A stretch of 49,968 bases of DNA from Sulfuricella sp. GTDB taxonomy: Bacteria; Pseudomonadota; Gammaproteobacteria; Burkholderiales; Sulfuricellaceae. Below are positions 1 through 49,968 of the stretch, in pieces. Made by a program: the position numbers and the translations under genes. Positions within the stretch are counted from its first letter, which is position 1, and every line of letters begins with the position of its first letter. The notes below the pieces were generated by a model, which did not search any database, was not told the DNA's origin, and was given only the letters and a program-made list of their open reading frames with translations. The stretch lies in contig JAQTMN010000013.1 of assembly GCA_028714315.1 (NCBI GenBank), forward strand, positions 1 to 49,968, in the 5' to 3' direction.

Positions 1-1618
1 GGTTGATCGCCGCGCCCATGATGACCATGGATTTGCCCATGGTCTTGGAGGCGTTGTAGGCGAATTCGCGGCCGGTGCGCTCGATGTCGGCGGCCTTGAC
101 CTTGGTGACCTTGGCGGCCCACGCCGGAGTGTAGGCAACGCTGGCGTCGCTGTAATCCTTGGCGACATTGGCGCCGCCCAGACCACGGTCGATGCCGTAT
201 TGCGCGATTTGCAGGTCGAACACGGAAGAAACCAGCGCGTCCTCACCGTTCGCCAGCTTGATCTTGCGCGCCGGCACGTTGCGGTAGAGCAGCTCGCCTT
301 CGCCCGGCTCGAAATGCGGGAAGCCGACCGAAACAATCTCGTCCTGCTTGCCGACGCAGGTCAGCTCGGCGACGATTTCTTCCTGGTTGGCGGCGTTCTT
401 CGGCAGCAGGTTCCACTTGCCTTCTTCGCCCCAGCGGAAGCCGACGGAGCCGTTGGGCGCCACGAAGGACTTGCTCTTCTCGTCATAGACGATGGTCTTC
501 CAGTCGGGGTTGTTGGTTTCGCCCAATGCGCCGTCAAAGTCGGAAGCGCGCAGGTTGCGGTCGGACACGTAGCCCTCGCCCGATTTGCGCAGCAGCACCT
601 GCATCGGCAGGTCGGTGTATTGGCGCGCGTATTTCTGGAAGTACGGATCCTGCTTGTCGATGTAGAACTCTTTCAGCGCGACATGGCCCATCGCCAGGAA
701 GGCGGCGGCGTCCGTGCCTTGGCGGATCGGCATCCACAGGTCGGAGAATTTGCAGAATTCGGCGTAGTCCGGCGCCATCGAAATGATCTTGGCGCCCTTG
801 TAGCGGACCTCGGCGGCGAAGTGCGCGTCCGGGGTGCGGGTCATCGGCAGGTTGGCGCCGGTGATGATGATGTACGTGGAGTTGTACCAATCGGCCGCTT
901 CCGGCACGTCGGTCTGCTCGCCCCAGGTCTGCGGGGACGCAGCCGGCAGGTCGCAGTACCAGTCGTAGAAGGAACCGCAGGCGCCGCCGATCAGCGACAT
1001 GTAGCGCGATCCGGCAGCGTAGGAAATCATCGACATGGCGGGAATCGGCGAGAAGCCGAAAATCCGGTCCGGGCCCCATTTCTTGATGGTGTGGACGTTG
1101 GCCGCAGCGATCAGCTCGTTGACCTCGTCCCAGTTGGCGCGCACGAAGCCGCCCAGGCCGCGCACGCCGGTGTAGGACTTGCGCTTCTTCTCGTCGGCCT
1201 GGATCGCGGCCCAGGCATCGACCGGATCCTTGCCGCTACTGCGCTCGGCGCGGTAGAGGTCGAGCAGGCGGCCACGGATCAGCGGATGCTTCACGCGGTG
1301 CGGGCTGTACAGGTACCAGGAGAAGCTGGCGCCGCGCTGGCAGCCGCGCGGCTCGTGGTTGGGCAGGTCCTCGCGGGTACGCGGGTAATCGGTTTGCTGC
1401 ATTTCGAACGACACCAAGCCGTTTTTCACGAAAATCTTCCAGCTGCAGCCGCCCGTGCAGTTCACGCCGTGGGTGGAACGCACCACCTTGTCGTGCTGCC
1501 AGCGGTGGCGGTAGACGTCTTCCCACTGACGGTCTTCGTTGGTGACGATGCCGTGGTCGTTGGAAAAAGTCTCTTTGATTTTGTCGAAAAACTTCAATCG
1601 GTCGAGAAAGTGACTCAT
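1..1618 (-). CDS. narG: Respiratory nitrate reductase alpha subunit NarG (3' part missing)
   Basis: Catalytic molybdenum subunit of the membrane-bound nitrate reductase (nitrate to nitrite on the cytoplasmic face). About 539 N-terminal residues are visible; the gene runs off the left edge. The FS0 iron-sulfur ligands are all present in the HGVNCTGGC and PRGCQRGAS segments (His50, Cys54, Cys58, Cys93, the same numbering as the E. coli protein). The YCDLP motif near residue 221-225 carries the Asp expected to bind Mo. The ATG at 1618 follows an AGGAG site. It lies about 90 bases downstream of narK2 on the same strand, the usual narK1-narK2-narGHJI order, so narHJI probably follow outside the window. 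No Tat signal is expected for this family and none is seen. Identification is very secure. Confidence 0.97.
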   Translation of the reverse strand, partial: MSHFLDRLKFFDKIKETFSNDHGIVTNEDRQWEDVYRHRWQHDKVVRSTHGVNCTGGCSWKIFVKNGLVSFEMQQTDYPRTREDLPNHEPRGCQRGASFSWYLYSPHRVKHPLIRGRLLDLYRAERSSGKDPVDAWAAIQADEKKRKSYTGVRGLGGFVRANWDEVNELIAAANVHTIKKWGPDRIFGFSPIPAMSMISYAAGSRYMSLIGGACGSFYDWYCDLPAASPQTWGEQTDVPEAADWYNSTYIIITGANLPMTRTPDAHFAAEVRYKGAKIISMAPDYAEFCKFSDLWMPIRQGTDAAAFLAMGHVALKEFYIDKQDPYFQKYARQYTDLPMQVLLRKSGEGYVSDRNLRASDFDGALGETNNPDWKTIVYDEKSKSFVAPNGSVGFRWGEEGKWNLLPKNAANQEEIVAELTCVGKQDEIVSVGFPHFEPGEGELLYRNVPARKIKLANGEDALVSSVFDLQIAQYGIDRGLGGANVAKDYSDASVAYTPAWAAKVTKVKAADIERTGREFAYNASKTMGKSMVIMGAAIN

Positions 1619-1706
1619 GTTCTACTCCTGATGTTGCGGGCCGGGACACCCCGGCCCTTAGTCTACGTTTGTTGTGCTGCTATTATCTTCGCAGTCGCTG
1701 CTGCTG

Positions 1707-3386
1707 TTACGGATTCTTGATTTCGGAGGCGGAGCGCAGGTAGAACCACCAGTTCAGGATCAGGCACAGCGCATAGAAAATCGCGAAACCGTACATCGCG
1801 TTTTGCGGCGTGCCGGCCTTGATCTGGCCACCGATCACCACCGGGGCGATGAAGGCGCCGTAGGCCGCGACGGCGGAAGTCCAGCCCAGCACCGGGCCGG
1901 CCTGCACGCGGTCGAAAATCACGCCGACGGTACGGAAGGTCGAGCCATTGCCCAGGCCGGTCGCGGCGAACAGCACGATGAACGCGATCAGGAACTGGGT
2001 GAAGTAGACTTCCGGCGTGGCGGAGTTATACGCCTGCATCATGATGTAGCCGGTGTAACCCGACGCCGCCACCATCACCACCGAAATCAGCTGGGTGACG
2101 ATGGAACCGCCCACCTTGTCGGCGATCCAGCCGCCAACCGGGCGGATCAGGGCGCCGATGAACGGGCCGATCCAGGCGTAGGTCAGGGCGGAAATCGCGT
2201 TGGGGTTCTTGATGGTGTGGGTCATCAGGCCGGTGGCCGGATCGACCACGTGGCTGATGCCGAAAATCACCGTGATCGAAAGCGGCAGCGCCATCGAGAA
2301 GCCGATGAACGAACCGAAGGTCAGCACGTAAAGCACGGTCATCGACCAGGTGTGCTTGTTATGGAAGATCGCGAACTGCTTGGCGATGTTGGTCTTCATT
2401 TCGCCGAATGCCGCCGCCTTCATGATGAACAGCGTGGCGACCATGACCAGCGGCAGCGCCACCCACATGTTGAGCAGGCCCAGGCCGGTCGGCGCGGGCA
2501 GGTAGAGGTACAGACCGACGATCGAGGTCAGGAAAGCCAGGCCGTACAGCCACAGGATCGTGATAAAGGCGCTGGTGGTGGATTTCAGGTTGGGCGTGAT
2601 CGGCAGCAGGTTGTTCATGCCGAAGAAGCCGAGGAAAGCCAGCGGGATCAAGCCCAGCAGCCAGACGAAGCCGCCGTTCTGGATAAAGGTGGGGGTGCCG
2701 GCCTTGATCTTGCCGAGAATCCAGCCGCTGTCCTTGACCAGGGTCATCGGTTCGCCGCCCATGGCGCCGAAAAGGCCCATGGTCATCACCAGCGGGATCA
2801 GGATCTGCATGGTGGTCACGCCGAAATTGCCGAGGCCGGCGTTGATGCCGAGCGCGGTGCCTTGCAGGCGTTTCGGGAAGAAGGTGCTGATGTTGGACAT
2901 CGAGCAGGCGAAGTTGCCGCCGCCGATGCCGGAGAGCAGGGCGAGGAGCTGGAACGTCAGCAGCGAGGTAGTCTTATCCTGCAGCGCGATGCCGGTGCCG
3001 ATCGCCGGAATCATCAGCAGCGCGGTGGTGAGGAAAATGGTATTGCGGCCACCGGCGAGGCGAATGAAGAACGAGGCGGGAATACGCAGCGTGGCGCCAG
3101 CCAGGCCGGAAATCGCGGCCAGCGAGAACAGCTGCTCAGGCTTGAATGGGAAACCGAGGTTGGTCATCTGCACCGTGATGATACCCCACATCAGCCATAC
3201 GGCGAACCCCATCAGCAAGCTGGGGACGGAAATCCACAGGTTGCGATTGGCGATCTTCTTGCCGGTGGATTCCCAGAATGCATTATCTTCCACGTTCCAT
3301 TCGGAAATGTTGGCCGGCGAACCGCTTCCGGCCTGGCTATCGGCGATGCTGCCGACCGATCCGCGCTGCTTGTTCTTGCTTGTCAT
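1707..3386 (-). CDS. narK2: Nitrate/nitrite antiporter, NarK2 type
   Basis: Major facilitator superfamily transporter of the nitrate/nitrite porter family, 559 residues with about 12 membrane segments and a 45-residue polar N-terminal tail. Nitrate-signature motifs are clear: the segment GGGNFACSMSNISTFFPKR in the middle of the N-terminal half and GLGNGSTFRTVGVIFD in the C-terminal half. The two substrate-binding arginines of the family match the Arg in TLRIPASFF and in LIRPVGGWIAD. It starts at an ATG preceded by AAGGAG, is second after narK1 and lies just upstream of narG, so it probably exchanges external nitrate for cytoplasmic nitrite during respiration. In species with both proteins the NarK2 type is the antiporter; the direction of transport here is inferred. 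An almost symmetric 17-bp palindrome lies 56-72 bases upstream. Confidence 0.93.
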   Translation of the reverse strand: MTSKNKQRGSVGSIADSQAGSGSPANISEWNVEDNAFWESTGKKIANRNLWISVPSLLMGFAVWLMWGIITVQMTNLGFPFKPEQLFSLAAISGLAGATLRIPASFFIRLAGGRNTIFLTTALLMIPAIGTGIALQDKTTSLLTFQLLALLSGIGGGNFACSMSNISTFFPKRLQGTALGINAGLGNFGVTTMQILIPLVMTMGLFGAMGGEPMTLVKDSGWILGKIKAGTPTFIQNGGFVWLLGLIPLAFLGFFGMNNLLPITPNLKSTTSAFITILWLYGLAFLTSIVGLYLYLPAPTGLGLLNMWVALPLVMVATLFIMKAAAFGEMKTNIAKQFAIFHNKHTWSMTVLYVLTFGSFIGFSMALPLSITVIFGISHVVDPATGLMTHTIKNPNAISALTYAWIGPFIGALIRPVGGWIADKVGGSIVTQLISVVMVAASGYTGYIMMQAYNSATPEVYFTQFLIAFIVLFAATGLGNGSTFRTVGVIFDRVQAGPVLGWTSAVAAYGAFIAPVVIGGQIKAGTPQNAMYGFAIFYALCLILNWWFYLRSASEIKNP

Positions 3387-3441
3387 GTTCGACTCTCCTT
3401 AAATATCCAAAAAACCCATTTAACCGTCGATTAACGCCAAT

Positions 3442-3458
3442 ATATCACGATGTGATAT
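3442..3458. promoter_or_regulatory. 17-bp palindromic operator candidate upstream of narK2
   Basis: The sequence ATATCACGATGTGATAT has two perfect 7-base arms (ATATCAC and GTGATAT) around a 3-base centre. It lies 56-72 bases upstream of the narK2 start. Almost the same core (ATATCACGTTGTGACAT) occurs in the palindrome at 10773-10809, and a half-site (ATGTGACAT) occurs at 5170-5178 upstream of narK1. It does not match the FNR/DNR consensus TTGAT-N4-ATCAA. The binding protein is unknown. Confidence 0.6.
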
Positions 3459-3724
3459 GTATAAAACAACCGGACCCAAACAAAAGCGCCTCACCCGATT
3501 CAAGCCACAGGGATCACAGAGGTGGAGCGGGCTGCCGGGAATTCCCAAAGAGGGTATCGGCAGGTTTTTCTCTGTGGAGCTCCGTGTTCTCCGCAATCAA
3601 ATACTTTTCCAGGTCCAAGCGTTGCAGCGATCCGAACAATCCGCGTTGATCGCGGCGTCCATCGGCGGTGGGCCGCCGTTTTTCTTGGTTTGTTTTTCGA
3701 GGAAACGCTGATTTATTCCGATTC

Positions 3725-3752
3725 CGTCACTCCCGCTTTCGCGGGAATGACG
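3725..3752 (-). terminator. dRS3-like hairpin downstream of narK1
   Basis: A 12-base stem (CGTCACTCCCGC pairing with GCGGGAATGACG, one mismatch) around a TTTC loop. The pattern (A)TTCCC-N8-GGGAAT resembles the dRS3 repeat known from Neisseria and found in other betaproteobacteria. It sits 70 bases past the narK1 stop codon and may stop or stabilise that transcript. There is no strong T tract, so a repeat element is as likely as a true terminator. Confidence 0.5.
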
Positions 3753-3822
3753 TTTAAAACGGCGTTTCCTTTAGCTTCTCCAGCACATCCGCCCGAGATG
3801 CCATGTCGCCATCGTAGCGGCA

Positions 3823-5088
3823 TCATTCCATGACGTCGGCCAGCTCCTGCCGCCGGTGATGCCTTTTCGCATCCAGCGGCCGCACCTCGGTCCAGTACAT
3901 CCACATCAGAGACACCCAGACGACACCGAACATCAGCATGAAGGCGGAAGAGCGGATGCCGGTCAGATCGACCAGCGCGCCGAACATGATCGGCATGAGG
4001 AAGCCGCCCATGCCGCCGGCCAGGCCGACCACGCCGGAAATCACGCCGATGTTGTGGGGATAGTCGTCGGAGATGTACTTGAATACGGAAGCCTTGCCGA
4101 TGGCGAAGGCGATGCCCATGGTGAACATGATGACGGTGAACATGGTCGCATTCAGGCCGACATGGTAGGTTTGCGCACCGGCCACGGTCTTGATGGTGAA
4201 CTCGGTCTGCGGATAGGACAAGAAGAACAGGCAAACCAGGGAGATCCACAGCACCCACCAGGTGATGGTGTGGGCGCCATATTTGTCGGAAAAGTAGCCG
4301 CCGATCGCGCGCAGCACGCCGCCCGGGATGCTGAACGCCGCGGCCAGCAGGGCGGCGGTCTTGAGGTCGAAGCCGTATTCGGACACGTAGTATTTGGTCA
4401 TCCACAAGGCGAGCGCCACGTAGCCGCCGAACACGATGGAATAGTACTGGCTGTACTTCCATACCTTGGGATCCTTGAGGGCGGCGAGCTGCTCGCGGAT
4501 GGTGACCGACTTGCCGACCTTATGGTCGTGGTCGGTATAGGAGAAGAACCAGAACAGGATCGCGGTCACCCCCATCAGTATGGCGTAGATCTGCGGCACC
4601 ATCGTCCAGCCGTAACCCACCACGATGGCGGGCGCCACCAGCTTGGTCACTGCCGCGCCGGTGTTGCCGGCGCCGAAGATGCCCATGGCGAGTCCCTGCT
4701 TCTGCTTGGGGAACCAGCGTGCGCAGTAGGCGATGCCCACCGTGAACGAGCCGCCGGCCACGCCGACGAACAGGCCGGTCACCAGGAATTCGAAAAAGGT
4801 GGTAGCGCGCGAGATCATGTAAATCGGAAAGACCGTGGACAGCATCAGCACGAAGAACACGATGCGTCCGCCGAATTTGTCGGTCCACATGCCGAGCGGC
4901 AGACGGATCAGGGAGCCGGTCAGCACCGGCATCGCCACCAGGATGCCGAACTGGGTTTCGTTGAGCCCGAGGGTTTTCTTGATGGGTATGCCGATCACCG
5001 CAAACATCATCCAAATCATGAAACAGACGGTGAACGCAATCGTGCTTGCGGTCACCACAGACCAAGCCTTATATTGTTGCGAAGCCAT
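3823..5088 (-). CDS. narK1: Nitrate transporter, NarK1 type
   Basis: Major facilitator superfamily nitrate/nitrite porter of 421 residues with 12 predicted membrane segments. The family motif appears as AGGSFTVGIAYCARWFPK followed by QGLAMGIFGAGNTGAA, and the paired substrate arginines fit LIRLPLGMW and VLRAIGGYFSD. I chose the ATG at 5088, which has an AAGGGGAGGA ribosome site; the open frame extends further upstream but without motif or ribosome site. NarK1-type proteins are usually proton/nitrate symporters, used to start nitrate respiration, whereas the NarK2 type next to it exchanges nitrate for nitrite. It is the first gene of the leftward nar group and is divergent from narX, which suggests control by NarXL. 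Specific transport mode is inferred. Confidence 0.92.
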   Translation of the reverse strand: MASQQYKAWSVVTASTIAFTVCFMIWMMFAVIGIPIKKTLGLNETQFGILVAMPVLTGSLIRLPLGMWTDKFGGRIVFFVLMLSTVFPIYMISRATTFFEFLVTGLFVGVAGGSFTVGIAYCARWFPKQKQGLAMGIFGAGNTGAAVTKLVAPAIVVGYGWTMVPQIYAILMGVTAILFWFFSYTDHDHKVGKSVTIREQLAALKDPKVWKYSQYYSIVFGGYVALALWMTKYYVSEYGFDLKTAALLAAAFSIPGGVLRAIGGYFSDKYGAHTITWWVLWISLVCLFFLSYPQTEFTIKTVAGAQTYHVGLNATMFTVIMFTMGIAFAIGKASVFKYISDDYPHNIGVISGVVGLAGGMGGFLMPIMFGALVDLTGIRSSAFMLMFGVVWVSLMWMYWTEVRPLDAKRHHRRQELADVME

Positions 5089-5432
5089 GTTCCTCCCCTT
5101 TTGCGTTTGCCGAAGAATCCCGCCCGGAACGGGAGCCCTGCATCCGCTCCCCCCCGCAGCCTTTCCGGGATGTGACATTTATATCAAAGCGAACACATAA
5201 AAACGATTGGGCTGAATAATTAGGGCCGCTAGTTACTTTGGTGGAGGCCGACCCCAAAAAAGCGGCAGGTTACTGGGTGGCATGGAGTTTTTGTCCGCGC
5301 CCAACCCTCTCCCGCAAGCGGACGAGGGGGACGAGGTCTCGCTTCGCGAGTTTCACGCCAAAGGCCGGCGGCGGCTTGATTCCGCCAGGTCTTCCCGGTA
5401 GTCTCCAGGTTTTCCGCGCAAACAGGATCGCC
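5089..5432. promoter_or_regulatory. Divergent promoter region between narK1 and narX
   Basis: A 344-base region separating the leftward nar genes from narXL. It must hold both promoters. I see a TTGATATAAATG half-like FNR motif on the minus strand (around 5172-5187), overlapping the half-site ATGTGACAT at 5170-5178 that resembles the narK2 palindrome. Around 5300-5350 lies a short imperfect inverted repeat of the 'CTCTCCCGC-AAGCGGACGAGGG' kind. An in-frame upward extension of narX exists in this region but it has no domain features and no ribosome site. No gene is called here. Confidence 0.45.
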
Positions 5433-7373
5433 ATGGTTGCCCTCGACCAAAAGCTCGGCACCAAGATCGTCAACATCCTGATCTTCTTTTTCATCGTTGC
5501 GCTCGCTGCAATCAGCATGACCCTGTACGTTTCCTGGCAGCTGGAAGGCGCCGGCGCGGCAATCAACGATGCCGGCAGCGAGCGCATGCGCTCCTACCGC
5601 ATCGCCTACCTGGTGTCGCAGTTCACCCACGAACGCACCGACCGGACCGCGCTCAAGGTAGAGATACTCCAGGAAGTCGGCCATTTCGAATTCACCCTGC
5701 GCACGCTGGAAGAAGGCAATCCGGCGCGCCCGCTGTTCCTGCCCAAGGAGCGGGACGTGCAGGGACAGATGAAGCTGCTGCGGCAGCAATGGCTGGAGCG
5801 GATCAAGCCGCTGATCCTGAAAATCCTGAACAGCGACCGCGCCGCCGGGGAATCGATACTCGCCACTTCCTACCAGCCTGCCCTGCTGAATTTCGTCGGC
5901 ATGGTGAACGACCTGGTGCTGATGGTGGAACGCAGCAATTCGCGCAACACCTCCTTGCTGCGCTCGTTCCAGATCGGGCTGGTGGTGTTGGCATTGATCG
6001 GCACCATCATCCTGATCTCGCTGTTTTTCGTGATGGTGATCCGGCCGGTGGCGAAGCTGCAGGAAGGCATCCAGCGCATGGCGGCGGCCGATTTCAGCGT
6101 GCGCCTGCCGGTGCTGAGCAAGGACGAATTCGGCGCGTTGGCCGAAGCGTTCAACCAGATGGCGGACCGGCTGAAAAACCTTTATGGCACGCTGGAAGAC
6201 CGCGTGCGGGAAAAAACCAGCAAACTGAAGGATAAAAACCAGGAACTGGCAATGCTGTATGAAATCGCCGCCTTCCTCAACAAGCCGGCATCGGTGGAAG
6301 ACCTGTGCCGCGGCGTGCTGAAAAAACTGATGGGCGTGCTGGTCGCGCAGGGCGGGCTGGTGCGCCTGACGGCGCCCGATTCGGATGCGCTGTACATCAT
6401 CATTCACGAAGGGATGTCGGAGAAGTTCGTCCATGAGGACGAATGCCTGACCCTGGGCCAATGCCTGTGCGGCGAATCGGCACGGGACGGCACGCCGGTG
6501 TCGTGGGATCTCAACCTCGAGCCGCCGCGGCCGCTGCTGCTGCGCTGCAGGAGCGACGGCTTCCAGTCGGTCTCCGCCATCCCGATCCGGTCCAAGAAAC
6601 GGGTACTCGGCATCTTCAGCCTGTTCTACCAGGAACAACGCGTGCTGGACAGCCAGGAAATCCAGCTGCTGGAAAGCATCGGACAGCACCTCGGCATCGC
6701 CATCGAGAACCAGCGCCTGGTGCTGCGCGAGAGGGAAATGGCGGTATCCGAGGAGCGCAACCTGCTCGCCCAGGAACTGCACGACAGCATCGCCCAGTCG
6801 CTGGCCTTCCTCAACATCCAGGTACAGCTGCTGGCGGATTCGCTGCGGCGCGGCAACGCCACCGAGGCGATGGACGGGCTGGAGCAAATCCGCGAGGGAG
6901 TCCAGGAAAGCTACGATGACGTGCGCGAGCTCCTGGTGCATTTCCGCACACGGGTGGGCAACGCCGACTTGGCCAGCGCCATCGCCAGCGCGCTGGAAAA
7001 ATTCGAGGGCCAGACCGGGATCAAGACCACCTTCAAAAAGAGCGGCGGCGGTCCCCCGCTCGCCCCTGAATACGTGATCCAGCTGTTGCACATCATCCAG
7101 GAGGCGCTCTCCAACGTGCGCAAGCATGCCCAGGCTACGCGGGTCGATGTGGCCATGGCGCAGAGCGAAGAATGGCGGATCGTCGTGGCCGACAACGGCA
7201 AAGGCTTCGCCGCCGGCCCCAAGCCCGGCATCGACAGCGACAACCATGTCGGGATCAAGATCATGAGGGAACGGGCCCATCGTATCGGCGCGCAACTGGA
7301 GATCCATTCCGCCCCGGGTGAAGGCACGCGCATCACCCTGCTCCTCGCAAAACAGCCGAAAGGAACTGCGTGA
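5433..7373 (+). CDS. narX: Nitrate/nitrite sensor histidine kinase NarX
   Basis: Membrane sensor kinase of 646 residues. The first membrane segment is at about residues 12-33, followed by a periplasmic sensor with the nitrate-binding P-box (DAGSERMRSYRIAYL, residues 46-60). A second membrane segment lies at about 180-204, then a HAMP domain (about 200-250) with coiled coil. The central GAF-like module has four cysteines (Cys338, 344, 346, 372). A HisKA_3 domain with the phospho-acceptor His450 in AQELHDSIAQS and a HATPase domain with DNGKGF complete the protein. I chose the ATG at 5433 with an upstream AGGA because the 65 residues before it in the open frame are repeat-like and would precede the first membrane segment. 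It overlaps narL by 4 bases, so the pair is translationally coupled. Confidence 0.95.
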   Translation: MVALDQKLGTKIVNILIFFFIVALAAISMTLYVSWQLEGAGAAINDAGSERMRSYRIAYLVSQFTHERTDRTALKVEILQEVGHFEFTLRTLEEGNPARPLFLPKERDVQGQMKLLRQQWLERIKPLILKILNSDRAAGESILATSYQPALLNFVGMVNDLVLMVERSNSRNTSLLRSFQIGLVVLALIGTIILISLFFVMVIRPVAKLQEGIQRMAAADFSVRLPVLSKDEFGALAEAFNQMADRLKNLYGTLEDRVREKTSKLKDKNQELAMLYEIAAFLNKPASVEDLCRGVLKKLMGVLVAQGGLVRLTAPDSDALYIIIHEGMSEKFVHEDECLTLGQCLCGESARDGTPVSWDLNLEPPRPLLLRCRSDGFQSVSAIPIRSKKRVLGIFSLFYQEQRVLDSQEIQLLESIGQHLGIAIENQRLVLREREMAVSEERNLLAQELHDSIAQSLAFLNIQVQLLADSLRRGNATEAMDGLEQIREGVQESYDDVRELLVHFRTRVGNADLASAIASALEKFEGQTGIKTTFKKSGGGPPLAPEYVIQLLHIIQEALSNVRKHAQATRVDVAMAQSEEWRIVVADNGKGFAAGPKPGIDSDNHVGIKIMRERAHRIGAQLEIHSAPGEGTRITLLLAKQPKGTA

Positions 7374-8035
7374 AACAACCGATTAGAGTATTGATCGTGG
7401 ACGACCACACCCTATTCAGGAGCGGCATCAAGGCCCTGCTGCAGCGGCAGGAAGACTTCGAGGTGGTGGGCGAAGCCGGCGATGGCCTGGAAGGCCTGAA
7501 GCGCGCCAAATCCATCCAGCCCGACGTCGTCCTGCTCGACCTGCACATGCCCGGCATCGGCGGGCGCGAGGCGGTCAAGCTCCTGGCCGAGGAAGTGCCG
7601 GAAAGCAACGTGCTGATGCTGACGGTGTCGGAAGATGCCGAGGATCTGGTCGAAACCCTGCGCGCCGGCGCCAGCGGCTACCTGCTGAAAAATATCGAAA
7701 CGGAATTCCTGCTCGACGCCATTCGCGCCGCTGCGCGCGGCGAATCGGTCATGTCGCCGCAAATGACCGGCAAGTTGATGACCGGCTTACGCACCATCGA
7801 CAAGCCCGGCGCCCCATCCGACCAGGAGGAAGAAAAACTCAGCCCGCGCGAGGCGGAAATCATCGTTTTCCTGGCGCGCGGCGCCAGCAACAAGGAAATC
7901 GCGCGGGAGCTGAACGTCGCCGAGAGCACGGTAAAAGTCCACGTCCAGAACATTCTCAAGAAGTTGAAGCTCACCAGCCGGGTGCAGGCGGCGGTGTTCG
8001 CGGTGGAGCATCGGCTGGTCAAAAAAGAGGAATAA
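7370..8035 (+). CDS. narL: Nitrate response regulator NarL
   Basis: A 221-residue response regulator of the NarL/FixJ family. The receiver domain has the acidic pair Asp11/Asp12, the phospho-acceptor Asp57 in VVLLDLHMPG and the conserved Thr and Lys (LTVSEDAED and GYLLKN). The C-terminal LuxR-type helix-turn-helix runs from LSPREAEII to the end, with SNKEIARELNVAEST VKVHV as its core. It begins with GTG inside the narX stop (GTGA overlap). Together NarX and NarL are expected to activate the adjacent narK-narG genes when nitrate is present. A hairpin with a T run at 8172-8197 probably ends the operon. Confidence 0.95.
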   Translation: MKQPIRVLIVDDHTLFRSGIKALLQRQEDFEVVGEAGDGLEGLKRAKSIQPDVVLLDLHMPGIGGREAVKLLAEEVPESNVLMLTVSEDAEDLVETLRAGASGYLLKNIETEFLLDAIRAAARGESVMSPQMTGKLMTGLRTIDKPGAPSDQEEEKLSPREAEIIVFLARGASNKEIARELNVAESTVKVHVQNILKKLKLTSRVQAAVFAVEHRLVKKEE

Positions 8036-8061
8036 TTCCAAACGGGATTGGCGACAGCTCC

Positions 8062-8133
8062 GTAGGATGCCGTGAGGAACGAACCGCATCGTTCGCGATT
8101 TGATCGCAGTTCGCTGCTCTCACCGCATCCTAC
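8062..8133. repeat. REP-like inverted repeat
   Basis: Arms GTAGGATGCCGTGAG (8062-8076) and CTCACCGCATCCTAC (8119-8133) pair with one mismatch and enclose about 40 bases that contain further short inverted segments. This is the widespread proteobacterial 'GTAGGATGCGGTGAG' extragenic repeat type. It lies immediately past narL, between convergent genes. Confidence 0.7.
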
Positions 8134-8140
8134 GATCGAT

Positions 8141-8162
8141 GTAGGTGCGAATTCATTCGCAC
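8141..8162. repeat. Short palindromic repeat, copy 1
   Basis: GTAGGTGCGAATTCATTCGCAC contains the self-complementary core GTGCGAAT-ATTCGCAC. Its reverse complement matches 21007-21028 in 21 of 22 positions, showing that it is a dispersed extragenic palindrome. Confidence 0.65.
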
Positions 8163-8171
8163 AACACGGAG

Positions 8172-8197
8172 GTCGGGCGCCCCGTGCCCGACGTTTT
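8172..8197 (+). terminator. Terminator of narXL
   Basis: A perfect 7-base stem GTCGGGC / GCCCGAC around a 7-base loop is followed by GTTTT on the plus strand. It lies 136 bases after narL, in a convergent gap with the molybdoenzyme gene. Confidence 0.6.
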
Positions 8198-8245
8198 GGT
8201 TGGTTGGTTGCCTGACCCAATTTGTTGGACACGGAGTGCCCCAAC

Positions 8246-10588
8246 CTACGCAGGCCGACTCCGCGTGACGTACTTTTCGACCTCGCACAAATACGAGCGT
8301 AGCGCCACCGAGCCGCTGACCGGATCACCATGCTGGCCGTCGATGAGGGCACTGAAATTGGCGCCGCCTTCGGGACCCCCCTCTGCCTCCCACCAGCCAT
8401 ATTGCGCGCAGACCACACGCGGTTCGAGGTGCGCGTTGAAGGCGGCGCGGGCGACCATTTTTCCCATGGGGGTGCGGATACCGATCCAGTCCCCCTCCAT
8501 GATGCCGCGCACGGCGGCGGTGTCGGGATGAATCTCGGCAAGCGGGTCGGGCATCCGGCGGCGCAACGGAGCCAGCTGGCGAAACTGGCTGTGGCAATAC
8601 TGCACCCACTTGGCGGAAGTCAATATGAGCGGATAGTCTTCATTCAACTCGGGCCGGCTGGCCGGACTGAGGGCCGGCTCGAAGAACTCCGGCAGGGGAT
8701 CCTGGCCGATATCGAGCAGTTGCTGCGAATAGATTTCCACCCGGCTGCTGGGCGTGTTGAAGCCATGATCGCGGTATTTCCGATATGGGGTGGGCAGCGG
8801 CAGCCGTATCCCCGCCGGCGCATTTCTCAACGCCTCGAACGCGATGCCGGTCGGGGCGAGCACATGCCTGACCCCGGCCTCGATGCTGCCATCGAAAAAA
8901 TGTTCGCCGAGCTGCAAGCGCTTTGCCAACTCGAACGCAATCCAGGTATCGGACTTCGATTCGCCGCGCGGCTCGATCGCCTTGTGCCGGAGCTGAACCA
9001 GAGCGCTTGCTTCCTGGCTGACCTGAAAGCCGGCGGCCACCCCTTCCCGCTCCCATGGTGTGGCGACGGGCAAGACGATATCCGCCAACTCGGCCATGGG
9101 ATTGAGGAACATATCCGCATGGACATAGAAGTCGAGGGATTGCAGCGCCTGGGCTCCCAATACCGGGTCCGGCCGGGATTGCAGCAGATTGCTGCCGAAA
9201 GCCACCAGGCCTTTGACCGGATAAGGCTGCCCGTCGAGTATCGCGCGATACAGCCCGGTTTCGCTGATCCAGCCATGCCTGGCCGGCCCCAGTGGCCGCG
9301 TATCCAGGCCGATAGCGGGCTTGCGGCCGGCGCGCAGATCCACGCCGGACACGTCGTTCAGCGCCGGTCTGGCGAAGTGGACATTGCCGCCGGAAGCGTC
9401 GAGGCCGCCGGTAAGCGCGTACAGCAGATTCACCGCGCGGGCGGTTTGCGAGGCGTTGGTATTCTGGCCGATTCCCGACCAGGCGTAATAGGAAACCGGC
9501 GCGTGCTCGTGCAGCAACCGGGCGGTCTGCCTGATCTGCGCCGCCGGAACCCCGGTGATCCGCTCGGCCCGCTCCGGCGCATATTGGCGGCACAGACGGG
9601 CATAACGGTCGAAGGCGGGCGTGCAGGCGACCGTCCCCAGCACGGTCCGGATATCGAACTCGCCGAACAACGCCGCCCGTCCCGGCTCGGTATCGTATTG
9701 GCGCGACCGCGGATCGTAAATCGCCGGCCGATGGTTTTCTTCATCCCATGCGACCAGGCGGCCGGCTGCCCCGCCTGGCCGGAGGTCGGCCTCGGTGAGG
9801 AAGCGGCGGTTGTCCGCGCGGACCAGGAACGGGCCGTTGGACCACGACCGGACAAAATCGGCGTCGTACCAGCCATGCTCGATCATCACGCCCGCCAGGC
9901 TCAACGCCAGCGCCCCGTCGGTGCCGGGGCGGACGCGCAGCCACTGGTCGGCCTTTGCCGCCATACCGGCGCGGCGCGGGTCGATCACGACCAGCTTCGC
10001 GCCACGCTTGATCGCATCGCCCGCCAACCTGGCCTGAGCCGGCCATGAGACCGCCGGGTTGAATCCCCAATAAACGATACAGCCGGTATTGGCGTAATCC
10101 GGCATGCCGATGTCGCATCCGAAGGTCAGGGCATTGGTAAAATCCCGGTGCCAGTTGCAAACGTGGGTGGTCCAGACGGCGTTGGGGCTGCCGAAGGCAT
10201 TGATCAGGCGGAAAATCCAGCCCATGCCGTCGGCGATGGCCGTACCGCTAGGGGTTGCGACGGAAAACGCCACCGACTCCGGCCCCCGCGCCTGGGCCAT
10301 GCTTTTCATCTGGCCGGCAGTGAATTCAAGCGCCTCGTCCCAGGTGATGCGCACCCAGCCGGGGTCAGGATCGCCCTTGGGGCGGGTGCGCTTCATCGGG
10401 TAAAGGATGCGGTCCGGGCTGTTCACCAAATCCGGCGCGGATCGGCCCTTGATGCATAAGGACTGGCCGGTGGGATGGCCGGGGTCGGGCTCCACCGCCG
10501 TGAGGATACCATCGCCGTTCACCACGCTGACGCAGCCGCAGCGGGAAATGCACAAGGGGCAATAGCCGGGAATTCGCTTGTCCGTCAT
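8246..10588 (-). CDS. Orphan molybdopterin oxidoreductase with N-terminal [4Fe-4S] site
   Basis: A 780-residue molybdopterin oxidoreductase of the DMSO reductase superfamily. An N-terminal [4Fe-4S] binding motif is seen at Cys10-Cys13-Cys17 and Cys45 (YCPLCISRC ... SLCIKGR). The likely Mo ligand is Cys144 in HVCNWHRDF. Bis-MGD domain features follow (VYWGFNPAVSWP, VVIDPRR, WSGIGQNTNA), and the C-terminal dinucleotide-binding domain ends near YLCEVEKYV. There is no signal peptide and no partner iron-sulfur or membrane subunit next to it, so it looks like a single-subunit cytoplasmic enzyme, comparable in size to assimilatory nitrate reductases but without their extra cluster domain. The substrate cannot be told from sequence; nitrate, another N-oxide, a sulfur oxyanion or an organic compound are possible. 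I chose the ATG at 10588 because the FeS motif begins eight residues later. Confidence 0.85.
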   Translation of the reverse strand: MTDKRIPGYCPLCISRCGCVSVVNGDGILTAVEPDPGHPTGQSLCIKGRSAPDLVNSPDRILYPMKRTRPKGDPDPGWVRITWDEALEFTAGQMKSMAQARGPESVAFSVATPSGTAIADGMGWIFRLINAFGSPNAVWTTHVCNWHRDFTNALTFGCDIGMPDYANTGCIVYWGFNPAVSWPAQARLAGDAIKRGAKLVVIDPRRAGMAAKADQWLRVRPGTDGALALSLAGVMIEHGWYDADFVRSWSNGPFLVRADNRRFLTEADLRPGGAAGRLVAWDEENHRPAIYDPRSRQYDTEPGRAALFGEFDIRTVLGTVACTPAFDRYARLCRQYAPERAERITGVPAAQIRQTARLLHEHAPVSYYAWSGIGQNTNASQTARAVNLLYALTGGLDASGGNVHFARPALNDVSGVDLRAGRKPAIGLDTRPLGPARHGWISETGLYRAILDGQPYPVKGLVAFGSNLLQSRPDPVLGAQALQSLDFYVHADMFLNPMAELADIVLPVATPWEREGVAAGFQVSQEASALVQLRHKAIEPRGESKSDTWIAFELAKRLQLGEHFFDGSIEAGVRHVLAPTGIAFEALRNAPAGIRLPLPTPYRKYRDHGFNTPSSRVEIYSQQLLDIGQDPLPEFFEPALSPASRPELNEDYPLILTSAKWVQYCHSQFRQLAPLRRRMPDPLAEIHPDTAAVRGIMEGDWIGIRTPMGKMVARAAFNAHLEPRVVCAQYGWWEAEGGPEGGANFSALIDGQHGDPVSGSVALRSYLCEVEKYVTRSRPA

Positions 10589-10698
10589 TTGAGCACACCG
10601 GGATATGGATTCATTTTCATTTGGCAACCAGGGAACAAACCGCGGCAAGCCACGATCTGAATATTGTGCTTGCTGTCTTTTGCCAGCCGATTATTTAG

Positions 10699-10773
10699 CG
10701 TGAAACTCACGAAACAGGATGCGCCACAACGGACGCCGCTTCATGATTCGGGGTGGCAATTCGCCATGTCCGT
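10699..10773. repeat. Dispersed intergenic repeat, copy A
   Basis: The segment beginning GCGTGAAACTCACGA and ending GCCATGTCCGT is matched, with substitutions, by 47453-47477 plus 47579-47630; in the second locus a separate inverted-repeat element splits it. The part with TTCATGATT-GGGG is also present, inverted, at 43842-43857. No coding capacity is seen. Confidence 0.65.
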
Positions 10774-10809
10774 CGGGTGAATATATCACGTTGTGACATA
10801 TTCACCCGA
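10773..10809. promoter_or_regulatory. 37-bp palindrome upstream of the Yip1-like gene (tandem operator candidate)
   Basis: Arms of 18 bases with a single mismatch surround a 1-base centre plus one G/T pair. Each half is itself a palindrome of the form GTGA-N5-TCAC (10777-10789 and 10793-10805), centred 16 bases apart. The central 17 bases (ATATCACGTTGTGACAT) closely match the palindrome upstream of narK2. The element ends 30 bases before the ATG at 10839, and therefore probably overlaps or adjoins the promoter. Two dimers of one regulator could bind side by side; which regulator is not known. Confidence 0.6.
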
Positions 10810-10838
10810 ACATTCCACAAAATCCCAGGAGGTATATC

Positions 10839-11402
10839 ATGAACATTGCACAATTCCCGAAAATGATCATCTCCTCCCATGAAGGATGGGACCAGTTGGA
10901 GAAGGCCCAACCTTCGGCGGAGAAGCTGTTCTTCCTGCTCGTCGTCCCGCTGTCCCTGCTCCCGCCGATCATGCTGTACCACGCCGGGCCGCAATTCGGG
11001 GATGCATTCTTTCCCGGGCTGGGCGGTAAGCCGTGGAGCCTGATCGCCATCATGTTCTTCCTGGGGGAAATGGTGACTTATGCCGGCATGGGCTGGCTCA
11101 TCAAGGCGATCGCCGGCACCTACAAGATCGACATCACGTCGCACGATGCCTATGCCCTGTCCGCCCTCGGGCCCATCCCGCTCTGGATTTCGTCCCTGTC
11201 GCTGCTGGTTCCGAGCATTGCATTCAACGCCGGCGCGGCCTTTCTCGCTTTGGGCGCTTCCTGCGCCATCATCTATCATGGCGTGTATGCCTTCTGCCAC
11301 ATGCACGAAGAAACGGTCGCCGCCTCGTTCACCTACACCGTCGTCGGCGCCGGGCTGGTAGCCTGGGCGCTCCTCATGCTGCTGGTCGTTCTTCCCGCCT
11401 GA
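10839..11402 (+). CDS. Small membrane protein, Yip1 (DUF1282)-like
   Basis: A 187-residue protein with five predicted membrane segments (about residues 28-50, 64-90, 105-125, 127-150, 160-185) and a polar N-terminus (FPKMIISSHEGWDQLEKAQPS). The pattern of an HEGWD-type start, a PLSLLPP turn in the first membrane segment and YALSALGPIPLW suggests the Yip1/DUF1282 group, whose function in bacteria is not established. It has a strong AGGAGGT ribosome site 5 bases from the ATG and its own terminator (11423-11450), so it is monocistronic. The long palindrome before it shares its core with the narK2 upstream region, so the gene is probably co-regulated with nitrate respiration. The role is unknown. 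Confidence 0.7.
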   Translation: MNIAQFPKMIISSHEGWDQLEKAQPSAEKLFFLLVVPLSLLPPIMLYHAGPQFGDAFFPGLGGKPWSLIAIMFFLGEMVTYAGMGWLIKAIAGTYKIDITSHDAYALSALGPIPLWISSLSLLVPSIAFNAGAAFLALGASCAIIYHGVYAFCHMHEETVAASFTYTVVGAGLVAWALLMLLVVLPA

Positions 11403-11422
11403 ACCAGCCGCCGCCTCGCCGG

Positions 11423-11450
11423 ATGCCCCGTTCGACAGCGGGGCATTTTT
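11423..11450 (+). terminator. Rho-independent terminator of the Yip1-like gene
   Basis: An 8-base perfect stem ATGCCCCG / CGGGGCAT with an 8-base loop is followed by TTTT. It lies 20 bases past the stop codon at 11402. Confidence 0.85.
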
Positions 11451-11502
11451 CCATCGTTCCTCGCAAACCGAACAAGACTGCACGGAAAAGCCGTGCCGAA
11501 CC

Positions 11503-11516
11503 TTGACACTAATCAA
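11503..11516. promoter_or_regulatory. FNR/DNR box upstream of dnr
   Basis: TTGAC-ACTA-ATCAA matches the FNR/DNR consensus TTGAT-N4-ATCAA at 9 of 10 defined positions. It is centred 61 bases before the dnr start, indicating autoregulation or control by a separate FNR. Confidence 0.8.
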
Positions 11517-11570
11517 ATATTTCGCATATCTTGTGCCTGTTCGCACCCAACCCTACCGAGAGGAAACGAC

Positions 11571-12257
11571 TTGAGCACCAAGGTTCACGCCATCCTGGCC
11601 AATCTCCCCCTGTTCAAGCAGATGAACCCGGAGGAGATCGACCGGATCGCGCAGAGCACCCGCGAATTGCACGCCACGCGAGGGGAAATGATGTTTCAGC
11701 GCGGCGATCCGGCGCACGGCTTTTATGTCGTGGTGCACGGCCAATTGAAACTGGCGTTTTCATCGCCGCAAGGGGTGGAAAAAGTGGTGCATCTGGTCGG
11801 CCCCGGCAAGACCTTCGGCGAGGCGGTGATGTTCATGGGCATGCCTTATCCGGTCTATGCCCAGGCGCTGGTCGATACCCTGCTGCTGCATATTTCCAAG
11901 ACGGCGGTGTTCGAGGGGATCGAGCGCGATCCGGTATTCTGCCGCAAAATGCTGGCCGGTTTGAGCAGCCGGCTGCACAGCCTGATTGGCGATGTCGAGG
12001 CCTACTCCCTGCGTTCCAGCACCCAGCGGGTGATCGGCTACCTGTTGCAGCACGACTGCGACAACCTCGACAGCTGCCAGGACATTCACGTCAACCTGCC
12101 CGCCAGCAAAACCGTCATCGCCTCGCGCCTCAACATCTCGCCGGAGACTTTCTCCCGCGTCCTGCACGACTTGTCCGCCGCCGGTCTGATCAGCGTCAAG
12201 GGCAAGGACGTCGCCATCCTGGACATGGGCAAGCTGCGCGCCTACGGACAGCAGTAG
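11571..12257 (+). CDS. dnr: DNR-type Crp/Fnr transcription regulator
   Basis: A 228-residue Crp/Fnr protein, the usual length for DNR. A cyclic-nucleotide-like sensor domain occupies about residues 10-125 (RGDPAHGFYVVVHGQLKL), followed by the dimer helix and a C-terminal winged helix. The recognition helix reads SPETFSRVLHDL; the E--SR residues are those that read TTGAT half-sites in FNR and DNR. The N-terminal cysteine cluster of FNR is missing, which favours an NO-responsive DNR-like protein over an oxygen sensor. I chose the TTG at 11571 because GAGAGGAAA lies just upstream and the FNR box falls inside any longer reading. Its position between nar and nir clusters, together with the boxes before nirS and nosZ, makes it the likely regulator of this locus. 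Confidence 0.87.
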   Translation: MSTKVHAILANLPLFKQMNPEEIDRIAQSTRELHATRGEMMFQRGDPAHGFYVVVHGQLKLAFSSPQGVEKVVHLVGPGKTFGEAVMFMGMPYPVYAQALVDTLLLHISKTAVFEGIERDPVFCRKMLAGLSSRLHSLIGDVEAYSLRSSTQRVIGYLLQHDCDNLDSCQDIHVNLPASKTVIASRLNISPETFSRVLHDLSAAGLISVKGKDVAILDMGKLRAYGQQ

Positions 12258-12287
12258 GGCCCGGTCATTCGCCGTGGCGTCCTGGTT

Positions 12288-12352
12288 TGTGGGTGCGGCT
12301 CTTGTGCCCTTTAGGGGCGCAACCGTATAGTCAGGCTGAAGCCTGACCCACA
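12288..12352. repeat. TGTGGGT inverted-repeat element, copy 1
   Basis: The element starts TGTGGGTGCGGCT and ends AGCCTGACCCACA, so its ends TGTGGGT/ACCCACA pair. The same element in opposite orientation occurs at 47479-47582 (TGTGGGTCAGGC ... GCCGCACCCACA). It lies between the convergent dnr and nirN genes and may form a hairpin. No protein is encoded. Confidence 0.65.
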
Positions 12353-12366
12353 GTCGGGTTTTTAGC

Positions 12367-13854
12367 CTAATGGCTGGTGCCGGCCGAGCGGGTGATCTTG
12401 TTGAACACGTTGTATTTGCCCGACGGCTTGTTCATCGGCAGACGCTTGATTTCCCTGAGCGTGGCCGCGTCGTAGATCACCAGCGCACCATCCTTCTCCC
12501 ACACGCTGACCAGCGCGTATTTGCCGTCGCGGGTGAACTCCACATGCGCCGCGGTCTTGCCCGGAATCGGCCGCAGCACCCGCGCCACTTCCAGGGTGCC
12601 CTTGTCGATGACGGTCATCGCATCGCGGCTGGCCGGGTCGCCGCTGCTGAATCCGTCGGTCCAGGCATATGGCGTGTTTTCGTGGCTGCGCATGAAGAAA
12701 CCGGGGCCGATTGTCTTGATCTGCTTCACGGTCTGCCAGGTCGTCATATCGATCACGCTCACCACCGGCTCTTTCAAATTGGGCGTCGCCATCACCGGAT
12801 GCCCCTGATATTCCCAGGTAATGCCGGAGCCCAGGTGCGGCATGCCCGGCAGGTCGATCTGGGCCACCTTGCGGCCGGAATCGAGGTCGATCGCCTGCCC
12901 CTTCCGCCCGTCGCGCGCCGCGCCGATCAGGTGGCGATAGGAGGGATCGAAGAAGAAATCGTCGAGATAGTCGTCCACCGCAATGCGCCGCACCGGGAAA
13001 TCCGTCGCGCCATAGGGAATCTCCCACACCTCCTTGACGTCTTTCAGCGCAGCGACGAAGCTGCCGCGCGGCTCGGCCTGGTACACCGCCGACACCCGCG
13101 AGCTCTTTCCGTCCAGCCCGACCGTGGGGATCACCCTGATCAGCGACAGGTCGTCGGCGTTCAGCAGCACCAGGGAATGCGGCAGATAATTGCCCGCCAG
13201 CACGGTCTTGCCGTCGCCGGACACCGCGATGTTGCGGGTGTTGATGCCGGCGCGCACCTCCGCCACGGTTTTCAGGTTGTAGATGTCGAACTTGCTGATC
13301 CAGCCGTCGCGCGAAGCGAAAAACACGTAACGTCCATCAGGGGAAAATTTTGGCCCGCCATGGAGCGCGAAGCGAGTGGGGAAGCGATAGATTGGTTCGA
13401 ACTTGTCGCCGTCCAGAATGGTGGCGTGGTGGTCGCCCACTTCCACCACGACGAAGAGATTGAGCGGGTCGGCGCTGAATAACGGCTTGTCGGGCAGGCT
13501 CCCGGCCGGCACATGCCGAATATGGGAAGTGATGATTTCATCCGTCCCCCACACCGGCGCCACCGGCAGCGGCCGATAGATGAAGTCCACCAGCGCCAGG
13601 ATCTCGTCCTTGCCGAGCTTGTCGGCAAATCCGGCCATCTGGCTGGCGATGCGGCCCTCGCTGATGGTTTTTACCGCCTCGGGCCGGCGCAGGCGTTCCA
13701 GGTTTTCCGGCAGCAACGCCGGGCCGGCGCCTCCGAGCCTATCGGCGCCATGGCAGGAAGCGCAGTAATCCGTGTAGTTTTTCTGCACCGACTGCTCCGC
13801 CAACGCGTTTATCGACAGAACCGCCACCCCGACAAAAAACAAAAACCTGCGCAT
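12367..13854 (-). CDS. nirN: NirN, c-type cytochrome with heme d1-binding propeller
   Basis: A 495-residue periplasmic protein with a Sec signal peptide (about residues 1-19), a cytochrome c domain with heme motif CASCH (31-35), and an eight-bladed propeller of the cytochrome cd1 type (about 110-490). The length and domain order match NirN, which oxidises dihydro-heme d1 in the last step of d1 assembly and transfers it to NirS. It is a paralogue of NirS and NirF and shares with NirS the ending KPSGKYNVFNK. NirS itself is the separate gene at 24490-26148, and here the enzyme lacks the second NirS active-site context, so NirN is preferred. It is the last gene of the leftward nir cluster, 54 bases past nirJ. 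Confidence 0.88.
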   Translation of the reverse strand: MRRFLFFVGVAVLSINALAEQSVQKNYTDYCASCHGADRLGGAGPALLPENLERLRRPEAVKTISEGRIASQMAGFADKLGKDEILALVDFIYRPLPVAPVWGTDEIITSHIRHVPAGSLPDKPLFSADPLNLFVVVEVGDHHATILDGDKFEPIYRFPTRFALHGGPKFSPDGRYVFFASRDGWISKFDIYNLKTVAEVRAGINTRNIAVSGDGKTVLAGNYLPHSLVLLNADDLSLIRVIPTVGLDGKSSRVSAVYQAEPRGSFVAALKDVKEVWEIPYGATDFPVRRIAVDDYLDDFFFDPSYRHLIGAARDGRKGQAIDLDSGRKVAQIDLPGMPHLGSGITWEYQGHPVMATPNLKEPVVSVIDMTTWQTVKQIKTIGPGFFMRSHENTPYAWTDGFSSGDPASRDAMTVIDKGTLEVARVLRPIPGKTAAHVEFTRDGKYALVSVWEKDGALVIYDAATLREIKRLPMNKPSGKYNVFNKITRSAGTSH

Positions 13855-13908
13855 CGCCTATCGTCCTCAAATCAGTCGCCGCAAGACGCCGCTTGCGCCT
13901 TTTCGCAG

Positions 13909-15069
13909 CTAAACAGTGGTTGTCTCCGGCAGCAGGCCGATTTCCTCGTCATCCAGGTAACAGGCCGGATCCTCCGCCCAAGGGTCGCCCGTCACCTGCC
14001 AGGCGCGCACGCGGGTGTTGCCGCCGCAGATATCGAAGTGCCCGCACGCGCCGCAGCGCCCGCCGATCTTGCGCGGCAGGGCCTTGAGCCCGGCCATGAT
14101 CGGGTCGGCAACATCCATCCAGATTTCCGAAAACGGCCGCTCGCGCACGTTGCCCAGGGTGTAGTTCCACCACATGGTGTCGGGGTGGACGTTGCCCAGG
14201 TTGTCGATGTTGGCCACGTTGACGCCGGAAGAGTTGCCGCCCCACTGCCGGAGTTTCGCGCGGATATGCTCCTCCCGTTCAGGGAAGTTGCGCCGCACCC
14301 AGTACAGCAGGTAAACGCCGTCGGCATCGTTGTTGCCGGTGACGAATTCACGCTGCCGCCCCGCCTGGCGGTCGCGCCAGCAGGTGTCTAAGAGCAGGTC
14401 CATCGCCTGGCGGGTGACTTGGTGGAACACGTCATCCTTGCGGTTCTTGTTGCCGCGCCCGGCGTAGTTGAGGTGCGACAGGTAAAACTTGTCGATCCCC
14501 TCCTCGTCCATCAGTTGCAGCAAACCGGGCAGGTCGTGGGCATTGTCCTGAGTCAGGGTAAAGCGGACGCCGACCTTGATGCCGCGCGCCTTGCACAGGC
14601 GGATGCCGCGCATCGAGGCGTCGAAGGCGCCGGCCATGCGGCGGAATTTGTCGTGGGTATCCCGGATGCCGTCCAGGCTGACGCCGACGTAGTCGAACCC
14701 CACCGCCGCGATGCGCTCGATGTTGCCCTCGTCGATCAGCGTACCGTTGCTCGACAGGCCGACATAGAAACCCATCTCCTTGGCGCGGTGGGCGATGTCG
14801 AAGATATCCGGCCGCAGCAGCGGCTCGCCGCCGGACAGGATCAGCACCGGCACGCGGAAACGCTGGAGATCGCCCATCACGCCGAATGCCTCGTCCGTAG
14901 ACAATTCGCCGGGAAAATCCTTGTCGGCGGAGATCGAATAGCAATGCTTGCAGGTCAGGTTGCAGCGCCGGATCAGGTTCCAGATCACCACCGGGCCGGG
15001 CGGATTGCGCTTCGGGCCGAGCGGAGTCGGCTCGGCGATTTCCTGCATGAACTGGGAAATGCGGAACAT
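13909..15069 (-). CDS. nirJ: Heme d1 biosynthesis radical SAM protein NirJ
   Basis: A 386-residue radical SAM enzyme. The SAM-binding [4Fe-4S] motif is CNLTCKHCY (Cys36, Cys40, Cys43), followed by the GGEP motif (LSGGEPLLRP). The C-terminal half has a SPASM-like cysteine set (CGACGHFDICGGN and a DPACY near the end) for an auxiliary cluster. NirJ removes the propionate side chains of the siroheme-derived precursor and introduces the d1 keto groups. It starts only 11 bases past the hemerythrin-domain gene, with a poor ribosome site, so translation is probably coupled. Assignment is secure from motifs and neighbours. Confidence 0.95.
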   Translation of the reverse strand: MFRISQFMQEIAEPTPLGPKRNPPGPVVIWNLIRRCNLTCKHCYSISADKDFPGELSTDEAFGVMGDLQRFRVPVLILSGGEPLLRPDIFDIAHRAKEMGFYVGLSSNGTLIDEGNIERIAAVGFDYVGVSLDGIRDTHDKFRRMAGAFDASMRGIRLCKARGIKVGVRFTLTQDNAHDLPGLLQLMDEEGIDKFYLSHLNYAGRGNKNRKDDVFHQVTRQAMDLLLDTCWRDRQAGRQREFVTGNNDADGVYLLYWVRRNFPEREEHIRAKLRQWGGNSSGVNVANIDNLGNVHPDTMWWNYTLGNVRERPFSEIWMDVADPIMAGLKALPRKIGGRCGACGHFDICGGNTRVRAWQVTGDPWAEDPACYLDDEEIGLLPETTTV

Positions 15070-15080
15070 CCGGGCCGGGC

Positions 15081-15611
15081 CTAGCGGTATTCTTCGGGCG
15101 GCAGGTAGAGCGCATAGAGCACGTTCTCCTCCGTCTGGATGCGCTTGACCAGCACCTTGCCGATCACCGCCAGCTCGGTTTCGAAACTTGCCCAGACGCT
15201 TTCGCTCCAGGCCGTCGTAGCCGTGTATTTATGCAGAAAGTCCGCCACGGCCTTGCCGATATGCTGCATTTCCTTGCGGAATTCATGCATGATGGCGGCG
15301 CTCTCGGTGTTCGACTCCAGGCTGTGCTGCAAGTAGACGTAAAACTTGATGTTCTCGGTCAGGAGGTGCCCGCGCAAGGCGTCGCCGAAGTCCCCCAATT
15401 TCTCCTGCAGCGAGGCCTGATTCCGTGCTCCCGCTGCCGTGACGATGTCGCCGAAAATCGCCACCAGCGCCCGGTGATCGGCGATCAGGCCAGCCACCAG
15501 ATTAGGGTCGAAGTGTACGCCGGTGCCGGGCGCGACCCGCTGCGGCGCCGGATCAGCCTGCTTCGGGCTGGGCGGGGAAGGGGTTTTCCTTTTCCATAGA
15601 AATTCGAACAT
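15081..15611 (-). CDS. Hemerythrin HHE-domain protein in the nir operon
   Basis: A 176-residue cytoplasmic protein. After a 35-residue proline-rich N-terminus lies a four-helix hemerythrin-like domain with His46 (IADHRAL), His82 and Glu86 (GHLLTEN), His109 (IMHEFRKEM) and Glu161/162 (QTEENVLY), the right kinds of residues for a di-iron site. It lacks the ScdA N-terminal domain of the longer YtfE/Ric/DnrN iron-cluster repair proteins. Its place between nirH and nirJ, with a good GGAGGAAG ribosome site (choosing the ATG at 15611 over an upstream TTG), suggests a role tied to NO or to heme d1 assembly, for example NO scavenging or iron supply. This is inference; the family alone does not fix the function. 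Confidence 0.82.
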   Translation of the reverse strand: MFEFLWKRKTPSPPSPKQADPAPQRVAPGTGVHFDPNLVAGLIADHRALVAIFGDIVTAAGARNQASLQEKLGDFGDALRGHLLTENIKFYVYLQHSLESNTESAAIMHEFRKEMQHIGKAVADFLHKYTATTAWSESVWASFETELAVIGKVLVKRIQTEENVLYALYLPPEEYR

Positions 15612-15633
15612 GGCTTCCTCCAATTCTCGGCAA

Positions 15634-16125
15634 TCAGGCGATACGCAAGCCGGTTTTTTTCAGGATGCGGGTGCTGTAAAGAATCTCGTGGCCGCGATCG
15701 GCCTCACCGAGCAGGCCGGCGATCAGGCCCACCTGTTCTTCCACCTCGCCGCGGTCATGGCCGTGCACCATGGCAAAAAAATTATAGGGCCAGCCCGGCA
15801 AATGGCGCGGGCGGTGGTAGCAATGGCTGACGCAATCCAGCGCGCCGACCTGTACGCCCAGTTCGTCCACCTTGTCGTCCGGCACATCCCACACCGTCAT
15901 GCCGTTGGCCTTGTAGCCCAGGGCGTAATGGTTGGGCACCGCGCCGATACGGCGGATCACGCCGGTTTCGAGCATGCGCCGCATGCGCGCCATCACTTCC
16001 TCGGGGGGAACACCCAATTGCCGGGCGACCGCCCGATAGGGCTCTGGTTCCAGCGGCAAGCCAGCCTGGGTGGCCAGGATGATCTGCCGGTCAAGGGGGT
16101 CCAGGTCGGCGTCTTCGCGTTGCAT
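15634..16125 (-). CDS. nirH: Siroheme decarboxylase subunit NirH
   Basis: A 163-residue AsnC/Lrp-like protein of the NirD/L/G/H family, which decarboxylates siroheme to 12,18-didecarboxysiroheme on the route to heme d1. The winged-helix part (residues 10-60) is followed by the ferredoxin-like domain with the conserved HCYHRPRHLPGWPYNFFAMVHG segment. The C-terminus ILYSTRILKKTGLR fits NirH better than NirG or NirL. It starts 4 bases after the PilJ-like gene (stop at 16129) and precedes the hemerythrin gene. Calling H rather than L depends on the C-terminus and on gene order, so the exact letter is slightly less certain than the family. Confidence 0.88.
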   Translation of the reverse strand: MQREDADLDPLDRQIILATQAGLPLEPEPYRAVARQLGVPPEEVMARMRRMLETGVIRRIGAVPNHYALGYKANGMTVWDVPDDKVDELGVQVGALDCVSHCYHRPRHLPGWPYNFFAMVHGHDRGEVEEQVGLIAGLLGEADRGHEILYSTRILKKTGLRIA

Positions 16126-16128
16126 CGG

Positions 16129-16944
16129 CTAACTTCCATCCACCTTTTCATAGAGCGCGGTGATGTTGTCCATCACTTCCAGGATATGCTCGCTGGATGT
16201 CGCCACGTTCGATGCATACATCAGATCCTCGCCGCTGTCGTGCTGCCTGAGCGCGTTCTCGAAGAAAATCCACTGTATCTTCGCCAGATCGAGCTCCTGC
16301 TGGATCTGCGCCGTTTTCCCCGGCGCTTCCGCCAGCGTCCGCAAGGCACCGGCGAACTCGTTCCTGGCCTGCTCGATGCCGCTGGCGATTTCAGGTTGGC
16401 TGAACCCCCATTTTTTCAGCATGTAAAACTTGGCCAGCCGCTGCGACAGCATGCGCTGGCGGCCGGCGAGGTTGACCAGCTTGCCGGCCCTGCTGCCCGA
16501 CACGCCCTCCAGCAACACGGTGGTCTTGTGCGCGGCCTGCAGCAGGATTTCGTTCTGCTCCATCAATTTCCTGGCACCATCGCGGCCGACCGGCGCCAGG
16601 GCGACCGCGCGAAACTCGCTCCAGAGCGCGGCTTCCCTGGCCAGCGCATCCTGGATTTCCGGCCTGCCGGAAGACTGTCTGAGCTCGGCCAATTGCGCGT
16701 CGAACAAAATCACCGAGTTGTCCAGGATCGCACGGGCCTTGTCCGGCTGCACTTTCAGGCCGATCTGGCAATAAGCCTTGACGATGCGCTGTGTCAGCAT
16801 GCGCTGGCGGCCCGCCTTGTTGATCGCGCCGGACAGGGTGAGCTCCGGCTTCACGGCGGACGACGCCTCGCCCGCGGCAAACACGAACATCGCCAGAATC
16901 AGTACGGGGACCAGCAGGATAAATTGTTTGGCGGCTATCTTCAT
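16129..16944 (-). CDS. Periplasmic double-PilJ (nitrate/nitrite sensor-like) protein
   Basis: A 271-residue protein with a signal peptide (about residues 1-30) and two copies of the PilJ/NarX-type sensor motif: GAINKAGRQRMLTQRIVKAY (residues 39-58) and VNLAGRQRMLSQRLAKFYML (157-176). The repeats are of the P-box type that binds nitrate or nitrite in NarX and in PilJ-type receptors. There is no second membrane segment, HAMP, kinase or methyl-accepting domain, so it is expected to be a soluble or signal-anchored periplasmic binding protein. It lies in the nir operon between a diheme cytochrome and nirH. A role in sensing or holding nitrite near NirS is inferred. The ATG at 16944 starts the signal peptide; an upstream TTG is in frame. 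Confidence 0.82.
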   Translation of the reverse strand: MKIAAKQFILLVPVLILAMFVFAAGEASSAVKPELTLSGAINKAGRQRMLTQRIVKAYCQIGLKVQPDKARAILDNSVILFDAQLAELRQSSGRPEIQDALAREAALWSEFRAVALAPVGRDGARKLMEQNEILLQAAHKTTVLLEGVSGSRAGKLVNLAGRQRMLSQRLAKFYMLKKWGFSQPEIASGIEQARNEFAGALRTLAEAPGKTAQIQQELDLAKIQWIFFENALRQHDSGEDLMYASNVATSSEHILEVMDNITALYEKVDGS

Positions 16945-17079
16945 GTCACGAATGCTCGTATTCCTGTCCACAATCAACAATGATTTATGTAATATGCCTG
17001 TTTTTGCACAAAATTTTTCCCGGATTGGCGTGCCGAACCCATCCGGGAGAAAATCGGTATCGCCACGGCGCCGGGCCGT

Positions 17080-17736
17080 TCACTCCATGGTCGAAATGTA
17101 AGTCGCCAGCGAGTTGATTTCGGCATCCGTGAGGATCTTGGCATTGGCCGCCATCAAGGGATCCAGGCGCTCACCCGTGCCATCGCGGTAGCGTGTCAGC
17201 GACAGGCTCACATACTGGAATTTCTGCCCCGCCAGGCGCGCGATCTTGTTGCTGCCCCGCCCCGCTTCGCCATGGCAGCGCTGGCAAATCTTGAAGAACA
17301 AGGCCTTGCCCTGCGCCACCAGCGCCTTGTTCGTCACCGGCGCGGGTTTGACGCCCATGCTCGCGTAATACACGCTCACGCTGATTTTTTCCTCGTCGCT
17401 CAACGCCTTGATCAGGCCCTGCATGAATTCGTTGCGCCGCCGTCCGTCACCGAACTTATGAATCTGCTCAAGCAGGTAAGACGCATTCTGCCCCGCCAGA
17501 TTGGGGACTTCCGGCAAATTGCTGTTGCCGCCGTCGCCGTGGCAGTTCGCACAAAAAAACGTCACTTTCTGCGCCGCCTTGATGGCCGCCTCGGTCGCCT
17601 TGGCATCCTGCCTGACCGTATTCAGGCGCTCTTCCATGGCCGCCTCCGACAGGTGGACTTTCTCCGCCGCCACTGCGGACAGCGGCCCTGCAAGCAAGCA
17701 GAAACCCAGCAAAAACAAATAACTCGTTTTGTTCAT
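17080..17736 (-). CDS. Diheme cytochrome c, c4-like
   Basis: A 218-residue periplasmic cytochrome with a signal peptide (about 1-24) and two heme motifs, CANCH (62-66) and CQRCH (151-155), each followed by a GQ-containing loop (LAGQNASYL, LAGQKFQYV) as in cytochrome c4. The spacer before the first heme contains an unusual charged helix (residues 27-58). It is encoded between nirG and the PilJ-like gene, so it probably delivers electrons to NirS. The ATG at 17736 has GAGGG 4 bases upstream and removes six extra residues from the longer frame. Its specific partner is not known. Confidence 0.88.
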   Translation of the reverse strand: MNKTSYLFLLGFCLLAGPLSAVAAEKVHLSEAAMEERLNTVRQDAKATEAAIKAAQKVTFFCANCHGDGGNSNLPEVPNLAGQNASYLLEQIHKFGDGRRRNEFMQGLIKALSDEEKISVSVYYASMGVKPAPVTNKALVAQGKALFFKICQRCHGEAGRGSNKIARLAGQKFQYVSLSLTRYRDGTGERLDPLMAANAKILTDAEINSLATYISTME

Positions 17737-17845
17737 GGCGCCCTCGAAGTCCAATTAACCCTGTTCGGGGTGATTGTATCAAGGAATGCCACACGCGGCA
17801 CAAACCTTCCATACCGAACAAACAATAAAAATGACTTCCGTCAAT

Positions 17846-18289
17846 TTATGCCCGCAGCGCCAGCCCAACAAAATACTCCCTGATCTTGGGCATGTCGTAT
17901 ACCGCATAGCCGGTCTGCCGCTCGATCTCGGCGAGAGCCGCCGCATGCGCCCGCGGGGTTTCCGTGGCGAGCACGAACCACATGCTGAGCAGGTGGTCGC
18001 GCGCATAATTGTGCGCCACCTCCGGCATCGCATTGACGATCCCGGCCACCCGCCCGAAGTCGGCCTCGGGGATTTTCATCGCCGCCAGGCTCAGGCTGCC
18101 GCCCATGCGTTCGGCATGGTACATCGGGCCGAAGCGCGACAGCACACCCTGTTGCAGAAGGCTATCGACGCGGCCGATCAGCTCCTGTTCGGAAATATTC
18201 AACCCCGCCGCAGCCTCCGCAAACGGCCTCTCGCAAACCGGAAAGCCGCCCTGCAAGCCATTGACGATCGCGCGGTCGAGTTCGTCCAT
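17846..18289 (-). CDS. nirG: Siroheme decarboxylase subunit NirG
   Basis: A 147-residue Lrp/AsnC-like subunit of the siroheme decarboxylase. It has the HTH-like half (residues 5-55) and the ligand domain with NYARDHLLSMWFVLATE, then the ending YDMPKIREYFVGLALRA. The length and the LPM/DMPKIREYF-type C-terminus fit NirG (and NirD-like chains). It begins 6 bases after nirDL and is 110 bases upstream of the diheme cytochrome. It acts with NirDL and NirH in heme d1 synthesis. Confidence 0.88.
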   Translation of the reverse strand: MDELDRAIVNGLQGGFPVCERPFAEAAAGLNISEQELIGRVDSLLQQGVLSRFGPMYHAERMGGSLSLAAMKIPEADFGRVAGIVNAMPEVAHNYARDHLLSMWFVLATETPRAHAAALAEIERQTGYAVYDMPKIREYFVGLALRA

Positions 18290-18295
18290 CCGCGC

Positions 18296-19339
18296 TCAAC
18301 CCGGCCTGGCCGCACTGCGAGGAGCCGCCGGCCGCGCCGCGTCGCCCGCCACGTAACGCGCGCCGCATTGCTTGAAGCGACGCCGGCTGAACAACACCTG
18401 GTGGGCGATATCGTGCAGACCGCATTCATCCTTCAGCCGTTCCACCAGATGCAATACTTCGTCGCGGCCCTGGCCGTGGATCATGGAAAACAGGTTATAG
18501 CGCCAGGCCGGCAGGCGGCGTGGCCGCTGGTAGCATAGGGTAACGAAATCGAAACGGCCGATGCGCCCTCCCAGCGCGCCGACCTGTTCGTCTGGAATAT
18601 CCCACACCACCATCGCGTTGGCGCGGTAGCCGAGTTCGTGATGACGCACCACCACACCCATGCGCTTGATGATACCCTGCTCGGCCAGATAGGCGAGTCC
18701 GGCGATCACTTCGCCTTCGCTCAGGCCGATGCCCGCCGCGATCTGTGCGTAGGGGCGCGGCACCAGCGGCAAGCCCTGCTGAATCGCCCCGATCAGGGCG
18801 GTTTCGTAGGCGTGCGGCAAGCCGGCGGGGGAAGCCCGGTGCAGCGCGCCCGCCGCCGCGCCGGACCGTTCGATGGAATTGCGGCCCGCATGCGGGCGCA
18901 TCAGGTCGAAGCCGAGATCGATATGGTAGTCCTCGACCATCGGCAAATGCAGCGTGGGAAGGCCGGTGCGCCGGCCGATCTCGCCCAGCACTTCGCGCAC
19001 CCGCGCTTCGTCCGGGGCGGCGACGACAAACCACAAATTGAAGCGGTGCTCGCGCTCATAATTGTGGTTCACTTCGGGATAGGCGCTCACCAGTTCGGCA
19101 ACGGCGTCGAGCTCGCCCGCGGGAACGGCCATCGCGGCCAGCGCGCTGGAGCCGATGCTGTGCGGGCGAAACACCGCGCCCACCCGGCTGATCGCCCCGC
19201 GCGCCTGGAGTACGGCCAGCGTTTCCAGCACCTGCCCCTCGCTCGCGCCGAGACGTCCGGCCAGTACGCCGAACGGCGCTGGCACCAGCGGAAAATCGCG
19301 CTGGAAGTCGTTGAGCAGGTGAAGTTCGAGTTCCGTCAT
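18296..19339 (-). CDS. nirDL: Fused siroheme decarboxylase subunits NirD-NirL
   Basis: A 347-residue protein made of two tandem Lrp/AsnC-like units: NirD-like residues 1-150 (ending LPMVEDYHIDLGFDL) and NirL-like residues about 175-325 (MGVVVRHHELGYRANAMVVW and YQRPRRLPAWRYNLFSM). They are joined by a 25-residue linker rich in Ala and Ser. The fusion is known from other denitrifiers, where NirDL with NirG and NirH decarboxylates siroheme. The last 20 residues are an Ala/Arg/Pro-rich tail. The gene starts a sub-cluster: a near-perfect FNR/DNR half-matching box (TTGTTCTAGATCAA) lies 58-71 bases upstream. Confidence 0.92.
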   Translation of the reverse strand: MTELELHLLNDFQRDFPLVPAPFGVLAGRLGASEGQVLETLAVLQARGAISRVGAVFRPHSIGSSALAAMAVPAGELDAVAELVSAYPEVNHNYEREHRFNLWFVVAAPDEARVREVLGEIGRRTGLPTLHLPMVEDYHIDLGFDLMRPHAGRNSIERSGAAAGALHRASPAGLPHAYETALIGAIQQGLPLVPRPYAQIAAGIGLSEGEVIAGLAYLAEQGIIKRMGVVVRHHELGYRANAMVVWDIPDEQVGALGGRIGRFDFVTLCYQRPRRLPAWRYNLFSMIHGQGRDEVLHLVERLKDECGLHDIAHQVLFSRRRFKQCGARYVAGDAARPAAPRSAARPG

Positions 19340-19396
19340 CGTGGGGTGGCCCGTAACCAGATGGGAACAGTGTGCACCGCCCGTTTCGGGCGAACC

Positions 19397-19410
19397 TTGT
19401 TCTAGATCAA
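19397..19410. promoter_or_regulatory. FNR/DNR-like box upstream of nirDL
   Basis: TTGTT-CTAG-ATCAA (minus strand TTGAT-CTAG-AACAA) matches the consensus at 9 of 10 defined positions. It is centred about 64 bases upstream of the nirDL start and could drive nirDL-nirG and downstream genes separately from nirS. Confidence 0.6.
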
Positions 19411-19429
19411 CTTTTGCGCCATTTCCTGG

Positions 19430-20608
19430 TCACAGGCCGATGCGGTGGGCGCGCGGCGTGAAAAAAATACCGCTGGGCTTGTCGGCGGGCAGCTCGCCGA
19501 TTTTGGCGAAGGTTTCGCTGTCGTAAATCGCCACCCGGTCATCGTCGCGCACCGACACCCAGACATGCTCTCCGCGCGGGGTAAATTCCAGATGCAGCAC
19601 CGCCTTGCCCGGCTTCAGGGTCTTCACGACGGTGCGGCTGGGCACGTCGATCACCTGCACCGTATCGTTGTTGGGGAAGGCGAAGTTCACCCACACCTGG
19701 CGATTGTCTGGCCGCGCCACGACAAAAACCGGCTGGCCGTGGACCGGGATGCGGCCGGCCTCGGTCCAGTTGTTCTGGTCGATCACCAGCACCTCGTGCC
19801 GCCCCACCGCCGGCACCAGCAACTCGCTGCCGGTCGCTGCCCAGCCCTCCAGATGCGGCATCTTGTACACCGGCAGCTTCTGCTCGCCCTTGCCATAGCC
19901 ATCGAGCACGCGCCTGACGCCGTCGTCCGGATGCCATAAATCGAGCAGCACCAAGCCGTCCTCGCCGAACAGGCCGGCCACGTAATAGCGCCCGTCGGCG
20001 GTGATCATGGCGTCGTAGGGTTCCCTGCCGATGTTGGCGAATTTGCGCAGCACCGGCTTGGCGGGGTCGCGCAGCTCGGCCAGCCAGATCTCGCCGCCGT
20101 CGTAAAGGCTGAAAACGAAGCGGTTGCCGGGCGCATCGACCAGCCCCACCACCTTGGACGGCTTGCCGGCCTGGTCGATGGCGGGAATGTCGGCCACCTG
20201 TTCGAGCGTGGCGCTATCAAAAATCTTGACCCCGCCCGGCGTGTAATTGGCCACCGCCACCAGCCTGCCGTCTTGGGAAATCGCACCGCCGATGCTGTTG
20301 CCGGATTGCATCACCCGCTTTTCGATGCGCATCTTGAGCAAATCGACCTTGGTCAGGCCGCCGTCGCGGCCGAACACGTAGGCATAGCGCTCGTCTCGGG
20401 AATAATTGACCGAAGCGTGGGATAAATCGCCCAGGCCGGGAACCTGCCCGAGTCGCGTACGGTTGGTGGTTTCCACCACCTGGATGCTACCGGCGGCGCG
20501 TTCGATCACCACGCCCAGGTCGCCGGTGCCGCGTAACGGCGCGGGGGCGCATCCCGACAAGATAAACAGGGAAAAAAGCAGGGGAAACATCAGGAAATGG
20601 TAGCGCAT
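19430..20608 (-). CDS. nirF: Heme d1 biosynthesis protein NirF (lipoprotein)
   Basis: A 392-residue d1-type propeller protein. The N-terminus has a lipoprotein signal with lipobox LSGC (Cys20), so it is probably anchored on the periplasmic side. The rest is a cd1-like eight-bladed propeller (for example YVFGRDGG, GRLVAVANYTPGGVKIFD, LLVPAVGRHEVLVID and the ending KPSGIFFTP). It lacks a c-type heme motif, unlike NirS and NirN. NirF is needed late in heme d1 synthesis; it binds and processes the d1 precursor. It follows nirC after a 1-base gap and precedes nirDL. Confidence 0.94.
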   Translation of the reverse strand: MRYHFLMFPLLFSLFILSGCAPAPLRGTGDLGVVIERAAGSIQVVETTNRTRLGQVPGLGDLSHASVNYSRDERYAYVFGRDGGLTKVDLLKMRIEKRVMQSGNSIGGAISQDGRLVAVANYTPGGVKIFDSATLEQVADIPAIDQAGKPSKVVGLVDAPGNRFVFSLYDGGEIWLAELRDPAKPVLRKFANIGREPYDAMITADGRYYVAGLFGEDGLVLLDLWHPDDGVRRVLDGYGKGEQKLPVYKMPHLEGWAATGSELLVPAVGRHEVLVIDQNNWTEAGRIPVHGQPVFVVARPDNRQVWVNFAFPNNDTVQVIDVPSRTVVKTLKPGKAVLHLEFTPRGEHVWVSVRDDDRVAIYDSETFAKIGELPADKPSGIFFTPRAHRIGL

Positions 20609-20609
20609 G

Positions 20610-20945
20610 TCAGGGCAATCCTTTCAACAGCATTTGCACGATCCAGTCGGCTTCGGCCTCGGTCAGGAACGGTTGCCACGGCGGCATCGGCGTGCCGGCG
20701 CGGCCGTGCAAGATGGTTTCCCTGAGCGCGTCGGGCGATTTCTCGCCGAGCGCCTGCGGGGTAAGCGGCAGGCCAAGCCCGCCTTCGAGCCGCAGGCCGT
20801 GGCACGAGCCGCAATCCTGCCGCACCAGATTGAGCAGCTCCGCCTGGCGCGCCGGGGCGGGGGCCGCGGGCGGGTCTGCCCAGGTCAGGCCGGGAAAAAA
20901 TATGGCGGCACACAGCAAGCCAGCCATTTGCAGGGACTTATTCAA
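20610..20945 (-). CDS. nirC: Monoheme cytochrome c55x NirC
   Basis: A 111-residue periplasmic monoheme cytochrome with a signal peptide (about 1-23) and heme motif CGSCH (45-49), ending in MPPWQPFLTEAEADWIVQML, which carries the distal Met. It matches NirC, a small cytochrome tied to NirS maturation or electron delivery. I kept the TTG at 20945 because GGTGGAA sits 5 bases upstream; the ATG at 20927 has no ribosome site and would shorten the signal. It is tightly followed by nirF. Confidence 0.85.
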   Translation of the reverse strand: MNKSLQMAGLLCAAIFFPGLTWADPPAAPAPARQAELLNLVRQDCGSCHGLRLEGGLGLPLTPQALGEKSPDALRETILHGRAGTPMPPWQPFLTEAEADWIVQMLLKGLP

Positions 20946-21006
20946 CAGCTTCCACCATTTTCGTCATCCTGAAACATGCGGGTGCGAATTTGTTCGCCTG
21001 GCTTCC

Positions 21007-21028
21007 GTGCGAATGAATTCGCGCCTAC
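21007..21028. repeat. Short palindromic repeat, copy 2
   Basis: GTGCGAATGAATTCGCGCCTAC matches the reverse complement of 8141-8162 at 21 of 22 positions. A related GTGCGAATTTGTTCGC lies just upstream (around 20981-20996), so the spacer between nirC and the second nirT-like gene is built of repeat units. Confidence 0.6.
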
Positions 21029-21084
21029 AGCCCCGCCGAGTAAAATTTCCGGAGTCATTTTCACGACAGCCTTCCACCAAAAAT

Positions 21085-21108
21085 ATGGGGTGCCCGCGGG
21101 CACCCCAT
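21085..21108 (-). terminator. Perfect hairpin terminator after the second NirT-like gene
   Basis: A perfect 12-base-arm palindrome (ATGGGGTGCCCG / CGGGCACCCCAT), followed on the minus strand by ATTTTTGG. It lies 34 bases past the gene ending at 21142 and upstream of nirC, so it may separate two nir transcripts. Confidence 0.75.
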
Positions 21109-21141
21109 AAACTTGCCGAGCCTCGCTGCAAAAACGGCGTC

Positions 21142-21744
21142 TCAGTCGTCTTCGCCCTCACCCTTGGGCAGCTTGTGGGCGATGCCCTGGTGGCAGTCGA
21201 TGCAGGATTTGCCGGAATCGGGTTTCGCCGCCGCCACGTGCTTCTTCTGCGCGAGCTTGTCCTGCTTTTCCGGGTCCATGCCGTCGTAGTTATGGCAATT
21301 GCGGCATTCCCGCGAGCCGGCCGCCCGCATACGCGCCCGTTCGTGCTCCGCCAATTCCTTCCGGTGCGCCTCGAATTTTTCCGGGGTATCGATCACGCCG
21401 GTGATTTTTCCCCATACTTCCTGGCTGGCCTGGAGCTTGCGCAACATCTTGTGCCCGAATTCCTTGGGCACGTGGCAATCAGCGCATACCGCGCGCACGC
21501 CGGTGCGGTTGGAATAGTGGACGGTTTTCTTGTATTCCTGGTAGACCGTGTCCTTCATTTCGTGACACGAAATGCAGAACTCCAGTTTATTGGTCGCGTC
21601 CATGGCGGTGCTGAAACCGCCCCAGAAAATGATGCCGGCGATGAACCCCCCGCCCAACAGCGTCAACAGCGAATAACGGGCGCTCGGACTGCGCAGCGCG
21701 CGCCAGAAACCGCCGGATTTTTTTTCTTCATTCGGATTCGACAT
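21142..21744 (-). CDS. nirT: Tetraheme quinol dehydrogenase, NapC/NirT family (second copy)
   Basis: A 200-residue membrane-anchored multiheme cytochrome. A single N-terminal membrane helix (about residues 27-47) is followed by four heme motifs: CISCH, CADCH, CRNCH and CIDCH. It belongs to the NapC/NirT/NrfH family of quinol oxidisers that pass electrons to periplasmic reductases. It is about two-thirds identical to the NirT-like gene at 23660-24223 in the part aligned by eye, so one of the pair arose by duplication. The ATG at 21744 gives an N-terminus rich in charged residues. It could donate electrons to NirS or to other periplasmic reductases; the specific partner is inferred. Confidence 0.9.
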   Translation of the reverse strand: MSNPNEEKKSGGFWRALRSPSARYSLLTLLGGGFIAGIIFWGGFSTAMDATNKLEFCISCHEMKDTVYQEYKKTVHYSNRTGVRAVCADCHVPKEFGHKMLRKLQASQEVWGKITGVIDTPEKFEAHRKELAEHERARMRAAGSRECRNCHNYDGMDPEKQDKLAQKKHVAAAKPDSGKSCIDCHQGIAHKLPKGEGEDD

Positions 21745-21791
21745 GGTTTCTCTCTCTGATCTTTCCCGGTTAACGAGCAAACCCGCCGGGT

Positions 21792-22412
21792 TTACTTGAA
21801 ACTACCGTAGTAATTGATCAGCGCCTCCATGTCCGCCTTGTCCAGCTTTTCGAATTTCGGCTTCATCTTTTTGTGCATCGGCCGCTTGCCGGAGGCGAAT
21901 TCCTTGAAGGTGTGGTCAATGTAAGCCATGTGCTGACCCGCGGTAATGCCGGCGTCGTCGTCGGCAACCGAGCCGCCTTCGGAGTGGCATTTTTCGCAGC
22001 TGTTGGCGTGGATTTCCTTGCCCTTGGCGGCCAGCGCCGGGTTCGCCTTCTGCACGGCGCGAACGAATTTCTGCTTGCTGAAATACTGGGCGATCTGCTT
22101 GATGTCGGCGTCGCTCAGCTCCTTGGCGGTCTGGCACATGTCGGTCTTCGTGCCTTTCTTGCTCCCGCTACGGTATTTGGTTTCCGGGCAGGGCCGCTCC
22201 TGATTCTTGTATGCCGTCAGGCTGCCTGCCAGGTAGGTTTCGGAATATCCGCCGATGATCGGTATGTCCGTTTCTGTGCTGGCGCCGCCCTTGCCGTGGC
22301 AACTGACGCAATTGGCGACCAGCTTGTCGGCATCCGCCGCCCAGGCGCTCACCGCAAAAGAACAACCGAACAGCGCGGCGCATGCCAGCAATGCTTTACT
22401 TCCCTTCGTCAT
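21792..22412 (-). CDS. Diheme cytochrome c, c4-like
   Basis: A 206-residue periplasmic cytochrome with a signal peptide (about 1-26) and heme motifs CVSCH (35-39) and CEKCH (139-143). The fold repeats (IIGGYSETYLAGSL and ITAGQHMAYIDHTF) match the two domains of cytochrome c4-like or NirM-replacing electron carriers. Residues 75-93 add a lysine-rich loop with two further cysteines (PCPETK, DMCQT). The ATG at 22412 has a GGGGGTAAGGAA ribosome site. It lies between a NirT-like gene and the EB_dh-like cytochrome gene, and may relay electrons from NirT to NirS. Confidence 0.85.
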   Translation of the reverse strand: MTKGSKALLACAALFGCSFAVSAWAADADKLVANCVSCHGKGGASTETDIPIIGGYSETYLAGSLTAYKNQERPCPETKYRSGSKKGTKTDMCQTAKELSDADIKQIAQYFSKQKFVRAVQKANPALAAKGKEIHANSCEKCHSEGGSVADDDAGITAGQHMAYIDHTFKEFASGKRPMHKKMKPKFEKLDKADMEALINYYGSFK

Positions 22413-22628
22413 TTCCTTACCCCCGAGTTGACGTCGCGGACCGCCCCACCAACTCAAGGTGGAAACAACGGCCCGGCGTGTTTTTTTTAATCAAGGTACC
22501 GCCAATCCCGATCATCCGGGGGCGATACAAACAGAAAATGGATTATATGATGCGTCTCGGAATAATTCCACGAGCGGAAGAAATTCATCATATTATTGAA
22601 TTCTAAAATACTTTGGCCGTAAACAAAC

Positions 22629-22652
22629 GGGGGGAGCTCGCGCCCCCCCCCC
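22629..22652 (-). terminator. G/C-rich hairpin after the EB_dh-like gene
   Basis: A stem of six or more G-C pairs (GGGGGG / CCCCCC around a GAGCTCGCG centre) is followed on the minus strand by GTTTGTTT. It lies 40 bases beyond the stop of the gene at 22692. Confidence 0.5.
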
Positions 22653-22691
22653 TTGAATCCGCCTTCATTTCGCCGACGCGGATTTTCCGCG

Positions 22692-23600
22692 TTACATTTT
22701 CATCGCGTTGATGTTGGCATGGGCGTTGTCGAGGCCCAGCGTATAGCCAAAAGAGACGTAGTGGTAGCGTCCGACGGTGTGGTCGTCATGAATGGCAAAG
22801 CCGAAGTTGTACAGCTTGCCCGGATCAAGTTTGACATCTCCCTCGCCGCCGGCCAGCTTACGGGTAAAGGTCACCGTCCAGACGCCGCCCTTCAATTCGC
22901 CCTTGGCTTCGGACAATGCCTTGCCGCCTTCCATCACGCGCTTGTCGGCGATGTATCCGTCCACCGGCTTCTGGCCCTTGCCGCTGCGGAACTGGATCAG
23001 GTCGAAGAACTTGCCCGCCGCCAGGTTGCCGTCCTTGACGTACTTGGTTTTCTTGTCGTCCTTGACGCCCGGCATGGTGCGCGCATCGGTGTGGCAGGTC
23101 GCCCAGCAACCGCCGACCGTGTCATTTTCCACCTTGCCCGCCTCTTCCAGCATCACGCCCACCTTGACGGGATTGTCGGCGTCCATCTTCTTGCCGCTGT
23201 TGAAGCCGGTGTCTTTCCAGGAAAAGCGCAGGTACAGGTTGCCGGCGTCATGGGCTGCCTGGACAGAAACCGGGATGCTGCCTGGCTTGCCCTTGATGGG
23301 CGACGGCTCCAGCGCGATATCCTTGGATTTTTCGCCGGCAGCGATTTTCCGTCCGAACTCCCCCGACTCCTCGTTGCCGGTTTTTTCGTCATAGTGGCAG
23401 GAGATGCAGGCCTCGCCCTTCTTGATACCCTTGGCGCCGCTATGCTCCAGACCTTTCAGAATCCATTCCATGCCGGAGGAGCCGGGATAGAACACGGTGA
23501 TTTTCTTGATTGGCGCGCTGCCCACATCGGCACAAGCCGCGCCTGCGATGCCCGCCATTGCAAAACCCAGTGCCGAAACGGCGATCAGAGACTTGTTCAT
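22692..23600 (-). CDS. EB_dh-type heme-binding protein with two heme c motifs, one CXXXCH
   Basis: A 302-residue periplasmic protein with a signal peptide (about 1-24). Residues 95-295 fit the ethylbenzene dehydrogenase gamma-subunit-like domain (Pfam EB_dh), a beta sandwich that normally binds heme b. Two heme-attachment-like sites are seen: CISCH at 65-69, and CWATCH at 165-170, which has three residues between the cysteines instead of two. It lies between the two NirT-like genes in the nir cluster. A role in electron transfer to nitrite reductase is likely, but is inferred from context. The ATG at 23600 has an AAGGAAAT site. Confidence 0.78.
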   Translation of the reverse strand: MNKSLIAVSALGFAMAGIAGAACADVGSAPIKKITVFYPGSSGMEWILKGLEHSGAKGIKKGEACISCHYDEKTGNEESGEFGRKIAAGEKSKDIALEPSPIKGKPGSIPVSVQAAHDAGNLYLRFSWKDTGFNSGKKMDADNPVKVGVMLEEAGKVENDTVGGCWATCHTDARTMPGVKDDKKTKYVKDGNLAAGKFFDLIQFRSGKGQKPVDGYIADKRVMEGGKALSEAKGELKGGVWTVTFTRKLAGGEGDVKLDPGKLYNFGFAIHDDHTVGRYHYVSFGYTLGLDNAHANINAMKM

Positions 23601-23659
23601 CGAATTTCCTTCAACTTTTGGTGGTTAATCACGGTAATCAAATTTACGGGGACGCCGGC

Positions 23660-24223
23660 TCACTCGTCGTCCTGCTCGGTCATGCCCTTGGGTTTATGGT
23701 GAGCGATGCCCTTGTGGCATTCGATACAGGTCTGCTTGTCTCGCTGCGCCAACTCGTGCTGCTTGCTGGCACGGGTCTTCTGCTTGGCGGAGTCCATTCC
23801 CTCGAAGCTGTGGCAATTGCGGCATTCGCGTGAATTGGAGCCTTTCATGCGCGCCCACTCATGTCTTGCCAGTTCCAGGCGATGCGCCTCGAATTTTTCC
23901 GGAGTATCGACGAAACCGGTGATTTTTCCCCAGACTTCCTGGCTCGCCTGGATCTTGCGCTGCATCTTGTGGATCCAGTCCTTCGGCACATGGCAGTCGG
24001 AGCAGATCGCGCGCACGCCGGTGCGGTTGGAATAATGGATGGTCTGCTTGTATTCCTGGTACACGGTGTCTTTCATTTCATGACAGGAAATGCAGAACTC
24101 CAGGGTGTTCGTGGCCTCCATCGCGGTATTGAACCCGCCCCAAAAAATGATGCCGGCCACAAAGAAAAGTGCGGCCAGCCCCAGCGACACGCCGAAAATT
24201 TTCTTTTTGGATAAGCTCGCCAT
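23660..24223 (-). CDS. nirT: Tetraheme quinol dehydrogenase, NapC/NirT family (first copy)
   Basis: A 187-residue NapC/NirT-like cytochrome with an N-terminal membrane helix (about 9-30) and four heme motifs CISCH, CSDCH, CRNCH and CIECH. Runs such as LEFCISCHEMKDTVYQEY and ASQEVWGKITG are shared with the copy at 21142. NirT proteins oxidise quinol and feed electrons to cytochrome cd1 or other periplasmic enzymes. It follows nirS after a 266-base gap that contains a foldback repeat. The ATG at 24223 has a CAGGAGGG ribosome site. Confidence 0.92.
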   Translation of the reverse strand: MASLSKKKIFGVSLGLAALFFVAGIIFWGGFNTAMEATNTLEFCISCHEMKDTVYQEYKQTIHYSNRTGVRAICSDCHVPKDWIHKMQRKIQASQEVWGKITGFVDTPEKFEAHRLELARHEWARMKGSNSRECRNCHSFEGMDSAKQKTRASKQHELAQRDKQTCIECHKGIAHHKPKGMTEQDDE

Positions 24224-24317
24224 GCTGCCCTCCTGAAATACGGTCTGACTAAGGTCTGACTATTGTTATGACCAAACAAAAGGGGCTGACAGAAACGCTC
24301 CATCAACCCCTTGCGCC

Positions 24318-24484
24318 CAGGAGCCTGTCGGACTTAAAGGAAATCGGCTGCAAATCCGCCTGGCCGGTCCCTATTTCACCGCTTTTTTGGTCAATAGAAT
24401 GACTATTGAACCGCAAAAGCGGCAAAATCTGTCCTCGCCCAGCCGAGTTTTCGCTCCGATTCTTCAAGTCCGGCAGGCTCCTGG
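24318..24484. repeat. Foldback (MITE-like) inverted-repeat element
   Basis: The ends CAGGAGCCTGTCGGACTT (24318-24335) and AAGTCCGGCAGGCTCCTG (24466-24483) are inverted repeats with one mismatch in 18. The two halves stay partly complementary inwards, meeting near GGTCAATAG / CTATTGAACC at about 24392-24414, so the 167-base element could fold into one long hairpin. It has no gene and abuts the nirS stop codon. Confidence 0.75.
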
Positions 24485-24489
24485 CGCGA

Positions 24490-26422
<1,933 letters not shown>

Positions 26423-28114
26423 TTACCTGCCGGAGGCCGCCGCCCAATAAGCGCGGTGCAGTTCGACGCTGGCTTCGCGCGGCACCGTCACCTCGATCAG
26501 GTCGGGCCCGGCGTGCGCCAGCGCCTGTGCGAGGGCCGCCGCGAACGCCTGCGCCGTATCCACGCGGTGGAAAGCCAGCCCGTACAACCCGGCCGCCTGT
26601 TCGAAATCGAGGCCGGCGGGGGTCAGCCACAAACGCTCGAAATTCTCCAGCCCGGCCTGCGGCAGGTAGCCGAAAATGGCGCCGCCGCCGTTGTTCAGCA
26701 CCACCAGCGTGACGTCCAGCCCGCGCGCCAGCGCCAGCCCGCCCAGATCGTGGCACAGCGCCAGATCACCGAGCAGGCCGACGACGGTCCTGCCGGCGGC
26801 CGCCAGGCCCAACAGCGTGGAGACATTGCCGTCGATGCCGCTCGCGCCCCGGTTGGCCGCTATGCGGAGCGGTTTTTCGCCGCCGCCGGAAAAGCTGTCG
26901 AGATCGCGGATCGGCATTGAATTGCCGCTGAACAGGATGGCGTCGGCGGGCAGGCGCTCCACCAGGGCGCGCACGATGCCGCATTCGACCGGCTGCGCCA
27001 TTTCCGCCAACCGTTGCGCGGCGAGCTCCTCCTGTTCGAGGAAATCCGCCAGCCAGCCGGCCGGCGCGGGCAGCGGTTTTTCTTCCGCCAACGCGCGACA
27101 TGCGGCCGCCGCATCGGCGCGCAGCAAATCGGTGGTCAGGTGCAGCGGATCGGGCCAACGGCCGTGCGCTTCGACCAGAATGTGGCGGGCTTCGCCTTGC
27201 GCCGTCAGATATTGCTGCATGACCTTGGAAACCGGCGGCGCGCCGAAACGCAGCACCCACGCCGGGCGATGGCCGGCGCTGAAATTTTCGCGGCGCAGGA
27301 AGGCATCGTAGCGGGTCAGAACACGGCGGCGCGCGTGCCCTCCGAAGCGCAGCCCGGACAGCGGATCGGCCAGCACCGGGCAGTCCAGCACCTGCGCCAG
27401 CCGTGCCACGGCGACGGGAAAATCGTCGGGGTAATCCGCGCCGCCGCAGACTATCAGGCCGGGCCGGCCGGACAATTCGGCGGCGAGACGGGCGGCGTCC
27501 TCCGGGCACGGAGCCATGACCGGATAAGCCACGGCCGCCGCCGCAGAAAACGGAAAATCGATCATGGCTCGCGGCACCAGCGGCTCGCGCAGCGGCACGT
27601 TCAGATGCACCGGCCCGGCCAGTGGCCAGCGGCATTTATCGACGGCCTGCGTGGCCCGCAGCGCGACATGGCGCAGGGCGGCCACGCCGTCCTCGGCAGC
27701 ACCCAGATCGAAGAAGAAACGCACCTGTTCGCCGAACAACCGGGCCTGATCCACCGTCTGGTTGGCGCCGCACTCACGCAGCTCGGGCGGGCGGTCGGCG
27801 GACAGCAAGATCAGGGGAACCGCGCCGTGGTTGGCCTCGATCACCGCCGGGAACCAGTTGGCCGGCGCGCTGCCTGAGGTTCCGATCACCGCCACCGGAC
27901 GATTTTCCGCCTTGGCGAGGCCGAGCGCGAAGAAGGCGGCACTGCGCTCGTCCAGCACCACCCAGGTGCGCAGCGCGGGGTGGCGATCGCACGCCAGCGC
28001 CAAAGGTGTGGAGCGCGATCCCGGCGAAATCACCGCGTGGCCGACCCCGGCGGAAGCCAGCCCGTCGATCAGGGTCAGCGCCCAGCGCAGGTTGACGGCG
28101 GCGGTGTCGGTCAT
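26423..28114 (-). CDS. menD: Menaquinone biosynthesis protein MenD (SEPHCHC synthase)
   Basis: A 563-residue thiamine-diphosphate enzyme joining isochorismate and 2-oxoglutarate in menaquinone synthesis. The N-terminal half has the ERSAAFFALGLAK region with the activating Glu. The C-terminal half holds the cofactor motif GDLALCHDLGG ... NNGGGAIF and the MenD-typical NRGASGIDGN. It overlaps menF by 4 bases (ATGA) and is the last gene of menG-menE-menF-menD. Identification is secure. Confidence 0.95.
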   Translation of the reverse strand: MTDTAAVNLRWALTLIDGLASAGVGHAVISPGSRSTPLALACDRHPALRTWVVLDERSAAFFALGLAKAENRPVAVIGTSGSAPANWFPAVIEANHGAVPLILLSADRPPELRECGANQTVDQARLFGEQVRFFFDLGAAEDGVAALRHVALRATQAVDKCRWPLAGPVHLNVPLREPLVPRAMIDFPFSAAAAVAYPVMAPCPEDAARLAAELSGRPGLIVCGGADYPDDFPVAVARLAQVLDCPVLADPLSGLRFGGHARRRVLTRYDAFLRRENFSAGHRPAWVLRFGAPPVSKVMQQYLTAQGEARHILVEAHGRWPDPLHLTTDLLRADAAAACRALAEEKPLPAPAGWLADFLEQEELAAQRLAEMAQPVECGIVRALVERLPADAILFSGNSMPIRDLDSFSGGGEKPLRIAANRGASGIDGNVSTLLGLAAAGRTVVGLLGDLALCHDLGGLALARGLDVTLVVLNNGGGAIFGYLPQAGLENFERLWLTPAGLDFEQAAGLYGLAFHRVDTAQAFAAALAQALAHAGPDLIEVTVPREASVELHRAYWAAASGR

Positions 28115-29478
28115 GAATTTTCCAGCGCCTTCCGCATGGCGTTCAGTTTGGCTTCGGTCTCGGCGAGTTCCGTTTCCGGATCGGAACCGGCGACGATGCC
28201 CGCGCCGGCCGACAGTTCCGCCTCGTTCCCCGCAAGCCAGGCGCAGCGCAGCGCCACGGCGAAATCACCATCGCCGTCCAGCCCGAGCCAGCCGGTGGCG
28301 CCGCTATACCAGGCCGGCCGGGCCTCGCCGTGATCCGCCAGCCATTGCTGGGCGGGGCGCACCGGGTAGCCGCCCATCGCCGGGGTGGGGTGCAGGCGCT
28401 CGACCAGGCTCAAGAGCGTGGTGCCCGGCTTGACGTCCCCTTTGACCACGCTCCGCAGGTGGCGCAGATCCTGGAGTTCGAGCACGGCGGGACGGGCCGG
28501 GATTTGCAGCAGACGGCAGGCCGGCTCGAGCGCATGGACAATGGCATTGACCACCAGGCGATGCTCGCGCCGGGTCTTGTCGTCATCGAGGTCGCCCGCC
28601 GAAACTCCACCCCACGCCGTACCGGCCAGCGCCTCGCTCACCGCCTGACCGCCGCGAAGCGACACCAGCCGCTCCGGCGTCGCGCCGAGAAACGCGCCCC
28701 GGCCCGCTTCGGCGTGGGAAAACTGGAAACACTCCGGATAGCGTGCCGCCAGCGCCGCCATCACGGCGGCCGGCACGAACGGACGGTCGCCGCGTAGGCG
28801 CACGCGGCGCGACAGCACCAGTTTGTCGAGCACCCCGGCGCGGATGTCTTCGATGGCCCGTTGCGCCAGATCCAGCCAGGCCTCGTCCGGCGGGTAGATA
28901 CCGACCCGGTCGAGGGATCGGCCGGCAGAGCTGGAAGGGATTTCTCCGGCAAAAGCGGCCAGCGCCCGCCGCCAGGCATCCAGCCAGACCGCCAGGACCT
29001 TGTCCGGCGCGCCGTCCCGGCCGCAGCTGAAAGTCGCGGTACAGATCCCGTCGCGCTGCTGCAGCAGCAACAGCGGCACGGTCAGGCGCGCATTGGGCAA
29101 GCTCTCGCCGCGCCGATCCCGATCGAAGGCAAACCCGGCCAGCGCTGCCGGCTGGGTCCCGGCGCCGTCCGCGTCCACCGCCTCCCAATGCCGACAATAT
29201 TCGGCAAAAGCGGCGTCCATCGCGCGGAAGCGCCCCTCCCCCTGGGTCTCGACGTTGGCCGCGCGGCCCAGGCCGAGCAGGAACAAGCCTTCGGCCGGAT
29301 TCGCCCAATAGCTGTGTTCGGCCAGGTGGTGCGGCAGTCCGCCAAAGGCCAGCTCGGGCAGGGCCACGGTCAGGCTCAGCAAGCCTTTGCCGCGTCCGCC
29401 GCCGTGGCGGCGCAGCAACTCCGCCAGGCGCGTTTCGAGCGCCGGCGGGGTTGGATATACGTTGGCGTTATGGCTCAT
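28111..29478 (-). CDS. menF: Isochorismate synthase MenF
   Basis: A 455-residue chorismate-binding enzyme of the anthranilate synthase component I fold, making isochorismate. Typical motifs are KLVLSRRVRL, FLGATPERLVS, LAGTAWGG, LRSVVKGDV, HPTPAMGGYP and the C-terminal AGAGIVAGSDPETELAETEAKL. It overlaps menE by 11 bases and menD by 4. MenF rather than a siderophore EntC is favoured by the neighbouring menD and menE. Confidence 0.93.
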   Translation of the reverse strand: MSHNANVYPTPPALETRLAELLRRHGGGRGKGLLSLTVALPELAFGGLPHHLAEHSYWANPAEGLFLLGLGRAANVETQGEGRFRAMDAAFAEYCRHWEAVDADGAGTQPAALAGFAFDRDRRGESLPNARLTVPLLLLQQRDGICTATFSCGRDGAPDKVLAVWLDAWRRALAAFAGEIPSSSAGRSLDRVGIYPPDEAWLDLAQRAIEDIRAGVLDKLVLSRRVRLRGDRPFVPAAVMAALAARYPECFQFSHAEAGRGAFLGATPERLVSLRGGQAVSEALAGTAWGGVSAGDLDDDKTRREHRLVVNAIVHALEPACRLLQIPARPAVLELQDLRHLRSVVKGDVKPGTTLLSLVERLHPTPAMGGYPVRPAQQWLADHGEARPAWYSGATGWLGLDGDGDFAVALRCAWLAGNEAELSAGAGIVAGSDPETELAETEAKLNAMRKALENS

Positions 29479-30796
29479 CGTTGGTCAATTCCTGCGCCAT
29501 TTGTCTCAGTTTGGCGCGCTCCAGCTTGCCCAGCGCATTGCGCGGCAGCACGGATACGTGCCGCAGCACACGCGGACGCATCGCGCCGGCGAGGTGTTCG
29601 CGGCACCATGCTTCCAGTCTCTCCGGCGCGGCATCGCCCGCGATCAGCGCCACCAGCCGGTCGCCCCAAATTTCGTCGGGCAGCGCGGTCACTGCCGCGT
29701 CGGCCACGCCGGGGCAGTTCAGCAATTGCGCCTCGACCTCGGCCGGATGCACGTTGACACCGCCGCTTACCAGCATGTCGTCGTGCCGCCCCAGCACGTG
29801 AAGCCTGCCGCCGGCGTCGATTTTTCCCATGTCCCCGGTGGTCAGCCAGCCGTCGGTCAAGCCCCGGCCGAGTTCGCCGTCGGCGTTGGCGTAGCCTGCC
29901 ATCACCGCCGCGCCGCGCACCTGGATGATACCTGCTTGGCCGGCGACTTCGCCATTGTCGTCAACGAACCGGATGTCGAAACCCGGCAGCGGCGCGCCGA
30001 CGCAACCCGGCTGCCAGTCTTCCAGGACGGGAAACAGAGTCGCCAGCTGCGAGGCGGTTTCGCTCATGCCGTAGGAAACGCACAGCGGCCAGCCGGCGGC
30101 GCGGGCGCGCCGGGCCAAAGCCGCCGACAACGCGCCGCCTCCCACCAGGGCATATTTGAGCGCAATGGGCGGCGATGCGCCATGAGCAATATCAAGCAGG
30201 CGCGCCAGCATCGCCGGCACCAGCGAGATATGCGTGACGCGCCGGGCTTCGATATCGTCCCACACCCGCCGCGCATCGAAGCCCTCGTGCAGCAGCATCG
30301 CCGCGCCCGCCCCGGCGCAGCGGTAGAGAATCGCCAAGCCGCCGATATGGTAAAGCGGCAGGCAGTTCAGCCAAACGTCGCCCGACTTCAGCGGCAAAAC
30401 GGCTTGCGAGGCGGCGACCGCGGCGGCCAGATTGGCGCCGTTCAGCATCACCGCCTTGGGCTCGCCTTGCGTGCCGCTGGTGGCAATCAGCAATTCGATT
30501 CCGGCCGGCGGCGTGGCGGATACTTGCCGCAATGCCGCACGGCGGGCGGCGGACAGCGCCGGGCCAAGCGGCAGCAGGGGCCGTCCGAGCAGGGAAGCGG
30601 CGTGAGCGGCCAGCGCCAGTTCCGCCGCCGAACCGGTTTGCGGCACCAGCAAGGTTCCCGGCTCCAATCCTCGCGCCAGCGCTTGTGCGCAGCCGAGCAA
30701 TTGGCGGTAGCTCAGCGTGCCGTCCGCCGTGATCAGTGCCGCCGCATCGGGATATCCGGCCGCCGCCCGGCTGGCCCAGGTCGCCAGCAGATTCAA
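29468..30796 (-). CDS. menE: o-Succinylbenzoate-CoA ligase MenE
   Basis: A 442-residue AMP-forming acyl-CoA ligase. Motifs: P-loop-like IATSGTQGEPKAVML, YGMSETASQ, TGDMGKIDAGGRLHVLGR and the C-terminal lysine in RNALGKLERAKL. It begins with TTG, overlapping the menG stop as TTGA, which signals coupled translation. The men context fixes the substrate as o-succinylbenzoate. At about 440 residues it is a compact family member. Confidence 0.92.
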   Translation of the reverse strand: MNLLATWASRAAAGYPDAAALITADGTLSYRQLLGCAQALARGLEPGTLLVPQTGSAAELALAAHAASLLGRPLLPLGPALSAARRAALRQVSATPPAGIELLIATSGTQGEPKAVMLNGANLAAAVAASQAVLPLKSGDVWLNCLPLYHIGGLAILYRCAGAGAAMLLHEGFDARRVWDDIEARRVTHISLVPAMLARLLDIAHGASPPIALKYALVGGGALSAALARRARAAGWPLCVSYGMSETASQLATLFPVLEDWQPGCVGAPLPGFDIRFVDDNGEVAGQAGIIQVRGAAVMAGYANADGELGRGLTDGWLTTGDMGKIDAGGRLHVLGRHDDMLVSGGVNVHPAEVEAQLLNCPGVADAAVTALPDEIWGDRLVALIAGDAAPERLEAWCREHLAGAMRPRVLRHVSVLPRNALGKLERAKLRQMAQELTNDEP

Positions 30797-31515
30797 GATA
30801 ATTTGGTTGCGCTATGCAGGCAGGCGATGCCGAAAGTCAGGTTGCGGTAGCGGACGTCGGCGAATCCGGCCTGCTCCAGGGCCTGCTTGAACGCTTCCTG
30901 ATTGGGAAAGCGGCGGATCGATTCGACCAGGTAGGCATACGCCTCCGGCTCGCGCGCGATCCACGCGCCCAGGCGCGGAATCACGGCAAAGGAAAACAGG
31001 TCGTAAAACGGCCGAATCGGGCGCCAGGGGCGGGAAAATTCCAGGCAGAAGAAACGGCCGCCCGGCTTGAGCACGCGCAGCACTTCGCGCAGCGCGTCAT
31101 CCAGGCGCGTGACGTTGCGGATGCCGAAGGCGATGGTCACGGTGTCCACCGAGGCGGACGCCAGCGGAATGCCCTCGCCGCTGCCGGCCAGCCAGGAAAC
31201 GTGGCGCATGCCGCGTTCGCGGCCGACCCCCATCATCGCCAGGCTGGGATCGCACACCAGGACGCGCCGGTCCGCATCGGCCAGCAAGCGGGCAACATCG
31301 CCGGTGCCGCCCGCCAGATCGACGATCACTTGTCCGGGTAGGGGATCAGCGGCACGGGCCAGGGTACGCTTCCACAACCGGTGGATGCCGAAGCTCATGG
31401 CGTCGTTCATCAGGTCGTAGCGCCGGGCGACGCCGGCGAATACCCGGCGAATGCGGCGCCGGCGCTCGTCCTGGTCTACATCCTGATAGCCGAAGGTGTG
31501 GGAAAGGTCGGACAT
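30793..31515 (-). CDS. menG: Demethylmenaquinone/ubiquinone C-methyltransferase
   Basis: A 240-residue SAM-dependent methyltransferase of the UbiE/MenG family. The SAM site VDLAGGTGDVARLLAD, the family motif FGIRNV, and the signature YDLMNDAMSFGIHRLWK are present. It methylates demethylmenaquinone and, in ubiquinone makers, also the ubiquinone ring (so ubiE is an equally valid name). It heads menG-menE-menF-menD and is 77 bases after nosY. The 17-bp hairpin at 31522-31572 ends 6 bases before its ATG and no clear ribosome site is seen, so translation may be controlled or reduced. Confidence 0.93.
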   Translation of the reverse strand: MSDLSHTFGYQDVDQDERRRRIRRVFAGVARRYDLMNDAMSFGIHRLWKRTLARAADPLPGQVIVDLAGGTGDVARLLADADRRVLVCDPSLAMMGVGRERGMRHVSWLAGSGEGIPLASASVDTVTIAFGIRNVTRLDDALREVLRVLKPGGRFFCLEFSRPWRPIRPFYDLFSFAVIPRLGAWIAREPEAYAYLVESIRRFPNQEAFKQALEQAGFADVRYRNLTFGIACLHSATKLS

Positions 31516-31521
31516 GTTCTT

Positions 31522-31572
31522 AGCTGGTAGCTAGTAGCGAGTGCCGGTTTGTTTGGCTACAAGCTACCAGCT
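31522..31572. repeat. Hairpin in the nosY-menG spacer
   Basis: Arms AGCTGGTAGCTAGTAGC (31522-31538) and GCTACAAGCTACCAGCT (31556-31572) pair at 16 of 17 positions with a 17-base loop. There is no T tract. It sits directly in front of the menG start codon on the minus-strand transcript. Confidence 0.7.
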
Positions 31573-31592
31573 ACAAGCCACAAGCTCTACTG

Positions 31593-32420
31593 TCACGGCA
31601 AATCGCCGCGGCGGAACAGGAGATAGCCGCCACCGGCCGCGATGGTGCCCAAAACCACAGGGTAAACCAGCGCATAGACCTTGAACAGGGGGCCGCCGAA
31701 ATAGTCGAAAATCACGTAGGCCGCCGGGCCGATCACTACCAGCTGCGGGTCGAACAGCATCAGGGCGGCGGTGCGGAACACCTGCAGAGGATTGGCCAGG
31801 GCCAGCGCGACTGCCACTTCCGGCGCGACATGCCCCTGGATCATGATGCCGAGCAGGATCAGGTCGAGGAACAGCAGCATGGTCAGCCAGACCAGGAACG
31901 CCGCGCCCTGGGCGACGTCGATCGAGCGCGCCATGGTGGAGATCAGCATGCCGATGCCGAGAAAGCACCAGGATATCGAAGCCAGCAGGCCGGTGTAGTA
32001 CAGGAACATCGACCACGGCACCTCGACGTCCTTGACCATCGCCCAGCCGGCGGCGGCCGCCATCGCCGCGAACACCGGCAGGAACACCACCAGGTAGCGG
32101 CCGACGATCTTGCCCCAGAACCAGGCCCCAAGGGAGACCGGCAGGGACAGCAGGTATTCGAACACGCCGGCTTCGCGGTCGCCCGCCACCGAGCGCACGG
32201 TGGTGATCAGTACGAAAATCGGCAGGATCGCCATCGACAGCTGGATATAGGTGACCAGCAGGCGCGACAGCCCGATGAAGCCGAGCACGCGCGATTCGGT
32301 CAGGCCGAAGGCGAACAGCAGCGCCACGATGCCGCCGAACACCAGGGTGTAGATCATGAACCAGCGCGCACGCAGGGATTCCACAATGTCGAGTTTAGCG
32401 GTAAGCCAGAGATGTTTCAT
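31593..32420 (-). CDS. nosY: Nitrous oxide reductase ABC permease NosY
   Basis: A 275-residue ABC-2 type permease with six membrane segments (for example ALLFAFGL, LLVTYIQLSMAILPIFVLI, LGIGMLISTMA, LTMLLFLDLILLGIMI). Conserved segments VAGDREAGVFEYLLSLPVSLGAWFWGK and ANPLQVFRTAALMLFD match NosY. With NosF it forms the ABC transporter that, with NosD and NosL, supplies the CuZ centre of NosZ. It is the last nos gene before menG. Confidence 0.93.
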   Translation of the reverse strand: MKHLWLTAKLDIVESLRARWFMIYTLVFGGIVALLFAFGLTESRVLGFIGLSRLLVTYIQLSMAILPIFVLITTVRSVAGDREAGVFEYLLSLPVSLGAWFWGKIVGRYLVVFLPVFAAMAAAAGWAMVKDVEVPWSMFLYYTGLLASISWCFLGIGMLISTMARSIDVAQGAAFLVWLTMLLFLDLILLGIMIQGHVAPEVAVALALANPLQVFRTAALMLFDPQLVVIGPAAYVIFDYFGGPLFKVYALVYPVVLGTIAAGGGYLLFRRGDLP

Positions 32421-32452
32421 ATTTTCTCTTTATCCAGTGGACTATTTGAAAA

Positions 32453-32878
32453 CTACTTGTCCTTGGCCAGCAGCCGCCTGCTGGCCTCGTCGAACCCGAT
32501 GCTGCCCGGCAGCGCGTCTGCCGCGGCGCCGAATCCATATGCCATCGGCGTGGTCTTGCCGGCGACGTAATGAGCGGCGCGGGCATCCAGCCACTTGCCG
32601 CTGCGATAGTCGGCCACCCAGATTTCCGTGGCGGCATCGTTGCCCCAGGGCTGATCCTTGAGCCAGGTGACGGCGCAGCCGAGGTCGTCGAACTTGAATA
32701 CCTGCTTTTTCGGCCCGCCGCGCACCTCGACCGTATAGTGCCGGTCGCTCAGGGCCATGCTGCAGCGCACGCATGTGTCCCGGTCCCACTTGACCTCGAC
32801 CGGACCGGTGTCGGGCTGCCGCGAACAGGCGGCGAAAATCAGCACGGTCACCACCAGCAAAAACAGATTCTTCCGCAT
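32453..32878 (-). CDS. nosL: Copper-binding lipoprotein NosL
   Basis: A 141-residue lipoprotein with lipobox FAAC (residues 15-18) and the NosL copper motif CVRCSM in the mature part (WDRDTCVRCSMALSDR), continuing with FDDLGC. NosL brings Cu(I) to NosD/NosZ in the periplasm. It starts inside the nosF stop (TAATG) and precedes nosY, forming nosF-nosL-nosY. A second NosL-like gene lies at 47635-48108. The long upstream frame in the same phase is a shadow of nosF. Confidence 0.92.
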   Translation of the reverse strand: MRKNLFLLVVTVLIFAACSRQPDTGPVEVKWDRDTCVRCSMALSDRHYTVEVRGGPKKQVFKFDDLGCAVTWLKDQPWGNDAATEIWVADYRSGKWLDARAAHYVAGKTTPMAYGFGAAADALPGSIGFDEASRRLLAKDK

Positions 32879-33747
32879 TATTGGCCCCCGCCCCGCTCGA
32901 TTTCCTCCATCGACATCCGGGCTAGCAGCCCGACGTAGCGCGACAGCATGCCGAGAAAGCGCAGCCGGTCCGGCCCGGCGATCAGGCCTTCCCACTCGGT
33001 GCCGTTGCCGGTGTCGCGGAAGCTCCAGCCCGCCAGCGCCTTGGCGATGGCTTCTTCCGGCCGGCGCAGGGTCAGGCGGCAGGCCAGCTTGCCGGACAGC
33101 GACGCGTCGTCGGCGACGCGATCGTCCAGCACCACTTTGCCGCGGTCCATTTCCAGCACGCGGTTGACCAGCGGAGCCACTTCGTCGAGGCGGTGGCTGG
33201 AAATCAGCATGGTGGTGTTGGCAAGCCGCTCCGCCAGCAGCTCGAAAAAAATGTGGCGCGCGTCGGGATCGAGGTTGGCGGCGGGCTCGTCCATCACCAG
33301 AACGTTGGTGTCGCGGCCCATCGCGATGGCGATCAGCAATTTCTGCTTCATGCCGCCGGACAATTTGACGAATGGCAGCCGGGCGATTTTCCCGAGATCG
33401 AGGCCAAGGCGCTGGGCGATGTCTTCCATACGCTTCACCTCGCTGTTGCACAGCGAGGCCGCAAAGCCGACCAGCTGGCCGACCGGCATTTTCAGGGGCG
33501 GCGGCAGCTGCGGTACGAAGCCGATCCGGGCGAGTACCTCGGTGCGCTCGCGCCGCGGCGTAAGCCCGTTCACCGCGACCTCGCCGTCATAGACGTATTC
33601 GCCGAGCAGGCAGCGGATCAGGGTGGTCTTGCCGGCGCCGTTGGAGCCGACCAGCGCGATCCGCTCGCCAAGCCCGATCTTCAGGTCGATGTCGTCGAGA
33701 ACCCGGTTGCGCTTGAAGGTCTTGGATACGTGGTTGAATTGGATCAT
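32878..33747 (-). CDS. nosF: Nitrous oxide reductase ABC ATP-binding protein NosF
   Basis: A 289-residue ABC ATPase with Walker A GSNGAGKTT, signature LSGGMKQK, Walker B VLVMDEP and switch His (SSHRLDE). It partners NosY in copper-centre assembly of NosZ. It follows nosH across an 88-base spacer that is filled by a large hairpin. The ATG at 33747 is clean but has no strong ribosome site. Confidence 0.95.
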   Translation of the reverse strand: MIQFNHVSKTFKRNRVLDDIDLKIGLGERIALVGSNGAGKTTLIRCLLGEYVYDGEVAVNGLTPRRERTEVLARIGFVPQLPPPLKMPVGQLVGFAASLCNSEVKRMEDIAQRLGLDLGKIARLPFVKLSGGMKQKLLIAIAMGRDTNVLVMDEPAANLDPDARHIFFELLAERLANTTMLISSHRLDEVAPLVNRVLEMDRGKVVLDDRVADDASLSGKLACRLTLRRPEEAIAKALAGWSFRDTGNGTEWEGLIAGPDRLRFLGMLSRYVGLLARMSMEEIERGGGQ

Positions 33748-33760
33748 TTTTTAGCTGAGT

Positions 33761-33836
33761 GAGGAGTGAGGAGTCAGGAGTGAGGAGAAAAACCGCGCCC
33801 CACTCTTTCCTCCTCACTCCTGACTCCTCACTCCTC
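33761..33836. repeat. 27-bp perfect inverted repeat in the nosH-nosF spacer
   Basis: Arms at 33761-33787 and 33810-33836 are perfectly complementary for 27 bases and consist of iterated GAGTGAGGAG-type units, with a 22-base loop. The right arm reaches the nosH stop codon. A related heptamer repeat GGTGAGG occurs in menA at 44729-44756. It may act as a transcript-processing or attenuation structure. Confidence 0.85.
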
Positions 33837-34810
33837 TACATTATCTTTCTCAAGCCCTTGATTTCGAAAGCCAGCGCACCGCTCGGGCAGACGTCGATGC
33901 ACATCCCGCAGCGGGTGCAGTCCGCGCCGATATCCAGCTGCGCATCCGGCGCGCGCCCCTTGATGACGCAATCGAGCACGTGCGGGACTTCGCACACCCG
34001 GCGGCATTCGCCCTCGTGATGACAGTCGGCCAACCTATAGGTGACATGTAGGGGAGAAAACACCCCGACGAAACCGTAGGTGAGCCCGATCGGACAGACA
34101 TAGCGGCACCAGGCCCGGCGCGAGTAGAACACCTCGAACAGGAGCAGCAGTCCCACCCACCCCAGCGCCAGTCCGGGGCCGTAGATCAGCGCGCGGCTGA
34201 CGATGCCGGTGGGCGAAATGGTCTCGAACACGGTATAGCCGGTGAGGATCGCCATCAGCGCGAACAGCACCCAGAATACCGCCCGCACGCCGCGATGGAA
34301 GGCATGATCGGTTATTTTCTTCTTCTCCACCAGCCAGACGTGCAACCGCTCGGCGTTTTCCGCCAGGAAATGGTAGGGGCAGACCCAGGAGCAGAACGTG
34401 CGCCCGCCCAGCAACAGCCACAGGACGAAAACCGTGCCGGTGCCGATCAGCAGGTTGACGATGATGTGCTTGTGGGCCAGCATCACCTGCAGCGCCGAAT
34501 TCAGGTCGATCAGGTGAAAGCCCAGCATGCGCGAGGCGGTGAGTGCGCCTTCCAAAATCTGGATGTCGAGCCAGAAGGACACGACGAACAGCAGGTTGAT
34601 CGCGAGCAGAGCGGTCCAGCGCCGTTTCAGCCATTTGGCTTTCTTTTGGTGCGCGCGCGCTTCCTTCTTCAGCGCGATGAAATCAAGCGTCTCGGTCTTT
34701 TTGTAGAAATGGATGGCCTTGGCTTCTTCGGTGTATTCGGCCGGCTCCGGTTTGCGCGGCTCGCCGCCCAGCATCACCCGCACGGATTCGAAATATTTGT
34801 TCGCCATCAT
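33836..34810 (-). CDS. nosH: Membrane iron-sulfur quinol oxidase NosH (NapH-like)
   Basis: A 324-residue integral membrane protein with about four membrane segments, periplasm-cytoplasm CxxxCP motifs CSWVCPYHF and CRYVCPIGL, and two C-terminal [4Fe-4S] sites (CHHEGECRRVCEVPHVLDC and CTRCGMCIDVCP). It belongs to the NapH/NosH group that oxidises quinol and passes electrons to NosG. The start ATG at 34810 overlaps the nosG stop (ATGATG). NosR is absent here, as is usual in clade II nos clusters, and NosH and NosG are the likely entry point for menaquinol electrons. Confidence 0.92.
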   Translation of the reverse strand: MMANKYFESVRVMLGGEPRKPEPAEYTEEAKAIHFYKKTETLDFIALKKEARAHQKKAKWLKRRWTALLAINLLFVVSFWLDIQILEGALTASRMLGFHLIDLNSALQVMLAHKHIIVNLLIGTGTVFVLWLLLGGRTFCSWVCPYHFLAENAERLHVWLVEKKKITDHAFHRGVRAVFWVLFALMAILTGYTVFETISPTGIVSRALIYGPGLALGWVGLLLLFEVFYSRRAWCRYVCPIGLTYGFVGVFSPLHVTYRLADCHHEGECRRVCEVPHVLDCVIKGRAPDAQLDIGADCTRCGMCIDVCPSGALAFEIKGLRKIM

Positions 34811-35655
34811 GCACCCCAACCTTTACGCGGATCCACCACGATCGCCGCAGATTCGACCGGGCACACCATTTCGCACACGCCGCAGCCCAGGCACGGCTCG
34901 TGCACCGTCGGCGTCATGCGCTTGATGCCGTTAATGTCCACCACCGCCTCCAGCGAGATCGCGCCCTTGATCGGACAAGTGCGCACGCACAGGTCGCACA
35001 GGGCGAGGTCGAAGGGATGGTCCTTGAGCGGGATCGGCTTCCAGCGGTCCACCTCAATGAAGCGCATGGTCCCCTTGAAGTCACCGCCCCGCGCCGCGCC
35101 CTTGAATCCCTTGCCCTGCACGGCAAGACAGGCGTCGGGGCGCGCCAGCCGCGCCAGACCGGTGCGCTCTTTCAGGTTCAGGGTCGGCTCCGGATCCTTT
35201 TCCTTGGCCAGCAGGATGGGCGGATTCGCCACTTTCATCTCGCTGCGGCTCGCCATGAACGCCGGTTTTTTGTAAACCAGCGCACCGGTGGGGCAGGCCA
35301 GGATGCATTGCACCGCGTCGCAGGAAAAATCGCAGGCCTGCTGGCGCGAATCGATATACGGCACGCCGACGCCGAAACCCTGGTCGAGATCGTCGAGCTT
35401 GATCGCCTGCACCGGGCAAACCTGGACGCACTGGCCGCACTTGATGCAGGAAGACAGGAAATCCGCCTCCTCCAGCGCGCCCGGTGGCCGCATGCGCATG
35501 CGCCAGGCGCTGGCGACGGGAATGTAGCCCAGCGTTGAAATGCCCAATACCGCCGCGCCCAGGATCATCGTGCGCAGGAAGCGGCGGCGCTCCTCAAGCT
35601 TGCGCTTGTTGATCGCCCCGTTGCCGGGCGCCGCCGGTTTCTTTTCAGCCGTCAC
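34807..35655 (-). CDS. nosG: Polyferredoxin NosG (NapG-like, Tat-exported)
   Basis: A 282-residue ferredoxin-type protein with four [4Fe-4S] motifs: CIKCGQCVQVCP, CDFSC-x3-CILACP-type, CDLCVRTCP and CLGCGVCEMVCP. A twin-arginine signal (ERRRFLRTM) lies at residues 22-30, followed by a hydrophobic core, so it is exported folded to the periplasm. It receives electrons from NosH and passes them on to NosC cytochromes and NosZ. It starts with GTG inside the nosD stop and ends in a 4-base overlap with nosH. Confidence 0.93.
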   Translation of the reverse strand: MTAEKKPAAPGNGAINKRKLEERRRFLRTMILGAAVLGISTLGYIPVASAWRMRMRPPGALEEADFLSSCIKCGQCVQVCPVQAIKLDDLDQGFGVGVPYIDSRQQACDFSCDAVQCILACPTGALVYKKPAFMASRSEMKVANPPILLAKEKDPEPTLNLKERTGLARLARPDACLAVQGKGFKGAARGGDFKGTMRFIEVDRWKPIPLKDHPFDLALCDLCVRTCPIKGAISLEAVVDINGIKRMTPTVHEPCLGCGVCEMVCPVESAAIVVDPRKGWGA

Positions 35656-36998
35656 TTTCGTGCCCTCTTCGGTAAGTGAAACAGGGGAGCGTCGTCGCTC
35701 AGGATCATCTCGGGGTCGGAGAACGGCGCCAGCCGCTCGAGGAAATCGAGCGCTTCCATCAGCGGCGCGTTCTTGAAAAAACGGGCATGGGGCACTTCCA
35801 TCCAGATCCGGTCGGCATAGGCGTAGAGGTTGTAGGGCGTATCGCCGACGCCGTCGTTGTTGCGGTCGAAGCCCTGGTAGTCATCCCAGTAATTTCCCCG
35901 CCACAGGTTGCGTTTGGCGGACCCGGCTCCACCGACGGAAACGTCGGTCAGGTTTCCCTCGAACACGTTGTTGGTGAAAAAGTGCCCGTCCCGATCACTG
36001 TTGAATGCGATGGCGACGCCGTTATAGGCGAAACGATTGTCCTTGACCCGAATCGCCGTACCCGGCTGGAAGGGCGACAAATCGGTGCCGATCCCGATCG
36101 CGCAGTAAATGATTTCGTTGTTCTCGATCAGCGCCTCACTCGCCTCCTTGAAGCCGAGGGCCATGCCGGTCGCACCGGTGGAATGGGAAAAGAGGTTGTT
36201 CCGCACCACCGTGTTTTCGCTGTACATCAGGTACACGCCCACGGCGTTGTCGTAGAACGAGTTGCCGTCCACCATGTTGTCGTTGGCGAACATGAAGTGG
36301 ATGGAATAACGGCTACGGGTGCCGTAATTCCGGTAAAAAACGTTGCGGTTAGAATACCACGCGACATTGTCGCGGGAATCCACCACCCGGTTCCCCTCGA
36401 TCCGGTTGTCCATGCTGTACCAGAGGCGGATGCCGTCGCCGCGGATACCCAGGTCCACCGGCTTGGAGCGAATCTGGTTGTTGCGCACGACGTTGTGGCT
36501 GGACTGCTTGAGATCGATGCCGAACAGGCAGTTGTCGATCACCAGGGACTCGACGTAATTGTTGTTGCCGCGCACGTTGATGCAGGCGTCGTCGGTGTCG
36601 TGGTTCGAGCCCGACCCGGTGAGATGCAGGCCGCGTATCGTCGAACTGTTGGCCTTGAGCACGAACACCGTCCCCTTGTCGCCGCCGTCGATGGTCACTT
36701 TGCCGCCGCCGTCGATCACGATCGGCTTGTCCACCAGGACAGGTCCGGCATAGGCACCTGGCTTGGGCTTCAGCACGCCACCGGCGGGGGTCGCATCCAC
36801 CAGCTTCTGGAACGGGATCAAGTGGTGGATGCGGCGGTCGCGCTCCGACAGCAGGATCGGCTCCACCGGTTTATCCACATCGACACGAGGCGCATTGCTC
36901 AGGTCCGGGCTGCCGCCGGGCTCGGCGGCGAAACCCGCCGAGATCGGGGCCACAACTAACAAAAGCCCCAAGCACACCTTATGCAGACAATTAGTCAC
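35652..36998 (-). CDS. nosD: Periplasmic copper-centre assembly protein NosD
   Basis: A 448-residue protein with a signal peptide (LHKVCLGLLLVVAPISAGFAA), followed by a right-handed beta-helix of CASH repeats (for example NNYVESLVIDNCLFGIDLKQ, NRIEGNRVVD, NMVDGNSFYDNAVGVYL, NTVVRNNLFSHSTG). NosD is needed to build the CuZ cluster. I chose the GTG at 36998, just before the signal; the frame extends 122 codons upstream without a signal. It overlaps nosG by 4 bases. Confidence 0.9.
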   Translation of the reverse strand: MTNCLHKVCLGLLLVVAPISAGFAAEPGGSPDLSNAPRVDVDKPVEPILLSERDRRIHHLIPFQKLVDATPAGGVLKPKPGAYAGPVLVDKPIVIDGGGKVTIDGGDKGTVFVLKANSSTIRGLHLTGSGSNHDTDDACINVRGNNNYVESLVIDNCLFGIDLKQSSHNVVRNNQIRSKPVDLGIRGDGIRLWYSMDNRIEGNRVVDSRDNVAWYSNRNVFYRNYGTRSRYSIHFMFANDNMVDGNSFYDNAVGVYLMYSENTVVRNNLFSHSTGATGMALGFKEASEALIENNEIIYCAIGIGTDLSPFQPGTAIRVKDNRFAYNGVAIAFNSDRDGHFFTNNVFEGNLTDVSVGGAGSAKRNLWRGNYWDDYQGFDRNNDGVGDTPYNLYAYADRIWMEVPHARFFKNAPLMEALDFLERLAPFSDPEMILSDDAPLFHLPKRARK

Positions 36999-37072
36999 AA
37001 GCTCAACTTTAACATTGGATGAAAATCCCCACCCCCGCCGAATTGGAGTGGGGTTTAGCGAAAACGATCCCG

Positions 37073-38047
37073 TCAAGCCTGCCCTTCCCGCATCATCTTG
37101 CGCCGGATCAGGAGCGCGACGAACGACGCGGCGGAGCAAGCCAGCAGCAAGGCATAGCCGTAATACGGGTAGGAATAGGTGCTGAACTGCGCCACCTTGC
37201 CCTCGCCGAATACGGTCGGCATGAACGGCTTGACGGTGAAGGCTCCCCACGGATGCAGGTTGTGGCCGAAGAACCAGAGCCAGCCGGCATAATCCAGCAC
37301 GAAGAAAACCGGCAGCAACGCAGGCACCAGCACCAGCAGCAGGATGAAGCCGCGGATTTTCCACACCCCGAGCATGACGATGACCATGGCCACCACCAGC
37401 CCCGCCATCGCCGCCTTGGTCGCGAATTTCAGGTTGTCCATCCAGCGCGCCAGCACTTCGGGCTGGTTGAAGAAGGTGCTCGCCTCATGGTAGTAATGAT
37501 CGGCGAACGCGTTCATCTGGCCCATGACGATCTGGTCGATCACCATCCAGGCGGTCACCGCCGCGAAGCCCGCGCCCAGGATCATGAGCTGGTTTCTGCG
37601 CTTGGTCGCCATGAATCCCAGCATCATCACCGCCAGGAAGCCGAAGATGAACTTCGACAGGCGCAGTTCCACCGGGGAGCCGGTGTCGATCGGATACATC
37701 CCGACATAGTGGTTGATGGTATTCATTTCATGCACGCAGTTCAAGCCGAGCTCGCCCGCCTGCTGCGCGGCGCCCGCCTCGCGCTCGGCCAGATCGTCGC
37801 CCAGGTCGGCCTGAATGGTTTCCCTGCCGAGGCGGCTGCTGGCGGAAATCGGGCTGCAGCCGTTATACACGCCATCGAAGTGGAAATGGATGCGGATCCC
37901 GTCGGGAAACGCCTCCTTGGGATAGTTGGGGGCAGTCAGCGACACCCACCAGATCGGTGAAAAATAGGCTATCACCATCAAAATCAGGGCGGCCAGCGTC
38001 AATCCCCTGACCAATAACATCTGATTTTTCGTATCGTTCATCGTCAT
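37073..38047 (-). CDS. nosB: NosB, clade II nos membrane protein
   Basis: A 324-residue membrane protein with about six segments (residues about 14-34, 137-158, 165-183, 207-228, 235-258, 295-317) and a large loop with cysteines between the first two (YNGCSPISASS and ELGLNCVHEMN). Its place between the nosC genes and nosD in a NosR-less cluster is that of NosB, a protein of unknown chemistry, perhaps coupling quinol to NosZ. Naming rests on position and topology. Confidence 0.75.
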   Translation of the reverse strand: MTMNDTKNQMLLVRGLTLAALILMVIAYFSPIWWVSLTAPNYPKEAFPDGIRIHFHFDGVYNGCSPISASSRLGRETIQADLGDDLAEREAGAAQQAGELGLNCVHEMNTINHYVGMYPIDTGSPVELRLSKFIFGFLAVMMLGFMATKRRNQLMILGAGFAAVTAWMVIDQIVMGQMNAFADHYYHEASTFFNQPEVLARWMDNLKFATKAAMAGLVVAMVIVMLGVWKIRGFILLLVLVPALLPVFFVLDYAGWLWFFGHNLHPWGAFTVKPFMPTVFGEGKVAQFSTYSYPYYGYALLLACSAASFVALLIRRKMMREGQA

Positions 38048-38164
38048 GACTCACTTTGTTGAACTGGGTCTGCACCCATAGGCGTGAAGCCCCTCCAAAG
38101 ACATCGCCTTAACCTGTCTTGGCAACCGTGGTTTTTTATATTCTTATAAACTTATATTCATCAA

Positions 38165-38196
38165 CCATAGAAAGCAGGCGAACCTGCTTTCTATGG
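38165..38196 (-). terminator. Hairpin after nosC2
   Basis: A perfect 14-base stem (CCATAGAAAGCAGG / CCTGCTTTCTATGG) with a CGAA tetraloop lies 32 bases after nosC2. No strong T tract follows, so it may stabilise the cytochrome mRNA rather than fully stop transcription before nosB. Confidence 0.65.
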
Positions 38197-38227
38197 CGTG
38201 CCGCAACCGCCGGCAATAACCGTGAGG

Positions 38228-38953
38228 TTATTTTTTCTTGCCGCCCTTTTGCGCGCACAGCGTGCCCGGCATGGTCAGGGTGGACATGTACGTCACCACG
38301 GCATCCAGGTCGTGGTCGCTGTACTTCTTCACGATCTTGACCATGTCCGGGTTGGCGTTACGGCGCTTACCGTCGCGAATCTCGGTGACCTGGCGCATCA
38401 TATACTTGTAGTGCTGGCCGGCGAGCACGGGGTAGAACTTGTCCTTGTCGCCCGCGCCGGTGGCGCCGTGGCAGCTGGTGCATTCCTTTTTGTACAGCTC
38501 CTCGCCGTGCTTGAGAATGGCCGGATCTTTCGAGCCCATGCCGTGGTCGCGCGGAATGCACAAGGTCTGGATGTAGGTGGCGACGTCGGCCAGTTCCTGC
38601 GCATCGCTCAGGGTCACGGCAAACGGATACATGGTCGGATTGTCGCGCAGGCCGCCGCGGATGTCGGCGATCTGCTTGATGATCACGGTGGCATGCTGTC
38701 CGGCCAGTTGCGGGAAGGTGCCGTCGGGACGGCCGGAACCGCTGGGCAAATGGCAGGCGCCGCACACTTCATAGGCTTCCTTGCCGCGCTTGGCGTCGCC
38801 CTTCAATTTCAGCGCTTCGATCTTTTCGCCTTCCTGCGCATTCCAGACATAACCTTTCTCCTCGATGCCGCCTTTATGGGGAGCGGGCGCGCCGGCATAA
38901 ACCACCGCGGGTGCCAACGCCAGGGACAGTGCTGCTGCTAAAACTTTTTTCAT
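38228..38953 (-). CDS. nosC2: Diheme cytochrome c, NosC2-like
   Basis: A 241-residue periplasmic cytochrome with a signal peptide (1-20) and heme motifs CGACH (64-68) and CTSCH (158-162), in a c4-like tandem arrangement (LAGQHATVII, LAGQHYKYMM). It is placed between nosC1 and nosB. In clade II clusters nosC1 and nosC2 encode small cytochromes that carry electrons from NosGH to NosZ, and the call follows that order. The ATG at 38953 has a GAGAGGAAT site and a DNR box lies about 108 bases upstream. Confidence 0.82.
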   Translation of the reverse strand: MKKVLAAALSLALAPAVVYAGAPAPHKGGIEEKGYVWNAQEGEKIEALKLKGDAKRGKEAYEVCGACHLPSGSGRPDGTFPQLAGQHATVIIKQIADIRGGLRDNPTMYPFAVTLSDAQELADVATYIQTLCIPRDHGMGSKDPAILKHGEELYKKECTSCHGATGAGDKDKFYPVLAGQHYKYMMRQVTEIRDGKRRNANPDMVKIVKKYSDHDLDAVVTYMSTLTMPGTLCAQKGGKKK

Positions 38954-39053
38954 CGCATTCCTCTCAATTTCTACAAAATTACGTATATCTGAAGCGTCCG
39001 GTCAACTTGTTTTTATTTAGGTTTGAATATAGGGATATTGCCACACACCCGCA

Positions 39054-39067
39054 TTGACTTACATCAA
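39054..39067. promoter_or_regulatory. FNR/DNR box upstream of nosC2
   Basis: TTGAC-TTAC-ATCAA matches the consensus at 9 of 10 defined positions, centred 108 bases before nosC2. It lies just past the stop region of nosC1. Confidence 0.75.
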
Positions 39068-39086
39068 TTTACGCAAAATCGCCTGT

Positions 39087-39404
39087 TCAAGGCTTCATCT
39101 TGGACACGTACTCGGCCAAATCCTTGATTTCCGCGTCGCTCACGATCACCATCACGCCCTTCATGGCGGCGCTGTTGCCGTTGGCGCGCGCGCCGCTCTT
39201 GATGTCAGCCATCTGCTTCGCGATGTACTTGGCGTTCTGCCCGGCGATTTTCGGGTAATCCGGCATCAGCGGCGTTTTGCCGTCCTTACCGTGACAGGCG
39301 GTGCAGGTTTTTTCCACGAACAGCTTGGCGCCGTCGCCGGCCAAAGCGGCGCTGCTGGCCAGAGTCACGGTTGCCGCGGCAACCAGGATAGCTATTGATT
39401 TCAT
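39087..39404 (-). CDS. nosC1: Monoheme cytochrome c, NosC1-like
   Basis: A 105-residue periplasmic monoheme cytochrome with a signal (1-22) and heme motif CTACH (34-38); a Met in the MKGVM segment is the likely sixth ligand. It lies immediately downstream of nosZ with its own DNR box, as expected for the electron carrier NosC1. I chose the ATG at 39404 rather than the one at 39410 because the AGGAG site is 7 bases before it. Confidence 0.82.
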   Translation of the reverse strand: MKSIAILVAAATVTLASSAALAGDGAKLFVEKTCTACHGKDGKTPLMPDYPKIAGQNAKYIAKQMADIKSGARANGNSAAMKGVMVIVSDAEIKDLAEYVSKMKP

Positions 39405-39474
39405 CGTCATTCTCCTAACAATAATTGCGTCGCATATCAACCGATTGATCGCAATCGCATTTTATATGAACGTA

Positions 39475-39488
39475 TTGACGCACATCAA
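39475..39488. promoter_or_regulatory. FNR/DNR box upstream of nosC1
   Basis: TTGAC-GCAC-ATCAA, 9 of 10 matches to the consensus, centred 77 bases before nosC1. A second weaker ATTGATCGCAATCG sequence lies at about 39444-39457. Confidence 0.8.
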
Positions 39489-39534
39489 CACTCGTCAAAA
39501 CATGGTCTTTTGTTCGTCCGCTTTTTCAGCGGTC

Positions 39535-39569
39535 AAAAAAAGCAGGGAGCACTCGCATGCCCCCTGCTT
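39535..39569 (-). terminator. Rho-independent terminator of nosZ
   Basis: Stem AGCAGGG / CCCTGCT around a 14-base loop; on the minus strand it is followed by seven T residues. It lies 26 bases past the nosZ stop, so the cytochrome genes downstream need their own promoters, as the DNR boxes suggest. Confidence 0.85.
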
Positions 39570-39594
39570 TGCTGTTGCGGCTGGCTAGACGGGC

Positions 39595-41892
39595 TTACTT
39601 GCCAACCTTGTGAGCGCCATGCTGCTCCAGGTAAGTCTTGGCGCGCAGACCGATGTCGGCGGCTTTGACCTGGTACTGCCACACTTGCTCGGCCCACAGG
39701 GTGGCTTGCTGCCAATCCTGCTTCTTGGCCGCTTCTTCGTGCTTGGCCTTGGCTTCCTTCATGCGGCCCAACTGGTCGGTCGCATCGTTCACCAGTTCCA
39801 CGACATCCGGGAAGTCCTTGTAGTTGACACTGGTGATGTAACCCACCACGCTGTCGATCACGGCCTGGGTATCGGCAATCTTCTTCACCTGCTTGTCGTA
39901 GTCGGCCTTGGTGTAGTCGGCCTTGGCCGCCGCCACCTTGACTTCCTTGTAGCCCTTCGGCTTGACCAGCAGATAGCCTTGCATCTCCAGGTGCAACGCG
40001 GAGCAGAACTCGGTGCAGTAGTACGGATACACGCCTTCCTTATCCGCCTTGAACTTCACCGTGACGGTCTTGCCCGGTTCGACCGAGGCGTGCACGTTGT
40101 AGGTGCTCACCGTAAAGCCGTGGGTTTCGTCCTCCGCCCGTTCCAGGTTGGTCAGGTGGATCGTCACTTCGTCGCCCACCGTCGCCTCGATGGTTTCCGG
40201 GGTGATGTGCGAGCGGATCAGCGTACCGAACACTTCCACCTTGCCGGGCTTCTTGGCGGTATGCTCTTCGCCGGCATGCACCGCGCCGGAGCTGGGCTTG
40301 TCGGTGCGGCTGTTGGTGCCGACCTTGTAGCGCACGCCCGGTTTCAGCGTCTTGGCATCGATGGCAACCATGTAGTGCGGCTCGCCCAAGGGCAGCGGCA
40401 TGTCATACAGCAGCTGCATCTTGTCGTTGCTGATGTCGATCAACTGGTGGTTCTGCGGATGCAGCGGACCCACCGGGTTGAAGCGGTCGATCGCCAGCTT
40501 GTTCAGCGCCACCAGGTAACGGCCCTTCGGATCGACGGAATCGCCTTCCATGGTGTTCAAGTGGCCGATGTTGTAGTGGATCGAGAGCTTGTCCAGCACC
40601 TTGCCCTCGCAGTAGTCCCACTTGGCGACTTGCGAATCCACGTAGAGCGAGGTGTAAGCCACGCACTTCTTGGCGTCGTACTGGGTATGCAATGGCCCCA
40701 AACCCAGTTGCACCTGACGCTCCAACGCATCCTTCATGCCGATCACGGGAATGCCGTAGGGATCCTTGCCTTCGAACTTGCCGGCCTTGATCGCGGCCTG
40801 GATCTTCTCGAAGCTGAATACCGACACGTGGGTATCCAGCTTGCCGGCCACCACCATGAACTTGCCGTCGGGCGTCACGTCCACGCCGTGCGGGCTCTTC
40901 GGCTCCGGCACCAGGAACAGGATGCCTTCCTTGATCGACACTTCCATCGGCAGCACGTCATGGCCGTTGATCTTCTTGGCCTTGCCCTGCGCAACCAGCT
41001 CGGCCGCCTTCTTCCAGTTGATCACGTGCATGTAGTCGGTGTCTTTCGCCGAGCAGCCGGCCTCATAGGGAGGACGACCCTTCTCGATACCGCCGACATA
41101 ACGCTCGGTGCAGAAGGAGTTGGTGAACGACCAGCCGTCGGATGGGCCCTTGCCCGCATCGGACAAGTCCTGGCTATAGGGCGGCAGTTCGAGCGAGAAG
41201 GATTTCTTCACGTCGATCTTGCCTTCCTTGCGGTCGAATTTCCAGTAGGTCACGCCGCCGCGGTATTCTTCGTTGAAGCGCTCGAGCGGGACGAACTTCT
41301 TGTTCGCCAACGGGGAAGCATACTGCGCGGCTTCGATGACGTAGTCGGTGTTGGGGGTAACGAAAGCGCCGCCGTGCTCCGACTTGTAAATCGGGTTGAC
41401 CACGATCTGCTTGGTTTCGAAATCGCGCAGGTCGATCACCGCCATACGCGGGTTGGCCTTGTCGTTGATGAACAGGAACTGGCCGTCGTACTTGCCGTTG
41501 GTTTCGGAAATCGCCGGATGGTGCGTATCGCCCCAGGTGATATCCTTGCCGTCGATGCGGCCGCCCTTCAGCACTTCCTTCGACTCTTCGTCGAAGCCGT
41601 AGCCCTGCCAGGGTTCCGGGGTGAACACGCCGATGTATTTCAGGATGCGCATGGACGGGATGCCGTACACGATCACCTGGCCGCTCTGGCCGCCGGAGCT
41701 GAAGGCGATGAAATCATCGCGCTTGCCGGTCGGAACGTAAGTTTTGGATGCGGCCAACAAATCCTGCTGCGACAGGCCGCGACGTTTCATTACATCTTGC
41801 AGCGATTCCGCCGACCAGGCACTCGACACCGCCGCGGCACCAATCCCCGCTGCGGTAATCATCATGACTGTCTGCTTACCGAAAAGCTTCAT
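39595..41892 (-). CDS. nosZ: Nitrous oxide reductase NosZ, clade II
   Basis: A 765-residue periplasmic enzyme reducing N2O to N2. The signal (1-29, ending SSAWSA) is Sec-type without a twin arginine, a clade II trait. The CuZ histidines are present in GDTHHP (His124, His125), SEHGGAF, SPHGVD, PLHTQY, NIGHLN and GEPHYM, seven in total. The CuA site CTEFCSALHLEM (about 626-637) lies in the cupredoxin domain. After CuA comes a 128-residue Lys/Ala-rich, probably helical extension without a heme motif, where some clade II enzymes have a cytochrome c. The ATG at 41892 has a GGGAGG site. Two perfect DNR boxes are upstream. Confidence 0.97.
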   Translation of the reverse strand: MKLFGKQTVMMITAAGIGAAAVSSAWSAESLQDVMKRRGLSQQDLLAASKTYVPTGKRDDFIAFSSGGQSGQVIVYGIPSMRILKYIGVFTPEPWQGYGFDEESKEVLKGGRIDGKDITWGDTHHPAISETNGKYDGQFLFINDKANPRMAVIDLRDFETKQIVVNPIYKSEHGGAFVTPNTDYVIEAAQYASPLANKKFVPLERFNEEYRGGVTYWKFDRKEGKIDVKKSFSLELPPYSQDLSDAGKGPSDGWSFTNSFCTERYVGGIEKGRPPYEAGCSAKDTDYMHVINWKKAAELVAQGKAKKINGHDVLPMEVSIKEGILFLVPEPKSPHGVDVTPDGKFMVVAGKLDTHVSVFSFEKIQAAIKAGKFEGKDPYGIPVIGMKDALERQVQLGLGPLHTQYDAKKCVAYTSLYVDSQVAKWDYCEGKVLDKLSIHYNIGHLNTMEGDSVDPKGRYLVALNKLAIDRFNPVGPLHPQNHQLIDISNDKMQLLYDMPLPLGEPHYMVAIDAKTLKPGVRYKVGTNSRTDKPSSGAVHAGEEHTAKKPGKVEVFGTLIRSHITPETIEATVGDEVTIHLTNLERAEDETHGFTVSTYNVHASVEPGKTVTVKFKADKEGVYPYYCTEFCSALHLEMQGYLLVKPKGYKEVKVAAAKADYTKADYDKQVKKIADTQAVIDSVVGYITSVNYKDFPDVVELVNDATDQLGRMKEAKAKHEEAAKKQDWQQATLWAEQVWQYQVKAADIGLRAKTYLEQHGAHKVGK

Positions 41893-42016
41893 AACGCCTC
41901 CCTTTTCATTTAGACCAAAAAATAAACCCACACTACCAACTTCTGCTATCGCCAACACCTAAAGCCCTGTGTGCGATTTGACACACCGATTATTTTCTAA
42001 AACGGATCGATAGTCC

Positions 42017-42030
42017 TTGATGTATATCAA
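42017..42030. promoter_or_regulatory. FNR/DNR box upstream of nosZ (proximal)
   Basis: TTGAT-GTAT-ATCAA matches the consensus exactly. It is centred 131 bases before the nosZ start. Confidence 0.9.
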
Positions 42031-42142
42031 GCCTTGAAATCCGCCGGCACCCTCGCCACGCGCCATTAACGCCTTAAATATAGTAGGGGTTTTAGCGGCG
42101 CCAAGGTGTGCGCATTCGCGCGGACATGATACCTCAAGTTTG

Positions 42143-42156
42143 TTGATGCACATCAA
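42143..42156. promoter_or_regulatory. FNR/DNR box upstream of nosZ (distal)
   Basis: TTGAT-GCAC-ATCAA matches the consensus exactly. It is 126 bases further upstream and only 38 bases past the menC stop. Confidence 0.85.
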
Positions 42157-42194
42157 TTATCGCCCATGCGTCACACATGTTTCGCGGCAAAAAA

Positions 42195-43244
42195 CTACCG
42201 GGCGGCGAAACCCAAACCCGCGCCCCGTCCGACCGTCAACATCCCGTCGGCCGGTTGCGGCGGCAAGCCGACATCGCCGGCGAGCCAGGACGATGTCGCC
42301 AGACCATGCGCCAGATCGTTCGCCACGGCCGCGGCCAGGTGCAGCGCGGCATAAACGCCGACGGCGCTGTCCACCGTCGTAGTCACGACGCATTCCATGC
42401 CCGCCTCCCGCGCCCGGTTTGCCAGCACCAGCGCCGGTCGCAGGCCGCCCAGCACCATCGGCTTCAGCACCAGGCGACGCACGGGCCGCAGCGCCAGCAA
42501 CGCCTCCGCGCCCAGCAGCGGCAGGATTTCGTCCGCCGCCAGGGGAAAAGCGACCGCGGCCTGCAACCGGGCCAACTCCGCCGCGCCGGGGGTGCGTAGC
42601 GGATCTTCCAGCGACTCCACCGGCAGGCCGCTCAAACCGCCGAGAAATCCGTTCGCCTCGGCCCAGGTCCAGGCCCGGTTCGCATCGAGGCGCAGGCCGA
42701 TACCAGCCGGCAGTTCGCCGGCCAACTCGCGCAGCAAGGCCAGTTCATGCCCGACCGGCGCAAGCCCCACCTTCAGCTTGAGCACGGAAAACCCCGCCGC
42801 CACGGCCGCCCGCGCGCGCAGCAACGACTCGCGGCCCAGCGCGCCGATCATGGCATTCACGTTGACGGAAAGGGAAGAAAGCGGATTGAGCCAGCGCGCG
42901 AGGCCAAGCCCGGCCCGCTGCGACAAGAGATCGAGCAAGGCGGTTTCCAGGCCGCAGCGAACCGCCGGCGCGGCAACCGCGATGCGCTCCAATGCATCCA
43001 GCGCGGCCTCCGGCGTCATGCCGTACAGGCTTGCGCCACACTCCGCCAGACGCGAAGCCGCGCACGCCCGGCTTTCGGTGCCAGCTTGCGGCAACGGGGC
43101 GCAATCGCCATGGCCGACCAGGCCGTCGCCGGTTTCCAGCCGGATCAGCCAGCCCTCGCGCGCGGCAAACCCGCCCCGTGCGCTGGCCCAGGGAACGGCC
43201 AGTGGCAAACGATAGGGCTGGCAGGAAAAGCCGGCGAGATACAC
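42195..43244 (-). CDS. menC: o-Succinylbenzoate synthase MenC
   Basis: A 349-residue enolase-superfamily enzyme. The catalytic Lys pair is in VLKLKVG, the metal ligands are in LRLDANRAW, VESLEDPL and LAADEIL, and the second acid/base Lys is in LVLKPMVLGG. The frame extends upstream as a shadow of tlpA; the GTG at 43244, 2 bases after the tlpA stop, gives the expected N-terminus (VYLAGFSCQPYRLPL). It is the last gene of menB-menA-tlpA-menC. The TSFW-type C-terminus and the men neighbours make OSBS far likelier than another enolase family. Confidence 0.9.
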   Translation of the reverse strand: MYLAGFSCQPYRLPLAVPWASARGGFAAREGWLIRLETGDGLVGHGDCAPLPQAGTESRACAASRLAECGASLYGMTPEAALDALERIAVAAPAVRCGLETALLDLLSQRAGLGLARWLNPLSSLSVNVNAMIGALGRESLLRARAAVAAGFSVLKLKVGLAPVGHELALLRELAGELPAGIGLRLDANRAWTWAEANGFLGGLSGLPVESLEDPLRTPGAAELARLQAAVAFPLAADEILPLLGAEALLALRPVRRLVLKPMVLGGLRPALVLANRAREAGMECVVTTTVDSAVGVYAALHLAAAVANDLAHGLATSSWLAGDVGLPPQPADGMLTVGRGAGLGFAAR

Positions 43245-43246
43245 TG

Positions 43247-43759
43247 CTACAGCGCGGGTTCGAGTATCTGCTGCAAGCGCTGCGGCGTCAGGATGCCGCG
43301 TTTCACGGCAAGGACATTGCCCTGCCGGTCGAGCACCACGGTGTAGGGCAGACCGGCGATCTTGTTGCCGAGCGCCTGGAGCAAGGCGATACCCTTTTCC
43401 TTGCCGGCCATCGCCACCGGGTAGGTGATGCCGTTGGCCTGGGCGAACTCGCGCACCAGATCGGCGTCGTCCTCCACCGCGGCGCCGACGAACGCCACGC
43501 CGCGCGGGCCGTATTTCTTGTAGGCGTCCTCCAGCGCAGGAATTTCCGTGCGGCAAGGCGTGCACCAGGTCGCCCAGAAATTCACCACCGCCACCTTGCC
43601 CTTCAGCCCGGCCAAGGCCAGCGGCTTGCCGTCTAGGCCGGCGAGGGTGGCGGTCAAAACCGGTTCGGCGGCGGGCAGCGCATCCGCCGCCGCCGGGGTG
43701 GAGAACAGCCCGAAAGTCAGCATCCAGGCGGCGAGGAAACACATCGATTTTGCACTCAT
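43247..43759 (-). CDS. tlpA: TlpA-like thiol-disulfide oxidoreductase
   Basis: A 170-residue thioredoxin-fold protein with a signal (about 1-25) and the active site WCTPC (Cys66, Cys69). It is the TlpA/ResA/CcmG type, which keeps thiols reduced in the periplasm, for example for cytochrome c or copper-site assembly. It is encoded between menA and menC and is separated from menC by 2 bases. The start ATG at 43759 has a TGAGG site. A role in maturing the nearby cytochromes or Cu sites is plausible but not shown. Confidence 0.82.
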   Translation of the reverse strand: MSAKSMCFLAAWMLTFGLFSTPAAADALPAAEPVLTATLAGLDGKPLALAGLKGKVAVVNFWATWCTPCRTEIPALEDAYKKYGPRGVAFVGAAVEDDADLVREFAQANGITYPVAMAGKEKGIALLQALGNKIAGLPYTVVLDRQGNVLAVKRGILTPQRLQQILEPAL

Positions 43760-43777
43760 CTTAAAAAACCTCATTTG

Positions 43778-43810
43778 AACCACGGAGATCACGGAGGCCA
43801 CGGAGCAAGG
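43778..43810. repeat. CACGGAG-type intergenic repeat
   Basis: Three CACGGAG units with 9-base spacing (CCACGGAG-ATCACGGAG-GCCACGGAG) lie in the 122-base gap between menA and tlpA. This type of repeat is common in betaproteobacterial intergenic DNA. Confidence 0.5.
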
Positions 43811-43841
43811 CAAAGCGTTTAGGGCAATATCGAGCAGTCAC

Positions 43842-43880
43842 CCCCAAATCATGAAACGGCGATGCGCCATGACCGTTAGG
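43842..43880. repeat. Dispersed intergenic repeat, copy C (partly inverted)
   Basis: GGCGATGCGCCATGACCGTTAG matches 47609-47630 in the same orientation, but the preceding CCCCAAATCATGAAAC is the reverse complement of GTTTCATGATTTGGGG in that copy. One part of the element is therefore inverted relative to the other. Confidence 0.6.
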
Positions 43881-43881
43881 C

Positions 43882-44763
43882 TCATAGCAATAGCCCCATG
43901 CTTAGCAATATCCCGAAACCCAGCTGCAGCTGCGCAGTCTGCGCCAAAATCCGGTTGAACGCCGGCCCCGGTGCTTCGCGCCAGAAGCGCCGGACCAGGT
44001 GCAGCGCCCAGGGCAAGGTCAGCACCGGCATCCATTGTCCGAGCAGCGGCAGCAGCAGGTACGGCACCAAAATCAGCAGCAGGTATTCGACCTTGCTGGC
44101 CGACCGGCCGATGCGCACGGCCAGGGTGTTTTTGCCGATCTTGCGGTCGTTGTCGAGATCGCGGGTATTGTTCACCACGATCACGGCGGCTGCGAGCAGG
44201 CCGACCATCGAGGCCGCCCAGAAAGGCGGCCAGCCGAGACGCAGCGTTTGCAGGTAATAGCTGCCCATCACCGCGCCCAGCCCGAAGAACAACCAGACGA
44301 ACAGCTCGCCCAGCCCGCTGTAGGCGATCGGCCGCGGCCCGCCGGTATAGCTCCAGCCGGCGGCAACGGAAGCCAGCCCGAGCAGCAGGATTGGCCAGCT
44401 GCCATGCCACACCAGGTAAATACCCAGCAGCACGGCCCCGCCGAAACAGGCGAACGCGCCGCGGCGCACGGCGGCGGGAGCCAGCCAGCCCGACGCGGTG
44501 GCGCGCGCGGGGCCGAGGCGCTCGGCGCCGTCCGCGCCGCGCTCGAAATCGCTCACGTCGTTGTGCAGGTTGGTGCCGACCTGGATCAGGATGGCCGCCG
44601 CCAGCGCCGCGAGGAGCGGCAGCCAGGCAATCGCGCCGGTCTCGGCAAAAGCTGCGCTGCTGCCGACCAGCACCGGCACGATGGAAACGGTCAGCGTCTT
44701 GGGGCGGATCGCCAGCCACCACACCAGAGGTGAGGGGTGAGGGGTGAGGGGTGAGGAATTCAT
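43882..44763 (-). CDS. menA: 1,4-Dihydroxy-2-naphthoate prenyltransferase MenA
   Basis: A 293-residue UbiA-type membrane prenyltransferase with about eight to nine segments. The prenyl-diphosphate binding motif is NLHNDVSDFERG, and the second Asp-rich motif is NNTRDLDNDRKIGK. It attaches the prenyl tail to give demethylmenaquinone. The N-terminal 13 residues come from four tandem 7-bp repeats (44729-44756), whose length of 28 bases is not a multiple of three, so a change in repeat number would shift the frame. The ATG at 44763 has no clear ribosome site; a GTG at 44724 after the repeats is an alternative start. Confidence 0.9.
   Translation of the reverse strand: MNSSPLTPHPSPLVWWLAIRPKTLTVSIVPVLVGSSAAFAETGAIAWLPLLAALAAAILIQVGTNLHNDVSDFERGADGAERLGPARATASGWLAPAAVRRGAFACFGGAVLLGIYLVWHGSWPILLLGLASVAAGWSYTGGPRPIAYSGLGELFVWLFFGLGAVMGSYYLQTLRLGWPPFWAASMVGLLAAAVIVVNNTRDLDNDRKIGKNTLAVRIGRSASKVEYLLLILVPYLLLPLLGQWMPVLTLPWALHLVRRFWREAPGPAFNRILAQTAQLQLGFGILLSMGLLL
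44729..44756. repeat. Four tandem GGTGAGG heptamers in the menA 5' end
   Basis: Four perfect copies of GGTGAGG, read as residues 3-12 of MenA. They are similar in sequence to the GAGTGAGGAG units of the nosH-nosF hairpin. Confidence 0.8.
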
Positions 44764-44783
44764 GTGCTGCGCAAATCGCTCTC

Positions 44784-45599
44784 TTACGGCCGGCGCGGGA
44801 ACTTGCCGAAATCGGGGGGACGCTTCTCCAGCCAGGCGTTGCGGCCTTCCTGTCCCTCCTCGGTCATGTAGAACAGGGCGGTGGCGTTGCCCGCGAGCTC
44901 CTGGATGCCGGCCAGGCCGTCGGTGTCGGCGTTGAAGGCGGCCTTCAGCATCCTCAGCGCGGTGGGCGAGAGTTGCAGCATTTCACGGCACCATTTGACG
45001 GTTTCGTTTTCCAGCTCGGCCAGCGGCACCACGGCGTTGACCAGCCCCATCGCCAGTGCCTCCTGCGCATCGTACTGGCGGCAAAGGAACCAGATTTCCT
45101 TGGCTTTCTTGATGCCCACCGTGCGCGCCAGGAGGCCCGCGCCGAAGCCGGCGTCGAAGCTGCCGACGCGCGGCCCGGTCTGGCCGAAGCGGGCGTTGTC
45201 GGCGGCGACGGTCAGGTCGCACACCAGGTGCAGCACGTGGCCGCCGCCGATGGCGTAGCCCGCCACCATCGCCACCACCGGCTTGGGCAGGCCGCGGATC
45301 TGGCGCTGCAAATCCAGCACGTTGAGGTAGGGCACGCCTTGGTCGTCGTGATAGCCGCCGTCGTCGCCCCGCACTTTCTGGTCGCCGCCGGAACAGAACG
45401 CCTGGTCGCCGGCGCCGGTCAGGATGACGGCCCCCACGGCGGGATCCCGGTGCGCCAGATGAAACGCGTCCATCAGCTCGCGCACGGTTTGCGGGCGGAA
45501 AGCATTGCGCACGGCGGGACGATTGATCGCGATCCGGGCGATGCCCTCGGCCTGGTGGTAGAGAATATCTTCAAACTTGCCGGCAGGTTTCCAGTCCAT
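44784..45599 (-). CDS. menB: 1,4-Dihydroxy-2-naphthoyl-CoA synthase MenB
   Basis: A 271-residue crotonase-family enzyme that closes the naphthoquinone ring. The MenB signature [21 protein letters not shown], the loop [11 protein letters not shown] and the C-terminal [20 protein letters not shown] are present. I chose the ATG at 45599 (MDWKPAG), which is the usual MenB N-terminus; the longer frame above has no motif. It is the first gene of menB-menA-tlpA-menC. Confidence 0.93.
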
Positions 45600-45797
45600 G
45601 ATTTTCGGCCCCACAAAATCGCCACAGTATATCGGTGCGGCCGATTTTCTCAAATGCGGCAGGGCCGAAGCGAAACGAAACTTTCCATTTTCATATCTCG
45701 GCGCAGCCCGCCCGACGCAAATTCCATTCCCCTGTTTTTTCGGATAAACTTTCCGCGCATCGTCTAAAAACCTATTATTTTCGAGGACACCCACGCC

Positions 45798-47453
45798 ATG
45801 CTCAGCAACCTCAATGTCGGCCCGCGCCTGATCGTCCTGAACATCCTGCTCGCCCTATTCATGGCCGTGATCGGCATCGTCGGCCTACGCGGCATGTCCA
45901 GCGTGGTCACCAACCTGGAAACGGTCTATACCGAACGGACCGTTCCCCTCACCGACCTGGGCAAGATCAGCACGCTGCTGAATTCCAATTTCAGCGAGAT
46001 TCTGCGCGGCTTCCAGCACAACCCCGCGGGCGAACTGGCCAAGCTGCACGACCACCCGGTGAGCGAGCACACCGCCCGCATCCAGGCCAACGCCGCGGCA
46101 ATCGACGAAGCCTGGGCGCGCTACATGACGATCCGCCATTCGCCGGAAGAACAGAAACTGGCGGAGGACTTCGCCCGGAAGCGCGATGCCTATGCGAAAG
46201 ACCTGCTGCAACCGACGGTGCAGGCCCTGAACAACAACGACTATTCCATCGAAACGGTAAGCCGCTTCCTCAAGGGCAACCGCACCCGCTACAAACCCAT
46301 GAACGATGCGCTGGAAGCGTTGATCGCCCAGCAAATCCAGACCGCCAAGGCGGAATACGACGAATCCCGCGCCAGCTACGCCAGCGCCCGTGCCCTCTCG
46401 ATCGGCGTCATCGTCGGCGGCGTGGCGCTGGGCCTGATCCTGGCTTGGTGGATCATCCGTTCGATCACCGGCCCGCTCAACCGGATGCGCGCCACCATCG
46501 CCGACGTCGAGAAGAACGGCGACTTCACCCGCCGCATCGCCATCGGGGCGGACGACGAAGTCGGCCAAACCGCCAAATCCTTCAACGAACTCCTGGCCTC
46601 CCTGCAGCAGACCCTCGGCCAGGTGCTCGCCAGCGTCGCAAAAGTGGAAGACGCGGCGCAAAGGCTGTCGTCCTCTTCCGAACAGGTCGCCACCAGCTCG
46701 TCGAACCAGAGCGAGGCGACTTCCGCCATGGCCGCGGCGGTGGAGGAAATGACCGTCAGCATCAACCACGTATCCGGCAACGCCCGCGAGGCGGTGGACA
46801 TTTCGAAAAAATCCGGGAGCATGTCCACCGACGGCAGGGATGTCATCCAGAAGGCCGCCACGGAGATGTCGCAAATCGCCGAAACCGTGCGTCACACCGC
46901 CCGCGCCATCGAAGAACTGGGCCAGCATTCCAACGGGATTTCCTCCATCGTCCAGGTGATCAAGGACGTCGCCGACCAGACCAACCTGCTCGCCCTCAAC
47001 GCGGCCATCGAAGCCGCCCGCGCCGGCGAGCAGGGGCGCGGCTTCGCCGTCGTGGCGGACGAAGTGCGCAAGCTGGCGGAGCGCACCACCAAGGCCACGG
47101 AGGAAATCACTCAGATGATCGCCTCGATGCAGGCGAGCGCCCAAGCCGCGGTCGCCACCATGGGCTCCGCCGTCGGCAAGGTGGGCGGCGGCGTGGCGCT
47201 GGCCAACCAGGCCGACACGTCGATCGTCCAGATCAGGGATAGCGCCGAGCGCATCATCAACGTCGTCAACGACATCTCGTCGGCGCTGGCCGAACAAAGC
47301 AGCGCCAGCAACGACATCGCCGGCCAAGTGGAAAAGGTCGCGCAGATGACCGAGGAAAACAGCGCCGCCGCCAGCGAAACCGCCAGCGCCGCCAACAACC
47401 TGAAAGCGCTGGCGAGCGACATGACGGCCGCGGTTAATCGGTTCAAGATTTAA
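45798..47453 (+). CDS. Methyl-accepting chemotaxis protein
   Basis: A 551-residue chemoreceptor. A first membrane helix (12-33) and a periplasmic four-helix-bundle-like sensor (about 35-195) are followed by a second membrane helix (about 196-217), HAMP (about 218-270), and the cytoplasmic hairpin with the signature [37 protein letters not shown]. The ligand is unknown. It is divergent from menB. It may guide cells to electron acceptors of this pathway, but that is inference from position only. Confidence 0.93.
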
Positions 47454-47478
47454 CGTGAAACTCGCGAGTAGGATGATC

Positions 47479-47582
47479 TGTGGGTCAGGCTTTCTCGCCC
47501 GTGCGAGCAGCTACGCTGCCGCTCGCGGCGGGGACACTCCTTACGGGTGCGGCCTGACTGTACGGCTGAAGCCGCACCCACA
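47479..47582. repeat. TGTGGGT inverted-repeat element, copy 2
   Basis: The element starts TGTGGGTCAGGC and ends GCCGCACCCACA. It is the reverse orientation of the copy at 12288-12352 and carries its own inner inverted repeats. It separates the two parts of the dispersed repeat at 47453-47477 and 47579-47630. Confidence 0.7.
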
Positions 47583-47630
47583 ACGGACGCTGTTTCATGA
47601 TTTGGGGCGGCGATTCGCCATGGCCGTTAG
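47579..47630. repeat. Dispersed intergenic repeat, copy B (interrupted)
   Basis: The segment from CACAACGGACGC to GGCCGTTAG matches 10725-10773 with few substitutions, and 47453-47477 (ACGTGAAACTCGCGAGTAGGATG) matches the start of copy A. The TGTGGGT element lies between them. The end of this repeat contains the ATG at 47620. Confidence 0.65.
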
Positions 47631-47634
47631 ACGA

Positions 47635-48108
47635 ATGTTCCATAAATCGGCGCTTGCCCTGTTCGGGGCGCTGTTCCTGACCGGGACGGCCGGGGCCGCC
47701 GCGCCGGCTCCCGGCCAACCCCAGGAACTGCACTGCCCGGTATGCCGCATGAACCCGGCCAACTACCCGAAGTGGCGTTGCCGCATCGTTTTCCGGGACA
47801 GCGCAGCGGCCGATTTCGACTCTCCCGCCGACCTGTTCCGCTTTCTCGGCAACATGGCAAAATATGATCGCCAACACGCCGCGGCGGACATCGCGCAGAT
47901 CGACGTCACCGACTACGCCCGGCGAGTCCGGATCGATGCGCGGCGCGCGTTTTTCGTTGCCGGCTCTTCGATCAGGGGGCCGATGGGTCCGGACCTGCCG
48001 GCCTTCGAAAACAGGGCTGACGCGGAATTTCTCGCCCGCAGCGCGGGCGGCAAGGTGATAGGCTTCGACCAGGCCATCAGGGAAATCAACGGCGCCCCGG
48101 CCCGCTAG
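47635..48108 (+). CDS. nosL: Second NosL-like copper-binding protein
   Basis: A 157-residue protein with an N-terminal signal (FHKSALALFGALFLTGTAGAAA) and the NosL motif CPVCRMNPANYPKWRCRI, then FDSPADLFRFLG and a C-terminal GSSIRGPMGPDLPAF segment. Unlike nosL at 32453 it has no lipobox cysteine, so it may be soluble in the periplasm. It is after the chemoreceptor gene and before the second NarXL pair. The ATG at 47635 is used; the ATG at 47620, inside the intergenic repeat, would add five residues. No strong ribosome site is seen for either. Confidence 0.78.
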   Translation: MFHKSALALFGALFLTGTAGAAAPAPGQPQELHCPVCRMNPANYPKWRCRIVFRDSAAADFDSPADLFRFLGNMAKYDRQHAAADIAQIDVTDYARRVRIDARRAFFVAGSSIRGPMGPDLPAFENRADAEFLARSAGGKVIGFDQAIREINGAPAR

Positions 48109-48214
48109 GAAAAACCGGTGCAGCGCGTTTTCGAAGAACCGACAGCCTTGTCGTTCAGTCCAATTCAGTGTCTCCATCGTTTCGGGTCGGTTGCCCGACC
48201 GCAAACATCGGCTT

Positions 48215-48243
48215 TTGTTTTTTGGCGGAATGATGGCTACAAT
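48215..48243 (+). promoter_or_regulatory. Sigma-70-like promoter candidate for the second NarXL pair
   Basis: TTGTTT and TACAAT hexamers are separated by exactly 17 bases, about 40 bases before the kinase ATG. Confidence 0.45.
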
Positions 48244-48282
48244 ACTTTCCCCAAGCGCAAATTACCGGCCCCAGGAAAATTC

Positions 48283-49497
48283 ATGACCCAGGATGTTGGC
48301 CTCCATACCGCCTCCGCCAGCGCGATCAAAATCCCAGTCCACGGAACCTACAAGATTCCCGCGCTGCGGGTATTGTCGGAAATCACCAGCAGCCTGTCCA
48401 CCGAGAACAACCTCGAATCCTTGCTGGAGCGCTTCCTCGGCACCATGGTCAAGCTCGCCGGCGCGGATGCCGGCGCGGTGCGGGTGCTCACCGCGGACGG
48501 TCTCCACCTGCGCCTGGTCGGCTCGCTGGGCCTGCCGCCCGAAGTACTCGAACAGGAGCGCTACATTCCGGTCGAATGCGGCGTCTGCGGCGAGGCCGCA
48601 CGCGAGCATACGGTGCACAACAGCACCAACCTGAAAGCCTGCGAGGAGCGCACCGCGCACAGCTATTTCGGCAAGCAGTGCCAGCGCGTGGTGGCGGTGC
48701 CGCTACGCTACCAGGGCAAGATGCTCGGCGTCTACAACCTGTTCATGGCCACCGACAGCCCGGTGCCGGAGGACGTTTCGCTGTTGTTCCACTCGATCAG
48801 CGAACACCTCGGCATGGCGCTGGAAAATTCCCGGCTGACGCGGGAAAACCTGCGCATCACGCTGACCAACGAGCGCCAGATGCTGGCCAACGAACTGCAC
48901 GACTCCCTCGCCCAGACCATGGCCTACATGAAAATGCGCCTGCCGCTATTGCGCGACGCCATGGAAAACCGCGACGAAACGCGCTCCAACAAATACCTCA
49001 ACGACCTGAGCCAGGCGCTGGAATCGGCCTACGCCGAACTGCGCGAACTGCTTTCCCAGTTCCGCAACAAGATGGACCCGCGCGGCCTGCTGCCGGCGAT
49101 CTACGATATCGTCGGTGATTTTTACGACAAGACCGGCATCACCATCGACTTCGCCAACCAGGCGCCGGACATCAATCTCACGCCGGACAAGGAAGTGCAG
49201 GTCTACCACATCGTGCGCGAGGCGCTCGCCAACGTGTCCAAGCACTCCCGCGCCAACCACGTCGCCCTCGCCATCGACATCAAACAGGGGCGCTACCTGA
49301 TCAGCGTCGAAGACAACGGCATCGGCATCGCCGGCAAGATCAATGCCGACAACGGCATGCACCTGGGCCTAAACATCATGCGCGAGCGGGCGCGGCACCT
49401 GAACGGGGAAGTCACCGTCAGCCCCGGCGCCAAATGCGGCACGCGGGTGGTGCTGGATTTCCCGGCATCGGCGCAACGGGGAGATGACGAAGCATGA
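48283..49497 (+). CDS. Soluble NarX-like sensor histidine kinase with Cys-rich GAF domain
   Basis: A 404-residue kinase without membrane segments. Residues about 25-185 form a GAF domain with four cysteines (Cys99, Cys102, Cys120, Cys133: VECGVCGEA ... KACEER ... KQCQRV). The HisKA_3 domain has His206 in NELHDSLAQ, and the HATPase domain has DNGIGI and GLNIMRERA. The C-terminal half is very similar to NarX at 5433, but the membrane sensor and P-box are missing. The cysteines could bind an iron-sulfur cluster or metal and sense O2, NO or redox; that is inferred. It overlaps the response regulator gene by 4 bases. The ATG at 48283 has an AGGA site. Confidence 0.92.
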   Translation: MTQDVGLHTASASAIKIPVHGTYKIPALRVLSEITSSLSTENNLESLLERFLGTMVKLAGADAGAVRVLTADGLHLRLVGSLGLPPEVLEQERYIPVECGVCGEAAREHTVHNSTNLKACEERTAHSYFGKQCQRVVAVPLRYQGKMLGVYNLFMATDSPVPEDVSLLFHSISEHLGMALENSRLTRENLRITLTNERQMLANELHDSLAQTMAYMKMRLPLLRDAMENRDETRSNKYLNDLSQALESAYAELRELLSQFRNKMDPRGLLPAIYDIVGDFYDKTGITIDFANQAPDINLTPDKEVQVYHIVREALANVSKHSRANHVALAIDIKQGRYLISVEDNGIGIAGKINADNGMHLGLNIMRERARHLNGEVTVSPGAKCGTRVVLDFPASAQRGDDEA

Positions 49498-49968
49498 GCG
49501 AACCGGTCCGCGTCGTCCTGGTCGATGACCACACCCTGTTCCGCATGGGCCTCGCCGAGCTGCTCGAACAGCGCGGCAGCATCAAGGTAGTGGGCGTCAC
49601 CGGCAATGCCGACGAAGCACGCCGCCTGCTGCGCGAAGAAAAACCCGACGTGCTGATCATGGACCTGCACATGCCGCCGCTCGACGGCCTCACCCTGTTC
49701 CGCCAGCTGCGCCACGAAGGCTATGCCACGCCCACCCTGATGCTGACGGTGAGCAACGCGGAGGAGGACCTATCCAACGTGCTGCGCGCCGGCGCGCGCG
49801 GCTACCTGCTCAAGGACATGGAGCCGGACGACGTGGTGGACGCGATCCTGCGCGCCTCGCGCGGCGAAACCGTGGTGGCGCCGGCGATGACCATGAAGCT
49901 GGTCAAGCTGCTGCAAAACGACCAGCCGACGCCGTCTTCCAGTTCGATGCTGGACACGCTCACCTCGC
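49494..49968 (+). CDS. NarL-family response regulator (3' part missing)
   Basis: The first 158 residues of a second NarL-type regulator; the gene runs off the right edge before its DNA-binding domain. The receiver domain has Asp11/Asp12, Asp57 in LIMDLHMPPLDG and LTVSNAEED / GYLLKDMEP, and a low-complexity linker (PTPSSSS) follows. It overlaps the cytoplasmic kinase by 4 bases (ATGA) and must be its partner. It is clearly related to NarL at 7370 (VDDHTLFR, DLHMP, RAGA-GYLLK). Confidence 0.93.
   Translation, partial: MSEPVRVVLVDDHTLFRMGLAELLEQRGSIKVVGVTGNADEARRLLREEKPDVLIMDLHMPPLDGLTLFRQLRHEGYATPTLMLTVSNAEEDLSNVLRAGARGYLLKDMEPDDVVDAILRASRGETVVAPAMTMKLVKLLQNDQPTPSSSSMLDTLTS

Follow-up and report, generated by a model that had tools for sequence, protein, structure and literature searches.

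A conserved gene module of menaquinone and clade II nos genes in Sulfuricella, and the quinol that may feed its nitrous oxide reduction

Introduction

By consuming N2O, clade II reducers act as a sink for a greenhouse gas. Where such bacteria have ubiquinone in addition, the quinone feeding NosGH matters for their energy yield and limiting factors. Which quinone this is was asked for a Sulfuricella contig, of which 49,968 nucleotides were analysed (the window). Here the nos genes for N2O destruction sit among the genes for the synthesis of menaquinone, i.e. vitamin K2. An earlier note on this DNA had proposed that quinol production and N2O respiration form one module and that N2O reduction may depend on menaquinol made on site. 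A literature search found no paper on nos-men linkage in betaproteobacteria, which is weak evidence of novelty, as subscription papers were mostly outside its scope.

Results

Gene content of the men-nos cluster

Genes were called from NCBIfam profile scores against curated cut-offs, plus Pfam. All genes described by the earlier note were found as open frames on the minus strand: a clade II cluster nosZ-C1-C2-B-D-G-H-F-L-Y, with menB-menA-tlpA-menC upstream of nosZ and menG-menE-menF-menD downstream of nosY. The first flank starts with menB for 1,4-dihydroxy-2-naphthoyl-CoA synthase (44784..45599, ATG at 45599), which reached 434 bits with TIGR01929 (cut-off 343) and 491 bits with NF005637, both above cut-off. 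The DHNA polyprenyltransferase gene menA (43882..44763) also scored above cut-off, with 182 bits for TIGR00751 (cut-off 102) and 299 bits for NF004751, and two aspartate-rich stretches, which we take to be the motifs of this enzyme, were conserved in the alignment of its product. A tlpA/resA-like thiol-disulfide oxidoreductase gene (43247..43813) matched Redoxin and AhpC-TSA above cut-off and was ResA-like below the NCBIfam cut-off; a homologue stands after nosY in many loci of the Rhodocyclaceae type. The gene menC for o-succinylbenzoate synthase (42195..43262) obtained 128.8 bits with TIGR01927, and its position was matched in relatives.

On the other flank, the UbiE-family methyltransferase gene menG (30793..31515) scored 249 bits with TIGR01934 for the MenG/UbiE subfamily (cut-off 158), and menE for o-succinylbenzoate-CoA ligase (29468..30796) 281 bits with TIGR01923. 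The isochorismate synthase gene menF (28111..29478) and the SEPHCHC synthase gene menD (26423..28114) reached 264 bits with TIGR00543 (cut-off 225) and 451 bits with TIGR00173 (cut-off 244), respectively. MenC and MenE had these as best-named matches yet remained below the equivalog cut-offs of 130.55 (MenC just below) and 330. The classical set of MenF, MenD, MenC, MenE, MenB, MenA and MenG/UbiE was thus identified in the cluster with all seven members. Within the men-nos cluster of the window, to which this search was confined, no MenH and no DHNA-CoA thioesterase were recognised; a 4HBT thioesterase gene was present near nosZ/menC in six sampled sister-genus genomes and adjoined menC in four of them.

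The product of nosZ (39595..41892) is a clade II, Sec-dependent nitrous oxide reductase, as it scored 909 bits with TIGR04246 (cut-off 625) versus 387 bits with TIGR04244. It is followed by genes for a small c-type cytochrome, nosC1 (39087..39440; PF00034, 45.6 bits, above cut-off), and a second c-type cytochrome, nosC2 (38228..38953; PF00034, 75.9 bits, matched in two stretches). The product of nosB (37073..38047) had no match in NCBIfam or Pfam, and the gene was conserved in the loci of relatives. For nosD (35652..37046, start codon uncertain) 372 bits were obtained with TIGR04247 (cut-off 300). The genes nosF for an ABC ATPase (32878..33747; PF00005, 84 bits), nosL (32453..32881; PF05573, 26.3 bits, narrowly above the cut-off of 24, no NCBIfam match) and nosY for an ABC-2 permease (31593..32420; PF12679, 58.6 bits) complete the cluster. 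The nos names of C1, C2, F, Y and B are putative and follow the gene order.

Between these genes, nosG (34807..35655) encodes an iron-sulfur protein with Fer4 domains and NapG as best match (129 bits, below cut-off), and nosH (33836..34819) a NapH-like membrane protein with 238 bits for TIGR02163 (NapH/MauN, cut-off 213). Both CX3CP motifs of NosH were invariant in 11 of 11 aligned sequences. The cluster had been called NosR-less, and indeed the search of the nos cluster gave NosG and NosH and no NosR-sized frame, NosH itself reaching only 26 bits for NosR.

Transcription signals and neighbouring genes

The region between menC and nosZ contained two exact palindromes (42017..42156; at 42143-42156 and 42017-42030), which we take to be FNR/DNR-type boxes. 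Another such palindrome was located between menD and nirS (26253..26266). Six matches were present in the window versus 0.14 expected, and at least one box occurred upstream of nosZ in all nine relatives scanned. The nosY-menG gap (31516..31592, minus strand) measured 77 bases, as had been noted earlier, and about 2-118 bases in nine relatives. It contains a strong hairpin with no T run; positions 31500-31600 folded with -38.2 kcal/mol (z -4.05). The genes menG-E-F-D may be read from the nos promoter; nosZ has FNR-like boxes of its own, and the strong hairpin within the gap counts against such read-through.

Adjoining menD, outside the module proper, is nirS for a cytochrome cd1 type nitrite reductase (24490..26166, minus strand; PF02239 cytochrome D1, 498 bits). 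Beyond it, Pfam revealed NapC/NirT-family genes at 23660-24223 and 21142-21780.

Conservation of the module within the family

The family holding the module is probably the Sulfuricellaceae, which are sulfur-oxidising bacteria. Clade II nosZ and menD occurred together in 20 of 22 sampled family genomes and were both absent from two; neither was ever found without the other. In four of the 20 (G001, G006, G013, G020) nosZ was a partial match below cut-off, assigned to clade II by score per position and in G020 also by 84% identity. One of the two others (G005) had no clade II nosZ and no menD, while G009 carried a nosZ of clade I, and none of menD, menB and menA reached the cut-off in it.

As judged from reading gene maps, men genes flanked nos on both sides and on the same strand in 10 of the 20 men-bearing genomes, this one included. 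In six they were seen on one visible side, in two (G014, G017) they were located away from nos, and two were not judgeable. Since this order is conserved in relatives, the adjacency is not due to chance. The concatenated men and nos trees were largely congruent within the family and had the main pairs in common, so the pair looks co-inherited. Percent identities had raised the idea that nos of G014 and G017 had been swapped for an unrelated copy, but the concatenated nos tree placed both beside their genus. The claim of one module was therefore borne out as far as co-inheritance goes: the trees, and the 20 genomes with both parts and two with neither, make men and nos look like a single module that this family inherited together.

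Co-occurrence across the order and in a second family

In the order survey menD was present in 22 of 29 genomes with clade II nosZ versus 4 of 370 others, nearly all genomes with these traits coming from two families. In the second family, of Rhodocyclaceae type, the figures were 18 of 41 versus 9 of 109 (Fisher p 2e-6), and by genus 12 of 23 versus 5 of 39 (p 0.001, genera counted by hand); the counts come from related genomes, which are not independent samples. Six of the 18 genomes with both genes had menD within 30 kb of nosZ, and their gene orders differed from that of Sulfuricella.

Menaquinone could also supply the whole anaerobic or denitrification chain, with NapC/NirT-type tetrahaem donors or sulfur metabolism, so that nos would be one client and the linkage a denitrification island. 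We regard this as possible, though on the unlikely side. It agrees with nirS and the two NapC/NirT-family genes just past menD, with the position of nirS beyond menD in some relatives, and with menA lying within about 1.5 kb of nirS, not nos, in five Rhodocyclaceae-type genomes (G450, G536, G494, G474, G287). In addition, G014 and G017 retained men although nos is elsewhere, and nine of 27 Rhodocyclaceae-type menD genomes had no clade II nosZ over cut-off (one of them, G432, had a clade II-like partial match containing a stop). For Sulfuricella, PMC6295460 reports homologues of CymA close to napGH. Such a general role fits poorly with the 22 family genomes, in which menD and clade II nosZ never separate, and with the eight genomes described below that keep only menG-menA, six of them near nos.

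nos clusters without menaquinone genes

Clade II nosZ was found without menD in 23 of the 41 Rhodocyclaceae-type genomes, and 14 of these also had no MenA over cut-off. NosG and NosH were encoded in 12 of these 14; of the exceptions, the region of G545 was not fetched and the contig of G520 ends in nosG. Among 28 nos regions retrieved from menD-less clade II genomes, 26 likewise encoded both and the other two were interrupted by a contig end, which gives no support to a substitution of NosR for NosGH in these genomes. In G257, G268 and G374 the homologues were distant (30-47% identical), and a few open frames in the menD-less regions were longer than usual. G044, G107 and G213 had kept NosG and NosH and had no menD, menB or MqnC over cut-off; in G044 nosZ, C2, G, H, F and Y were 86-93% identical to Sulfuricella, and C1, B, D and L 67-75%.

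The futalosine route as a hidden source of menaquinone was not supported, as MqnC was over cut-off in none of the 399 order genomes (G000 included) and none of the 150 Rhodocyclaceae-type genomes. The matches that the MqnC profile gave at about 210-350 bits lay mostly in long frames and seem to belong to a different radical SAM family. A divergent MenA-like gene beside nos in G258, G416, G464, G468, G503 and G507 was not accepted as a true MenA: it stayed below cut-off, and genes with similar scores also occurred without clade II nosZ over cut-off, e.g. in G390, G424, G425 and G427.

The earlier reading was thus supported in part: men and nos go together in two families, but a dependence on menaquinol as a rule is partly contradicted by the NosGH of genomes that have no recognised route to menaquinone.

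Genomes with menG and menA only

In eight genomes MenA was over cut-off, and menD, menB and MqnC were not; they had kept the menG-menA pair. An SBF-family transporter gene followed menA in all eight. With three of these SBF proteins as queries, tblastn gave no SBF gene next to menA in any of 22 relatives that carry menD, menB and menA, although distant SBF genes could be missed with so few queries. In three Azonexus loci (L134, L140, L141) SBF followed tlpA and no menA was seen, and in L174 menA was present and SBF not found, which weakens the case for an exclusive pairing of SBF with menA. G499 and G528, with MenA of another type, had no SBF gene in the fetched DNA, the contig of G528 ending just past menA. 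The position of the SBF gene in genomes without the early Men genes suggests that they import a naphthoate precursor.

Discussion

The conserved module probably links N2O reduction by the clade II enzyme to menaquinone from the classical Men pathway. UbiA was over cut-off in this genome and a second UbiE-family gene lies outside the cluster (at C33), so that the menG of the cluster is an extra copy; G005, without menD and clade II nosZ, has one UbiE-family copy. UbiA and the second UbiE suggest, on genomic grounds, that the host makes two quinones. We infer that menaquinone is made in these cells and that NosGH prefers menaquinol over ubiquinol. Menaquinol as the electron donor of NosGH is the best explanation of the gene data, which suggest it rather than prove it. 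NosH and NosG would oxidise membrane menaquinol, the electrons would pass via cytochromes C2/C1 and NosB to NosZ, and NosZ would reduce N2O. The menG of the cluster would act in menaquinone synthesis, and ubiquinone for other chains would be maintained by UbiA together with the other UbiE. With the nirS cluster and its NapC/NirT genes next door, the same pool may supply further denitrification steps. According to PMC3475470, NosGH resembles NapGH and forms a module that oxidises quinone, and NapH oxidises menaquinol. Counting against menaquinol as donor, PMC11539149 reports for a thermophilic N2O reducer that menaquinone-synthesis genes were little changed on N2O.

That NosGH runs on ubiquinol here and the men genes are a neutral or historical neighbour is improbable: many genomes have NosGH and no recognised menaquinone pathway, the host has UbiA and a second UbiE, and parts of PMC6195509 describe E. 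coli NapGH as more specific for ubiquinol, but the linkage persists over the divergence of the family and recurs in other gene orders in the second one, and the co-occurrence survives at the genus level.

Coupling to menaquinone may extend further. Tentatively, NosGH-type N2O respiration in ubiquinone-bearing betaproteobacteria could rely on a low-potential naphthoquinone of its own, whose precursor is made on site, with men around nos, or imported as DHNA or a similar naphthoate via SBF, by genomes that have none of the early Men genes tested and carry SBF beside menA, mostly near nos. Among the importers would be genomes that seem to belong to Thauera linaloolentis and Pseudothauera nasutitermitis. 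If so, N2O removal by such bacteria would hinge on cross-feeding, with neighbours in the community supplying the vitamin K precursors. Natural comparisons are offered by genomes with men around nos, with both absent, with nos and no men, and with only menG-menA and the transporter.

Comparison with known systems

The clade II nos cluster of Wolinella succinogenes (NosZ, NosB, a NosG-C1-C2-H module and NosDFYL) is a like kind of set with no NosR, and NosH here is likewise NapH-like and carries two CX3CP motifs. Wolinella uses menaquinone. The Sulfuricella host differs in having ubiquinone genes as well, and in the classical men genes that flank nos on both sides. The membrane and iron-sulfur subunits of NapGH of periplasmic nitrate reductase are homologous to NosH and NosG, which are coupled here to NosZ; the quinone preference of NapGH is itself disputed, and parts of PMC6195509 also question the quinol dehydrogenase role of the epsilonproteobacterial proteins. 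With the classical Men operon the cluster shares menF, D, C, E, B, A and G; in Sulfuricella the set is split in two by nos and no menH was seen. Lactiplantibacillus plantarum, with an incomplete menaquinone pathway and DHNA cross-feeding according to passages of PMC10746273, resembles the relatives with menG-menA and without menB and menD. These relatives differ from it in that they add an SBF-family gene after menA, mostly near nos.

Arrangement of the men and nos genes

On the minus strand between positions 26423 and 45599 the coding order is menB, menA, tlpA, menC, then nosZ, C1, C2, B, D, G, H, F, L and Y, then menG, menE, menF and menD, as the earlier note had described. Its spacing of 77 bases between nosY and menG was found again, and menC and nosZ lie 302 bases apart. 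Scoring with NCBIfam upheld the assignment of NosZ to clade II; MenC and MenE scored below their equivalog cut-offs. Past menD follow a gene for a cytochrome cd1 (PF02239, 498 bits) and two genes of the NapC/NirT family. An ORF past the mcp gene (47455-48108, plus strand) had no NCBIfam match; we take it to be NosL-like in appearance. The source genome (G000; G handles denote genomes, L handles loci) comprises 2.92 Mb in 148 contigs and is 85% complete, the window being contig C13.

The family is probably Sulfuricellaceae (Betaproteobacteria). Its 22 genomes were those returned by the search, and more members are possible, for example Sulfuriferula, which is placed there by NCBI. MenD exceeded the cut-off in G000 and in 19 of 21 relatives, in G010 as one frame in two pieces. 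Of these 20 genomes, 16 had a clade II nosZ above the cut-off and four (G001, G006, G013, G020) a partial match. G005 (98% complete) had neither menD nor clade II nosZ, while G009 (74% complete) contained a clade I nosZ (TIGR04244, 1005 bits) and gave no menD, menB or menA over cut-off in the profile search.

The men genes flanked nos on both sides in 10 of the 20 menD-bearing genomes (G000, G002, G004, G007, G008, G010, G011, G012, G016, G021) and occupied one visible side in six (G003, G006, G015, G018, G019, G020); men and nos were separate in G014 and G017, and the arrangement in G001 and G013 was not classifiable. Within the sequence fetched for G003, G018 and G019, no menC was present upstream of nosZ. 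In G014 a nosC2 homologue (L049, 13440-14171) stands alone between menC and menG and nosZ is 1.56 Mb distant, as would be expected had nos left the men locus; the gene is a likely remnant, and the frame submitted had no Pfam match.

In six sister-genus genomes (G012, G014, G016, G017, G018, G019) a 4HBT thioesterase gene (e.g. L050, 11752-12177) lay ahead of nosZ or in the menC-menG interval, adjoining menC in four. It is a possible candidate for the DHNA-CoA thioesterase.

Trees of concatenated proteins were calculated with FastTree for nos (24 genomes) and men (16 genomes). In this comparison, which the earlier note had proposed, the main pairs within the family were identical in both trees. 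G011 and the second-family genomes G040, G199 and G489 were placed discordantly, and a few nodes were poorly supported. The nos tree placed G044, from another family, next to the genus of the window; no menD, menB or MqnC over cut-off was detected in it by profile search.

Putative regulatory sites

Six exact FNR-like boxes (TTGAY-N4-RTCAA) occur in the window, versus 0.14 expected: two in the menC-nosZ gap, one each before C1, before C2 and between menD and nirS, and one at 11503-11516, far from nos. At least one box was present upstream of nosZ in all nine relatives scanned; none of the nine had one in the nosY-menG gap, and none was found before menB in the seven relatives with sequence there, in some just a few bases. 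This distribution suggests that nos likely has its own anaerobic promoter, that menB-A-tlpA-C is probably transcribed separately, and that menG-E-F-D may be read through from nos. The nosY-menG gap of the window contains a strong hairpin lacking a T run; in G012 and G018 this gap is about 2 bases.

Co-occurrence beyond the family

The linkage of nos and men extended further than the earlier note had claimed. The order survey covered 399 genomes, counting G000, with completeness of 80% or more; clade II nosZ was present in 29, menD in 26 and both in 22, these figures coming mainly from two families. In the second, Rhodocyclaceae-type family (150 genomes with completeness of 90% or more; related loci titled, e.g., Azospira, Dechloromonas, Thauera) the numbers were 41, 27 and 18, with neither in 100. 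The association was significant per genome (Fisher, p = 2e-6) and per genus (p = 0.001), the genus count being the sole phylogenetic correction. In six of the 18 genomes with both (G040, G086, G166, G199, G480, G489) menD was at most 30 kb from nosZ, in gene orders different from that of the window. The binomial chance of at least six such linkages is 3e-7, taking 60 kb in 3.6 Mb and treating genomes as independent. NosY plus at least 2.5 kb beyond was available in 54 of 80 named loci, and a men-like gene passed the thresholds in 19 of them; nine of the 19 are from the window's family, L190 is a divergent MenA-like case and L168 an upstream UbiE-type, so that independent cases are fewer.

Several further arrangements were observed. 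In G450, G536, G494, G474 and G287 (L201, L202, L206, L207, L113) menA stood apart from nos and no more than about 1.5 kb from a nirS homologue sharing 68-75% identity with the gene of the window. A second NosD-family gene followed tlpA or menA downstream of nosY in L060 (2222-3442; TIGR04247, 354 bits), L071, L075, L077, L078, L186 and L197. Two copies of clade II nosZ, separated by a few kb and mostly scoring equally, occurred in G040, G166, G199, G367, G426, G480 and G494, and the menD-bearing G432 contained a clade II-like nosZ fragment that includes an in-frame stop (C39, 362-1207). MenD matches in family f22 (G317, G344, G368) lay in open frames of more than 1000 aa, possibly fused Men proteins. 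G257 had MenB (461 bits) and MenA over cut-off and no menD at E 1e-55.

Genomes with menG and menA only

MenA was over cut-off in 27 of 41 second-family clade II genomes versus one of 15 genomes lacking clade II nosZ and menD, the 15 being the first listed of 100 and not random. The sole positive, G414, contains nosG-H-F-L-Y; its nosZ probably lies past the contig end. Eight genomes with MenA over cut-off (G414, G430, G498, G527, G531, G542, G543, G546) had no menD, menB or MqnC over cut-off, menD and menB being the early men genes covered. The loci retrieved for all eight include a homologue of menG. MenG-menA was close to nos in G414, G430, G531, G542 and G546 and about 15 kb off in G498; in G527 and G543 the gene pair and nos were on different contigs.

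Immediately after menA, all eight carried an SBF-family gene (PF01758). In the second family, 22 genomes that have menD and menB and whose menA region was available (G040, G086, G166, G199, G287, G489 and 16 others; menD genomes G461, G497, G524 and G537 were left out) showed no such gene beside menA. In the menD genome G462 neither menB nor MenA exceeded its cut-off. Among solved structures, bacterial homologues of the sodium/bile-acid transporter are similar to the SBF proteins (3zux, E 5e-24).

In a midpoint-rooted FastTree tree of 40 MenA sequences, those labelled late, for genomes with only the late men genes, and the nos-linked second-family ones formed one clade, together with G426 and G480 (not near nos), and Sulfuricellaceae MenA the other. 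Sequences labelled late were interspersed with full-pathway members (G414 with L170, G430 with G086), the label being provisional, as to menB and menD, for L149, L163 and L186. This placement suggests that the early men genes were lost repeatedly.

The boldest reading, and a tentative one, is that such relatives might draw on an outside DHNA-type precursor, with the SBF protein as putative importer. There is a precedent in a lactic acid bacterium with an incomplete menaquinone pathway, described in PMC10746273 as growing on outside DHNA.

Quinone donor of NosGH

UbiA is encoded elsewhere in G000 (TIGR01474, 298 bits; cut-off 275), as is a UbiE-family gene apart from the cluster, which suggests that the host produces two quinones. 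Because the men-less G005 retains a single UbiE-family gene, the cluster MenG is probably an additional copy.

Across the two surveys 29 clade II genomes had no menD; MenA was over cut-off in 12 and not in 17. Nos regions were compared in 28 (G545 left out), and NosG and NosH were present in 26, L064 and L068 ending at contig ends. This retention counts against a strict menaquinol dependence of NosGH systems. Dependence on menaquinol, which the earlier note had raised as a possibility for N2O reduction here, is partly contradicted as a general rule. Menaquinol is the best reading of the donor to NosGH, and we consider it rather probable. The main rival, a wider role of menaquinone in denitrification, appears less probable. 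NapGH of the periplasmic nitrate reductase is related to NosGH, and published opinions on its quinone conflict. Against the menaquinol reading, PMC6195509 reports E. coli NapGH as more specific for ubiquinol, and doubts a quinol dehydrogenase role for epsilonproteobacterial NapGH; in its favor, NapH is presented in PMC3475470 as oxidizing menaquinol.
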